The translations under genes were made by a program, and so were the position numbers. Under the pieces are notes generated by a model. It made no database searches, was not told the origin of the DNA, and saw only the letters and a program-made list of their open reading frames with translations. DNA of 64,000 nucleotides from Isoperla grammatica (taxonomy: Eukaryota > Arthropoda > Insecta > Plecoptera > Perlodidae): the NCBI GenBank assembly GCA_945910005.1, contig OX246744.1:46228623-46292622 (forward strand), given 5' to 3'. How positions within the stretch are numbered: the first letter of the stretch is position 1; the number at the start of each line of letters is the position of its first letter. Below, one piece after another: positions 1 through 64,000 of the stretch.

Positions 1-232
1 GCGGACCGTGTTGAAAACATGACCACGAAAATTCTTAGCAACGCACATTGCACTGCATACAACAATGTCGGGAAGTATAATAGCTATGGAAATTAGAAAA
101 AAATGTGCAATGCGCATTCTTGAATTGTTGTTAATTGTTGTTTGTATTAGCATTGAAGTCTTTTCGCCAGAAAGTTCGTAGATATTGACGCGCTCGCTTA
201 TCAACGCGTCAAACAGAGCGTTTTCCTAGTTA
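1..232. repeat. Direct repeat, copy 1 of 2
   Basis: This block recurs at 499-740 in the same orientation with scattered substitutions. Both copies begin GCGGACCG, share an internal CTTAGCAACGCACATTGCAC segment and end GCGTTTTCCTAGTTA. The 266 bp between them contain poly-T tracts and no recognisable coding sequence. The family is not identified. It may be part of a larger dispersed element cut by the window edge. Confidence 0.7.
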
Positions 233-498
233 AGCGAGCGAAGCGAGCGTCTCCACGAGACTCTTATGGCTTTTCGTTCTGTTTTTTTTTTTTTTTTGTG
301 TACTAGACTCTTATGGCACTTCATGCTGTTTGTTTTTTGTTTTGTTTTTATGTCTGTCGATAGCGGTCGAACGGAAAGTCCGATCAACTTGAAATTTGGA
401 CCATCCACAAGCCTCGATGTGGATTGAAGGTGTATAGTTTTGAGGCAAAATCGTTTGAAAAGTTTCAAAGTTACACTCAATAACTGTTAGTAACGGTG

Positions 499-740
499 GC
501 GGACCGCCGCGAAAACACTAGACAGAATGACAACGAAAATTCTTAGCAACGCACATTGCACTGCATTCAACAATATCGGGTAGTATAATAGCTATGGAAA
601 TTAGAAAAAAATTTGAAATGCACATTCTTGAATTGTTGTTAATTGTTGTTTTTATTAGCTTTGAGATCTTTTCGCCAGAACGTTCGTAGATATGAACGCG
701 CTCGCTTATCAACGCGTCAAACAGAGCGTTTTCCTAGTTA
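499..740. repeat. Direct repeat, copy 2 of 2
   Basis: Second copy of the block at 1-232. It stops where the LINE remnant on the minus strand begins, so the LINE fragment either inserted here or forms part of the same composite. Confidence 0.7.
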
Positions 741-1027
741 GGACAATTGTAATTTCTAATTTCAGAGGGAATTCTATTGTAAATTTTTATTCCTTTACTA
801 AAGATTATATCATCCCCAAACATGGTATAGCTTCTATCACTTTGGATTTTATTGTTCACTGTTGATCTTGTATAATGCAAGTTTTTCACATCACACCTTT
901 TTATTTCTCTAACCAAATAATTTGGTGCACTTCCTTTATGTATTTTAAAAATAAATGACATAGTATTTAATAAAATCCTATCTCGTATCTTCAACCAAGA
1001 TAGTGCTTTATACATTTGTTTATACAT
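734..1027 (-). pseudogene. LINE reverse transcriptase, C-terminal remnant
   Basis: The minus-strand frame reads LSWLKIRDRILLNTMSFIFK, then IHKGSAPNYLV and, near the end, GIKIYNRIPSEIRN. These are the conserved landmarks of the extreme C-terminus of CR1/L2/Jockey-type ORF2 proteins (WLPIRxRI, fIyKihxGlAPxYL, lyNsLPxeIr). Only about 95 residues remain. The endonuclease and RT catalytic domains are absent, so this is a 5'-truncated dead copy. Its 5' side abuts the (TATG)n microsatellite. Family-level assignment within the LINEs is not possible by eye. Confidence 0.75.
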
Positions 1028-1437
1028 GTATGTATGTATGTATGTATGTATGTATGTATGTATGTATGTATGTATGTATGTATGTATGTATGTATGTATG
1101 TATGTATGTATGTATGTATGTATGTATGTATGTATGTATGTATGTATGTATGTATGTATGTATGTATGTATGTATGTATGTATGTATGTATGTATGTATG
1201 TATGTATGTATGTATGTATGTATGTATGTATGTATGTATGTATGTATGTATGTATGTATGTATGTATGTATGTATGTATGTATGTATGTATGTATGTATG
1301 TATGTATGTATGTATGTATGTATGTATGTATGTATGTATGTATGTATGTATGTATGTATGTATGTATGTATGTATGTATGTATGTATGTATGTATGTATG
1401 TATGTATGTATGTATGTATGTATGTATGTATGTATGT
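1026..1437. repeat. (ATGT)n microsatellite, about 103 units
   Basis: Almost perfect tetranucleotide repeat over about 412 bp. It degrades at 1438-1465 into TATTTATTTATG and then an imperfect (GTTT)n tract ending about 1504. The long open frames it produces in several frames on both strands are trivial and not genes. Confidence 0.98.
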
Positions 1438-1505
1438 GTATATTTATTTATGTATTTATATTTTATTGTTTGATTGTTTGTTTGTTTGTTTGTTTGTTTG
1501 TTTAC

Positions 1506-1640
1506 CATTTGTCTATCCTATTCAGTTATAAAAACTGATCTACAAAGGAGGAAATTAACAGAATTTGACAGAACTAAGCAAACAAATAATAATGAAAATC
1601 ATAAAATAGCAATAATAACAGTGATACACCCAGTGGCGCA
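1506..1640 (-). repeat. LINE-type 3' tail fragment (minus)
   Basis: The motif GTCTATCCTATTCAGTTATA occurs here and at 5865-5884. Its reverse complement occurs at 61144-61160, each time beside a short A-rich simple repeat (AAAC or ATTTA). The stretch AAAATCATAAAATAGCAATA is matched in reverse complement near 61050-61075. These are copies of one retroposon 3' end, here in reverse orientation. Confidence 0.6.
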
Positions 1641-1978
1641 CAATGGAAGGGGGGATGGGGGTGGGGGTCCTAATATTGCAGGGCTATATTTAGCTGATTT
1701 GTGGTAACACGTCATACGGGCAAATTACTTGGTGCATCTAGTATATAGGGCAGGCACCATCAATACAAATACTTTGGTTTTAGCATTCTCCATCCTGCAC
1801 GCTGCAGCACTATTCAGTCTATCAAGCGTCCAAGGTTTCGCTTTTCAACATTGCACTTTTGAAATCGCCGCCATAATATCTGGAGATGCTCGAACGAAAA
1901 GGTCCGACATCTCAAGCACGCTTCAAACACTAGAGATTGGAGTATCGGAACTAGTAATGGACCAACCCGATTACACAA

Positions 1979-2313
1979 TTGAATACAATGTATAGATTCC
2001 AGTTCGTAGATTCGATCTTGCCGATCGGTCTCTCAACCGATTTTAAAACTAAAGATATGTTTAAAGAGCCCATAAAAAACTACGATTGGGGATCTTTACC
2101 AAATTTGTCTCACTCTAACATGACACGAAACTACACTAGACGAATACAATATATATATATATATATTCCCGTTCGTAGATTCGTACTTACTGATCGGCCT
2201 CTTAACCGTTTTAAAACTAAAGATATGTTTAACGAGCCCATAAGAAACTACGATTGGGGATCTTTACCAAATTTGTCTCACTCTAACATGACACGAAACT
2301 ACACTAGACGAAT

Positions 2314-2388
<75 letters not shown>

Positions 2389-3030
2389 CCGTTCGTAGAT
2401 TCGTACTTACTGATCGGCCTCTCAACCGATTTTAAAACTAAAGATATGTTTAAAGAGCCCATAAGAAACTACGATTGGGGATCTTTACCAAATTTGTCTC
2501 ACTCTAACATGACACGAAACTACACTAGACGAATACAATATATATATATATATTCCCGTTCGTAGATTCGTACTTACCGATCGGCCTCTCAACCGATTTT
2601 AAAACTAAAGATATGTTTAAAGAGCCCATAAGAAACTACGATTGGGGAGCTTTACCAAATTTGTCTCACTCTAACATGACACGACACTACACTAGACAAT
2701 TGAACACGATATATATATTCCCGTTCGTAGATTCGTACTTACTGATCGGCCTCTCAACCGATTTTAAAACCAAGGATATGTTTAAAGAGCCCATAAGAAA
2801 CTACGATTGGGGATCTTTACCAAATTTGTCTCACTCTAACATGACACGAAACTACACTAGACGAATACAATATATATATATATATATATATTCCCGTTCG
2901 TAGATTTGTACTTACTGATCGGCCTCTCAACCGATTTTAAAACTAAAGACATGTTTGAAGAGCCCTTACAAAACTACGATTGGGTATCTTTACCAATTTT
3001 GTCTCACCCTAATACGACACGAAACTACAC
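1979..3030. repeat. Six-copy minisatellite with embedded (AT)n
   Basis: About six tandem units of about 160 bp. Each carries CGTTCGTAGATTCGTACTTA, an ATCGGCCTCTCAACCGATTT segment, ACTACGATTGGGGATCTTTA and CTCTAACATGACACGAAACT. Units are joined by (TA)n tracts of variable length, longest at about 2318-2387. The last unit (about 2885-3030) is the most divergent. No protein is supported. Confidence 0.9.
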
Positions 3031-3849
3031 AGACACTACAACCCGAGCACGCCAAACGTGTTTTCCGCAAGTTTCGGACATGCAACACGTGGTTACCACT
3101 GCTTGGTAAATCCAAATTGTGACATCCCTGGCGGGGGCGCCTCGAACTACCAAGTCTTTGAGGTTTACCGAACGGCCACCAGGGTCGTTTTGTTTACAAT
3201 CCAAGATCTTGTAATAAGATGGCAGTGGATAAATCGCTGCTAGCAGTTCGACGAGCATGGCTGGAGGATTTCGAGGCTCATTCTATGAGATCCTTACGAT
3301 CATTGTGTACAATAGGGTGTTCATGAGTTATCACTGTTAGTGCAGTGCAAGGCTAACTTGATCTCCGCCTACTAGTCTAATCTCCACACGTGGGTGTGAC
3401 GGGTGTGACCTTGACAAGAGTTGATAGAGAAGTTCACACTCTAAACTTCTTTATCGACTGATAGAATCATGACAGCGCAATGTAAGGAAATAAAGATGGC
3501 AGATAATAAAACAAAACGATGCAAATTAATAATATTATTTTGTTACTATGACAATGATGTCTGTCATCTGTTGGACAAGAAAAACTTAGTAAAACATGCA
3601 TTTTTCTATTTTTTATAAATGTTTTACTGTAGTTGTGTTGCTTGTTTTTATAAACCTGTGCGCATGTTTCCCCGTCAGTCAGAAACAGTAAGTACTAAGT
3701 ACCCGTCAACTCACAATACATAGCACAACAACAATGTCCTGGTAGTAAACCTGCCCACGGACAACTTGTTCCTTAGACTGTGAGGGTAGTTGTCAGGGTG
3801 GGTTGTAAGGACCATCAACCCCAGCATAAGCTTCTTGAGGGAGGAAAAT
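3031..3849. other. No recognised feature
   Basis: AT-rich intergenic sequence. Short open frames on both strands have no recognisable domain, start context or composition change. Nothing annotatable was seen. Confidence 0.5.
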
Positions 3850-3925
3850 CTCAGAGAACCACTTCAGTTTGGATTGCCGGTTGCCGGTATCGAACCGGCG
3901 ACCCCCGAATAGGCCTAAATGTTCA
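3850..3925 (-). repeat. Degenerate tRNA-like SINE head
   Basis: On the minus strand a box-B-like GGTTCGATACC lies in the context GGGGGTCGCCGGTTCGATACC. This resembles the better preserved SINE head at 45532-45602, whose text includes GAGGTCGCCAGTTCGATACC. Box A is not convincing here. Confidence 0.4.
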
Positions 3926-4226
3926 GCGTGTGATGACCTTTGTCGGTACAGTAAAGTCCGATTCACACAAAGTTATAAGAATGTCATAAGGTATAGGTAT
4001 AGTCACAAGCCGTGTTGGGCCATAGGGATTACGTACAAGGGTTCACACAGACGCGTCATTGCAATAGCAATAGCAATTGGTAAAAGACTGGTATAAGAGA
4101 GTTCAGATATTTCAACTTTCTTATGACGGACCAATCATGCGTTGAAACGTCACTTATAACACGCCAATGGGATGCTAGCAACTTGAATCAATGTAACAGA
4201 TGCTTTCATTGTAAATTATGGTAATT

Positions 4227-4943
4227 GTTTAGTATCACTGATCGCGTTTCGTACTCACTTTTTTTCTGTACTCCTTTGCGATATTGATCATATGCGCAGT
4301 ACATTATTGTTATTTCATGATTTATCTGTAAGCTCCAGTGATTTTTAATACAAATAGTCTCTTCTTTCATATTAAATTATCGTTTTGAAGTTGCATCGAT
4401 TTGACAACACAATCACGTTAAATATGGCAATATGGCGGACGTGCGAGGGCGCAGCTGTTGGGAGCACACATAAAGTGTGGTCTACCAACGTATGTACATG
4501 AAAAAACCCTACCTCTTGCGCCCGAAAGTGACTTTGCCCGAGGTTAGGGGGTGGTTTTGGATAGTTTGTCAGAGGTTAGGGGGGGTTTTTGGATGTACGT
4601 GCAAACTAGGCCCCTACGATTAAATACCCCTTCTTCAAATTATGCAATTATGCAGATTTGCGCCCGAAAGTGACTTTGCCCGAGGTTAGGGGGTGGTTTT
4701 GGATAGTTTGCCATTGGCAGCACTGCACCGGACACAAGCAGGAAACAAGGAAGAAGACGTCAACTTTTCATATAAAAACTTCAAACAATCATTTATTACT
4801 CTTAAAAACTAACTACAATATTATAATAAGCATCAAAAGAAAGACAATTAAACATTGTTCAATAAAAATAACACTTTAAACAAGACTTTGGCGTTTTTCA
4901 TTGGAAAAAGTGAGTAAGAAGCGCGATCAGTGATACTAAACAA
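4227..4943. repeat. Internal inverted repeat pair (nested foldback)
   Basis: The arm at 4227-4262 starting GTTTAGTATCACTGATCGCG is repeated in inverted orientation at 4904-4943. The spacer contains two direct copies, about 4518-4571 and 4659-4711, of a block with GCGCCCGAAAGTGACTTTGC and GAGGTTAGGGGGTGGTTTTG. Probably a foldback element nested in the larger transposon. Confidence 0.5.
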
Positions 4944-5120
4944 ATACCTAAATTATTTGTCAAAACAAAAACCCACCGTATACAGCCGGTTCACATCAAA
5001 TAGACCTTGCATCCGGTGACTACGTGCAAAATATCTTCTCCCATCGGCGTCATTAATGATTTAACAACACAACAATAATGAAAAATCTTCTTCTTCTTCT
5101 CAAATGCCCACATTTGGCTA

Positions 5121-5318
5121 TTATGCCATCATGCTGGATCTGGTCAACCAGTAGAGACACGCTTCTTTCTCCACCCTCTTAATGCCGCTCGGCATTGCGT
5201 CACGTTCCCCTGCCAGTTTTGGACATACAAACAGGTGGCTCCTATCCTGCTCCCCATTTCCACACAGCTTGCAGGTACTCGTCTCAAACACCCCTATTCG
5301 GTGGAGATGCTTCCCTAG
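5121..5318 (-). pseudogene. LINE ORF2 C-terminal zinc-knuckle remnant
   Basis: The minus strand translates without interruption for 65 residues to a TAA stop. The core reads RIGVFETSTCKLCGNGEQDR followed by SHLFVCPKL. The C-x2-C ... H-x4-C spacing with SHLFVCP is the hallmark of the C-terminal zinc finger of LINE ORF2 proteins (CxxCxxxxxxxxHLxxxCP). No RT or RNase H region is preserved upstream. It lies inside the inverted-repeat-bounded element at 3954-5613. Confidence 0.6.
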
Positions 5319-5810
5319 AAAATAATAATCATTGTTTTTCTTATTATTTTTAACTGTTGTTTTTAGTTATTGTCAATAGATTCGATGCCGGTTTAAAACG
5401 TAAATAACAGCTGCGGGAAGTCAGCTGATTGACAGCCAGCTGTAGTTACTCAAACTGCCACCAGAGCTAGTCAAAGAAGTCTACACAAAAATGTAGTATC
5501 TTTTCAGGAAAATCTTTGGCGTCCTAAGCTTATACCTTATACCACTTTCTTATACCCTATTCTTATTGCTATTGCAATAGGCCCTACCTTATAACTTTGT
5601 GTGAATCGGACTTACTGATATATGGGTTGGAACTATTGTGGCTTCCTAAGTCTAGTTTGTGTGGTTCGTGGTTGTAGTGTGTGGCACGTTCCCTAGTTTG
5701 TCTGTTTCGTATCTACTTGTCAACAATCTCCTCCCCCGTCAGGACCCGGGGTAGAGTAGGTCCGGAGTAGCTCTGCCTGTCGTAAGAGGGGCCCGCGTCA
5801 CGTGACCAAC

Positions 5811-5884
5811 GGGGGGGGGGGGGGGGGGGGACAGCAATTTATTTATTTATTTATTTATTTAATGTCTATCCTATTCAGTTATAA
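5811..5884 (-). repeat. (G)20 tract plus LINE-type 3' tail
   Basis: A run of 20 G (5811-5830) is followed by (ATTT)n and then GTCTATCCTATTCAGTTATA. This is the reverse-oriented retroposon 3' end also seen at 1506 and 61144. Confidence 0.65.
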
Positions 5885-6048
5885 AAACTGATTTACAAAG
5901 AAGGACCTTAAATAAAACTAAGTTATGCCAGTCGCCGGAGGCTTTCGCGCCGAGGACGAAGAAACTTCTTTCGACTACTAGGCCTATAGATATTTTGTGC
6001 TGTTTCGAGTCAAAGAATAATACTCGAAGCATTAACAATCCATTTGTT

Positions 6049-7446
6049 GGTATTTGGGGAATGAATGTGAAATATTTTTTTTCAAAGAAATTTAACAAAA
6101 ATCACTTTTTTATGTTACCTGTTACTGTATCTTTCCAATTATGTAAGGCGCATGCTTCAAATAGTACGTATTTATGTTTTAAATCAATTTAATTATGTTG
6201 AATTGGCTAGAGCCTATGTCTATGCACGCCATTCACCATTAGCAACATGCACACAACCTACTGGATGCACAATCAGCTGTTCTACGTTGATTCAGTAGCC
6301 AACGTATGAAATAAAACCGAATATCGCCCGCAAACTTGAAGAAGGGGTAATTTATTTTTTGGGTATACATTTTTAAAATAATAACCTCTTCTTCAAATTT
6401 AAAGAAGGGGTAATTTATCGAAAATACTGTGATTATTATACAGTAACGTATGTTTAAGTTGGTGCATCTGCTGATAACAAAGAACCAAAGCACTTATTTT
6501 GCTGCAGAGATATTTCTCTTCATCCTAGTGTTGAACAATGGCGAATGGCGTGCATAGGCCTAGGCATAGGCTCTAGCCAATTCAACAGAATTACATTGAT
6601 TTAAAACATAAATATGTATTTTTTGAAGCATGCGCCTTACATAATTGGAAATATACAGGGTATTTGGGGAGTGAATGTAAAGTATTTTTTTTCAACGAAA
6701 TTTAACAAAAATAACTTTTTTATCTTACCTGTTACTGTATCTTTCCAATTATGTTAGGCGCATGCTTAAAAGTACATATTTATGTTTTAAATCAATTTAA
6801 TTCTGTTGAATTGGCTAGAGCCTATGCCTAGGCCTATGCACGCCAATCGCCATTGTTCAACACTAGGATGAAGAGAAATATCTCTGCAGCAATAAAAGTG
6901 CTTTGGTTCTTTGTTATCAGCAGATGCACCAACTTAAACACAAGACTGTATAATAATCTCAATATTTTCGATAAATTACCCCTTCTTCAAATTTCAAGAA
7001 GGGATAATTTGAAGAAGGGGTTATTATTTTAAAATAAATTTATACCCAAAAAATAAATTACCCCTTCTTCAAGTTTGCGGGCGATATTCGGTTTCATTTC
7101 ATACGTTGGCTACTGAATCAACGTAGAACAGCTGATTGTAGCATCAAGTAGGCTGTGCGCATGTTGCTAATGGTGAATGGCGTGCATATAGACATAGGCT
7201 CTAGCCAATTCAACATAATTAAATTGATTTAAAACATAAATATGTACTATTTTACGCATGCGCCTTACATAATTGGAAAGATACAGTAACAGGTAACATA
7301 AAAAAGTGATTTTTGTTAAATTTCGTTGAAAAAAAATATTTTATGTTCACTCCCCAAATACCATATACAGTAACAGGTAACATAAAAAGGTGATTTTTGT
7401 TAAATTTCGTTAAAAAAAATATTTCACATTCATTCCCCAAATACCC
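6049..7446. mobile_element. Large inverted-repeat complex of foldback elements
   Basis: The outer ends are inverted: GGTATTTGGGGAATGAATGT at 6049 and ACATTCATTCCCCAAATACC at 7446. Inside, long blocks recur in both orientations. Examples are GAATTGGCTAGAGCCTATG at about 6202 and 6810 against CATAGGCTCTAGCCAATTC at about 6565 and 7193, AACTTGAAGAAGGGGTAATT against its reverse complement, and GTAACAGGTAACATAAAAAA. It looks like two copies of a MITE, each itself palindromic, in head-to-head arrangement. No transposase is visible. Confidence 0.7.
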
Positions 7447-8165
7447 ATTTGTTTGTATTGCGTTTGAGCTGAATAATGTACTTATTTTGGTTTGGTTTGG
7501 TAATACCTTCGATCATCAATTGAAGGAACTTTGAAAAGTTAAGTTACTTTTGCTTGAAAAGGAACTGATACGTTCCTTGGAAGGAAAATAGTTCCTTTTA
7601 AAATAACTTTAATAGGGAAGTCTCATCAAAAATAAATATTCCTCAAAGCACCTAAAAATGGAAGATCATTATCGAAAAATACGCCGTGGTATAATTTTTA
7701 TATCTGAGAAGTGTATATTTCCAATTCTATTAGCATTTTAAGTTTGAAATTTGGAACTTCTTGTTCCGTAATTGAAAAACGGCTCTTGAAGTCATATGTC
7801 ATGTAAACAACTGCCTTCTTGAAGTATTCTTAATAATATCAACGATATTAAGTTGGACATTTTACAATATCTAGTATGCAGTGACTTAACAACAATGCCT
7901 TTTATACCACTGTTTTCTTCAGAAAATACATTTTGATACAGTATTTACCAAAACGTGTTTAAAATAATGCAATTATTTAACATATTGTTGTTAATTAATG
8001 TTGAGCAATGTTCATTCACTAACTAGAATTAACGTTGGTTCAGTTAAAGTCTTATGAGAGCAATAATCTACTAAAGGGTGGGATTTCAGTACTATTTGTA
8101 TGATATAAAATTATTGTTTACTGACATATGACGTCAGAACCTTTTAATCACGAGCAAGATGGCGC
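7447..8165. other. No recognised feature
   Basis: AT-rich sequence without recognisable coding, RNA or repeat signals. Confidence 0.5.
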
Positions 8166-8545
8166 CCCAACAAACATGATACTGCGGGACCCGTGCGGGA
8201 AAGTCAAGGGATGTGCGGGTTAACTGCTGGAAACGGGAAGATCTGGGATGTGCCGGTCAGGGCCTGCGAGGGAAGGCTTAGGGACGTCCCGCATCTGGGA
8301 AACTCTCGGGATATCCCTCACGGGAAGCGCGAGGGAATGTTAAGGGATGTCCCTGTCTGGGAAAGTCACGGGACGTCCCGTACGGGAAGCGCTTGGGAAT
8401 GGTAAGGGGCGTCCCGTGTATGGGAAAGTCACGGGACGCCCTACACTGGAAGCGCGAGGGAAGGGTAAGGGACGTCCCGTGTACGGGAAAAACATGGGAT
8501 AACCCACATAGGATCCCGCGAAGAAAGGGCAAGATTTGGAAAAGA
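8166..8545. repeat. GGGA-rich tandem block, locus 1
   Basis: A GC-rich island in AT-rich DNA made of imperfect repeats with the core GGGAAAGTCACGGGACGTCC and many short CGGGA units, some locally palindromic (GGGACGTCCC). It starts at CCCCAACAAACAT, a sequence found in inverted form at the edge of the related block near 14233. Open frames here follow from the repeat period and are not considered genes. Confidence 0.75.
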
Positions 8546-11500
8546 TGTTTTTGTTACGTACGTCCGGGTTAACCATATAATTCTTTGTTCTTTATCTTTA
8601 TCTTTTGATTGACGATAGATACCAATGATTTATTCGAGTATTTATTCGCTCTATACCACATTCAAAATTCCATTCACAAGTTAAAGTCCTTCATAACCAT
8701 GAATAAGTAAATAAATGTATTAATAAAACCCATTTTATATTTCTAATAAATCCAAGTAGTTACAGAAATGGGAGTTGTTGGTAGTTAAGGGGACTACTGG
8801 TTAGTAGTTGATAGTATACTTTCTAGAAATGTATTGTTTATTATTTATTCCTGATTTGGCTTTCGATGGTTTTGATATGGTACTTTACATCAAATAATAA
8901 CGTTTTATGAATGGTATTACGATACGTCACAGTGATAATCAAAAACTTACTGATGATCGAATTGAGAAGATGAAGTAAATGAAGTTCTTAGATAAGGTAA
9001 GTATGAAACTATGAATACTATTATGATAATGCTGTTTATGTGAAAATTGTGTTTGTAATGACAACGGCATAGGGGGAGGGATTTATACCTGTTTTGAGTG
9101 TTTTCCAGAAATATTTAAAATGACAGATGTTACATAGAATCAATGGATTTTAAATAGGCTAGCTGGTAATCACTCGTCTGCAACTATCTATTGTATTTGT
9201 ATTGGTTCTTCATTTACAGATAAGACAACGAACAAATTAATTGAATTCAATGAACGATTTGAAGATTACAAAGTTTCCATGTATTATTGTAAAAATGTGT
9301 CGCTGAAGCTTAAATTCAAATTTAGCAACATCATGCACCTGACATTATAGCAAACTGTCATTCCTCATATCTATACAATATGAGTATGATATACATTATA
9401 GAAGTGGTAATAAATAAGGTAAAAAAGTAACTTCTCAATATACGTCTACTGTAAGGAAGTATTGTTTACGTCCTATTCAATTCGAGAAAGTGAGACTAGT
9501 TACAGTATGCACAACCTACAATGCATCGTACGCACATTCATATTGTTAATTTAAAAAGCTCAGTTTAAAAAGTATCTTTGGTGCTTATAAACTGTAAGAA
9601 AACTGTAAAGAAGGCTCTCTTTGTATTGTTATTATGTGTTGTGATATTGCTTATGTAGCTGATGATAACCGTACTTAATTCGACCACCACCGATAAGAAA
9701 TTACAACGTGTTCATTCATTATCTATGCTACAAGTCCTACTAAGCTTTGTAATACGGTGCCGCTCGCTATAGTGGTGATAAGATTCGGGCGGAGTGGGGT
9801 GGGAATCCCACCGTGGTAAGCAAAACAGTCCAAAACACTGACTGGACTACACAACAAGTTTATACTTCGTGGGTGTTAGACGCTACTTATACGTGTGCTA
9901 TCATGTTCTTTCGTGAAAAAATAAAATAAGTTAGGGCTTTATTAGTATCATAATCTTATTGCGATTTTTTTTTAATCCATTGAATATTGATCCGTGTCGT
10001 GGACTGTGTATGTGTGTGAGTGTGTGTGGTCGGAAGAAAGGAAAGAAGAACAAAACTGACTGGCAAGTGGCAACGGTATATTGACGACTCGTGTTTTTAA
10101 AACGAAAAATAGGATTCAACTTCGTTATGGACAAGTTCATTATTATAAAAATCACGTAAAGACGCAATTGTTCCTGAAAATCAAGAATACTAAGGTAGGT
10201 TTCTTCTAAGTTCGTATTCATATTTTCAAGATGCTATCAAATATTATCTTCAAAATCCTGTTGTGTTTTTGGGTTGCTTTGCTAACACGGTTTCGTTCAC
10301 TTTAACATCAGGCTGAAGACCGAAGTTGAGCTATTCGATTGGAAATTACTAATTTGGTTGGACGAATGTACATCGAATTTTATTTACGACTAATAATAAT
10401 TGTATTACATTTTGCTTCAATATTTTCCTTTTTTAATATAACCTTAGTTATAGGTAAATAAAAATACATACATACAAGGAAGCATACAATCTAAAATTAA
10501 TATGCATTGATTGATTAATACGATGATCTAGACTAGACAGGGATCTAACATAATTTAGTAGTATAAAAAATAGTTACGGCTGTGGCTTCGTCTCACATAC
10601 TTTGCTTATCAAAATATATCTTTTCTGGCAGGATTTTAACTAGCCAGAGTCGACAACTATTCGCTTAAGTTCAATCTTTTGCAAACGCGCCGTTTGAATA
10701 AGGATTTGGTTTGATTAGGAAATGGGTTTGATGTTCCATTTTGGTGTGTACTAACAGGTAATATGTGCTCGTATAAATAAATTAAAAATTATACTACATG
10801 ACGGAAATCATCAAAACGTAGGACCAATATCTTGTGACTAGTCACAAATATAGAATGCCTGCGTAGTTGTTATATATAAGTTGAACAAAACACAAGGAAA
10901 AGCAATTATAAACACGTAGGAACAATATCATTTGAGAGCGTGGCTCGTCTGGCTGTGATTGACTATAGGTACAAAAAGTAAAATGCATATATAATGCAAT
11001 GTAAGTATATAGAAAAAAAAACATAAGAAATGTTGATAAAAGGATAGGAGGCTAGTCCGTGAGCATGTGACGAGTGGTGCGGGGGCCGGGGGTGGCGTGC
11101 TCATATTGCCCCCGGTCGTAACAGTCAAGTCAGTGGTTCTTTCATTTATGTATACACAACAAATAACAATTTCATCGGATCGCGTTAAAATAACAGTTTC
11201 GTGACGGGACGCATAAACTAGAAAATATTTGTTATTTAGTTATCTTATTTTTTATTTACATAATTTATATGAAATGGCGCATCTGGCGCGCATCGTATAG
11301 TCAGTTAAAATTTTGAATTCCTCAAATCCAAGGGGGGCAAATGCCCTTTTGCTTCCCCTTGCGGCGCCCATGTTAATACCTACGATAAGCTTTGCAATGA
11401 ACCTCTAGTGTTCTGATTTTTGTTTTTGTTTTTTTTACGAATAAATAAAATGTGTAGACAAAGTTTAAGCACATATAACAAAGTAAAAATAAGACAATAT

Positions 11501-12226
11501 ATTCACAGAGTCACTTCAAAACGAGATATTCTTTTATAAAACAAACTGACAATTTTTTTCATTCTACTGCTCTAAAACACACAGATTATCACAAAAATGA
11601 CGTTGAAAAATGCATTTTCCGTGGGCCAAACACCCCCGACCCCCCCGTCCCCCTTTCAGTTCGGGCCGTCTACTACACACTACAATTTAGGTCTTCACCC
11701 ATATTGGGGGGGGGGGGGGGGGGGGGGAGGGAGGAAGAGCGTTGTGAGTGGGTGGTGTGGGTCGATAATAAAAATATAAAAATAGCAATGAATTATTATA
11801 TTTTTGTAACAAATTGTCCAAAAGTGTTAATCATATTTCTCACGCTTGCACGCCCTGCTTAGTGCATACTAGCGCTTTTCAGCTTGTCTCTTCAGAATTA
11901 CATAATTTTATTTTGTAAAATAAACAGCAGCACCTAACATAAAAAGCACCTTATAGCCATATGTCCACTGCCCTCAGATGAAACCTTTTTGTGGTGGTTA
12001 TTGACACTTTGCCCTCCATTGTGGTTATTAATTGCCATTTGACGGTAAAATAAATAATTGTTCTCTAATCTAGCTAGGCCGTTTTTTAATACTCTATTAT
12101 TTTTATTGTATTGACGTGAATCCTTTAGTTTTAGCAAATGGGTCTACAAAACCACCATAATTATTTAAAGCCTTACTGTGACTTGATACAGTTTTGTAAT
12201 TTATCTTTAACTTTATTTTAGTTGCT
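8546..12226. other. Intergenic, mostly featureless
   Basis: AT-rich sequence with no recognised gene. Visible landmarks are a short (GT)n at about 10008-10028 and a run of 22 G at 11706-11727 embedded in a G/C-biased stretch (11630-11760). Small minus-strand frames around 9931-10221 and 10842-11128 show no recognisable domain. Confidence 0.5.
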
Positions 12227-12364
12227 GTGAGAGCCAACTCCAAAACTGCCCAAGTCAATGACATTGAAAAAATCTTAATATTGTGGCTGGCAAATGCCAG
12301 GGATCGTCATGGCGGAAGAACGGTACGCGCAAAGAAGCGGGTCGTTGATGGCAACAAAGGCTGA
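12227..12364 (+). pseudogene. Possible CENP-B/Tigger-type HTH fragment
   Basis: A short open stretch reads DIEKILILWLANARDRHGG and ends at TGA. This resembles the start of the CENP-B/Tigger DNA-binding region, where an IExxLxxWxxxxR pattern is common. It follows a pyrimidine-rich ACTTTATTTTAG. Only 45 residues remain and no DDE domain follows, so if real it is a degraded transposase exon. The match rests on one motif. Confidence 0.3.
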
Positions 12365-13802
12365 ACCCCCACTCGCAGCCCTCAAATATGTATCGTTATA
12401 TTATTATTTTCAAGTGCAGAACAATCGAATACGTGACGTTAAAATCGTTATGATTTTTTTTTAATGTTATGCAGTTGCCTATTTATTAATTTTGGATTTT
12501 ATTATGAAAATAGAAATGTCAGTTAACCGTTTAAACGTGATTGGTTTAAGGGGTTAGCCTAAATGTTAAGGAATAAATCGTTCTTTCCCATCCATACTTC
12601 AGGGTTATATGTAAATAGATAGCCTACTACTGAATATTCTATTAAATTTATTAATTGTATTGTATCAAAATTGTATTAGTAATACTCAGTACTGTATTGA
12701 ATATTGTGTAATAGTAATGAGCAAAACATGGAGTAATAACGTGTAAATATATTTATGTTGCTTTGCTTTTGTTCATAATTGCTCATTTATGATTAACAAC
12801 TCAACTTGCATCTTGTGGATGTAGTAATGTATAACAAACGTGTCATGAATAGCATTTTCCTAATTCGAATAGTTGGTAGGTAGATCCGTGATGATGTATC
12901 ACTCTGTGTGTATTGAACTTATTTAAACGAGTAGGTACACATGCTACCCCTTATTGCTTGTATATAACTAGGGAATACATACATAGACACATTCTCTATC
13001 AGCTCGATCACATAGCACTATAATATATATATATATATGTATATAGTGTTATTATGCTATATGCCTATCTACATTATTTTATGAACATTTTATTAAAAAG
13101 TGTCTGCTGCAAAAACATGATCTCATGTCGTGGTGATCTATGGTAGTGTATCAGGGCATTGAACTGTTATTATTTCAGTTTGTGAGGACCTAAAAAAATA
13201 TAATAAATATACCAGTTTGGTGTGTTAAACTTAATACTGGTTCGATAACAATCTTGTTTTCCTTGTTAAGGCAAAGTAGGAAAATAAGAACATGTCACAC
13301 TTACTACATAACATAATTTTCAGATTCTCCAAAGTAACAGTAATCAATAATTCAGTAACAGTATCAGAGGCATTACATAACAATTGTACATTATTACGTA
13401 TTTTAGTAATAAAATTCATTTGCACTTTATATAAACATTATTGCTTTTGTTTCTTTATTTTTAAACCCAATTTCCTTGTCCAATAAGAACACTAGGAACT
13501 TAATCCAATTTTAGAATCAATTGCTGTATTAGGCTAGAGACTATAATTGCATTTATTTAAAAGAGAAGCTACTGGATTTAATAAAATAGAATTTTGTTGC
13601 TAATTGGCTTTACCTATAAATAGATTAAGTTTCACTCCAATGTTCACATTATGTTCATTCCTATCACACCTCGACCACAGATAAATATAATTACTCTACT
13701 AATAATAACCATAAAACGCTTATTTGAGAAAGGGGTAAATCAGAAACTAAACTGAAAACTAAAAACTGTGTTACTTTTCAGTTTGTTTCAATGTCATGCA
13801 CT
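12365..13802. other. No recognised feature
   Basis: AT-rich intergenic DNA with a short (TA)n at about 13023-13040. Nothing else annotatable was seen. Confidence 0.5.
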
Positions 13803-14245
13803 GATGAGGGGCGGCCGGGGGACGGGCCCCGGGAAGATAGCGGGCAGCCCATGCGGGAAAGCTGCGGGATATTAGCGGGAAGATAGCGGGCAATCCGAGC
13901 GGGAAGGTTGCGGAATACTAGTGGGAAAGCTGCGGGATACTAGCGGGCAGACTGTGCGGGAAAGTTGTGGGATACTAGCGGGAAGATAGCGGGCAGCGTG
14001 TGCGGGAAAGTTGTGGGATACTAGCGGGAAGATAGCGGGCAATCCGTGCGGGAAGGTTGCGGGATACAAGTGGGAAGATTGCGGGAAGATGGCGTGCAAC
14101 CCGTACGGGACCCGACATCGGCCAGTAGGACACTTCTAGGCGGGGCCTGTACGGGTTTCCCTTACAGGACCCGCATATGCAATGTGCGGGAAAAAACATC
14201 GGGAAAAGTGCGGGAAGGCACCAAAATGTTTGTTGGGGCAGGTCC
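13803..14245. repeat. GGGA-rich tandem block, locus 2
   Basis: Imperfect tandem repeats built from GCGGGAAGATAGCGGGCA and GCGGGAAAGTTGTGGGATAC. The right edge (ATGTTTGTTGGGGC, about 14226-14239) is the reverse complement of the left edge of the block at 8166, so the two loci carry the same element in opposite orientation with independently evolved internal repeats. Confidence 0.75.
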
Positions 14246-15397
14246 GTTTCTGAGCGTGTTTTGACAGCAATATCTTTGACTTGCTGGTAAAGCGATTTTA
14301 ATGCACCTTTCGAGCCGAAACCAATTAGTTCCCGTTTATTTTAACTTGAGGTAACCAGTAAGCAAATAAAAAAAATGTGTGAGCCTTCCCTATTGTCACG
14401 AGCGCGGACCCGCCCGGTCGCGCCTCCGCTTCCACCACTCGGAATGTGTCGGAATGAGACCGGATGACGAAAGGGTTACTATGAGATTGTTTTGTTAGTT
14501 TTATTGCGTGATGCTCTTTCCCGTAAGTAAAACAAACTCCTTGACAGTTATGGCGCGTTTCCATGGTCAATGCTAGGCGCTACGCCGCGAAAAAAGTAGC
14601 GGCCACAGCCATCTAAAGAGTGGACGTTTTCACTTGTGTAGTGGCAGCATAGAGAAATAATACAGGGCGGCAGTGTGTGTCCTAACCTAGCAGAACAAGG
14701 AAACTACATAACCTTCTTGGGAAACTGCTATCGGCGGAGCATATCGGAGGTTCTTTTGTGTTCAAAGTTGAACACCAACATACACCCGGACTAGAAAAAC
14801 TCAGATTTATGGTAGGCCTAGACACATACAGAACTATCTAGGTTAACAAGGCCTAGCACTGGCAATGGTCCTAGCCTAGGCCTATAACCTTTGCATTTTT
14901 ACTCATTATTTAGGCCTACTTCTAGCTTATTGGCCTAGGACTAGGAGGGTTTTTCATATCTTGATATCATACACCGCTTCATGAGTGCCACTTTTAAATG
15001 TGACAAATGACAACCAAATATCTTGCGCGTCGCGGCGATGAAGCCGAGGCATGGGAACTGTCAGCGATAATAGCGCTCAGCGTCAAGCGTTGCAGAGCGT
15101 TAATTTTCGCGACCATTGGCCAAAGGGATTACGGAGTTTCCTAACCTAGGGGACATCTGTACATCCGGACCTAAGTTGGCTATCTTGTCCCCCTCGCGGG
15201 AACAATACCAAGAGGTTTGAACCCATTGTAGGCCTAGGGCTAGGACCATGGTCTTGGCATAGTAACTGCTCAAACAACATAGGATGGAGCTGCTAAGCAC
15301 CTTCTTATCTGCGCCATTGTTGATTTAACAATAAAACAACATTGAACAATTGACAGCCAAACTCCTCCACAACTTACTTTGTTATCTTGCCACCAGA
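14246..15397. other. Upstream region of gene 1, 5' exon not identified
   Basis: No signal-peptide exon or promoter could be assigned. The last part (about 15285-15415) resembles sequence at about 45015-45205 that lies directly 5' of exon 2 of the downstream PI-PLC gene: shared AATTGACAGC, AAACTCCTCC and GAATGCATCT landmarks and a shared GCTGCTAAGCA. A short open frame from 15007 has no recognisable content. Confidence 0.45.
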
Positions 15398-18300
15398 ATG
15401 CATCTTGTCTATTTTGAGTGGTCAATTCGTTCCAGACTTGTTACGAGTAACGACGCGAGGGAGCTCGCCGGATATCAGCCGGAGGAGAACCCGGAAGAGG
15501 AGGAGGGGATGGAGTGGAACAACGGAAATAGATTCGACGAGCTGACGATGCACTCGTCGGGCGTGCCACAGAAGCGGGAGGCGCCACAGAAGCGGGAGTT
15601 ATCGCCACAGAAGTGGGAGGCGCCACAGAAGCGGGAGTTATCGCCACAGAAGCGGGAGTTATCGCCACAGAAGTGGGAGGCGCCGCAGAAGCGGGAGTTA
15701 TCGCCACAGAAGCGGGAATCGCCACAGGTGTGGAGGGAGCCACAGAAGTGGGAGGAGCCACAGAAACGGGAAACACCACAGAAGCGGGAGGTGTTACAGA
15801 AGCGGGAGGTGTCACAGAAGCGGGAGGCGGCACAGAAGTGGGAGGAGCCACAGAAGTGGGAGGAGCCACAGAAGCGGGAGACGCCACAGAAGCGGGAATC
15901 GCCACAGAAACAGGAATCGCCACAGGTGTGGAGGGAGCCACAGAAGTGGGAGGAGCCACAGAAACGGGAAACACCACAGAAGCGGGAGGTGTCACAGAAG
16001 CGGGAGGCGGCACAGAAATGGGAGGAGCCACAGAAGCGGGAGGCGGCACAGAAGTGGGAGGAGCCACAGAAGTGGGAGGAGCCACAGAAATGGGAGGAGC
16101 CACAGAAGCGGGAGGCGTCACAGAAGTTGGAGGCGCCACAGAAATGGGAGGAGCCACAGAAGCGGGAGGCGTCACAGAAGTTGGAGGCGTTACAAAAGCG
16201 GGAAACGTTACAGAAGCGGGAAACGTCACAGAAGCGGGAGGAGCTACAGAAGCGGGAGACGTCATCACACAAGCGGGAGGCGTCACCAAAGAAACGGGAG
16301 GCGTCATCACAGAAGCGGGAGGAGTCACCACAGAAGCGGGAGGCGTTACAGAAGCGGGAGGCGTTACAGAAGCGGGAGGAGTCACAGAAGCGGGAGGCGT
16401 CACAGAAGCGGGAGGGGGAGGAGCCAGCTGGCGAAGACGAAGACCTAAACTCGATCCGGCGACGTTTCTCGCTGGGCCAGGACCTCCAGACTATCGCGCA
16501 GGAGAACTTCATGCGCGAGCTGGCGCGGGGCGACGCGGCCAACAACGAGGAGATGGAGACGAGGAAGCGCAAGAAGAGCGTGGCCGCCGTGGAGGAGGAA
16601 TACTTCAGACCTTCAGAAGAAGACTTCAGACCTTCGAACGAAGACTTCAGACGGTCGTACGAACACTCAAGACCTTCGAACGAAGATTTCAGACCTTCGA
16701 ACGAAGACTTCAGACCGTCGTACGAAGACAACAGACTTTCGGCCAGGAAGATGGCCGCCGCGGAAGAAGGCGACTTCAGACGCGCAGACAAGATGGCCGC
16801 CATGGAGGAAGGCGACTTTAGACGCGCAGACAAGATGGCCGCCGCGGAAGAAGGCGACTTCAGACACGCAGACAAGATGGCCGCCATGGAGGAAAGCGAC
16901 TTAAGACGCGCAGACAAGATGGCCGCCGCGGAGGAAGGCGACTTCAGACACGCAGACAAGATGGCCGCCATGGAGGAAGGCGACTTCAGACGCGCAGACA
17001 AGATGGCCGCCGCTCAGGAAGGCGACTTCAGACGCGCAGACAAGATGACCGCCATGGAGGAAGGCGACTTCAGACGCGCGGACAAGATGGCCGCCATGGA
17101 GGAAGGCGACTTCAGACGCGCGGAACACTTACTGAGGCGTCCGTACAACAAGAAGATTGCTGAGGCGCCCGAGGAGAAACCGTTCCTCAACTATTACTAC
17201 CCGTCGATCCACAACAACATTCGACCGGGCGTGGGGTGGGCGCGACGGAAGCGTCACGGCGAGACCGACTACCCCGGCTACGACATGAAGAGGCTACGCG
17301 TGCGGAAACGCGAGGCGTCGGTCGACGACGCGTCTGCCGATGACGCTCCTAGTGGACCTGTGGAGCGGGTGGCGTTGGCCGATGCCGCTCCGTCCGATGT
17401 GGAGCCGCTCGAATTCTCTGCGAGCGGCGCCGAGAAGGAGGAAGCGACGGCCGATGACGCTCCGAGCGGAGAAGCGAAGCTTGACGACGCTTCTCTGGAC
17501 GATATGGCGTCGCTTGATGACGCGGCGGAGAAGGAAGAGCCGGCGTTCCCCATCAAGAGGACGCTTGAGCCGCCGATTGCCATCGACGCGGACAGCATGT
17601 TCATCGACGAGGGTCTGCCCGCGTCGATGGAGTGGCGAAAGGGGTCGGAGGACTTGTCTAGACGACGACGGCGTCGACGCAAGCGGCGTCGCACCGAGGA
17701 GGAGCGCGAAGACGAGGACGCCGATAACGAGGAGGATGACGAGGGCGCCGCTAACTTTATACATTATCAGATCGAGAAGCTGAAACAGAAGGTGAAGCGA
17801 GATTTTGAGACGAAGGGGAGCAAGAGCGAGGGCCCGGAGCACGAGAAGAAACGCGAGATTGCCAAGTCTTCGAGCGACGGGAAGCGGGAGGCGAAGGAAG
17901 GCGAGGTTGCCAAGTCGTCGGAAGAAGGAAAACGCGAAGCAAAGAAAGGCGTGGTTGCCAAGTCGTCGGAAGAAGGAAAACGCGAAGCGAAGAAAGGCGA
18001 GGTTGCCAAGTCATCGGAAGAAGGAAAACGCGAAGCTAAGAAAGGCGAGATTGGTAAGTCGTCGGAAACAGGAAAACGCGAAGCGAAGAAAGGCGAGGTT
18101 GCCAAGTCGTCGGAAGAAGAAAAGCGGGAAGAGGAGGAAGGCGAGGTTGGCAAGTCGTTGGAAGAAGAAAAGCGTGGAGAGAAGAAACGCAACGTTGCCA
18201 AGCCTTCTGGCGACGGAAAGAGCGAGGTTGCCAAGTCATCGGAAGAAGGGAAGCCGGTTGAGAAGAAACGCAATGTTGCCAAGTCTTCGAGCGACGAGAA

Positions 18301-20321
18301 ACGCGAGGTTGCCGAGTCATCGGCAGAAGGGAAGGAAAAGGAGAAGAAACGCAACGTTGTCAAGTCTCCGAGCGACGATAAACGCGAGGCGAAGAAAGGC
18401 GAGGTTGCCAAGTCGTCGGAAGAAGGAAAGCTGGGTGGAAAGAAACGCAATGTTGCCGAAAAGCGGGAAGCCAAGGAAGGCGACGATGCAAAGACGTCGA
18501 GCGTCGTCCGGAAACGCCACGTTGCCAAGTCACCGGGCAAAGCGAAGCGTGACGCGACACAGGCGAAGCGAGAGCAGCCCGTGACTCTCGCTCCGGTATC
18601 GTCGCGAGACAGTAGACAACTGGGTCTCGCGCAACACGAGACGCTCGATGGAAACGGCGAGACGGTGGCGAGGGGGGGTGACCACGTGGTCAAGAGGGAG
18701 GACGCGGACAACTCGAGGACGTTCGACATGGCGCGGTTCGAACACCAGGCGCGGTTGGGTCTCGGCGAGGTGAGCTCGCTGAAGAAAGATCTGGACAGGT
18801 TTGACGACGACGCGAAGATCAAGACCGACGTAGACTCGCAGTCGGAGGCGAGCCTTCGCAACAAAATGGCCGACGACGACCCCGCTAGCCTCTCTCTCGA
18901 CGAGTCTGAGAGTGTCGATGCGCTAGGACGAGCAAAGAAGAAGAAACGAAATCTGGATGACGCTCTCTACGTCGACCGGAGTTACTTCGAGACCGACGAG
19001 TTCGCCCCGGTCGAATCCATCGTGGGCAACACGATACGGAGACGGCGACGACGACGAGACGTGGGGGAAACTGCACCCGACGATCACGGCCAGCAGGACA
19101 CGCTCAAGAGATTCGCCAGAAAAGTTGGAAAGGAAGATATTACCTCCGATAACATCCAAAAAAACGATTTTGAAGTGACGAAGATGAGACAAGAACTGGA
19201 CGATCTGTTCAAGACGATAAACCGTTCCAAGGCGAAGAACATCATCCCCGATGCTGATAACCGCGCTGAAGTGCTGAGGTTGGGGAAGCCGAGGATATCG
19301 TCGACGTATCGCAGCGACAACGACGTCGACGGCGCCGATGACGTGGAGCGACCGCAGCCGGTGCACCACGGCGGGTCAAAGGTCAAGGGGGGCGAAGACA
19401 GCGTCGAGGAGGACGCCGACAATCTGGAGCGGAGCGCCGAGGCGATGGTCAAGGGGGGGTCGCGGCGGGGGGCCTCGACGCCCTACCACAGACACATGAG
19501 GGCGGAGCCGCCGCCGCGACGCCGTCGTCTCTTGTCGCTCGACGACGAGACTAAACGCGCCTGGTTCGATGCCCGCGTGGAGTCCAACGACGACGAGGAC
19601 AAGATGGGGTCCGGTGCGGACGACGGAGGCTCAAAGATGGACAGAGCAGTGATGCAGCACAGTAGACGCCGTCGTCTCTTGTCGCTCGACGACGAGACTA
19701 AACGCGCCCGGTTCGATGCCCGCGTGGAGTCCAACAACGACGAGGACAAGATGGGGTCTGGTGCGGACGACGGAGGCTCAAAGATGGACAGAGAAGTGAT
19801 GCAGCACAGTAGACGCCGTCGTCTCTTGTCGCTCGACGACGAGACTAAACGCGCCCGGTTCGATGCCCGCGTGGAGTCCAACGACGACGAGGACAAGATG
19901 GGGTCCGGTGCGGACGACGGAGGCTCAAAGATGGACAGAGAAGTGATGCAGCACAGTAGACGCCGTCGTCTCTTGTCGCTCGACGACGAGACTAAACGTG
20001 CCCGGTTCGATGCCCGCGTGGAGTCCAACGACGACCAGGACAAGATGGGGTCCGGTGCGGACGACGGAGGCTCAAAGATGGACAGAGCAGTGATGCAGCA
20101 CAGTAGACGCCGTCGTCTCTTGTCGCTCGACGACGAGACTAAACGCGCCCGGTTCGATGCCCGCGTGGAGTCCAACGAGGACGAGGACAAGATGGGGTCC
20201 GGTGCGGACGACGGAGGCTCAAAGATGGACAGAGAAGTGATGCAGCACAGTAGACGCCGACGTTCGTACGAGGACGACGCTAAAAGCGACGCCGCGCCGA
20301 GCTCGCAGCAAAGCGACGAGG
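15398..20321 (+). CDS. Gene 1 exon A (repeat exon)
   Basis: Uninterrupted frame ending at donor GAGG|GTAAGA (phase 1). Repeat blocks in order: PQKREA/SPQKREL units of 6-8 residues (15568-16430); PSNEDFR 7-residue units (16606-16740); nine 14-residue DKMAAxEEGDFRRA units alternating AAAEE and AAMEE (16747-17127); a unique stretch with NYYYPSIHNN and RRKRHGETDYPGYDMKR; 16-residue KKGEVAKSSEEGKREA units (about 17870-18480); and five 49-residue units beginning RRRRLLSLDDETKRARFDAR (19518-20262). The true 5' boundary may be a splice acceptor at about 15410-15450 rather than the ATG. Confidence 0.7.
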
Positions 20322-23300
20322 GTAAGAAAGGGGGTGCGCGCGCATCGCGGACTTTAGCGCAGCCTGGATGCCAATAGACCTTTTTCAGAACTGATCTAGA
20401 TCTGCAATGACAACAAGTTACCTAAAAATAACTGGCGCTTAACATTTGGTGGAGCCGGGCATCAAATCACGGCTTTCTAGATCAATTCTGAAAATCATCT
20501 ATAGCACAGGACCCAATTCCAAAAATAGCCATGTTGCCGTGTTTTGTTTCGGACAAACATTGAATGTGCACCAATCAAAGAAAGATACAACAATGGAGTT
20601 GCCTAGCAACATGTTGTTTGTCTGCGTGTTATGTCACAGCCTCCGTAATTGGGTCCTGTGCTATAAGGGGGCTGTGACATCACAGGCGGACAAACAATGT
20701 GTTGCTAGGCAACTCCATTGTCGTATCTTTCTTACATTAGAGCTGTATGTGAGTCTAGAGAAAAGATGTACCACTGCTATTCCAATGTCTTGAGTCTTGT
20801 GCTCCACGACACTAGCGCTGTATGTGAGTCTAGAGAAAAGATGTACCACTACTATTCCAATGTCTTGAGTCTTGTGCTCCACGACACTAGCGCTGTATGT
20901 GAGTCTAGAGAAAAGATGTACCACTGCTATTCCAATGTCTTGAGTCTGGTGCTCCACGACACTAGCGCTGTATGTGAGTCTAGAGAAAAGATGTACCACT
21001 GCTATTCCAATGTCTTGAGTCTTGTGCTCCACGACACTAGCGCTGTATGTGAGTCTAGAGAAAAGATGTACCACTACTATTCCAATGTCTTGAGTCTTGT
21101 GCTCCACGACACTAGCGCTGTATGTGAGTCTAGAGAAAAGATGTACCACTGCTATTCCAATGTCTTGAGTCTTGTGCTCCACGACACTAGCGCTGTATGT
21201 GAGTCTAGAGAAAAGATGTACCACTGCTATTCCAATGTCTTGAGTCTTGTGCTCCACGACACTAGCGCTGTATGTGAGTCTAGAGAAAAGATGTACCACT
21301 ACTATTCCAATGTCTTGAGTCTTGTGCTCCACGACACTCGCGCTGTATGTGAGTCTAGAGAAAAGATGTACCACTGCTATTCTAATGTCTTGAGTCTTGT
21401 GCTCCACGACACTAGCGCTGTATGTGAGTCTAGAGAAAAGATGTACCACTGCTATTCCAATGTCTTGAGTCTTTTCCTCCACGACACTAGCGCTGTATGT
21501 GAGTCTAGAGAAAAGATGTACCACTGCTATTCCAATGTCTTGAGTCTTGTGCTCCACGACACTAGCGCTGTATGTGAGTCTAGAGAAAAGATGTACCACT
21601 GCTATTCTAATGTCTTGAGTCTTGTGCTCCACGACACTAGCGCTGTATGTGAGTCTAGAGAAAAGATGTACCACTGCTATTCTAATGTCTTGAGTCTTGT
21701 GCTCCACGACACTAGCGCTGTATGTGAGTCTAGAGAAAAGATGTACCACTGCTATTCCAATGTCTTGAGTCTTGTGCTCCACGACACTAGCGCTGTATGT
21801 GAGTCTAGAGAAAAGATGTACCACTGCTATTCCAATGGTCGTGGAGCACTGTATGTGAGTCTAGAGAAAAGATGTACCACTGCTATTCCAATGTCTTGAG
21901 TCTTGTGCTCCACGACACTAGCGCTGTATGTGAGTCTAGAGAAAAGATGTACCACTGCTATTCCAATGTCTTGAGTCTTGTGCTCCACGACACTAGCGCT
22001 GTATGTGAGTCTAGAGAAAAGATGTACCACTGCTATTCCAATGTCTTGAGTCTTGTGCTCCACGACACTAGCGCTGTATGTGAGTCTAGAGAAAAGATGT
22101 ACCACTGCTATTCCAATGTCTTGAGTCTTGTGCTCCACGACACTAGCGCTGTACGTGAGTCTAGAGAAAAGATGTACCACTGCTATTCTAATGTCTTGAG
22201 TCGTGTGCTCCACGACACTAGCGCTGTATGTGAGTCTAGAGAAAAGATGTACCACTACTATTCCAATGGTCGTGGAGACCTGTATGTGAGTCTAGAGAAA
22301 AGATGTACCACTACTATTCCAATGTCTTGAGTCTTGTGCTCCACGACACTAGCGCTGTATGTGAGTCTAGAGAAAAGATGTACCACTACTATTCCAATGT
22401 CTTGAGTCTTGTCCTCCACGACACTAGCGCTGTATGTGAGTCTAGAGAAAAGATGTACCACTACTATTCCAATGTCTTGAGTCTTGTGCTCCACGACACT
22501 AGTGCTGTATGTGAGTCTAGAGAAAAGATGTACCACTACTATTCCAATGTCTTGAGTCTTGTGCTCCACGACACTAGCGCTGTATGTGAGTCTAGAGAAA
22601 AGATGTACCACTACTATTCTAATGTCTTGAGTCTTGTGCTCCACGACACTAGCGCTGTATGTGAGTCTAGAGAAAAGATGTACCACTAATATTCTAATGT
22701 CTTGAGTCTTGTGCTCCACGACACTAGCGCTGTATGTGAGTCTAGAGAAAAGATGTACCACTGCTATTCTAATGTCTTGAGTCTTGTCCTCCACGACACT
22801 AGCGCTGTATGTGAGTCTAGAGAAAAGATGTACCACTACTATTCTAATGTCTTGAGTCTTGTCCTCTACGACACTAGGACTGTATGTGAGTCTAGAGAAA
22901 AGATGTACCACTACTATTCCAATGTCTTGAGTCTTGTGCTCCACGACACTAGCGCTGTATGTGAGTCTAGAGAAAAGATGTACCACTACTATTCCAATGT
23001 CTTGAGTCTTGTGCTCCACGACACTAGCGCTGTATGTGAGTCTAGAGAAAAGATGTACCACTACTATTCCAATGTCTTGAGTCTTGTCCTCCACGACACT
23101 AGCGCTGTATGTGAGTCTAGAGAAAAGATGTACCACTACTATTCCAATGTCTTGAGTCTTGTCCTCCACGACACTAGCGCTGTATACGTGAGTCTAGAGA
23201 AAAGATGTACCACTACTATTCCAATGTCTTGAGTCTTGTCCTCCACGACACTAGCGCTGTATGTGAGTCTAGGGAAAAGATGAACCACTGCTATTCCAAT

Positions 23301-26300
23301 GTCTTGAGTCTTGTGTTCCACGACACTAGCGCTGTATGTGAGTCTAGAGAAAAGATGATCCACTACTATTCCAATGTCTTGAGTCTTGTGCTCCACGACA
23401 CTAGCGCTGTTTGTGAGTCTAGAGAAAAGATGTACCATTACTATTCCAATGTCTTGAGTCTTGTGCTCCACGACACCAGCGCTGTATGTGAGTCTAGAGA
23501 AAAGATGATCCACTACTATTCCAATGTCTTGAGTCTTGTGCTCCACGACACCAGCGCTGTATGTGAGTCTAGAGAAAAGATGATCCACTACTATTCCAAT
23601 GTCTTGAGTCTTGTGCTCCACGACACCAGCGCTGTATGTGAGTCTAGAGAAAAGATGATCCACTACTATTCCAATGTCTTGAGTCTTGTTCTCCACGACA
23701 CTAGCGCTGTATGTGAGTCTAGAGAAAAGATGTACCATTACTATTCCAATGTCTTGAGTCTTGTGCTCCACGACACTAGCGCTGTATGTGAGTCTAGAGA
23801 AAAGATGTAACACTACTATTCCAATGTCTTGAGTCTTGTCCTCCACGACACTAGCGCTGTATGTGAGTCTAGAGAAAAGATGAACCACTGCTATTCCAAT
23901 GTCTTGAGTCTTGTCCTCTACGACACTAGCGCTGTATGTGAGTCTAGAGAAAAGATGATCCACTACTATTCCAATGTCTTGAGTCTTGTGCTCCACGACA
24001 CTAGCGCTGTATGTGAGTCTAGAGAAAAGATGTACCACTGCTATTCCAATGTCTTGAGTCTTGTCCTCCACGACACTAGCGCTGTATATGTGAGTCTAGA
24101 GAAAAGATGTACCACTGCTATTCCAATGTCTTGACTCTTGTCCTCCACGACACTAGCGCTGTATATGTGAGTCTAGAGAAAAGATGTACCACTGCTATTC
24201 CAATGTCTTGAGTCTTGTGCTCCACGACACTAGCGCTGTATGTGAGTCTAGAGAAAAGATAAACCACTGCTATTCCAATGTCTTGAGTCTTGTCCTCCAC
24301 GACACTAGCGCTGTATGTGAGTCTAGAGAAAAGATGATCCACTACTATTCCAATGTCTTGAGTCTTGTGCTCCACGACACTAGCGCTGTATGTGAGTCTA
24401 GAGAAAAGATGTACCACTACTATTATAATGTCTTGAGTCTTGTGCTCCACGACACTAGCGCTGTATGTGAGTCTAGAGAAAAGATGTACCACTGCTATTC
24501 CAATGTCTTGAGTCTTGTGCTCCACGACACTAGCGCTGTATGTGGGTCTAGAGAAAAGATGTACCACTACTATTCCAATGTCTTGAGTCTTGTCCTCCAC
24601 GACACTAGCGCTGTATGTGAGTCTAGAGAAAAGATGATCCACTACTAATCCAATGTCTTGAGTCTTGTGCTCCACGACACTAGCGCTGTATGTGAGTCTA
24701 GAGAAAAGATGTACCACTGCTATTCCAATGTCTTGAGTCTTGTGCTCCACGACACTAGCGCTGTATGTAAGTCTAGAGAAAAGATGTACCACTACTATTC
24801 CAATGTCTTGAGTCTTGAGCTCCACGACACTAGCGCTGTATGTGAGTCTAGAGAAAAGATGTACCACTGCTATTCCAATGTCTTGAGTCTTGTGCTCCAC
24901 GACACTAGCGCTGAATGTGAGTCTAGAGAAAAGATGTACCACTACTATTCCAATGTCTTGAGTCTTGTGCTCCACGACACTAGCGCTGTATGTGAGTCTA
25001 GAGAAAAGATGTACCACTACTATTCCAATGTCTTGAGTCTTGTCCTCCACGACACTAGCGCTGTATGTGAGTCTAGAGAAAAGATGTACCACTACTATTC
25101 CAATGTCTTGAGACTTGTGCTCCACGACACTAGCGCTGTATGTGAGTCTAGAGAAAAGATGATCCACTACTAATCCAATGTCTTGAGTCTTGTGCTCCAC
25201 GACACTAGCGCTGTATGTGAGTCTAGAGAAAAGATGTACCACTGCTATTCCAATGTCTTGAGTCTTGTCCTCCACGACACTAGCGCTGTATGTGAGTCTA
25301 GAGAAAAGATGTACCACTACTATTCCAATGTCTTGAGTCTTGTGCTCCACGACACTAGCGCTGTATGTGAGTCTAGAGAAAAGATGTACCACTACTATTC
25401 CAATGTCTTGAGTCTTGTGCTCCACGACACTAGCGCTGTATATGTGAGTCTAGAGAAAAGATGTACCACTACTATTCCAATGTCTTGAGTCTTGTCCTCC
25501 ACGACACTAGCGCTGTATGTGAGTCTAGAGAAAAGATGTACCACTACTATTCCAATGTCTTGAGTCTTGTCCTCCACGACACTAGCGCTGTATACGTGAG
25601 TCTAGAGAAAAGATGTACCACTGCTTTTCTATTGTCTTGAGTCTTGTGCTCCACGACACTAGCGCTGTATGTGAGTCTAGAGAAAAGATGTACCACTGCT
25701 TTTCTATTGTCTTGAGTCTTGTGCTCCACGACACAAGCGCTGTATTTGAGTCTAGAGAAAAGATGTACCACTGCTATTCCAATGTCTTGAGTCTTGTGCT
25801 CCACGACACTAGCGCTGTATGTGAGTCTAGAGAAAAGATGATCCACTACTATTCCAATGTCTTGAGTCTTGTGCTCCACGACACTAGCGCTGTATGTGAG
25901 TCTAGAGAAAAGATGTACCACTGCTATTCCAATGTCTTGAGTCTTGTGCTCCACGACACTAGCGCTGTATGTGAGTCTAGAGAAAAGATGTACCACTACT
26001 ATTCCAATGTCTTGAGTCTTGTGCTCCAAGACACTAGCGCTGTATGTGAGTCTAGAGAAAAGATGTACCACTGCTATTCCAATGTCTTGAGTCTTGTGAT
26101 CCACGACACTAGCGCTGTATGTGAGTCTAGAGAAAAGATGTACCACTGCTATTCCAATGTCTTGAGTCTTGTGCTCCACGACACTAGCGCTGTATGTGAG
26201 TCTAGAGAAAAGATGTACCACTACTATTCCAATGTCTTGAGTCTTGTGCTCCACGACACTAGCGCTGTATGTGAGTCTAGAGAAAAGATGTACCACTGCT

Positions 26301-29300
26301 ATTCCAATGTCTTGAGTCTTGTGCTCCACGACACTAGCGCTGTATGTGAGTCTAGAAAAAAGATGTACCACTACTATTCCAATGTCTTGAGTCTTGTGCT
26401 CCACGACACTAGCGCTGTATGAGAGTCTAGAGAAAAGATGTACCACTACTATTCCAATGTCTTGAGTCTTGTGCTCCACGACACTAGCGCTGTATGTGAG
26501 TCTAGAGAAAAGATGTACCACTACTATTCCAATGTCTTGAGTCTTGTGCTCCACGACACTAGCGCTATATGTGAGTCTAGAGAAAAGATGTACCACTACT
26601 ATTCCAATGTCTTGAGTCTTGTGCTCCACGACACTAGCGCTGTATGTGAGTCTAGAGAAAAGATGTACCACTACTATTCCAATGTCTTGAGTCTTGTGCT
26701 CCACGACACTAGCGCTGTATGTGAGTCTAGAGAAAAGATGTACCACTGCTATTCTTATGTCTTAAGTCTTGTCCTCCACGACACTAGCGCTGTATGTGAG
26801 TCTAGAGAAAAGATGTACCACTGCTATTCCAATGTCTTGAGTCTTGTGCTCCACGACACTAGCGCTGTATGTGGGTCTAGAGAAAAGATGTACCACTGCT
26901 ATTCCAATGTCTTGAGTCTTGTGCTCCACGACACTAGCGCTGTATGTGAGTCTAGAGAAAAGATGTACCACTACTATTCCAATGTCTTGAGTCTTGTCCT
27001 CCACGACACTAGCGCTGTATGTGAGTCTAGAGAAAAGATGTACCACTACTATTCCTATGTCTTGAGTCTTGTGCTCCACGACACTAGCGCTGTATGAGAG
27101 TCTAGAGAAAAGATGTACCACTACTATTCCAATGTCTTGAGTCTTGTGCTCCACGACACTAGCGCTGTATATGAGTCTAGAGAAAAGATGTACCACTACT
27201 ATTCCAATGTCTTGAGTCTTGTCCTCCACGACACTAGCGCTGTATGTGAGTCTAGAGAAAAGATGTACCACTACTATTCCAATGTCTTGAGTCTTGTGCT
27301 CCACGACACTAGCGCTGTATGTGAGTCTAGAGAAAAGATGTACCACTGCTATTCCAATGTCTTGAGTCTTGTGATCCACGACACTAGCGCTGTATGTGAG
27401 TCTACAGGAAAGATGTACCACTACTATTCCAATGTCTTGAGTCTTGTGCTCCACGACACTAGCTCTGTATGTAAGTCTAGAGAAAAGATGTACCACTGCT
27501 ATTCCAATGTCTTGAGTCTTGTGCTCCACGACACTAGCGCTGTATGTGAGTCTAGAGAAAAGATAAACCACAACTGTTCCAATGTCTTAAGTCTTGTGCT
27601 CCACGACACTAGCGCTGTATGTGAGTCGAGAGAAAAGATGTACCACTGCTATTCCAATGTCTTGAGTCTTGTGCTCCACGACACTAGCGCTGTATGTGAG
27701 TCTAGAGAAAAGATGTACCACTTCTATTTCAATGTCTTGAGTCTTGTCCTCCACGACACTAGCGCTGTATATGTGAGTCTAGAGAAAAGATGTACCACTA
27801 CTATTCCAATGTCTTGAGTCTTGTGCTCCACGACACTAGCGCTGTATGTGAGTCTAGAGAAAAGATGTACCACTACTATTCCAATGTCTTGAGTCTTGTG
27901 CTCCACGACACTAGCGCTGTATGTGAGTCTAGAGAAAAGATGTACCACTACTATTCCAATGTCTTGAGTCTTGTGCTCCACGACACTAGCGCTGTATGTG
28001 AGTCTAGAGAAAAGATGTACCACTACTATTCCAATGTCTTGAGTCTTGTGCTCCACGACACTAGCGCTGTATGTGAGTCTAGAGAAAAGATGTACCACTA
28101 CTATTCCAATGTCTTGAGTCTTGTGCTCCACGACACTAGCGCTGTATATGTGAGTCTAGAGAAAAGATGTACCACTACTATTCCAATGTCTTGAGTCTTG
28201 TGCTCCACGACACTAGCGCTGTATGTGAGTCTAGAGAAAAGATGTACCACTACTATTCCAATGTCTTGAGTCTTGTGCTCCACGACACTAGCGCTGTATG
28301 TGAGTCTAGAGAAAAGATGTACCACTACTATTCCAATGTCTTGAGTCTTGTGCTCCACGACACTAGCGCTGTATGTGAGTCTAGAGAAAAGATGTACCAC
28401 TACTATTCCAATGTCTTGAGTCTTGTGCTCCACGACACTAGCGCTGTATGTGAGTCTAGAGAAAAGATGTACCACTACTATTCCAATGTCTTGAGTCTTG
28501 TGCTCCACGACACTAGCGCTGTATGTGAGTCTAGAGAAAAGATGATCCACTACTATTCCAATGTCTTAAGTCTTGTGCTCCACGACACTAGCGCTGTATG
28601 TGAGTCTAGAGAAAAGATGTACCACTACTATTCCAATGTCTTGAGTCTTGTGCTCCACGACACTAGCGCTGTATGTGAGTCTAGAGAAAAGATGTACCAC
28701 TACTATTCCAATGTCTTGAGTCTTGTGCTCCACGACACTAGCGCTGTATGTGAGTCTAGAGAAAAGATGTACCACTACTATTCCAATGTCTTGAGTCTTG
28801 TGCTCCACAACACTAGCGCTGTATGTGAGTCTAGAGAAAAGATGTACCACTACTATTCCAATGTCTTGAGTCTTGTGCTCCACGACACTAGCGCTGTATG
28901 TGAGTCTAGAGAAAAGATGTACCACTGCTATTCCAATGTCTTGAGTCTTGTGCTCCACGACACTAGCGCTGTATGTGAGTCTAGAGAAAAGATGATCCAC
29001 TACTATTCCAATGTCTTAAGTCTTGTGCTCCACGACACTAGCGCTGTATGTGAGTCTAGAGAAAAGATGTACCACTACTATTCCAATGTCTTGAGTCTTG
29101 TGCTCCACGACACTAGCGCTGTATGTGAGTCTAGAGAAAAGATGTACCACTACTATTCCAATGTCTTGAGTCTTGTGCTCCACAACACTAGCGCTGTATG
29201 TGAGTCTAGAGAAAAGATGTACCACTACTATTCCAATGTCTTAAGTCTTGTGCTCCACGACACTAGCGCTGTATGTGAGTCTAAAGAAAAGATGTACCAC

Positions 29301-32300
29301 TACTATTCCAATGTCTTAAGTCTTGTGCTCCACGACACTAGCGCTGTATGTGAGTCTAAAGAAAAGATGTACCACTACTATTCCAATGTCTTGAGTCTTG
29401 TGCTCCACGACACTAGCGCTGTATGGGAGTCTAGAGAAAAGATGATCCACTACTATTCCAATGTCTTGAGTCTTGTGCTCCACGACACTAGCGCTGTATG
29501 TGAGTCTAGAGAAAAGATGATCCACTGCTATTCCAATGTCTTGAGTCTTGTCCTCCACGACACCAGCGCTGATGTGAGTCTAGAGAAAAGATTTACCACT
29601 ACTATTCCAATGTCTTGAGTCTTGTGCTCCACGACACTAGCGCTGTATGTAAGTCTAGAGAAAAGATGTACCACTACTATTCCAATGTCTTGAGTCTTGT
29701 CCTCCACGACACTAGCGCTGTATGTGAGTCTAGAGAAAAGATGTACCACTGCTATTCCAATGTCTTGAGTCTTGTGCTCCACGACACTAGCGCTGTATGT
29801 GAGTCTAGAGAAAAGATGTACCACTACTATTCCAATGTCTTGAGTCTTGTGCTCCACGACACTAGCGCTGTATGTGAGTCTAGAGAAAAGATGTACCACT
29901 GCTATTCCAATGTCTTGAGTCTTGTGCTCCACGACACTAGCGCTGTATGTGAGTCTAGAGAAAAGATGTACCACTACTATTCCAATGTCTTGAGTCTTGT
30001 GCTCCACGACACTAGCGCTGTATGTGAGTCTAGAGAAAAGATGTACCACTGCTATTCCAATGTCTTGAGTCTTGTGCTCCACGACACTAGCGCTGTATGT
30101 GAGTCTAGAGAAAAGATGTACCACTGCTATTCCAATGTCTTGAGTCTTGTCCTCCACGACACTAGCGCTGTATGTGAGTCTAGAGAAAAGATGTACCACT
30201 ACTATTCCAATGTCTTGAGTCTTGTCCTCCACGACACTAGCGCTGTATGTGAGTCTAGAGAAAAGATGTACCACTACTATTCCAATGTCTTGAGTCTTGT
30301 CCTCCACGACACTAGCGCTGTATGTGAGTCTAGAGAAAAGATGTACCACTACTATTCCAATGTCTTGAGTCTTGTGCTCCACGACACTAGCGCTGTATGT
30401 GAGTCTAGAGAAAAGATGTACCACTGCCATTCCAATGTCTTGAGTCTTGTGCTCCACGACACTAGCGCTGTATGTGAGTCTAGAGAAAAGATGTACCACT
30501 ACTATTCCAATGTCTTGAGTCTTGTCCTCCACGACACTAGCGCTGTATGTGAGTCTAGAGAAAAGATGTACCACTACTATTCCAATGTCTTGATTCTTGT
30601 GCTCCACGACACTAGCGCTGTATGTGAGTCTAGAGAAAAGATGTACCACTGCTATTCCAATGTCTTGAGTCTTGTCCTCCACGACACTAGCGCTGTATGT
30701 GAGTCTAGAGAAAAGATGTACCACTACTATTCCAATGTCTTGAGTCTTGTGCTCCACGACACTAGCGCTGTATGTGAGTCTAGAGAAAAGATGTACAGCT
30801 GCTATTCCAATGTCTTGAGTCTTGTCCTCCACGACACTAGCGCTGTATGTGAGTCTAGAGAAAAGATGTACCACTGCTATTCCAATGTCTTGAGTCTTGT
30901 GCTCCACGACACTAGCGCTGTATGTGAGTCTAGAGAAAAGATGTACCACTACTATTCCAATGTCTTGAAAATGTGCTCCACGACACTAGCGCTGTATGTG
31001 AGTCTAGAGAAAAGATAGTCCACTACTATTCCAATGTCTTAAGTCTTGTCCTCCACGACACTAGCGCTGTATGTGAGTCTAGAGAAAAGATGTACCACTG
31101 CTATTCTAATGTCTTGAGTCTTGTGCTCCACGACACTAGCGCTGTATACGTGAGTCAAGAGAAAAGATGTACCACTACTATTCAAATGTCTTGAGTCTTG
31201 TGCTCCACGACACTAGCGCTGTATACGTGAGTCTAGAGAAAAGATGTACCACTGCTATTCTTATGTCTTGAGTTTTGTGCTCCACGACACTAGCGCTGTA
31301 TGTGAGTCTAGAGAAAAGATGTACCACTACTATTCCAATGTCTTGAGTCTTGTGCTCCACGACACTAGCGCTGTATGTGGGTCTAGAGAAAAGATGTACC
31401 ACTGCTATTCTTATGTCTTGAGTTTTGTGCTCCACGACACTAGCGCTGTATGTGAGTCTAGAGAAAAGATGTACCACTACTATTCCAATGTCTTGAGTCT
31501 TGTGCTCCACGACACTAGCGCTGTATGTGGGTCTAGAGAAAAGATGTACCACTGCTATTCTTATGTCTTGAGTTTTGTGCTCCACGACACTAGCGCTGTA
31601 TGTGGGTCTAGAGAAAAGATGTACCACTGCTATTCTTATGTCTTGAGTTTTGTGCTCCACGACACTAGCGCTGTATGTGGGTCTAGAGAAAAGATGTACC
31701 ACTGCTATTCTTATGTCTTGAGTTTTGTGCTCCACGACACTAGCGCTGTATGTGAGTCTAGAGAAAAGATGTACCACTACTATTCCAATGTCTTGAGTCT
31801 TGTCCTCCACGACACTAGCGCTGTATGTGAGTCTAGAGAAAAGATGATCCACTACTATTCCAATGTCTTGAGTCTTGTCCTCCACGACACTAGCGCTGTA
31901 TGTGAGTCTAGAGAAAAGATGTACCACTGCTATGCCAATGTCTTGAGTCTTGTGCTCCACGACACTAGCGCTGTATGTGAGTCTAGAGAAAAGATGATCC
32001 ACTACTAATCCAATGTCTTGAGTCTTGTGCTCCACGACACTAGCGCTGTATGTGAGTCTAGAGAAAAGATGTACCACTACTATTCCAATGTCTTGAGTCT
32101 TGTCCTCCACAACACTAGCGCTGTATACGTGAGTCTAGAGAAAAGTTGTACCACTGCTTTTCTATTGTCTTGAGTCTTGTGCTCCACGACCCTAGCGCTG
32201 TATGTGAGTCTAGAGAAAAGATGTACCACTGCTTTTCTATTGTCTTGAGTCTTGTGCTCCACGACGCAAGCGCTGTATGTGAGTCTAGAGAAAAGATGTA

Positions 32301-35300
32301 CCACTGCTATTCCAATGTCTTGAGTCTTGTGCTCCACGACACAAGCGCTGTATGTGAGTCTAGAGAAAAGATGTACCACTACTATTCCAATGTCTTGAGT
32401 CTTGTCCTCCACGACACTAGGACTGTATGTGAGTCTAGAGAAAAGATGTACCACTACTATTCCAATGTCTTGAGTCTTGTGCTCCACGACACTAGCGCTG
32501 TATGTGAGTCTAGAGAAAACATGTACCACTACTACTCCAATGTCTTGAGTCTTGTCCTCCACGACACTAGCGCTGTATGTGAGTCTAGAGAAAACATGTA
32601 CCACTACTACTCCAATGTCTTGAGTCTTGTCCTCCACGACACTAGCGCTGTATGTGAGTCTAGAGAAAACATGTACCACTACTATTCCAATGTCTTGAGT
32701 CTTGTGCTCCACGACACTAGCGCTGTATGTGAGTCTAGAGAAAAGATGTACCACTGCTATTCTATTGTCTTGAGTCTTGTGCTCCACGACACTAGCGCTG
32801 TATGTGAGTCTAGAGAAAACATGTACCACTACTACTCCAATGTCTTGAGTCTTGTCCTCCACGACACTAGCGCTGTATGTGAGTCTAGAGAAAACATGTA
32901 CCACTACTACTCCAATGTCTTGAGTCTTGTGCTCCACGACACTAGCGCTGTATGTGAGTCTAGAGAAAACATGTACCACTACTACTCCAATGTCTTGAGT
33001 CTTGTCCTCCACGACACTAGGACTGTATGTGAGTCTAGAGAAAAGATGTACCACTGCTATTCTAATGTCTTGAGTCTTGTCCTCCACGACACTAGCGCTG
33101 TATGTGAGTCTAGAGAAAAGATGTACCACTACTATTCTAATGTCTTGAGTCTTGTCCTCCACGACACTAGCGCTGTATGTGAGTCTAGAGAAAAGATGTA
33201 CCACTACTATTCCAATGTCTTGAGTCTTGTGCTGCACGACACTAGCGCTGTATGTGAGTCTAGAGAAAAGATGTACCACTACTATTCCAATGTCTTGAGT
33301 CTTGTCCTCCACGACACTAGCGCTGTATGTGAGTCTAGAGAAAAGATGTACCACTACTACTCCAATGTCTTGAGTCTTGTCCTCCACGACACTAGCGCTG
33401 TATGTGAGTCTAGAGAAAAGATGTACCACTGCTATTCTATTGTCTTGAGTCTTGTGCTCCACGACACTAGCGCTGTATGTGAGTCTAGAGAAAATATGTA
33501 CCACTACTATTCCAATGTCTTGAGTCTTGTCCTCCACGACACTAGCGCTGTATGTGAGCCTAGAGAAAACATGTACCACTACTATTCCAATGTCTTGAGT
33601 CTTGTGCTCCACGACACTAGCGCTGTATGTGAGTCTAGAGAAAAGATGTACCACTACTATTCCAATGTCTTGAGTCTTGTCCTCCACGACACTAGCGCTG
33701 TATGTGAGTCTAGAGAAAAGATGTACCACTACTATTCTAATGTCTTGAGTCTTGTCCTCCACGACACTAGCGCTGTACGTGAGTCTAGAGAAAAGATGTA
33801 CCACTGCTATTCCAATGTCTTGAGTCTTGTCCTCCACGACACTAGCGCTGTACGTGAGTCTAGAGAAAAGATGTACCACTACTATTCCAATGTCTTGAGT
33901 CTTGTCCTCCACGACACTAGCGCTGTACGTGAGTCTAGAGAAAAGATGTACCACTGCTATTCTAATGTCTTGAGTCTTGTCCTCTACGACACTAGCGCTG
34001 TACGTGAGTCTAGAGAAAAGATGTACCACTGCTATTCCAATGTCTTGAGTCTTGTCCTCCACGACACTAGCGCTGTATGTGAGCCTAGAGAAAAGATGTA
34101 CCACTACTATTCCAATGTCTTGAGTCTTGTTCTCCACGACACTAGGACTGTATGTGAGTCTAGAGAAAAGATGTACCACTACTATTCCAATGTCTTGAGT
34201 CTTGTTCTCCACGACACTAGCGCTGTATGTGAGTCTAGAGAAAAGATGTACCACTGCTATTCTAATGTCTTGAGTCTTGTCCTCCACGACACTAGGACTG
34301 TATGTGAGTCTAGAGAAAAGATGTACCACTGCTATTCCAATGTCTTGAGTCTTGTGCTCCACGACACTAGCGCTGTATACGTGAGTCTAGAGAAAAGATG
34401 TACCACTACTATTCCAATGTCTTGAGTCTTGTGCTCCACGACACTAGCGCTGTATACGTGAGTCTAGAGAAAAGATGTACCACTGCTATTCCAATGTCTT
34501 GAGTCTTGTGCTCCACGACACTAGCGCTGTATGTGAGTCTAGAGAAAAGATGTACCACTACTATTCCAATGTCTTGAGTCTTGTGCTCCACAACACTAGC
34601 GCTGTATGTGAGTCTAGAGAAAAGATGTACCACTACTATTCCAATGTCTTGAGTCTTGTGCTCCACAACACTAGCGCTGTATATGTGAGTCTAGAGAAAA
34701 GATGTACCACTATACTCTTCAAATGTCTTGAGTCTTGTGCTCCACGACACTAGCGCTGTATGTGAGTCTAGAGAAAACATGTACCACTACTACTCCAATG
34801 TCTTGAGTCTTGTCCTCCACGACACTAGCGCTGTATGTGAGTCTAGAGAAAAGATGTACCACTACTATTCCAATGTCTTGAGTCTTGTGCTCCACGACAC
34901 TAGCGCTGTATGTGAGTCTAGAGAAAAGATGTACCACTACTATTCCAATGTCTTGAGTCTTGTGCTCCACGACACTAGCGCTGTATGTGTGAGTCTAGAG
35001 AAAAGATGTACCACTACTATTCCAATGTCTTGAGTCTTGTGCTCCACGACACTAGCGCTGTATGTGAGTCTAGAGAAAAGATGTACCACTACTATTCCAA
35101 TGTCTTGAGTCTTGTGCTCCACGACACTAGCGCTGTATGTGAGTCTAGAGAAAAGATGTACCACTACTATTCCAATGTCTTGAGTCTTGTGCTCCACGAC
35201 ACTAGCGCTGTATGTGAGTCTAGAGAAAAGATGTACCACTACTATTCCAATGTCTTGAGTCTTGTGCTCCACGACACTAGCGCTGTATATGTGAGTCTAG

Positions 35301-38300
35301 AGAAAAGATGTACCACTACTATTCCAATGTCTTGAGTCTTGTGCTCCACGACACTAGCGCTGTATGTGAGTCTAGAGAAAAGATGTACCACTACTATTCC
35401 AATGTCTTGAGTCTTGTGCTCCACGACACTAGCGCTGTATGTGAGTCTAGAGAAAAGATGTACCACTACTATTCCAATGTCTTGAGTCTTGTGCTCCACG
35501 ACACTAGCGCTGTATATGTGAGTCTAGAGAAAAGATGTACCACTACTATTCCAATGTCTTGAGTCTTGTGCTCCACGACACTAGCGCTGTATGTGAGTCT
35601 AGAGAAAAGATGTACCACTACTATTCCAATGTCTTGAGTCGTGTGCTCCACGACACTAGCGCTGTATGTGAGTCTAGAGAAAAGATGATCCACTACTATT
35701 CCAATGTCTTGAGTCTTGTGCTCAACGACACTAGCGCTGTATGTGAGTCTAGAGAAAAGATGTACCACTGCTATTCTAATGTCTTTGAAGGTAAGCGAAG
35801 CGCCGACCACCAGGACTCGTTCCTCAACCTCAAGACGCAGGAGGGCGGCGATCCCGGGGGGTCGGCGAAGCAGCTCAAGGCCGTCAACGAGGAGCTTGAC
35901 GAACACAACCAGCGCGCGATACAACTGCGCAACATGGACGTCAAGGTTAGTCAAGGACCCTTGGATAGAAGTTATCACGGACCTCTAGATCAATTCTGAA
36001 AATCGTCTTTTGATAGGTGATTGTGAGTGGATTGGTGGGGGAGCTGGAGCCCGATTCTCTAAACCTGTGGTAAATTTCTCACCGGTTTCTGTCGTTACGG
36101 AAGGCGAATGGATGGCTGTGATTGGGTCACAGCCTTCTCATAACGACCAAAACCGGTGATCACCTTATCGTTGACCATAGAGATTCAAGGCCCTGGTCTA
36201 GTGGTTGGCATCCCTGCTTCCAATACGGTCGCGCGGGTTCGAATCCTGCTTCAGGCAGAAGTTTTTTTATGGATTCAATTCCATCTGACTTATTAGCTTA
36301 GGAATATAAGTATAAACAGTGATTTTGAAGCCGTCGTATTATAGCACAACGAAGCACTCAATAAATTCATTGTTCTGAATCAGCCTTGTTGATTCTGGCA
36401 TTTGTCCGCAGGTGTTCGCGCTGTCCAATCACTGATTCACATATTTCACATATTTAAAATATAAAGATCCCCAGTTGGTTATCGCTCACTCGTCGACGGT
36501 GTTTGGAGCCTACAGGTTCGGCTCAGTCGCTTTAAAGTAAAGTCCCCCACTGAAAATTAGTTATGTAACTGCGTGGATAGACTCTAATTAATATGAATTG
36601 ATCGAAATGCAGTCCACATCCCCCTTTTTCCTACCTTTCCCTTTTCCTCCCCTTCCACTTTTCCTCCCCGCCCTCCTGCGTGCCTCTTTCCTCCAAACAT
36701 CTTCATATTTCATCCACTCATCGTCTCGATTAGCCAAGTTGCAAAAATGTGGGACGTAATTAACCCACATATCAATCGATTTATTTTATTTATTTAAGGT
36801 GGGGCCGCAGGTGGCGGAGGTTGCCAAACTCATTGAGCAGTCGCGCCAAAAGGACGCAAACAACAAGGACCGCGGTAGTCTGGTGTCGGCGGGGGTGGGG
36901 GGCGACGCGTCGCTCGAGCAACGCGTCAACGCGCCGCGCAAGAAGGCCGACAACGAGAACGCGTCGCCGACGCTCGCGAAGGAGGAGCGTACGAAACGCA
37001 GCGCGCATCATCGCCGTCAACGCGGCGACCTCGTGAACGCTACGCGCGACGTTGACGCGACCCTCGATTTGGCGCACTACCTGACGGGCTCGGGGGGCAA
37101 AGAAAACAGCAAGGTCGCCTACAAACCGGTTGTCGACTGGGAGGCCGGCGACCGGGAGCGCTTCCAAGAACTCCAGGCGCATCGTAAACTCAACGAATAC
37201 GGTTTCGACAACGACGCGAATCAGAGAATCGCCGGCAGCAACGCGGAGGGCGGCGAAGCCGACGTGAACAACAATGTCGGCATCGCGGAACCGAGAAGTA
37301 TCTTCGATAGCGGTGGCGAAAAGGAGACCTCGAGCGGTTTGACATCGGCCGACGAGAGTTCTGTGTCGGGCAAAGACAACCCGGCCGCGGACCTCGCGCA
37401 AAGGGGCAAACTGTTCGAGTTGTTGAAGATATCGAAAGACAAGTTCAACAACCCCGAAGCCGCCGGTAACGTGGACGTCGATGGGCGCTCTGCTCTGCTG
37501 CATCACTTGTATAAGAACCAAGACGCCGAAGAGGAACTCGTCAAACAGGTAAATAATCGCTCATATTTATTCCTACATCATTTAGTTGGGTCAAGGGGTG
37601 TTTCTACCATTAATATTTATATTAATAATACAAATTATGTAAGGAAATGGGCGAATTTAAGCAGCAGTGGCTTCTCTTAAATTTTGACCTCATCTAACCT
37701 AGGCTAACCTACAATCTAACATAACCTAGAGAACTGTCACGGCTAACAATGCCGGTACAACACAGAATAGAATGTTTACAAAGTACAATTTAACAAGAAC
37801 AATAGAGTATAAGATTTGAGTAACACACATTTAACAGGATATATAACAGCTAAGGAAAAACATGATTATATCATAACGCCTAGAGAAAGGCTAATTAATT
37901 AATGGCAAATACGACAAAAAATGTTTGGTGATTGCAAACGATATAAAGTTAGTAGTCTATATTATTGCTCATTGAGGGTGTGTTCCAACTTGACGTTTTT
38001 CGTAGTGGACTAAGCTTAGTTATACTAATCGAAAGGAAGTGACGTCACAAGCAGACGACCAATGCTCCTTATTTGGCTAGTGGTTAGTGGTTAGTGGGTA
38101 GTGGTCGAAAGTGTACACTACGACACCGACTAACCCACTAAACCAAGATGGTTGATACCAGCCATCACAGCTGATACTTTTAGGTTAGGAAAGTACCCAA
38201 CCAGTAAGTGGAAGTATTATTATCGTATTTATTTATATTAGATGATTAATAACAATAAACTTTGTATTAGCATACTAGGTGGCGTGCCCAAAGCTGTTAG

Positions 38301-40631
38301 CATTTAGTGTGTAGCAGGTAGTGGTTAGTGGTTAGTGGTTAGCAGGCGAAAATCAAGTTGGAACACACCCTGAGTAGATGAGTTTTAGTTTGACTGTTTT
38401 GAATGTCCACTTAGATGGAGGCGGACAAGTCAGACAACAACAACAACAACAACAACGGCTACGTCATCAGGAAGCGCGACCTGGGCGACCTGTCGTCGTG
38501 GGGCGACCGACGCGCGCGCGTCTACTACGACCGGCAGTACGCGCTGGACGACTTTGACGCGCGCGACAGCTTCCACGCGCGCGCGGTGCCGCGCTACGGC
38601 CAACCGACGCCCGATTCGTTCCACAAGTGGAACAAGCCCGGTGACATTCACAGCTTCAGCCGGATGCTGTTTAGGGACCTCGAGACGCATCCCACGGACA
38701 CCATCCAGGCCGGCTTCGACAACGAGGGTGGGTACTAGCTGTCACGTGACACGCGGGGGCGGGGCCATATCTGGGGGCGTGGCCAGCACACAGTGCGGCT
38801 TCCTTTAGTTTTATTTTATTTTATTTCCCCATGCGATTTGTACAGAGTACAAATATTGGTACAAACTACAAATATAAATAGGTCCTACTCTATTATACAT
38901 ACAAAATTATATAAGCCTTATATTAATTAAATATATACACATATACACAAATACTACACAAAACTACAAAAAACACATAGGCCTACAATCAGAAATAGCA
39001 GTAGGTCTAAGGATGTGTCAGAGAAACGGGAATTTAAGTTGTTAGCTGTTATCAAAGAGTTCTTTCAAAGTGTATAGTGGATTAGTTAAGAGGAATGTTT
39101 TTAGTCTGTATTTAAAGAGTGGAAGAGATGTAGGTTGGAATTCATAGTCGGCCCCTACACCTAGGGGCACCCATTGTTGCTATGGATTAGTTTTGTTTAT
39201 GGGAAATAACATGGAAACAACTGTTTCCTTGGTAACAATGGGCGCCCCTAGGTGTAGGGGCCGACTATGAATTCCAACCGTAGAGTTTCTTACTGATTGG
39301 GGAAGTTTGTTATAAATTTTATTGCAAAGGTGGTCCGGCCAACAGTCACTGCATATTGGACACACTATATTCTACTTTCAAACAATTCGCGATGCGCTTC
39401 CTAGCGGGAAAGCTTGTCCCTAGAGCCGAGGAGTGCTGACACTCCTTCTTCTCAAGTACAACTTGTTGCCGCCATGTTAGACCGTGACGTCATGATAATT
39501 CGTCCTTGAGATAGCGTTTGTGGTTTTATCTTTAGTAAATTCACTCGTCTATTTAATTCTAAACACTTATTTTATGAAATTTAAAAACCACACACGCTCG
39601 TTTTCTCGGTTACGTAAAGCACACATGATGACGTCATAATGGCCTCTGTGACGTCATGGCAACCTGCTACCGTCCGCCCACAAAGAGGGGTCAGCGGGGT
39701 GGACAGGTTTGCGTGCTTTGGTCATCCCGAGAGCTGGGCCGGCCGGCGGAAACCCACCCCAACGGTGCAGCTCGAGGGGGAGAAGCCAGACGAAATGCAG
39801 TCTACTTTCCCCTTTCCCCTTCGTTACGTTCTACATGTCCCTCCCTTTCCTTCAAACACTCACGTACTTCATGACCTAGTTGTCGAGTACCTCAATACAC
39901 AATAGTAGCAATAACAATAACAATAGCCTAAACATAATAGGAAAGAAATTAAAAAGGTATTGCACATCCTCCCATTCAGATTTTCGTGCCCATTACGTCT
40001 TACTTTTGTCCCTTTCCTCCAATCACCTCCTGACGTCAAGTGACGTCGGAGGGACAAGTAGGACGTAAAGGGAAAGGAAAGAGGACGTGGACTGCATTTC
40101 GTCTGGCTTCTCCCCCTCGACCTGTCCGGGTAGAAGCTCTCGGGATCACCAAAGCACGCAAACCTGCCGACCACGACAAGGTAGCAGTCTATGATAATAC
40201 TGATAACAATAACTTGTTCAGGTAACTACGTGAGCCCGATCGCGTTGGATCGCGTGCGCCGGCTCAGACAGGAGAAGCGTCGACGTCGGCGTCGCAGCGC
40301 GCGCGACGAGCTACGCGAGCGTCGCGCGCGTCGCGCCAACTTCCTGTTCCCCAAGGCCGACCCCATCGAGGAGTTCTTCGCGAACCGGCGCGCGCAGAGA
40401 GTTGAGGACGCCGTCAACGAGGACGACGACGAGTACGAGGGGGAGCGGAGTCGTCACAAGAGAGACAAGAGAGGGTCGCGCCGGCCGGTCCAGGCGGCGG
40501 TGGACAAGCGCGACGATAAGGGGTGGCCGGTGACGTCAGCCAACGGGGCGACGCGTAGAACTCCCGCGTTGGTGCGCGCGACGACCGCTGTGGCGCTGGC
40601 GCTCTTCAACCTAGCCCATCACGCCGCGTGA
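15398..40631 (+). CDS. Gene 1: large dibasic-rich repeat protein, five exons (5' end open)
   Basis: Join of 15398-20321, 35791-35945, 36799-37548, 38415-38727 and 40222-40631. The phases (1, 0, 0, 1) match at every junction and the total is 6,552 nt (2,183 residues plus TGA). Not recognised. The N-terminal 1,640 residues are nested tandem repeats. The rest is low-complexity, strongly charged sequence with many KR, RKR and RRRR sites, and the C-terminus ends in a short hydrophobic stretch (TTAVALALFNLAHH). I infer a secreted, convertase-processed or matrix-type proprotein, but no signal peptide is visible. The ATG at 15398 is only the first in-frame candidate and lies in repeat-like sequence, so upstream exons are likely. 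The exons are much more GC- and CpG-rich than their surroundings, which supports coding. A mineral- or matrix-associated acidic/basic protein is an alternative. Confidence 0.65.
15568..16430 (+). repeat. Coding minisatellite, QKRE units
   Basis: 18- to 24-bp units around CACAGAAGCGGGAGGCG encode PQKREA, PQKWEE, SQKREA and SPQKREL. K-R/K-W variation occurs by single substitutions. All units keep the frame. Because the unit lacks stop codons in other frames, long shadow frames occur on both strands. Confidence 0.9.
16747..17127 (+). repeat. Coding minisatellite, 42-bp units x9
   Basis: Nine 42-bp units encode the 14-residue motif DKMAAxEEGDFRRA. GCCGCCGCG and GCCGCCATG versions alternate, a two-unit higher-order pattern expected from unequal exchange of dimers. 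Confidence 0.9.
19518..20262 (+). repeat. Coding minisatellite, 147-bp units x5
   Basis: Five near-identical 147-bp units encode 49 residues from RRRRLLSLDDETKRA through DKMGSGADDGGSKMD to MQHS. Differences are few (AWF/ARF, NNDE/NDDE/NEDE, DRA/DRE), which indicates recent expansion or homogenisation. Each unit starts with an RRRR tetrabasic site. Confidence 0.92.
20322..20740. repeat. Intron start with foldback (MITE-like) sequence
   Basis: The first 420 bp of the giant intron contain inverted arms: ATAGCACAGGACCCAATT (about 20502) against AATTGGGTCCTGTGCTAT (about 20647), and AATGGAGTTGCCTAGCAACA (about 20592) against TTGCTAGGCAACTCCATT (about 20701). This is a palindromic non-autonomous element. 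The text TCTAGATCAATTCTGAAAATC at 20477-20497 recurs at 35984-36004, just beyond the other end of the satellite. Confidence 0.65.
20741..35787. repeat. 75-bp satellite array, about 200 copies, intronic
   Basis: Tandem units of 75 bp with the consensus pieces CTGTATGTGAGTCTAGAGAA, AAGATGTACCACTRCTATTC, YAATGTCTTGAGTCTTGTSC and TCCACGACACTAGCG. Recurrent variants include +2 bp (GTATACGTGAGT or GTATATGTGAGT), AGATGATCCAC for AGATGTACCAC, AAACATG for AAGATG, and truncated junction units with GGTCGTGGAG at about 21837 and 22267. Since 75 is divisible by 3, long stop-free frames appear on both strands. They are not considered genes. The array ends at the acceptor of exon B, and the last unit supplies TGCTATTCTAATGTCTTTGAAG. 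Confidence 0.97.
35791..35945 (+). CDS. Gene 1 exon B
   Basis: Acceptor TCTTTGAAG|GTAAGCG and donor GTCAAG|GTTAGT, phase 1 in and 0 out. Joining restores a GKRSADHQD sequence across the junction. The codons encode a polar stretch including NLKTQEGGDPGGSAKQLKAV. The exon abruptly replaces the satellite and is GC-rich. Confidence 0.7.
36048..36186. mobile_element. Small foldback (MITE-like) element
   Basis: GATTCTCTAAACC near the left end pairs loosely with AGAGATTCAAGG at the right. The inner arms CACCGGTTTCTGTCGTTACG and CATAACGACCAAAACCGGTG are clearly inverted, with GGCTGTGA/TCACAGCC at the centre. No coding capacity. Confidence 0.55.
36189..36259 (+). repeat. tRNA-like SINE head
   Basis: GGCCCTGGTCTAGTGGTTGG supplies a box A and GGGTTCGAATCC a box B at tRNA spacing, so this is a tRNA-derived SINE or a tRNA pseudogene. 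A complete acceptor stem and 3' mismatch-free fold were not found by eye. It lies in an intron and is followed by T-rich and then repeat sequence. Confidence 0.55.
36354..36592 (+). repeat. Dispersed repeat, copy 1 (also 60604-60838)
   Basis: Shares GCACTCAATAAATTCA, GTGTTCGC(G/A)CTGTCCAATC, GGTTATCGCTCACTCGTCGA and AAAGTCCCCCACTGAAAA with the copy downstream of the PI-PLC gene. Same orientation. Probably the body of a SINE whose head is the tRNA-like segment at 36189. Confidence 0.75.
36799..37548 (+). CDS. Gene 1 exon C
   Basis: 750 nt, phase 0 to 0, acceptor TATTTAAG|GTGGGG and donor AAACAG|GTAAAT. Encodes VGPQVAEVAKLIEQSRQKD, then basic clusters (APRKKAD, ERTKRSAHHRRQRGD) and an acidic/asparagine-rich tail with GRSALLHHLYKNQDAEEEL. 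No family was recognised. Confidence 0.7.
37976..38370. mobile_element. MITE with GGGTGTGTTCCAACTTGA ends
   Basis: Terminal inverted repeats: GGGTGTGTTCCAACTTGA at 37976 and TCAAGTTGGAACACACCC ending 38370. The flanks carry a 3-bp TGA duplication (37973-37975, 38371-38373). GGG-starting ends with a 3-bp duplication suggest PIF/Harbinger. The interior contains TAGTGGTTAGTGG iterations. Located in gene 1 intron 3. Confidence 0.75.
38415..38727 (+). CDS. Gene 1 exon D
   Basis: 313 nt, acceptor TGTCCACTTAG|ATGGAG, donor AACGAGG|GTGGGT, phase 0 to 1. Encodes MEADKSDN plus an (AAC)n asparagine run, IRKRDLGDLSSWGDRRARV, then an aromatic-rich segment (PDSFHKWNKPGDIHSFSRML) that is the least repetitive part of the protein and the best candidate for a folded or bioactive region. 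Confidence 0.7.
39133..39279. mobile_element. 147-bp palindromic MITE, copy 1
   Basis: Nearly perfect inverted arms GGTTGGAATTCATAGTCGGC and GCCGACTATGAATTCCAACC, flanked by a 3-bp GTA duplication (39130-39132, 39280-39282). A second 147-bp copy is at 55482-55628. In gene 1 intron 4. Confidence 0.85.
39653..40195. repeat. Long inverted repeat in gene 1 intron 4
   Basis: The left arm (about 39653-39862: CTGCTACCGTCC, AGGTTTGCGTGCTTTGGT, GAGGGGGAGAAGCCAGACGA) is matched in reverse complement by about 40030-40195 (TCGTCTGGCTTCTCCCCCTC, ACCAAAGCACGCAAACCT, AAGGTAGCAG). The arms run GAAATGCAGT(C)TAC into pyrimidine-rich sequence, also found once at 36605-36735. Transcripts could form a long hairpin. 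Probably two head-to-head copies of a retroelement 3' end. Confidence 0.75.
40222..40631 (+). CDS. Gene 1 exon E (terminal)
   Basis: Acceptor CTTGTTCAG|GTAACT, phase 1 in, stop TGA at 40629-40631. Encodes NYVSPIALDRVRRLRQEKRR, arginine-rich runs (EKRRRRRRSARDELRERRA), PKADPIEEFFANRRAQRVED, an acidic patch, HKRDKRGSRR and a hydrophobic C-terminus (VRATTAVALALFNLAHHAA). The tail could be a weak GPI or membrane signal, but it is short. Confidence 0.7.
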
Positions 40632-40687
40632 AGTGGCCGCCCCGCCCGCCCGTGTGTATCTACGTCACGGTGGGAGAATCTATACAG

Positions 40688-40950
40688 TAGCGACACTAGC
40701 GCGGCGTAGCGGTGATGGGTTAATTTTATTTACGTAATAAACACATTACAATATTTAATATCATTGAAACAAGTGGGAAAGCTTCAATTTCATGTTGAAG
40801 AAGCTTTCTGGCAATAAATGAGATATTAATGTAAAATAAATTGTAGGCTAGCAACCCATCCCAACCCAAGGAAGTTGTAGTAGTCTACTGTAGACCTGCG
40901 CGCGCAAGTGTCGAGTGTCGCTAGTGTATAGATTCTTGTACTGTGAGTGG
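40688..40950 (+). repeat. Dispersed repeat over gene 1 3' end (also 61662-61850)
   Basis: Shared pieces in the same order are GCGACACTAGCGC(G/A)GC, GTAGCGGTGATGGG, CGTAATAA, TTGTAGTAGT, GACCTGCGC and GATTCTT. The family is not identified. Confidence 0.6.
40736..40741 (+). terminator. Poly(A) signal of gene 1 (AATAAA)
   Basis: First AATAAA after the gene 1 stop, 105 bp downstream. It lies inside a dispersed repeat (40688-40950) whose second copy near 61665 has AATAAT at the matching place. Confidence 0.55.
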
Positions 40951-41537
40951 TGCTGCGCCCCGTGCTAATATATGCAGACTGTACCACGCAACAGGCTGAT
41001 ATTATTTTGATACTCTTTACCGCAATCATAACGTCGCCTAGCTTAGACATGGAGTAACTCAAATTCAGTTCCATCTTGTGTTTATACTCACTGAGCGCGC
41101 ACGGCAATGAGTACAGAGAGTAAAAGTACCATGTCGTTTTGTACTGTTTATTGAATTTTGTATTGAAAATAAAATGAAGCCAAAAAAAATTGCTTTTGTT
41201 TTATGGTATGGGTATTCCTAATGAACACGCCCGGATGCAGAGGTGTGCCCTAGTTAAGGGATCCTTAGCGTTCCTATGGTCTTGTTTTGTTGATCTGTGC
41301 ATCCGGGCTGCTCATTTCGGCATAGGGTTAGAACAGAGGTGGCTGTATGACCTTTGACCTTATGGTTGATGACGCCAGTAAATACTTCACCTAGTTAGAG
41401 TACAAACTGATGGATTGGCATACTGCAATACGCAATACACATTGGATATACAATATACAGCAGGTTATTTGATGGATACACATTACTTACACATTACTTA
41501 CACATTACTTTGTATAACTAATATACAACCGACTAAT

Positions 41538-41679
41538 GCCCGGTTCCCATGTTTCTACGTCGGACGTTGGCCAATCGTAGCCATTTCCGCCAACGCTGGC
41601 ACTCCCCCTTTCGACGTTCGTCGGGAATACTACGGACAACGGTACGCCAATGTCCGACGTAAGGCCATGGGAACCGGGC
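41538..41679. mobile_element. Small MITE with GCCCGGTTCCCATG ends
   Basis: GCCCGGTTCCCATG (41538) and CATGGGAACCGGGC (ends 41679) are perfect inverted ends, with further inward pairing (CTACGTCGGACGTTGG against CCAATGTCCGACGTAAG). Flanks share AAT, a possible 3-bp target duplication. It lies between the two genes. Confidence 0.75.
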
Positions 41680-42591
41680 AATAGAAAGAATTGCACAGGA
41701 CACTTTTCCCTTATATATTTATTGTAGTACGTTCTTAAAAAAAAATGATATTAATTAAATTATCATTAAACGCAAATGTAGAGCGAGAAAAAATGTCTAC
41801 CCAAAATGAACAAACGCTAACACCCAGTTTACGTTACTCTCATCTTACAATCGTAAGACTACATTACCGACCAACCGACGGTCATTTTCCAAGTGTAAAC
41901 GCTGCACAGTTAGTAAATCAGTCCGTATAGGTCTACCAGAGTACACTTACGGCAGTTAGTATAGTTGCCATCTAAACTTTATCTAAAGAAATATACATAC
42001 AACTCAACTGTTTCGCCTAATACGTGACATATGAATTAAATCAAACCTGTTCCTACGCCAATTAAACAACAACGTAAAAGATAACCTCAATTATATACCA
42101 AGCTCCATCGTCCCGCCATTTGTATTTTTGTAATTGTGTTCAGTATTCCGTGGATCCGTGATGACTGTGTATGAACGCTGGTAGAGTTACGAACGTCAAG
42201 CACCCAGAACCTACCATCGTAACGATGACGGTAACGTAAACGAGTTGTAAGTATCGAGTACGTCGTTAAACAACAAACAATAATATTACAACTACAACTA
42301 CTACTAATACAATTCGGTATCAATCAATGTTCCTACGCGAACAACCTTCGCTGTTAAAGCGCCCTAGATCAATAATCTGATAACAAATGTTCCTATTGAT
42401 TGTACACATTTAAATACAGCTTTAGACTAATCTGAAACTGTGGAATTTCTGGTTAGGTACATTTTAGATTTAAGTTATCTTGCAAACAATAACCTTTGCC
42501 AAAACATGAATACCGATAACAAATAATAAGGATAGAATGTTATCTCGTGGGCTGTATTAGGAGACAGGCCAAAGTATTCTCATACGTGATT

Positions 42592-42667
42592 ATGTTTAAG
42601 TCAGCTGTAGTTGTGTTCGTAGCGGTGTCCCTCATTCACAGGAGTGACGCGACGGGGGTGGGTTATG
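42592..42667 (+). CDS. Gene 2 exon 1 (signal peptide)
   Basis: MFKSAVVVFVAVSLIHRSDA is a typical signal peptide, with cleavage plausible after SDA. The donor TATG|GTAAGT is a strong consensus in phase 1, which fits the acceptor phase of exon 2. The preceding sequence has no in-frame ATG nearby that would be preferred. Confidence 0.75.
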
Positions 42668-45600
42668 GTAAGTACAGTCAGCTCAGTGGTCAATTTGCCC
42701 CCCCCCCCCCCACCACCCTCCTACCCATGCAAGAGGTTAGAGAGATAATGAAGTGCAATTTTTTTAGTTTTCAGCACAGATTTGTAAGACTTTTATGTAA
42801 AAAAAAAAAAAAAAAAAAAACAGTTTTCCGTTAAAAAACATTGTTTTTTACTTCTCTTTTACTGATTTAACAGAAATAACTCTTGTATTATTAATTATTA
42901 TAGTGTATCAGTGCTTAATTGCTTAATTTCAGGGCGGACGCGTCCGACCACTTCTTTAATTGAAAAATCCCAACAAAAAAATCTTAAAAATCCTGTGGGA
43001 GTAATTTGCTCGAGTACGGCGGCTGTTTATGTGGTGAGGTTAGGCTAGGTTAGGATATGTTAGGTAAGGTTAGGTTAGGTTAGGTTTTTTCGGCAACTGT
43101 TTGTCGTAGAGCAAACCAGACCGTATCCCGCACTCGTTATTCTCTAACAAGGAACAAATTTGTTTGGGAGATATTCTGTCGGGAGTAGCTTACGGGAGTA
43201 ACTAGCGGGAATAACTTGCAGGATTAACTTGCGGGAGTAACTTGCGTGTGTAACTCGCGGGTGTAACTTGCGGGTTAACTTGCGGGAGTAGCATGTGGGT
43301 GTAACTTGCGGGAGTAACTTTCGGGAGTAACTTGCGGAAGTAACTTGCGGGAGTAGCTTGCGGGTGTAACTTGCGGGAGTAACTTGCGGGTGTAACTTGC
43401 GGGAGTAACATGTGGGTGTAACTTGCGGGAGTAACTTTCGGGAGTAACTTGGTACAGTAGCTTGCGGGAGTAACATGCGGGAGTGACTTGCGGGAGTAAC
43501 TTGCGGGAGTAGCTTGCGGGAGTGACTTGCGGGAGTAACTTGCGGGAGTAACTTGGTGGAGTAACTTGCGGGAATAACTTGTGGAAGTAGCTTGCGGGAG
43601 TAACTTGCGGGAGTAACTTACGGGAGTAACTTGCTCGGGCATATACTGCGGCCGTGTATGTGGCAAACAAGTGACAAGAAAAATGTATGTTTATTGCATA
43701 AAACGAGACATGACGCCCCTCGTCCCCCCCCCCTTCACCCCTCCAAGAGTTGCCATACGTCCCGCTTGCAGGACAGTCCTGATATTGAATTTTAGTTCCC
43801 GCGTCCAATGTTGCGACATCTAATTTACAATATCAGGTATCTGCAGCCCAAAACATGCTCAGTTATCAACAGCCAAGTAGTTCTCGTCAATGTTCCAATT
43901 CATTTTGGTGGTTTCCTGGTTTTTGGTTTACATCTCCTCACTAGAGAAGTGACGTCACTCTGACTGTACGTCACATATTGTCAGAATGTACCAAACATGA
44001 TGTGTTGAAAACACAATTAAAGCTTTCCCCGTTGTATGAAGAACTTTTGTCATACGAGAATTGTGATAAACTTTTAAAATTACTTGTCCGCACACAGTTT
44101 TTCCAACAATTTTAAATACAACCAATTATAAATATAAAATAATATAAATTAAATTCATATAAAATTAAAACATAATTACTACTTTCATAGTTACTTGATT
44201 ACTTAGCTTGCAAAACACTATCTTGGTGGCGCAAAATGACCTAACTGGTTGAAGCGCCCTTAAACCCAATAAATTCAAAATTCAAAAAATAAATTCAAAT
44301 TGGTTTACAAAAACGACGATATTTCGGTTCCATTCAGTCCGGTATTTTTTTCCGAAACGCCCAGAAAGCACTCTAAAAGCCCGATTTAAACATTTTCTCC
44401 TGCGGTGCTATTGTTGGGGTCACCGCCCCTACCTAACCAAACCCCCCGTGCTTTCTTTGTCCCGATAAGATATCTCCCCGAGTGTCAAACCTGGCAACCC
44501 CCCTCCCCCCCCCCCCCTCCGATGAAGAAGATTGGCGAACGTCCGCCCACTTATTATTTTAGAATTTAAGCTTTAGTGGTACTTGTTCGCTTAGCCAATA
44601 AGTAATCAGATTTAGATGTTATGACTTACGAATCGCTATAATTTGACGTGTACAAATAAAAAGTACCGTATTAAAAAAGTACCGGTACGGCGCCCCGGCT
44701 CACTTTCATCACCGGGTCAGTATACATCTCTAACATGATATTTACAACATTGCTGCGAGATGGTAAAACTTCTCACTTTTTTGGAACAAATCTGATGCCT
44801 CAATATGAATTCCAACCTAGTAGCAAGCAGTGTGCAGGGGTCTCCAAACTCCGTGTCATAATACAGATAGTTTAACACATCAAAGGGTGGTTGAGTTCGC
44901 GTGTAAGACCCCCCCCCCCCCCCCCCCCCCGCCCCACTAACAACTACTGATAATGGCAAGTAATTATGGCAAATACCAAGGGTGGAAGTATTGAGAACTC
45001 AAACTAACACATAGATAGCGCTGCTAAGCAACCTCCTTGTAGCACCATAATATGGTCGCATTTGTTTATCTACAACAATGACTGTGTATATGACAATATG
45101 GCCGCCAACAATGTCCGTGGCGTCACGTAAAGATCAATAATAATTGACAGCAAAACTCCTCCTCACAAGAGTTTATTTTCTTGTCACCCGAATGCATCTA
45201 TCTAGTCCCCCCCTCCTACGTCACTGCTGATGGCCGTGCTAAGGATATATATGTATTGCGCCATGCAGGTCTCCTCAACAAGACTAAAGGATGCTGGGAT
45301 CTGGGCGTGACGCTGCAGGTGTCCTCTCTAGTGACGTCACCAACACCTCGGCAGCTGGAAGTGTCTTGGTTCAACGCCCGCCCGCTAGAGGGGGACTACG
45401 TGGGACTCTATTATCACGATCCACTGGAGTGAGTCAAAACAAATAAATAAATAATAATTAGTGTGACTCAATCGCAGCAATTGCCTTATTTCTGAGGAGA
45501 ACCTCGGAAAAAGCCTCCAGCGAGGATTGCTGGTAGCGGGTATCGAACTGGCGACCTCCCGAATGAGAGCCTCGTGTGCTACGCACTGAGCCATCGCTAT

Positions 45601-48600
45601 CGGTGACACGAATACGAGGTTTCGTACAGTAGGTGAACAAGTATCTTAGAATTACATACGCTGTCGTTCTTTCAGATAGCTTTCCACACCCCTGTTTCAA
45701 GTGCGTCTCTCCATCTTTCAGAGAGTTTTATACAGCTCAGTTTTAAGCGCGTCTCTCTATTTTTTAGAGAGCTTTCCACACCCCTGTTTTTAAGTGCGTC
45801 TCTCTATCTTTCAGAGAGCTTTATACACCCCTGTTTCAAGCGCGTCTCTCTATTTACTAGAGAGCTTTGTACACCCCTGTTTAAAGTGCGTCTCTCTATC
45901 TTTCAGAGAGCTTTATACACCCCTGTTTCAAGCGCGTCTCTCTATTTTTTAGAGAGCTTTGTACACCTCTGTTTCAAGTGCGTCTCTCCATCTTTCAGAG
46001 AGCTTTATACACCCCTGTTTCAAGCGCGTCTCTCTATTTTTTAGAGAGCTTTGTACACCTCTGTTTCAAGTGCGTCTCTCTATCTTTCAGAGAGCTTTAT
46101 ACACCCCTGTTTCAAGCGCGTCTCTCTATTTTTTAGAGAGCTTTGTACACCTCTGTTTCAAGTGCGTCTCTCCATCTTTCAGAGAGTTTTATACACCCCT
46201 GTTTCAAGCGCGTCTCTCTATTTTTTAGAGAGCTTTGTACACCCCTGTTAAAAGTACGTCTCTCTATCTTTCAGAGAGCTTTTTACACCCCTGTTTCAAG
46301 TGCATCCCTCCATCTTTCAGAGAGTTTTCTACACCCCTGTTTCAAGCGCGTCTCTCTATATTTTAGAGAGCTTTGTACACCCCTGTTTAAAGTACGTCTC
46401 TCTATCTTTCAGAGAGTTTTCTACACCCCTGTTTCAAGCGCGTCTCTCTATTTTTTAGAGAGCTTTCCACACCCCTGTTTCAAGTGCATCCCTCCATCTT
46501 TCAGAGAGTTTTCTACACCCCTGTTTCAACTGCGTCTCTCTATCTTTCAGAGAGCTTTGTACACCCCTGTTCCAAGCGAACGTCAGCACGGAGTCCGGCA
46601 ACAATCTGACGAATGTCCAGGCTCCAACTATTGCGTCCGAAGATTTGGGCTACTCTGCTCTCTGTTTGGGGTACTGGGCAGCTTACGTCAGCCAGGGGGT
46701 GGTACTGGGTGAGTGAGGTGACCAGACGTACCGGTTTGACCGGTACCGGTACAGTACCGTTATCGGAACACTTGTACCGGTGTCCCGAGAGATTCATTGA
46801 AAACACGTATTTATACCGATTTGTAATTCTTGGGGAAAAGAATGTCCCGGTATTCTGTCAATAAAGAAAACGCGGTCGATTGTAACAGTGGTGGGTGGGG
46901 GGAGAGGGGGGACTTACAGTTGCTAACACATGTGGGTCGCATTCGCAGACGCTGACTCACACAATCACGCACTCACTCAACTCCCAGGCAGTAGAGTTTA
47001 ATCCGTCAACAGGCGGCTGGCGAAATACGTTTATGCATTACATGACTACAAAAATGTACCCACATTCATTTAAATACTTAATGTGTATTAATTAAAATTA
47101 ATATGAATAATAATGTATTGATATTTATTTTGTTTTACTAATTCATGTTAGAAAACTGTTTTACGGGGATTTTCACGCAAATTTGAATTAAAAATGTTTT
47201 GCCTCTTTCGACTGACCAGACCCCGTGCTTGTCCATGGAGTTCGTAATCCTTACACTTTGTTGGTCGCGGTTTTCAATATTCAAAATATAGTCACCCTCG
47301 CCGTATGGGTGAGTTGAGTTGCAATACTACGTATACAATGTGTTTGGCCTAGAGTCAAACGAAATCCGTGGTACGTATAAATGAGATGGGCCTCATAACG
47401 TTTTCAAAACAGTTTTTAGTTAGATTTATTTGCAGGTAGTAGGCCCTACTGCCCATGCTAAGGTAACAGTTTCGAGTTCCAAAATAAAATCTCGGAGTCG
47501 CAAAATATGAAAGCGTCAAAATTCATACATCTGCAATAAATGAATCAGTATGAGTGTTTAACTCTAACCCCCGGGGTCCTTCCTTGCTCATGTTTCAGCG
47601 TCCGACTGTCTCAGGACACTTCCCACGTGGATGCGCGACATGAAGGGACAGTTAAGGGACATGACTCTCAAGGACATGTTGTGTTACAGCGTCCGACTGT
47701 CTCAGGACACTTCCCACGTGGATGCGCGACATGAAGGGACAGTTGGGGGACATGACTCTGAAGGACATGTTCTTGCCTGGGACACACAACTCGGCCTCGT
47801 ACAAGAAGTATTCGGGCAGTGGAGGCGAAGATATCGTCTCTAAATACACCTTCACACAGGTGAGCAGTGGCGGCTCGTGACGTCAACCCCCCCCCCCCCC
47901 CCCCATTCAACCACAATCACTCACTTTCACGGCTTGTGTTATAGTTGTGTTTGAAATATGCACATTCGACTAACAATAAAAGCGCACGGTAAGACATGAG
48001 CGCTGGTTCGATTCTCTCATATCTCTTGTATTTTAATTTTCCAAGACTTCTTCCCTAAAAATCCAGATTTCTCCTTCTTCAGTCCTTTTGCTCTTCTACC
48101 TCTTGACTGTCCTGGTCTTCAGTTCCAACCCTTCGGACCCTTTATCTAGCACTTATCTTTTATTGACAAAGATTGTGTGTATATATATATGTATATATAG
48201 TACTTAAATGTAGGGTTGGTATCATATGCATTATTAGTATCATGTACAGCCTACTGTGTTGTTTTATTTATGGTTTTGTAAAGGGTACCTACGTTACGAA
48301 ACGCAATGTAATTTAACTTATGCTTCCATGTATTATTCTTTAGAATATATTATGTAATAGTAATGTTCTAGGAAGAGAACGTGCTAGGCCAACTGATCTA
48401 CGGCATCAGATACGTGGACATGCGTATAGGCTACTACCACACCCTGGCAGAACCTTGGTGGACCTTCCACGGGCGCAGAACTCATCCACTGAGCGATGTA
48501 TTGGAACAGTTCCGGTCATTTATCGACCACACCGAGGAGATTGTCATTCTAGACATTCAGGAGTTCAACGGTAGGGCATACTAGACATACAGGAGTTCGA

Positions 48601-51600
48601 CGGTAGGGCATACTAGACATACGGGAGTTCAACGGTAGGGCATTCTAGACATTCAGGAGTTCAACGGTAGGGCATTCTAGACATTCAGGAGTTCGACGGT
48701 AGGGCATACTAGACACAGGAGTTCAACGGTAGGGCATACTAGACATACGGGAGTTCAACGGTAGGGCATTCTAGACATTCAGGAGTTCAACGGTAGGGCA
48801 TACTAGACATTCAGGAGTTCAACGGTAGGGCATTCTAGACATTCAGGAGTTCAACGGTAGGGCATTCTAGACATTCAGGAGTTCGACGGTAGGGCATACT
48901 AGACACAGGAGTTCAACGGTAGGGCATACTAGACATACAGGAGTTCAACGGTAGGGCATACTAGACATACAGGAGTTCAACGGTAGGGCATTCTAGACAT
49001 TCAGGAGTTCGACGGTAGGGCATACTAGACACAGGAGTTCAACGGTAGGGCATACTAGACATACGGGAGTTCAACGGTAGGGCATTCTAGACATTCAGGA
49101 GTTCAACGGTAGGGCATACTAGACATTCAGGAGTTCAACGGTAGGGCATTCTAGACATTCAGGAGTTCAACGGTAGGGCATTCTAGACATTCAGGAGTTC
49201 GACGGTAGGGCATACTAGACACAGGAGTTCAACGGTAGGGCATACTAGACATACAGGAGTTCAACGGTAGGGCATACTAGACATACAGGAGTTCAACGGT
49301 AGGGCATACTAGACACAGGAGTTCAACGGTAGGGCATACTAGACATTCAGGAGTTCAACGGTAGGGCATTCTAGACATTCAGGAGTTCAACGGTAGGGCA
49401 TTCTAGACATTCAGGAGTTCGACGGTAGGGCATTCTAGACATTCAGGAGTTCAACGGTAGGGCATTCTAGACATTCAGGAGTTCAACGGTAGGGCATTCT
49501 AGACATTCAGGAGTTCGACGGTAGGGCATACTATAGACACAGGAGTTCAACGGTAGGGCATACTAGACATACAGGAGTTCAACGGTAGGGCATACTAGAC
49601 ATACAGGAGTTCAACGGTAGGGCATACTAGACATACAGGAGTTCAACGGTAGGGCATACTAGACATTCAGGAGTTCAACGGTAGGGCATACAAGACATAC
49701 AGGAGTTCAACGGTAGGGCATACTAGACATACAGGAGTTCAACGGTAGGGCATTCTAGACATTCAGGAGTTCGACGGTAGGGCATACTAGACACAGGAGT
49801 TCAACGGTAGGGCATACTAGACATACAGGAGTTCAACGGTAGGGCATACTAGACATACAGGAGTTCAACGGTAGGGCAAACTAGACATACAGGAGTTCAA
49901 CGGTAGGGCATACTAGACATACAGGAGTTCAACGGTAGGACATACTAGACATACAGGAGTTCAACGGTAGGGCATACTAGACATACAGGAGTTCAACGGT
50001 AGGGCATACTAGACATACAGGAGTTCAACGGTAGGACATACTAGACATACAGGAGATCAACGGTAGGGCAAACTAGACATACAGGAGATCAACGGTATGG
50101 CATACTGGACATACAGGAGATCAACGGTAGGGCATACTAGACATACAGGAGTTCAACGGTAGGGCATACTAGACATACAGGAGTTCAACGGTAGGGCATA
50201 CTAGACATACAGGAGTTCAACGGTAGGGCATACTAGACATACAGGAGTTCAACGGTAGGGCATACTAGACATACAGGAGTTCAACGGTAGGGCATACTAG
50301 ACATACAGGAGTTCAACGGTAGGGCATACTAACCATACAGGAGATCAACGGTAGGGCAAACTAGACATACAGGAGATCAACGGTATGGCATACTGGACAT
50401 ACAGGAGTTCAACGGTAGGGCATACTAGACATACAGGAGATCAACGGTATGGCATACTGGACATACAGGAGTTCAACGGTAGGGCATACTGGACATACAG
50501 GAGTTCAACAGTAGGGCATACTAGACATACAGGAGTTCAACGGTAGGGCATACTAGACATACAGGAGTTCAACGGTAGGGCATACTAACCATACAGGAGA
50601 TCAACGGTAGGGCAAACTAGACATACAGGAGATCAACGGTATGGCATACTGGACATACAGGAGATCAACGGTAGGGCATACTAGACATACAGGAGTTCAA
50701 CGGTAGGGCATACTAGACATACAGGAGTTCAACGGTAGGGCATACTAGACATACAGGAGTTCAACGGTAGGGCATACTAGACATACAGGAGTTCAACGGT
50801 AGGGCATACTAGACATACAGGAGTTCAACGGTAGGGCATACTAGACATACAGGAGTTCAACGGTAGGGCATACTAACCATACAGGAGATCAACGGTAGGG
50901 CATACTAGACATACAGGAGATCAACGGTATGGCATACTGGACATACAGGAGTTCAACGGTAGGGCATACTAGACATACAGGAGTTCAACGGTAGGGCATA
51001 CTAGACATACAGGAGTTCAACGGTAGGGCATACTAGACATACAGGAGTTCAACGGTAGGGCATACTAGACATACAGGAGTTCAACGGTAGGGCATACTAA
51101 CCATACAGGAGATCAACGGTAGGGCATACTGGACATACAGGAGTTCAACGGTAGGGCATACTAGACATACAGGAGTTCAACGGTAGGGCATACTAGACAT
51201 ACAGGAGTTCAACGGTAGGGCATACTAGACATACAGGAGTTCAACGGTAGGGCATACTAGACATACAGGAGTTCAACGGTAGGGCATACTAGACATACAG
51301 GAGTTCAACGGTAGGGCATACTAACCATACAGGAGATCAACGGTAGGGCAAACTAGACATACAGGAGATCAACGGTATGGCATACTGGACATACAGGAGT
51401 TCAACGGTAGGGCATACTAGACATACAGGAGATCAACGGTATGGCATACTGGACATACAGGAGTTCAACGGTAGGGCATACTGGACATACAGGAGTTCAA
51501 CAGTAGGGCATACTAGACATACAGGAGTTCAATGGTAGGGCATACTAGACATAGGCCCTACAGGAGTTCAACGGTTAGACATACTAGACATACAGGAGAT

Positions 51601-54600
51601 CAACGGTAAGACACACTAGACATACAGGAGTTTAATGGTAGGGCATACTAGACATAGGCCCTACAGGAGTTCAACGGTAGGGCATACTAGACATAGGCCC
51701 TACAGGAGTTCAACGGTTAGACATACTAGACATACAGGAGTTCAATGGTATGGCATACTAGACATACAGGAGTTCAACGATAAGACATACTAGACATACA
51801 CGAGTTCAATGGTAGGGCATACTAGACATACAGGAGTTTAATGGTAGGGCATACTAGACATACATGAGTTCAACGGTAAGACACACTAGACATACAGGAG
51901 TTCAATGGTAGGGCATACTAGTGTGACATATATGGAAGGCGGATAGGGTTGGATCTAGGAAGCCTGGTAAAAAGAAGAAGTGGTTTTAGAAAAGAAAGAT
52001 TGTTGGGTATTGTTGAGAGATGTTACTATGGTTGAGAAAAATAACAAGATAAAAAAACTTGGTGTTGTTTAAAAAGTTGACAGGGAAGGACTGGTTTTGT
52101 GTGTGGGACGTGCACGACAGCTGCTTCGGGACATCGAAACAGGCCTGTTTCGAAGTGCGACGGTTGTTCGTGAGGTAAACGTCAAGCCAGCAACGAGTAA
52201 GTAATGCAATATCGACTGAGCTAGTAATATAAAATAATAATTTGTCTACTTGAGATACCGGGCTAGACAGTATTTGACAATTTGGCGCTCCAACGTGTAG
52301 GGCTCGGTCTACTACAACGACCGAGATGGTAGATGTCTGTCCATAGGCTTAGATCAATATTAGGCTAGAGAAGTTTGTCTAGGGAATGTGTTACCAAATT
52401 TTAGTTAAATCAGTAAGATCAGATTCGAGATTGTCCATAGGTTGATACGTATGATTGTGTGAATGTATGAATAGACTAGTGGAGGTTCAAGAAAATTTGG
52501 AGTAGCAATTGGAGTGGTTAAAGTATGGAGAGGGAGCTTGATGATATTGAAGGAAGTGAATATGAGGGGTTAAGAGTGGAGAGGGAGCTTGATGATATTG
52601 AAGGGAGCTTGATGATGGATGGACCAGATGAGGATGGGGATCTCAAGAGCATGATAAGGAATTTAATGAGGATGCAAGTAGGTGTGACAGCCAAGATTAT
52701 GGAGATGAAGAAAGGGCAGGATGAACAAGCTAGGGCTTTGGAAGAGATGAAGAGGAATATGGTTAAACAGGTAGATATGGAGAAGATGATGGGAGACATG
52801 ACCGCGGAAATGAAAACGATATTTTTGGTAAAGCAGGTGGATGTAGGAGATGTAAAGAAAGAAAAAGATTTGAGAAGCGTAGGAGAGGTAGGAAGTGGAA
52901 AAATAGATGTTGTGAAAGAGATTGTTGAAGAGCAAGTAGGCTGGTTGGATAATAAGGAAGATGTGGAGATAGTTGAGAAGCAAGGTGACAAGTTTGATGA
53001 TAAGCAAGATGTGGAGAAAGTTGAGGAGCTAGATGAGATGAGGTTTGATAAGAAAGACGTGGTTGTTACAGAGCAACAGATAGATAAAGTGGTGGATAAA
53101 TATGTGGAGATAGATGAGGAGTACAAGGATGCTGTGGTTGGTGAGGAAAATTATGATTTGACTGTAGGGCAGAAAGATGATTCCAGGGTCAATAATGAGA
53201 GGGAGTGGGTTTGTTATGAGAAAGAATGGATGATGGTAGGAAGAGACTGGAGTAAGTTTAGAGGTGGAACTGTTGAAACTCTCGTAAAGGTAGGCCTATG
53301 GTAAAAAAAAAAAAAAAAAAATTTCGGGGATGTTAATTTGAAACCGTACAAAATGTTTATGGAATAAACTTGTTCTGTATGTGTTGGTGGATTTCATGTT
53401 GGTAGTAATGTGGTTAAATGTTTGTTTCGTTGCTGTATTGTGATCGGCCGACATTTTGTCTTGGGTTCGATGTTCTTTTGGTTGCCATAGGTATGTTTTT
53501 TTTCCATTTTTGGGGAACGAAATTCAAATTGCGACAAAAAATTAAAAAAACATGGGGGGTAATTGTCGTAATAGCGTTGTCATAAAATTGTCGTAATAGC
53601 GTTGTCGTAATAGTGTTGTCGTAATAGCGTTGTCATAATAGGGTTGTCATAATGTTGTCGAGAAGTTGATGATACCAGTGGTATAAATAAGTTAAAAAAA
53701 AAAAAAGATTTTTTTTAATTCACTGAGTGGTGGTTTTTTTTGTCAAAAGGAATGTGGTGGGTCACATTGCCTGTGATACATTATCTGCAATATGCAGAAG
53801 AAAAAAAAAAAGAATTTTTTAAATTCACTGGGTGGATTTTTTTTGTCTAAAGGATTGTTGCATAATATAGTAAGTCAGACATTGTTGGGAATTACAGAGT
53901 GGCATTGTTGAGGTATTGTCAAACTTTGACCATAGTTGGAGTGTTGATGAGGTGGTCAGTATGAATGGAGGATATATTCGTTTAGGGGATGGTCATTTGG
54001 GGTATAATTATTTCTATATTTATCGTTAAAATGACAAATATAAGAAATAGGGGGGTAATTGTGACATATATGGAAGGCGGATAGGGTTGGATCTAGGAAG
54101 CCTGGTAAAAAGAAGAAGTGGTTTTAGAAAAGAAAGATTGTTGGGTATTGTTGAGAGATGTTACTATGGTTGAGAAAAATAACAAGATAAAAAAACTTGG
54201 TGTTGTTTAAAAAGTTGACAGGGGAGGACTGGTTTTGTGTGTGGGACGTGCACGACAGCTGCTTCGGGACATCGAAACAGGCCTGTTTCGAAGTGCGACG
54301 GTTGTTCGTGAGGTAAACGTCAAGCCAGCAACGAGTAAGTAATGCAATATCGACTGAGCTAGTAATATAAAATAATAATTTGTCTACTTGAGATACCGGG
54401 CTAGACAGTATTTGACACTAGCTATACAGGAGTTCAACGGTAGGTCATATTGACTTACAGGAGATCAACGGTAGGTCATACTAGACTTACAGGAGTTCAA
54501 CGGTAAGACATACTAGACATACAGGAGTTCAATGGTAGGGCATACTAGACATACATTGAGTGGCGTAGGAATAGCCCGGGCAGCCCGGGGGCCCGTGGTC

Positions 54601-57600
54601 TAGAGGGGCCCGGTTTCTAGACTGCCCTGAGTTGGAAACCTATCATTGTTTATAAGGTTCCATACACTAATACGAAATTCCTACGATAAATTATTACATT
54701 AATAATTGCCGGTGCAGATCGCCTCATGTCAGTTGTGTTAAAGAAACAAGATTGTAAGTAAATCTTGCGTTTATAAAAGTTTGATGATAAGTTTGTACAC
54801 TACGTCATGGTTACTGTTGTAAGTTCAGAACGCTCATTTTCAAAATATGAGAACACTTTCGATCGAAAATCTTTCAGAAGAAGTTTATTTTACGATCACC
54901 TATTTAATTCCTTTTCTATCGGGTGTCTTGAAGTTCTAAATCAATAGCGGCCTTTACACGTACACTCTTGCGCGCGGGATTCGTTGTCGCGCGTTCTTTC
55001 CTGCAGGTAAAACTGTCCGTGTAAAAGCAAATGCCTTGCAAGGGAAAGAACGTCGCGAATCATCTGAGGGTTGCGCGCGCGCAAGAGCTAGTGCAGGTAA
55101 AACTGTCCGTGTTAAAAGCAAGCTTGCAAGGGAAAGAACGTCGTGAATCATCTGAACACTCCGAACACTCCACGCACCACGCAAAAGTGTGGTAAAGACG
55201 AAGGGATTGGCATTCACACGCACACTCTTGAACGCGCGCTTTCGTTTCCCTGCGGACCGTGCGTACACTCTTGCGCGGCGCTCCAACCCACGGTTTGCGC
55301 GCGGTCTTTCCTTCGCGCAAGAACGCGACACGCAAGCGTGCGCGCAAGAGTGTACGTGTAAAGGCCGCTAATGGCTGTAGGCCTACAAATGAAAATTTTG
55401 TCCCGGATCCCATTTTTCATTATTGTTGCTTTCCAGTAAAAAAAACAATGCAAGTAGGTCTATAAATCCCAATTTTGACGCGGTTGGAATTCATAGTCGG
55501 CCCCTACACCTAAGGGCGCCCATTGTTACCAAGGTAACAGTTGTTTCCATGTTATTTCCTATAAACACAACCAATCCATAGCAACAATGGGTGCCCGTAG
55601 GTGTAGGGGCAGACTATGAATTCTAACCTTATGCAACAATTAGTGACAATATTTACAACAATAGCCAATTGTTGTATTAGCCGACGTTAAAAGGCTAGTC
55701 GACTAGCGTCAAAATAGAGATTTGAGATACGCCTTTAAATAATGATCATGAACATGATCCCGGACACAATACAAAACTACGTTAACAATTGTCTCTATGG
55801 TAGAGGCCCGCCGGCTCGATTTGGGGGTTGTACTCTTGTACATAGCCACTGTCGGGGCGAGTGCCCCTGTATTTAGGTTAGAGAACCTTTGAAATACCTG
55901 GTGGATGACGTGACAGGTGAGGTCATTGGAGACTTGAAGGAGGCGGCGGCGTCGCGACACCAGCGTCCAGGTAACACACGGGGTAACGAAGTAAACAATA
56001 CTTGCAGCACGAAACACAGACGAGGGAGATTGACTGTATCCCCACGCGAAACACAAGAGAGATGCACACTCACTGCACAGCACACGCACATACGTCCGTC
56101 ACTGACAAGAGCCAACGCTCGACTGACTCAGGGTAGTTGTGACGTCATAGAAACATATGAAGGAGAAGCAAAACTAGTAATACTACTAGAGGCGGAAGCA
56201 GTGGAAGATACACACACAAACGAAGTATACCACCTGAAACAAAAGTTTTTTTTTGGGGGGGGAGGGGGCAAAGGTTCCCCCACCCCTGCGCCGCAGGCGA
56301 TTCCTTTTTTGAATACATTTTTCGCATGGTTATATACAGGGGTGTAGTCGTAAATTAATATCAGCCTGGGCGCCTTGTTTGCGGAGGAGGGGGGGGGGGG
56401 GGGGGGGGGGCAGCAATGCCCACATACAGTCACAGTGGAACTACTTTGTTTAAAAGACAAAATTATAACCAAACATTTCTAATGGATCTATATTTTGTGG
56501 AGTATTCAAATAGGTTACTATTTCATTTAGTTTATGTCAAAATCACGTATCTACTATGCTTAGATTTGCAAGCATAATAAATTAATTCAAATAAATCATT
56601 TCATTGAGGGAATGGTCTTACCTTGAAATATTATCTGCTAATCTGCTAGCTAGAATAATGCCCACAGTTTCGTACCTAGAATGCAAAGTTGTTCCCATAT
56701 CGAGACCGTGAATTTTTTGAAGTTGAACTAAATCCTTCATGCAAGAGAATGGTTCGTCATTCTTGGCTTATGTTAAAAATTTTGTTTAGTTTCTTCTTCC
56801 TGTGTCTTACATTGCTTATAAATTAAATTATCCAGCTGCTCTTTCTTGCCATCAGACAATACGCGTTCTGCTTCAATGTGCGTTGTTGACTTCTGATGTG
56901 CCGAGATTTTAGATCGGAGAGATTTAAGCCTTTGAACATTGTCGGTGCCATTATATGTAACGGTGTATTAGACCCATTAATTGCTGAATTTCACAGATTT
57001 TAATTTTACCTCTTGACACATCCCAAGAATCCTCCCTTCGCATCCAGCCACTTGTGTTTTTCCCTTCGTTCAGCCCATTGTTCGCCGGTCCAAACGTCAG
57101 GGTAAACAGGACTCGTTGTTTCTTCCGATGTAACAACACTTGAATTATACCCTTCGATAAATTTGCCTTCAGAGGGCTGGTATTTACATTATAACATTGT
57201 TCACCACCAGACTCACACACTTTCTTAGGCCGCACAAAATATGACGTTATTTTACTGTTGTCAGTTTCTTCCCCCTTTCGTTTGGGTTTATAAAACATAA
57301 TTTTTAGATAATACGATACGACATACAATAAACTTATACTTATTTACATTTAAAACTAGACAGTAAGCTGGCACACACTTATAGTTCTCGCAACTTTTAC
57401 TCACGACAAGCTCACAAATGATACAGATTTTGACCTGTGTCCTCGACCACGAACAGTCAACAACTGAGTTGTTCCAACAAGAACAAATTTTTAGGGACCA
57501 CCACGAAGTCGTTTCTCGAAACATCACAATTATTGTGAAGCAAAAATGTCAATAGGGATTTTAAAATGGGCGTGGGCAAAGATTTCTGTATGTATCTGTA

Positions 57601-60418
57601 ATCTTTGGCATGCAGTTAACAATAAGGGTTGGTATTTGGTTCCGACTGCAGTCGGGCGACTAATCCCAGCGCCCAGGCTGCAAATCGCCCGAGCGGAATA
57701 AGTCTGTATGTCTTTCCTCGGGCTCAGCAACCCTTCTGCCAAAATAACTACATACTTTCGAACTTCAAATTCCAGGACGAGACACCCCAAATCTGCCGAT
57801 TTTCATTAATAAGCCTGAGCGCGCCTAGGTCGCAAAAACTTAAGTGTGGCTGGGCTAAGCCCAGGCTGAAAAACACTAGCCTGGGCGGCGCCCAGGCCCG
57901 CCCAGGCCCGACTACAGCCCTGGTTATATAAGAGTTTTAGAATGAGTTTAGGTGGTTTGTTGTAAGGGATAATTTAACCAGAAGAAAATCATTCAATTTA
58001 CTGCACTGATGGTATAAATTTGACTTATTAGAAGTATGTTGGCATTGTAGTATAATTATTTCCTTCTATAAGTTACATTGACAAATTTGATGCAACGAAA
58101 TGTTGGTTTTGCGTGAACCTACATATTTTGGAGAATTAAATCTGGTAATTCGGGGGGGGGGGGGGGGGGGGGGCTCCCAGAGTACACACTACACACCCAC
58201 ATCATACATGTCTAGAGGAGCTATACTTGTGTGCCCAGGGTTCGGGGTCGGGCTGGAGGTGCACGAAGCGCTGGTGTCCTATCTTGTAGAGGAGTTGGGA
58301 GGCTACTTCGCCCCGACGTCGCTGACATGGGAGGCGTCGCTCAACGACATCTGGGCGTCGGGACGCCGGCTGATCGTGACGTACGATGATGACAGGGTCA
58401 GTGTTCTTATTGGTCGAGGCTGTTGGCCAATGATGTCCCTTGACTCATTAGTCCTTGACATCAGTCTCACTGGTTTTTAAACACTAGCGCAAATCTTTCC
58501 CTTCTGGGCATTTTTTGCCACTACTTTGCTATAACTGGTATGATATGACTTATGCAATTAATTCAAAAAAGACACGTGTAAAAAGTAGAAAAAATTGATA
58601 TTTTTAAATGTCACGAACATGTATGAATTCTAATTAATTCTTCCAGAATTGCAATAGGCCTAATTGCAAACAAATATAATAATGTTTCAGGAAGTATAAT
58701 CTTCGTCTTCACCTAGTTTGTTGGAAAAGTACATTTCTCTTAATACTTTTAAAGTATTCAAAATCAAAAATAACAAAATGCCAATTTTTAATTTTGAAAG
58801 TGTATTTTTATATAAAACCTATTTCTAGATTATGAACTTGAACAATTGACAAAAGATGTTGGTGTACATGTAAAACCGGAGACTGTTGAAACCGTTATAA
58901 AACGAAGCACTAAGTAGGCCATACATTTTATAAAGTTCACATCATGATAATCAGTTCTATGTGCTACTGAGTGGGTAGCATATAAATACACATTTATGTA
59001 TTTAGGTGTCCTACGGAAGCGACATATTATGGCGGGCGGTGCAACATCGTTGGGGCAACGTACAGACATTGGACGACTTGTACAAGTACTTGGCGGGAGC
59101 CATAGTCACGTGAGTTAACCTCCTTCTGCATCCTGATACACTGGTAGCAAACAATCCCCCCTCGCATTCACCATAGTGTCTATGGGAGTACAAGTACTTG
59201 GAGGGAGCCATAGTCACGTGAGTTAACCTCCTTCTGCATCCTGATACACTGGTAGCAAACAATCCTCCCTCGCATTTACCACACACGTACTTATCAGGCG
59301 GGAGCCATAGTCACGTGAGTTAACCTTCTTCTGCATCCTGATACACTGGTAGCAAACAATCCTCCCTCGCATTCACCATAGTGTCTATGGGAGTACAAGT
59401 ACTTGGCGGGAGCCATAGTCACGTGAGTTAACCTCCTTCTGCATCCTGATACACTGGTAGCAAACAATCCTCCCTCGCATTTACCATAGTGCCTATGGGA
59501 GTACAAGCAAAGATTGTAATCTTTGGTACAAGTACTTGGCGGGAGCCATAGTCACGTGAGTTAACCTCCTTCTGCATCCTGATACACTGGTAGCAAACAA
59601 TCCTCCCTCGCATTTACCATAGTGTCTATGGGAGTACAAGTACTTGGCGGGAGCCATAGTCATGCGAGTCTGTCTGTCTGTCTGTCCCTGATATATTCGA
59701 GGTCGGTATGCGACTACACTTACCTCGACTGTGCATTCCGCCCTCAGTGTCTGTGATGTGTTACAGGCCGCCGGGTAATCGCCCTCACGCCCTCATGGCG
59801 GAACTAACGGCCACCGCACTGGGCACAATCACAGACCACCTGGGCGGGCTGAGAAACATGGCGGACACGGTCAACAGAAACGTCTCGATGTGGTTTAGAG
59901 GCGCTTGGGGTGAGTGAGGGCAGTGGATCTTGGTTCGACTCCCAGTGTTTAACGCAGATAACTTGAAACGTGTCACAAGTTTTTTGTTCGAATCTTTGAA
60001 TCGACATTCGCTTTTAATAATCCAGGGCTCGGTATAATCAATATCCCTTCAGATAATCTTATAAGGACTAAGAAAAAGAATTATTTAATAGGAAACTTCA
60101 TAAAGATTAGTTAGTAAAGGAAATACCTCCATAGGCAACCTGCTTCCCTTGGTAGCCCTAACTACTGAAATCACGTGGTACACTAATTTGCTATGATAGT
60201 CGATACAGAACATAATTTCTTTATCTTCTCTGGCTAAGAAATGTTGATGAAAGAAGGTATCTTTAGTAACCTGACTCTGGTTTATTGCAGGCGAGACTGT
60301 GAACGTGGTGGCTGCAGACTTCTTCAGGGGCACCGCCATCATAGAAGAGTCCATTGCTTGGAACCTGCGTCGCGCCGCGCACATGTCATGCCCCCCCTCC
60401 CCCCCCCTTCAGCACTAG
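42592..60418 (+). CDS. Gene 2: secreted PI-PLC X-domain protein, nine exons
   Basis: Join of 42592-42667, 45206-45428, 46551-46708, 47690-47859, 48372-48570, 58239-58396, 59006-59109, 59767-59909 and 60291-60418: 1,359 nt, 452 residues plus TAG, phase-consistent at all eight junctions. The X domain begins after an N-terminal beta-rich region (VSWFNARPLEGDYVGLYYHD) typical of insect/arthropod PI-PLC-X proteins. Conserved blocks are LRTLPTWM, DMFLPGTHNSASY (His185), YGIRYVDMRIGYY (Arg222, Asp225, Arg227), WTFHGRR (His242), VILDIQEFNGFG and QHRWGNVQTLDDLYKYL. Both histidines of the PI-PLC acid-base mechanism are present, so phospholipase activity is possible. An N-terminal signal peptide and NxS/T sites (NKT, NVS, NLT) point to the secretory route. 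There is no Y, C2 or EF-hand domain, as expected for the X-only class. Substrate and biological role are not known from sequence. Confidence 0.88.
43033..43087. repeat. Interstitial TTAGG-like run
   Basis: GGTTAGG units, with an uninterrupted AAGGTTAGGTTAGGTTAGG, match the arthropod telomere motif (TTAGG)n. It is short, degenerate and internal. A degenerate reverse version (CTAACCTAGGCTAACC) is at about 37694. Confidence 0.6.
43186..43636. repeat. 15-bp minisatellite in gene 2 intron 1
   Basis: Tandem units around TTGCGGGAGTAAC (period 15) with variants GCGGGTGTAAC and TTTCGGGAG. The in-frame period gives long minus-strand frames of low complexity that are not genes. It shares the CGGGA core with the blocks at 8.2 and 13.9 kb but has a different period. 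Confidence 0.85.
43637..45000. other. Gene 2 intron 1, remainder
   Basis: Mostly featureless. Contains C-rich tracts at about 44504-44518 and a run of 22 C at 44909-44930. No exon-like sequence was recognised. Confidence 0.5.
45206..45428 (+). CDS. Gene 2 exon 2
   Basis: Acceptor GCATCTATCTAG|TCCCCC and donor CTGGA|GTGAGT, phase 1 to 2. Encodes PPSYVTADGRAKDIYVL, GCWDLGVTLQVSSL and the LEVSWFNARPLEGDYVGLYY block found ahead of the X domain in secreted arthropod homologues. Sequence 5' of the acceptor resembles that preceding gene 1 exon A. Confidence 0.8.
45532..45602 (-). repeat. tRNA-like SINE head (minus)
   Basis: The minus strand reads GATGGCTCAGTGCGTAGCAC (box A) and GCCAGTTCGATACCCGCTAC (box B) at tRNA spacing, followed by a body rich in CTTTTTCCGAGG. 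A tRNA-derived SINE inserted in gene 2 intron 2 just upstream of the 46-bp array. A related, more decayed head is at 3850-3925. Confidence 0.65.
45672..46578 (+). repeat. 46-bp array duplicating the exon 3 acceptor
   Basis: About 19 units alternating two types: GCGTCTCTCTATCTTTCAG|AGAGCTTT and GCGTCTCTCTATTTTTTAG|AGAGCTTT, each followed by (G/A)TACACCCCTGTTTCAAG. Every unit contains a pyrimidine tract plus AG and the first 27 bp of exon 3. The last acceptor (46550) is the one joined to unique coding sequence. Confidence 0.92.
46551..46708 (+). CDS. Gene 2 exon 3
   Basis: Acceptor CTATCTTTCAG|AGAGCTT and donor GTACTGG|GTGAGT, phase 2 to 1. Encodes ELCTPLFQANVSTESGNNLT and GYSALCLGYWAAYVSQGVVL. 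The start of the exon is the last unit of the 46-bp array. The chosen acceptor is the only nearby one that gives the correct phase from exon 2 and reads into YWAAYVSQGVVLASDCLRTL. Confidence 0.75.
47599..47689 (+). repeat. 91-bp duplication of exon 4 acceptor and start
   Basis: 47599-47689 and the first 84 bp of exon 4 (from 47690) are near-identical, each preceded by an AG acceptor (CATGTTTCAG and TTGTGTTACAG). Use of the first acceptor adds 91 nt (1 mod 3) and shifts the frame before the PGTHNS motif. The second is therefore required for a functional protein. Confidence 0.88.
47690..47859 (+). CDS. Gene 2 exon 4 (catalytic His185)
   Basis: Acceptor GTTACAG|CGTCCG, donor ACACAG|GTGAGC, phase 1 to 0. 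Encodes SDCLRTLPTWMRDMKGQLGD and DMFLPGTHNSASYKKYS. His185 of PGTH is the expected first catalytic histidine of the PI-PLC X domain. Asn186 follows it where many relatives have Asp. Confidence 0.85.
47860..48371. other. Gene 2 intron 4
   Basis: Starts with the donor GTGAGC, then a run of 18 C (47887-47904). Otherwise AT-rich with a short (TA)n at about 48180. Nothing else was seen. Confidence 0.6.
48372..48570 (+). CDS. Gene 2 exon 5 (Arg222, Asp225, Arg227, His242)
   Basis: Acceptor ATGTTCTAG|GAAGAG, donor TTCAACG|GTAGGG, phase 0 to 1. Encodes GQLIYGIRYVDMRIGYYHTL, AEPWWTFHGRRTH and EEIVILDIQEFN. The RYVDMR and second catalytic His of WTFHG are intact. The last 24 bp of the exon are the first unit of the 32-bp array. 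Confidence 0.87.
48547..51921 (+). repeat. 32-bp array duplicating the exon 5 donor, about 105 copies
   Basis: Consensus halves CTAGACATACAGGAGTTCAA and CGGTAGGGCATA. The first copy spans the exon end and the donor (CAACG|GTAGGG), so every unit repeats 24 bp of exon plus a GT site. Variants: 28-bp units (CTAGACACAGGAG), GAGATCAACGG, GGTATGGC, TACTAACCATAC and TACTGGACATAC. The last three recur in fixed order in blocks of several units, a higher-order pattern. The array is split by the LTR element and resumes at 54422-54556. Confidence 0.95.
51922..52279 (+). repeat. 5' LTR
   Basis: 358 bp, TG...CA ends, nearly identical to the 3' LTR. Contains CTTCGGGACATCGAAACAGG with a small palindromic CGAAACAGGCCTGTTTCG. 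Confidence 0.9.
52525..53304 (+). CDS. ORF of the LTR element (gag-like candidate, coiled-coil)
   Basis: 259 residues starting MERELDDIEGSEYEGLR, immediately repeated as VERELDDIEG. Strongly charged, E/K/D-rich and predicted by eye to be helical (KIMEMKKGQDEQARALEEMK). It has no CCHC knuckle, protease or RT motifs. An aromatic end (EWMMVGRDWSKFRGGTVE) precedes TAA and a poly-A run. It may be a reduced gag or a protein unique to this family. Function unknown. Confidence 0.55.
   Translation: MERELDDIEGSEYEGLRVERELDDIEGSLMMDGPDEDGDLKSMIRNLMRMQVGVTAKIMEMKKGQDEQARALEEMKRNMVKQVDMEKMMGDMTAEMKTIFLVKQVDVGDVKKEKDLRSVGEVGSGKIDVVKEIVEEQVGWLDNKEDVEIVEKQGDKFDDKQDVEKVEELDEMRFDKKDVVVTEQQIDKVVDKYVEIDEEYKDAVVGEENYDLTVGQKDDSRVNNEREWVCYEKEWMMVGRDWSKFRGGTVETLVKVGLW
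54060..54417 (+). repeat. 3' LTR
   Basis: 358 bp, one substitution seen relative to the 5' LTR, followed by the CTAG target duplication. Confidence 0.9.
54422..54556 (+). repeat. Remainder of the 32-bp array after the LTR insertion
   Basis: About four diverged units (GGAGTTCAACGGTAGGTCAT, GAGATCAACGG) continue the array split by the LTR element. Confidence 0.85.
54947..55368. mobile_element. MITE with GCGGCCTTTACACG ends
   Basis: GCGGCCTTTACACGTACACT at 54947 is matched in inverted form by AGTGTACGTGTAAAGGCCGC ending 55368, flanked by TA on both sides (54945-54946, 55369-55370). The interior is CpG-rich with internal copies of GTAAAACTGTCCGTGT (about 55007 and 55097) and GGGAAAGAACGTCG. No transposase. 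In gene 2 intron 5. Confidence 0.8.
55482..55628. mobile_element. 147-bp palindromic MITE, copy 2
   Basis: Same length and ends as 39133-39279 (GGTTGGAATTCATAGTCGGC ... GACTATGAATTCTAACC), with the asymmetric centre (ACAACTGTTTCC) in the opposite orientation. No clear target duplication at this copy. Confidence 0.8.
55629..56769. other. Gene 2 intron 5, unassigned
   Basis: Contains an open frame from 55889 with a short exon-like start (YLVDDVTGEVIGDLKEAAAS) that was not recognised, and a run of 22 G at 56389-56410. Nothing else could be assigned. Confidence 0.45.
56770..57298 (-). pseudogene. hAT/TTF-type zinc-finger transposase-like remnant
   Basis: Minus-strand pieces in changing frames. 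First MFYKPKRKGEETDNSKITSY; then DVWTGEQWAERREKHKWLDA and KGGFLGCVKR; then, after a stop-containing gap, SLRSKISAHQKSTTHIEAER. The order Trp-rich WxxxQW/KWL, GFLGC and KISAHxxSxxHIxA matches the TTF-type zinc-finger region of hAT transposases and their domesticated relatives. Frameshifts and the missing catalytic part indicate a dead copy. The LINE family is excluded by the motif set. Confidence 0.5.
57299..58238. other. Gene 2 intron 5, last part
   Basis: AT-rich. Contains short G/C repeats around 57830-57915 (CCCAGGC iterations) and a run of 22 G at 58152-58173, 65 bp before exon 6. No gene was seen. Confidence 0.5.
58239..58396 (+). CDS. Gene 2 exon 6
   Basis: Acceptor GTGTGCCCAG|GGTTCG, donor GACAGG|GTCAGT, phase 1 to 0. 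Encodes GFGVGLEVHEALVSYLVEEL, then LTWEASLNDIWASGRRLIVT and YDDDR, the second half of the X domain. It joins VILDIQEFN to GFG without frame change over a 9.7-kb intron. Confidence 0.82.
59006..59109 (+). CDS. Gene 2 exon 7
   Basis: Acceptor TGTATTTAG|GTGTCC, donor GTCAC|GTGAGT, phase 0 to 2. Encodes VSYGSDILWRAVQHRWGNVQ and TLDDLYKYLAGAIVT. The last 29 bp and the donor are the first unit of the 107-bp array. Confidence 0.82.
59081..59664 (+). repeat. About 107-bp array duplicating the exon 7 donor, six copies
   Basis: Units start TACAAGTACTTGGCGGGAGC (29 bp of exon), continue CATAGTCAC|GTGAGTTAACC and end with CCATAGTGTCTATGGGAG. Copies at about 59081, 59190, 59287, 59395, 59529 and 59638. 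The third has a variant start and the fifth is preceded by an insertion. The sixth ends CATAGTCATGCGAG and has lost the GT donor. Confidence 0.92.
59767..59909 (+). CDS. Gene 2 exon 8
   Basis: Acceptor GTGTTACAG|GCCGCC, donor GCTTGGG|GTGAGT, phase 2 to 1. Encodes PPGNRPHALMAELTATALGT and NRNVSMWFRGAWG. Confidence 0.82.
60291..60418 (+). CDS. Gene 2 exon 9 (terminal)
   Basis: Acceptor GTTTATTGCAG|GCGAGA, phase 1, stop TAG 60416-60418. Encodes GETVNVVAADFFRGTAIIEE and SIAWNLRRAAHMSCPPSPPL, the usual C-terminal NVVAADFF-type block of the family, followed by a short proline-rich end. Confidence 0.82.
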
Positions 60419-60523
60419 GGGGTGACGGGTATCCAAGGACGCGGGGAAACTAGCCAACATATAACCGAAACAGAGGACATCTTGATACAACGTATGGGAT
60501 GTATTCACAAATAGAAAATGTTT

Positions 60524-60529
60524 AATAAA
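60524..60529 (+). terminator. Poly(A) signal of gene 2 (AATAAA)
   Basis: First AATAAA downstream of the stop (106 bp), in AT-rich sequence just before the dispersed repeat that starts at about 60604. The repeat itself has another AATAAA at about 60611. Confidence 0.6.
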
Positions 60530-60603
60530 TATATTTTTCTATCTTCCCCTCTTCCCTTTTTCCTTTCCACTTCCCTCTGTTTTCCTGTCATACTGTATAT
60601 TAT

Positions 60604-60838
60604 AGCACTCAATAAATTCAAAGTTGTTTTGAATCAACCTTGTTCATTCTGGTGTTTGTCTGCAGGTGTTCGCACTGTCCAATCACTGATTCATATGTTT
60701 CATATTTGAATTAAAGATCTTTGATTGGTTATCGCTCACTCGTCGATGGTGTTCGGAGCTTACAGGGTTGGTTTAGTCGCTTTAAATTAAAGTCCCCCAC
60801 TGAAAACCAGTCTTGTTACCGAGTGAGTATAGACTCTA
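60604..60838 (+). repeat. Dispersed repeat, copy 2 (also 36354-36592)
   Basis: About 235 bp, same orientation and landmarks as the gene 1 intron copy. Here no tRNA-like head was seen directly upstream. Confidence 0.75.
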
Positions 60839-60899
60839 TAAATACATAAACATATCAATGTATCGCATAGATCAATAGATGCTAATAAATACAATACAA

Positions 60900-61175
60900 T
60901 ACAATACAAATGTTTTTATTTTTAAGCATAACCAATAATATTGAGTATTATTCTTATTTTATTTTATTATATTTAGATTTCATTTTTATTGTTATTGTTC
61001 TTTTTTCTATATGGTAGTACACAATGTCTGGTTTTGTTTTTTGTTAATGTTGCTATTTTATGATTTGTCATTACCATAGTTTTTAAATACGTACTATAGT
61101 TCTCTCTTCTCTTCACTGTCCTCTTTGTAAATCATTTTTCAAACTGAATAGGATAGACATTAAATAAATAAATCT
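60900..61175 (+). repeat. LINE-type 3' tail (plus)
   Basis: Ends in CTGAATAGGATAGACATTAA followed by (ATAA)n, the forward form of the tails at 1506 and 5865. Confidence 0.65.
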
Positions 61176-61193
61176 ATGCATAGCCCTATGTCC

Positions 61194-61264
61194 AGCCCCA
61201 GTGGTCTAGGCATCAAGGTGTCACATGGTAACAGGAAGACCTGGGTTCAGTTCCCGGTCAGGGT
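61194..61264 (+). repeat. tRNA-like SINE head
   Basis: CCCAGTGGTCTAGGCATCAA (box A) and GACCTGGGTTCAGTTCCCGG (box B) at tRNA spacing, followed by TAGGATTTTGTAATTTCC. The stem pairing looks imperfect, so a SINE or tRNA pseudogene rather than a functional tRNA is favoured. Confidence 0.5.
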
Positions 61265-61661
61265 AGGATTTTGTAATTTCCGGTTATCAATTAAATAACA
61301 TTTTTGTTTCTATGAATTTGAGGCACAAATCTATTAAGCCAAAACAAGTTATTATTGTATAGTGGATCCCTGGTTATACAAAAGTTGCACACGTTTCTTC
61401 TACGTCATGCGTACCGGTACACTGTTGCCAACTTTCGATACGTTTTAGATTTCAAGTAATAACAATCACTACATAATATTGAAGTCAACATTGAAATAGA
61501 TCACCACCATAAAAATGTAATTAGCTACGTACACTCTTTGAGTACGTATTTGTACAGACACATTGGCTTATATTAAAAAGCACATAGAAAATACTAGTTT
61601 TAGACAATACAAGCACAGTATAAGAATCTACACGGTACCAAACCTCCTGTCACAGCTTGTG

Positions 61662-61850
61662 CAGGGCGACACTAGCGCAGCCTAGCGGTGATTGGGCTGA
61701 CATACGTTCTTACCGTAATAATATCTACCTCAAGTTGTAGTAGTAGTAGTAGTACTACTTTATCGGCTCTTCCTATAGGACCTGCGCACGAATGTGTTTG
61801 CAGCAAGAGAGTAGCTTGAGTTTCGGTACTGTACGGATTCTTACAACGTG
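61662..61850 (+). repeat. Dispersed repeat, copy 2 (also 40688-40950)
   Basis: Shares GGCGACACTAGCGCAGCCTA, GTAGTAGTAGTAG, GACCTGCGCACG and GGATTCTTAC with the block over the gene 1 3' end. Confidence 0.6.
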
Positions 61851-62086
61851 ATAAAAGTTTCTAAATAATAAAATATATACCTGAGAGGCGTGTTGAAAGA
61901 AATATCGACACCTAGAGCTACGGGCAACAATGTTTTAAAGAGGATACTAACTACGCCAACAGGCAGATTCTGGTACTCCAACTTGAAAGTTGACCCGTTA
62001 ACTGTTCAGCTGTGCATTGTAACGGTACAAGTACTGCAAATAGTCTTCATACTGGTACATGTACCACAGATAGTCTTCATACCGGT

Positions 62087-62600
62087 CAGAGCTCAGTAAA
62101 ATACTAAAATAATTATATTTTACATACAGTACTCAATTAAATGTATTTCAGATACGAAATACAAGATAGTTTTGGAGACTTGTATTTTCGATACAAAATA
62201 CATTTTTACTTTCATAAATACTCAAAATAAAATACATTTGCCTTAGTTATAATGTTAATATCGGAAAATGAGGGCAAACGACCTTTGCAATACCATTAAA
62301 AGCAAGACTGCTTTCCAGTATGTCTAGAACATTCTGGCCGCTAGGTTGCGCTAGGAACTTACTGAACGGACGGGTGCGATTCTTTCTTATAGTTTGCAGT
62401 CAGGTTACAATCCGTTGCACGACAAAAATGTATTTTCTTGAGAAAAGTATTATGTAAAATACAAAATAATAACGAATATGTATTTGCAATACAAAATACA
62501 AACTATAAAATGTGTTTATAAATTTTCAATTAATATTTGTATTAATTTATGTATTCAAATACAAGTATTTCAGACAGTGACCAGCTCTGGGCGCAGGTAC
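62087..62600. mobile_element. Possible hAT-like foldback element
   Basis: CAGAGCT at 62087 and AGCTCTG ending at about 62589 are inverted. The interior is full of GTATTT/AAATAC and ACAAAATACA repeats typical of hAT-derived MITEs. No target duplication could be defined. Confidence 0.35.
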
Positions 62601-64000
62601 GCAAGACTCTCGATACTCAACAGGAAACGGGCCACTCAAGCCACTCAAGTTGTCGTTCGTTTCCACCACCAATAAGAATAACCCACCAGACCCCCACATA
62701 ACAATGTCCTCATGCTACACTCCCCTTCCCCCCCACGGGGGGTTACGTTCATAAGATTGATCGAAGCACAATACTAGTTCAACTAGTTGAAACACAAATA
62801 CGAGTTATATGATTGTATAATGTATATTATTATTATTTCACGTGGGAATCTCTCGCCCAGTTTTATTGCATCTTTGAATTATGTGATGGCGGCACCACAC
62901 GACGTCTGCATTGACTTTGTACGTTTCGCCAAACTTTACGTAATCTAGAACAAACACGAACATAACTTTTGACATCCATACATCACTATATTAACCTATT
63001 ATATGTTAGGCTACCTGATTTCAAGTGTTCAAAATTCCATTTTATTTATACCCACCAGTTCGTTAAGGCTGTATGTTCAGTTGTTCACCAACACTCAATT
63101 GCTAACCTAAAATGTTTTTAAATTATCTCAAAACTAAATCAAAATATGTCATCCTCTAGAGTATTAAGTTCTCTTCCTTATGGATCTTTCTTTGTTTTAA
63201 TAAATGTTTCCTTTCTTCAAATGTTGTCAACTAGGAGCGCAGTAGGCTACCATTACATTACAAAAGTTAATTAAGAACGTTTGAAAAACGGAAATATTTA
63301 CTGCAACAAAGAAACGTTAATAAAAGAGAAGTCGGAGAACTTAATTCTTCACAGGACAACATATTTTGATTTACTTTCGGGACAGTTTAAAAACATTTTA
63401 AGGCAATCTTAACAGACCAACATTGGTGGCCATAGAGCCTTGACAATGTCGCAAGATACCTGTGCAGCAGGTTCGAGAGTCAATTGCAGCCAGGGTATGA
63501 TACCACCACGACATATTTTATTGGCAACAGCTTACTTAATTAATTCAATAGTAAAGGCCTAGTAGACTATTGTAAACATTATTGCATAGAACGGTTTTTA
63601 AGACGAAAATCTTCTCAATATCTCTACGGTGTCAAAATGTTTAACGAGTGTTTTCTCTTCTACTTTGTAAGTGCTTTGCGTTCACTCTTTCGATGACTCA
63701 CAGACACTCTGTTGTGCAGTACATTACGGTAAACACGACACTGTCTCGGTAGTTTCACGGTTGGCAGTACTGACGTAACATGTCCAAGCCACTCAGGCAA
63801 CGTTCACAGTTTCTGGCAAACATCATTATCACTGGAAATAAATCCGTTGTTCGATGTATTTATTTTTATATTCCACTTCATCATAAAGGTCGATTAATTG
63901 AGCAAAAATAAAAATGACAAAACCTTCCTTACGGATGTTTTTCTTCTTGTCGATGGATACAGGATATACTACCGTATATCACCTTATTCTTACAATGTTG
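62601..64000. other. No recognised feature
   Basis: AT-rich sequence without recognised gene, RNA or clear repeat. A weak box-B-like GCAGGTTCGAGAGTC at about 63467 is not enough to call a SINE. Confidence 0.5.

Follow-up and report, generated by a model that had tools for sequence, protein, structure and literature searches.

Tandem arrays spanning exon-intron junctions recur across gene families in an insect-like genome

We analysed a window of 64,000 nucleotides (C14:46228623-46292622) in an insect-like genome assembly of 874 Mb and 603 contigs; its contig measures 46.8 Mb and ends about 0.5 Mb away. Two adjacent genes in this window carry tandem arrays that appear to be anchored on splice junctions. 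This raises the question of whether the repeat units really include a splice site together with the end of the neighbouring exon and, if so, whether tandem duplication starts preferentially at such junctions, as the original prediction held, or whether the junction is merely a place where duplications are tolerated.

The answer depends in the first place on correct exon borders. Gene 2, on the plus strand, consists of nine exons and is PI-PLC-X-like, a label taken from the names of its homologues; a Pfam search of its protein at E 0.01 gave no domain match. Exon 1 (42592..42667) was placed by its open reading frame and GT, exon 3 (46551..46708) begins within the final copy of a 46-bp array, and exon 4 (47690..47859) has its working acceptor placed in the second copy of a duplication. 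The borders of exon 4, and likewise those of exons 2 (45269..45428), 5 (48372..48570), 6 (58239..58396), 7 (59006..59109), 8 (59767..59909) and 9, which includes the stop codon (60291..60418), rest on frame and homologues. Joined at these borders, the exons give a single 431-residue reading frame. The earlier view that the copy beside the unique exon stays coding is right. We aligned this frame with eight of 27 listed homologues (P0001-P0005, P0010, P0013 and P0014), including seven named arthropods. Among these eight, support is good for exons 3 to 9 and weak for exon 1/2, a poorly conserved N-terminus, while exon 2/3 is variable in length. At exon 3/4 one homologue has an insertion and the stretch before the junction is missing from another; at exon 4/5 one homologue has an insertion. 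Exons 5 to 9 align without a break apart from exon 5/6, where gene 2 is one residue shorter than its homologues. The best named matches are mostly insects (Timema and Ampulex for gene 2, Anabrus and Zootermopsis among the top matches for the NOP2 gene described below), none of them close to identity.

Four arrays of gene 2, all on the plus strand, have a unit that takes in a splice site along with the end of the exon beside it, according to TRF, direct reading and lag comparison; in the latter, each repeated segment crosses from intron through AG or GT into exon. The 46-bp array (45668..46576, 19.7 copies by TRF) includes the acceptor of exon 3 (TCTTTCAG) together with some 25-28 bp of that exon, AG being present in 18 of 18 scored units. 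At exon 4, a 91-bp duplication (47591..47771, 2.0 copies by TRF) comprises 8 bp of intron with the acceptor and 83 bp of exon. The 32-bp array (48545..51921, 105.2 copies by TRF) contains 26 bp of the exon 5 end and the donor GTAGGG, whose G is found in 96 and T in all of 97 scored units; TRF detects a continuation of 4.4 copies (54418..54555) beyond an LTR element. The array at exon 7 (59080..59660) has six copies of about 108 bp, spaced by 108, 97, 108, 133 and 108 bases, with 30 bp of the exon 7 end and the donor GTGAGT; its GT is missing in the sixth copy. It is always the exon-proximal copy that joins the unique exon, the last one at acceptors and the first one at donors. With borders backed by homologues, the anatomy originally proposed for these four arrays holds. 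Splice sites kept in the copies are nevertheless no proof of their use, because many other positions are equally invariant.

In two arrays almost every scored copy retains its splice signals, which would speak for a mobile or introner-like element, or for a regulatory device that uses multiple splice sites. The units, however, differ in both sequence and length, and what is exonic in each of them is simply the exon of the host gene itself. Dispersed copies are absent for the 32-bp unit, the one unit searched genome-wide: a 24-base exact pattern derived from it has 45 matches, 45 of 45 within its own array. The arrays are thus several unrelated sequences and not one element, as had been proposed, and we consider an element or a regulatory device very improbable.

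The LTR retroelement that interrupts the 32-bp array (51922..54417, no strand assigned, CTAG at both sides) has 358-bp LTRs at 51922 and 54060 with a mismatch at one of 358 positions; it is young-looking and holds a 260-aa reading frame. The original prediction overlooked this element, and also the lost GT in the sixth exon 7 copy. Intron 1 of gene 2 contains telomere-like GGTTA repeats (43033-43086) and a 13-bp array of 35 copies (43180-43634), both away from junctions. Elsewhere in the window we noted (ATGT) repeated 108.5 times with 98% matches (1026-1459) and a repeat of about 167 bp with (AT)n inside (1991-3041).

The position of the four arrays was compared with chance. When units of the observed periods were placed randomly on the array-collapsed gene, 0.49 spanning units were expected among the seven arrays of gene 2, and four were seen; the probability of at least four of seven, 3e-4, is a post hoc value for a gene picked for its pattern. 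Gene 1 fits less well. Its 75-bp satellite (20734..35785, plus strand, 199.8 copies by TRF) occupies the intron between exons A and B and does adjoin the exon B acceptor, stopping five bases before exon B (35791..35945, plus strand, placed by frame continuity only), but the exon lies outside the unit. Lag comparison therefore rules this satellite out as a spanning array, and of the original claim only the adjacency stands. Exon A of the same gene (window positions 15335-20377) is an open frame of 1680 codons that consists largely of in-frame tandem arrays with periods of 18, 21, 42, 48, 81 and 147.

Another complete gene was found in the 40 kb left of the window, which had been obtained before its genes were known. 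It is NOP2, encoded on the minus strand and matching Pfam PF01189 at E 2.9e-70, and is modelled with ten exons and 18 junctions; its exon 3 is an acidic stretch without a homologue match, and the match of exon 2 is weak. Arrays of 143 bp (19 copies) and 101 bp (six copies in addition to the exon) span the donors of exons 4 and 6, respectively, and one of 80 bp (2.8 copies) spans the acceptor of exon 10; a 115-bp partial duplication, absent from the TRF output, lies across the exon 5 acceptor. Two further arrays are intron-only (73 bp, 2.1 copies; 19 bp, 23.2 copies). Three of five TRF arrays thus span a junction (P 0.01), or four of six with the partial duplication included (P 0.002), values that are partly post hoc since NOP2 was examined for its coding-like array flanks. 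The same 40 kb also hold a further gene, presumably clathrin light chain-like by its motif, with exons placed by eye at 25.2-28.5 kb of the joined sequence. It has no listed array of period at least 10 in its span and stands outside the counts.

Pooling the three complete genes, we found that seven of ten arrays with a period of at least 19 span a junction, where 1.1 are expected (P 1e-5); without gene 2 the figure is three of six (P 0.02). Excluded from this pooled test are arrays with a period below 19 and those that lie within the LTR element or exon A of gene 1; the two 101-bp NOP2 rows are merged, as are the 61- and 143-bp NOP2 rows. Tolerance of duplications at junctions does not by itself predict the preponderance of spanning over intron-only arrays seen in complete genes. 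The counts favour a mutational bias, by which tandem duplications would begin preferentially at or near exon ends and junction arrays would be in true excess over intron arrays, for example owing to exons being GC-rich islands or to break repair linked to transcription. Against this must be set that two of the pooled genes drew attention through their arrays and that all three share one subtelomeric region.

Sequences not chosen for their exons bear on the same point. We took 16 ten-kb windows, eight near the original one and eight at arbitrary places; arrays of period at least 10 make up 12.6% of the 160 kb thus sampled. Among the 24 arrays tested (score at least 150, period 25-250), seven have a coding-like 90-bp flank at the exon-median threshold, as against 2.3 by permutation (3 of 1000), again in favour of a mutational bias. 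The support weakens at three other thresholds, where the observed array count was reached in 51, 27 and 19 of 1000 permutations, and one of the seven flanks (L011 95-215) falls within a neighbouring array. Inspected by eye, five of these seven arrays include an acceptor or donor in their unit, one of them in an arbitrary far window (L023), and L015 is ambiguous. An array outside the seven (L014 638) has an acceptor in its unit as well, again by eye. Also in L014, a 61-bp array (274-576) lies over the stop codon of a minus-strand exon, with a separate 104-bp array at the acceptor of that exon; by eye, both of its ends were duplicated independently.

A third set of data was centred on exons and taken irrespective of repeats. 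Family searches found 50 TCP-1 matches, 85 myosin head matches and 132 kinesin rows, of which 70 were used, the rest being mostly repeated fragments on contig C15. The sample, drawn in contig order with a final myosin batch from C13 and C14, consists of 87 stretches (67.7 kb) with 110 match entries and 207 edges, some of which may be domain ends rather than junctions; it covers 48 of 50 TCP-1, 38 of 85 myosin and 21 of 70 kinesin matches. Its flanks of 230-260 bp are too short to reveal intron-only arrays with long units, and most intron interiors lie outside it. Two repeated families came to light in the searches. On C15, 33 rows match a kinesin-head fragment that stops near model position 94, several of them in inverted pairs about 2.1 kb apart; they have the look of a mobile or ampliconic family of a single contig. 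Along a gene at C1:33475044-33479396 there are six copies of one myosin-head stretch (model positions ~378-435), which we take to resemble alternative exons of muscle myosin heavy chain.

Eight TRF arrays with a score of at least 150 were present in the sample, and seven of them cover an exon edge (7/87 stretches, 7/207 edges). One belongs to TCP-1 (L031, 71 bp, a CCT donor), one to myosin (L066, 155 bp, an acceptor) and five to kinesin, two of these within one gene (L085, 95 bp; L086, 158 bp; L094, 138 bp; L099, 132 bp; L101, 45 bp). The L101 array spans by only about five exonic bases, and that of L094 extends into L114 with 21 further copies. Partial-copy matches of L066 and L094 had been merged with their exon prior to the edge count. 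The eighth array (L089) stops about 18 bp upstream of an acceptor. Nine weaker arrays (scores 51-69), seven intronic, two within exons and none on an edge, were left out. Two more arrays (L112, 152 bp, seven copies; L113, 161 bp, 1.9 copies) were spotted in match tables and fetched on purpose, and stand outside the 7/207. Downstream of the kinesin donor array, L114 holds a 245-bp array at 4418-4999, where this stretch ends.

Junction arrays therefore occur in PI-PLC-X-like, CCT, myosin, kinesin and NOP2 genes. Taken together, the seven of 87 exon-centred stretches, NOP2 and the five of seven coding-flank arrays identified by eye confirm that the pattern recurs, and junction arrays are common in this genome.

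Whether junctions are also enriched is less clear. Seven spanning arrays compare with 0.9-1.3 expected from the far windows (P at most 5e-4, on a baseline of only 3 to 10 arrays) and with 2.3-2.7 from all 16 windows (P 0.009-0.02), and both comparisons speak for a mutational bias. From the near windows, however, 3.7-4.0 are expected (P 0.08-0.12), and a truncation-aware test of the exon-centred sample gave P 0.16, because flanks of 230-260 bp cannot show long-unit intron-only arrays. In terms of bases, arrays cover 3.4% of exon edges (7/207), which is below random positions (5-8% in far and 15% in near windows); pseudo-window coverage had means of 10.9-30.3 against the observed 7, a value attained by at least 48 and up to all 60 of 60 runs. 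The evidence for array enrichment at junctions is thus suggestive, and a true excess of junction arrays is likely near the window and only tentative for the whole genome. We give a mutational bias slightly less than an even chance. The original claim that duplication starts preferentially at junctions is favoured by array counts and opposed by base coverage, the near baseline and the truncation-aware test; that splice junctions act as genuine hotspots where tandem duplications arise in this genome seems to us a tentative proposition, somewhat more doubtful than probable. Were it true, junction minisatellites would be a major class of genic tandem repeats here and would keep duplicated splice sites permanently available for intron sliding and intron gain.

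Spanning arrays could also come to be in excess through persistence, with no mutational bias at work. Duplications would arise anywhere, arrays tied to a selected exon copy would be re-seeded and stay recognisable longer, and intron-only arrays would decay or be deleted. The anchored-copy anatomy would lead one to predict this. It leaves unexplained, however, the young-looking junction arrays. Several are nearly identical among their copies, identity in the two- to three-copy arrays being 1.0 in L086, 0.99 in L066 and 1.0 at NOP2 exon 10. We regard persistence as rather unlikely.

The lengths of the units point to the fate of the extra copies. Only four of 20 junction-array periods are divisible by 3, as against six of six in the arrays of gene 1 exon A (Fisher P 9e-4); once five cases selected by eye or obtained deliberately are set aside, the proportion is four of 15 (P 0.004). 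Compared with a chance of one in three, the junction periods alone give P 0.15, so that only the contrast with exonic arrays differs. In gene 2, none of the periods of 46, 91 and 32 bp is divisible by 3, and the exon 7 copies are unevenly spaced (108, 97, 108, 133 and 108 bases); these arrays do not fit coding minisatellites. Splicing probably removes the extra copies, since so few junction periods are multiples of 3. On these genomic data, extra junction copies are probably absent from mRNA and exonic copies translated, which fits the period contrast. Alternatively, some extra copies could be in use, given their retained splice sites.

Ends of the duplications were also inspected for filler or microhomology as a signature of break repair. 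Automatic calls suggested unmatched sequence of 7-45 bp between copies in 8 of 14 cases. In L086, however, part of the apparent filler seems to be homologous to a flank that has suffered a deletion, and the calls were unreliable for L023, PLC exon 3 and NOP2 exon 5; this line was dropped.

In our opinion, these arrays are quite probably minisatellites of the type named mirages in amphioxus, that is, local tandem duplications in which the unit chances to include a splice site and the end of the exon next to it. The safest mechanism, and the one we prefer, is tolerance combined with a single copy that is anchored and conserved. A genome rich in tandem arrays would supply the raw duplications. 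The copy touching the unique remainder of the exon would go on supplying coding sequence and a functional splice site, and the remaining copies, being inside the intron, would be removed by splicing. Purifying selection would then fix one copy and leave those on the intron side free to expand and contract; slippage, unequal exchange or gene conversion may homogenise them, leading to anything from 2 to more than 100 copies. Exon-only duplications would be removed unless tolerated in frame, and junction-spanning ones would therefore be the surviving coding-adjacent duplications.

No described class of such arrays was known to the original prediction. This does not hold: as far as the accessible text of the sources goes, they have been named mirages in amphioxus (PMC3087553), and boundary repeats are described in human duplicated genes (PMC2812944). 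Mirages, traced to Canestro 2002 as cited in PMC3087553, are minisatellite-like tandem duplications across the intron-exon boundary at 3' and 5' sites, known from Adh3, the globins BflGb6 and BflGb9, PGBD5 and TnC (PMC3087553, PMC3902484). In the accessible parts of the same two articles, units measure 10-160 bp, many but not all copies retain AG/GT, globin and PGBD5 mirages have 3-7 copies, and normal splicing is backed by RT-PCR. The PGBD5 mirages are of 60 and 108 bp (PMC3902484), and a role as a route to intron gain has been proposed (PMC3087553). Under that name, they are reported from amphioxus only in what is accessible of PMC3087553 and PMC3902484, and the literature searched (titles and abstract starts, most subscription journals being outside reach) contained no report of insect mirages.

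Two other systems are related more distantly, again judging by the accessible text. Human segmental duplications contain internal minisatellites, with units of on average 30 bp over all variable repeats, some of which lie at exon-intron boundaries like the arrays described here; unlike them, the human repeats are associated with new introns and with alternative splicing among recent paralogues (PMC2812944). Intron gain via tandem duplication of proto-splice sites is the subject of Rogers 1989, as cited in PMC3087553, and near intron pairs of Drosophila are treated under the same process (PMC2891723). Tandem duplication around a splice or proto-splice site is common to that process and to our arrays, but there it creates a new intron, whereas here the junction of an existing intron is spanned.

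With mirages the likeness is much closer. The host exon-intron boundary lies inside the unit, at acceptors (exons 3 and 4) as well as donors (exons 5 and 7) of gene 2; units of 32-161 bp are found, and in the two scored arrays AG is kept in 18/18 and GT in 96-97/97 copies. Normal splicing, supported by RT-PCR in amphioxus, is here predicted from genomic sequence, with the period contrast as indirect support. In contrast to amphioxus, so far as those mirages are described in the accessible text, our arrays come from an insect-like genome, reach up to ~110 copies, occur four to one gene and affect several gene families. The same anatomy in several gene families of such a genome suggests a class wider than amphioxus, and the present arrays are of the same kind as mirages, with more copies and several in one gene.
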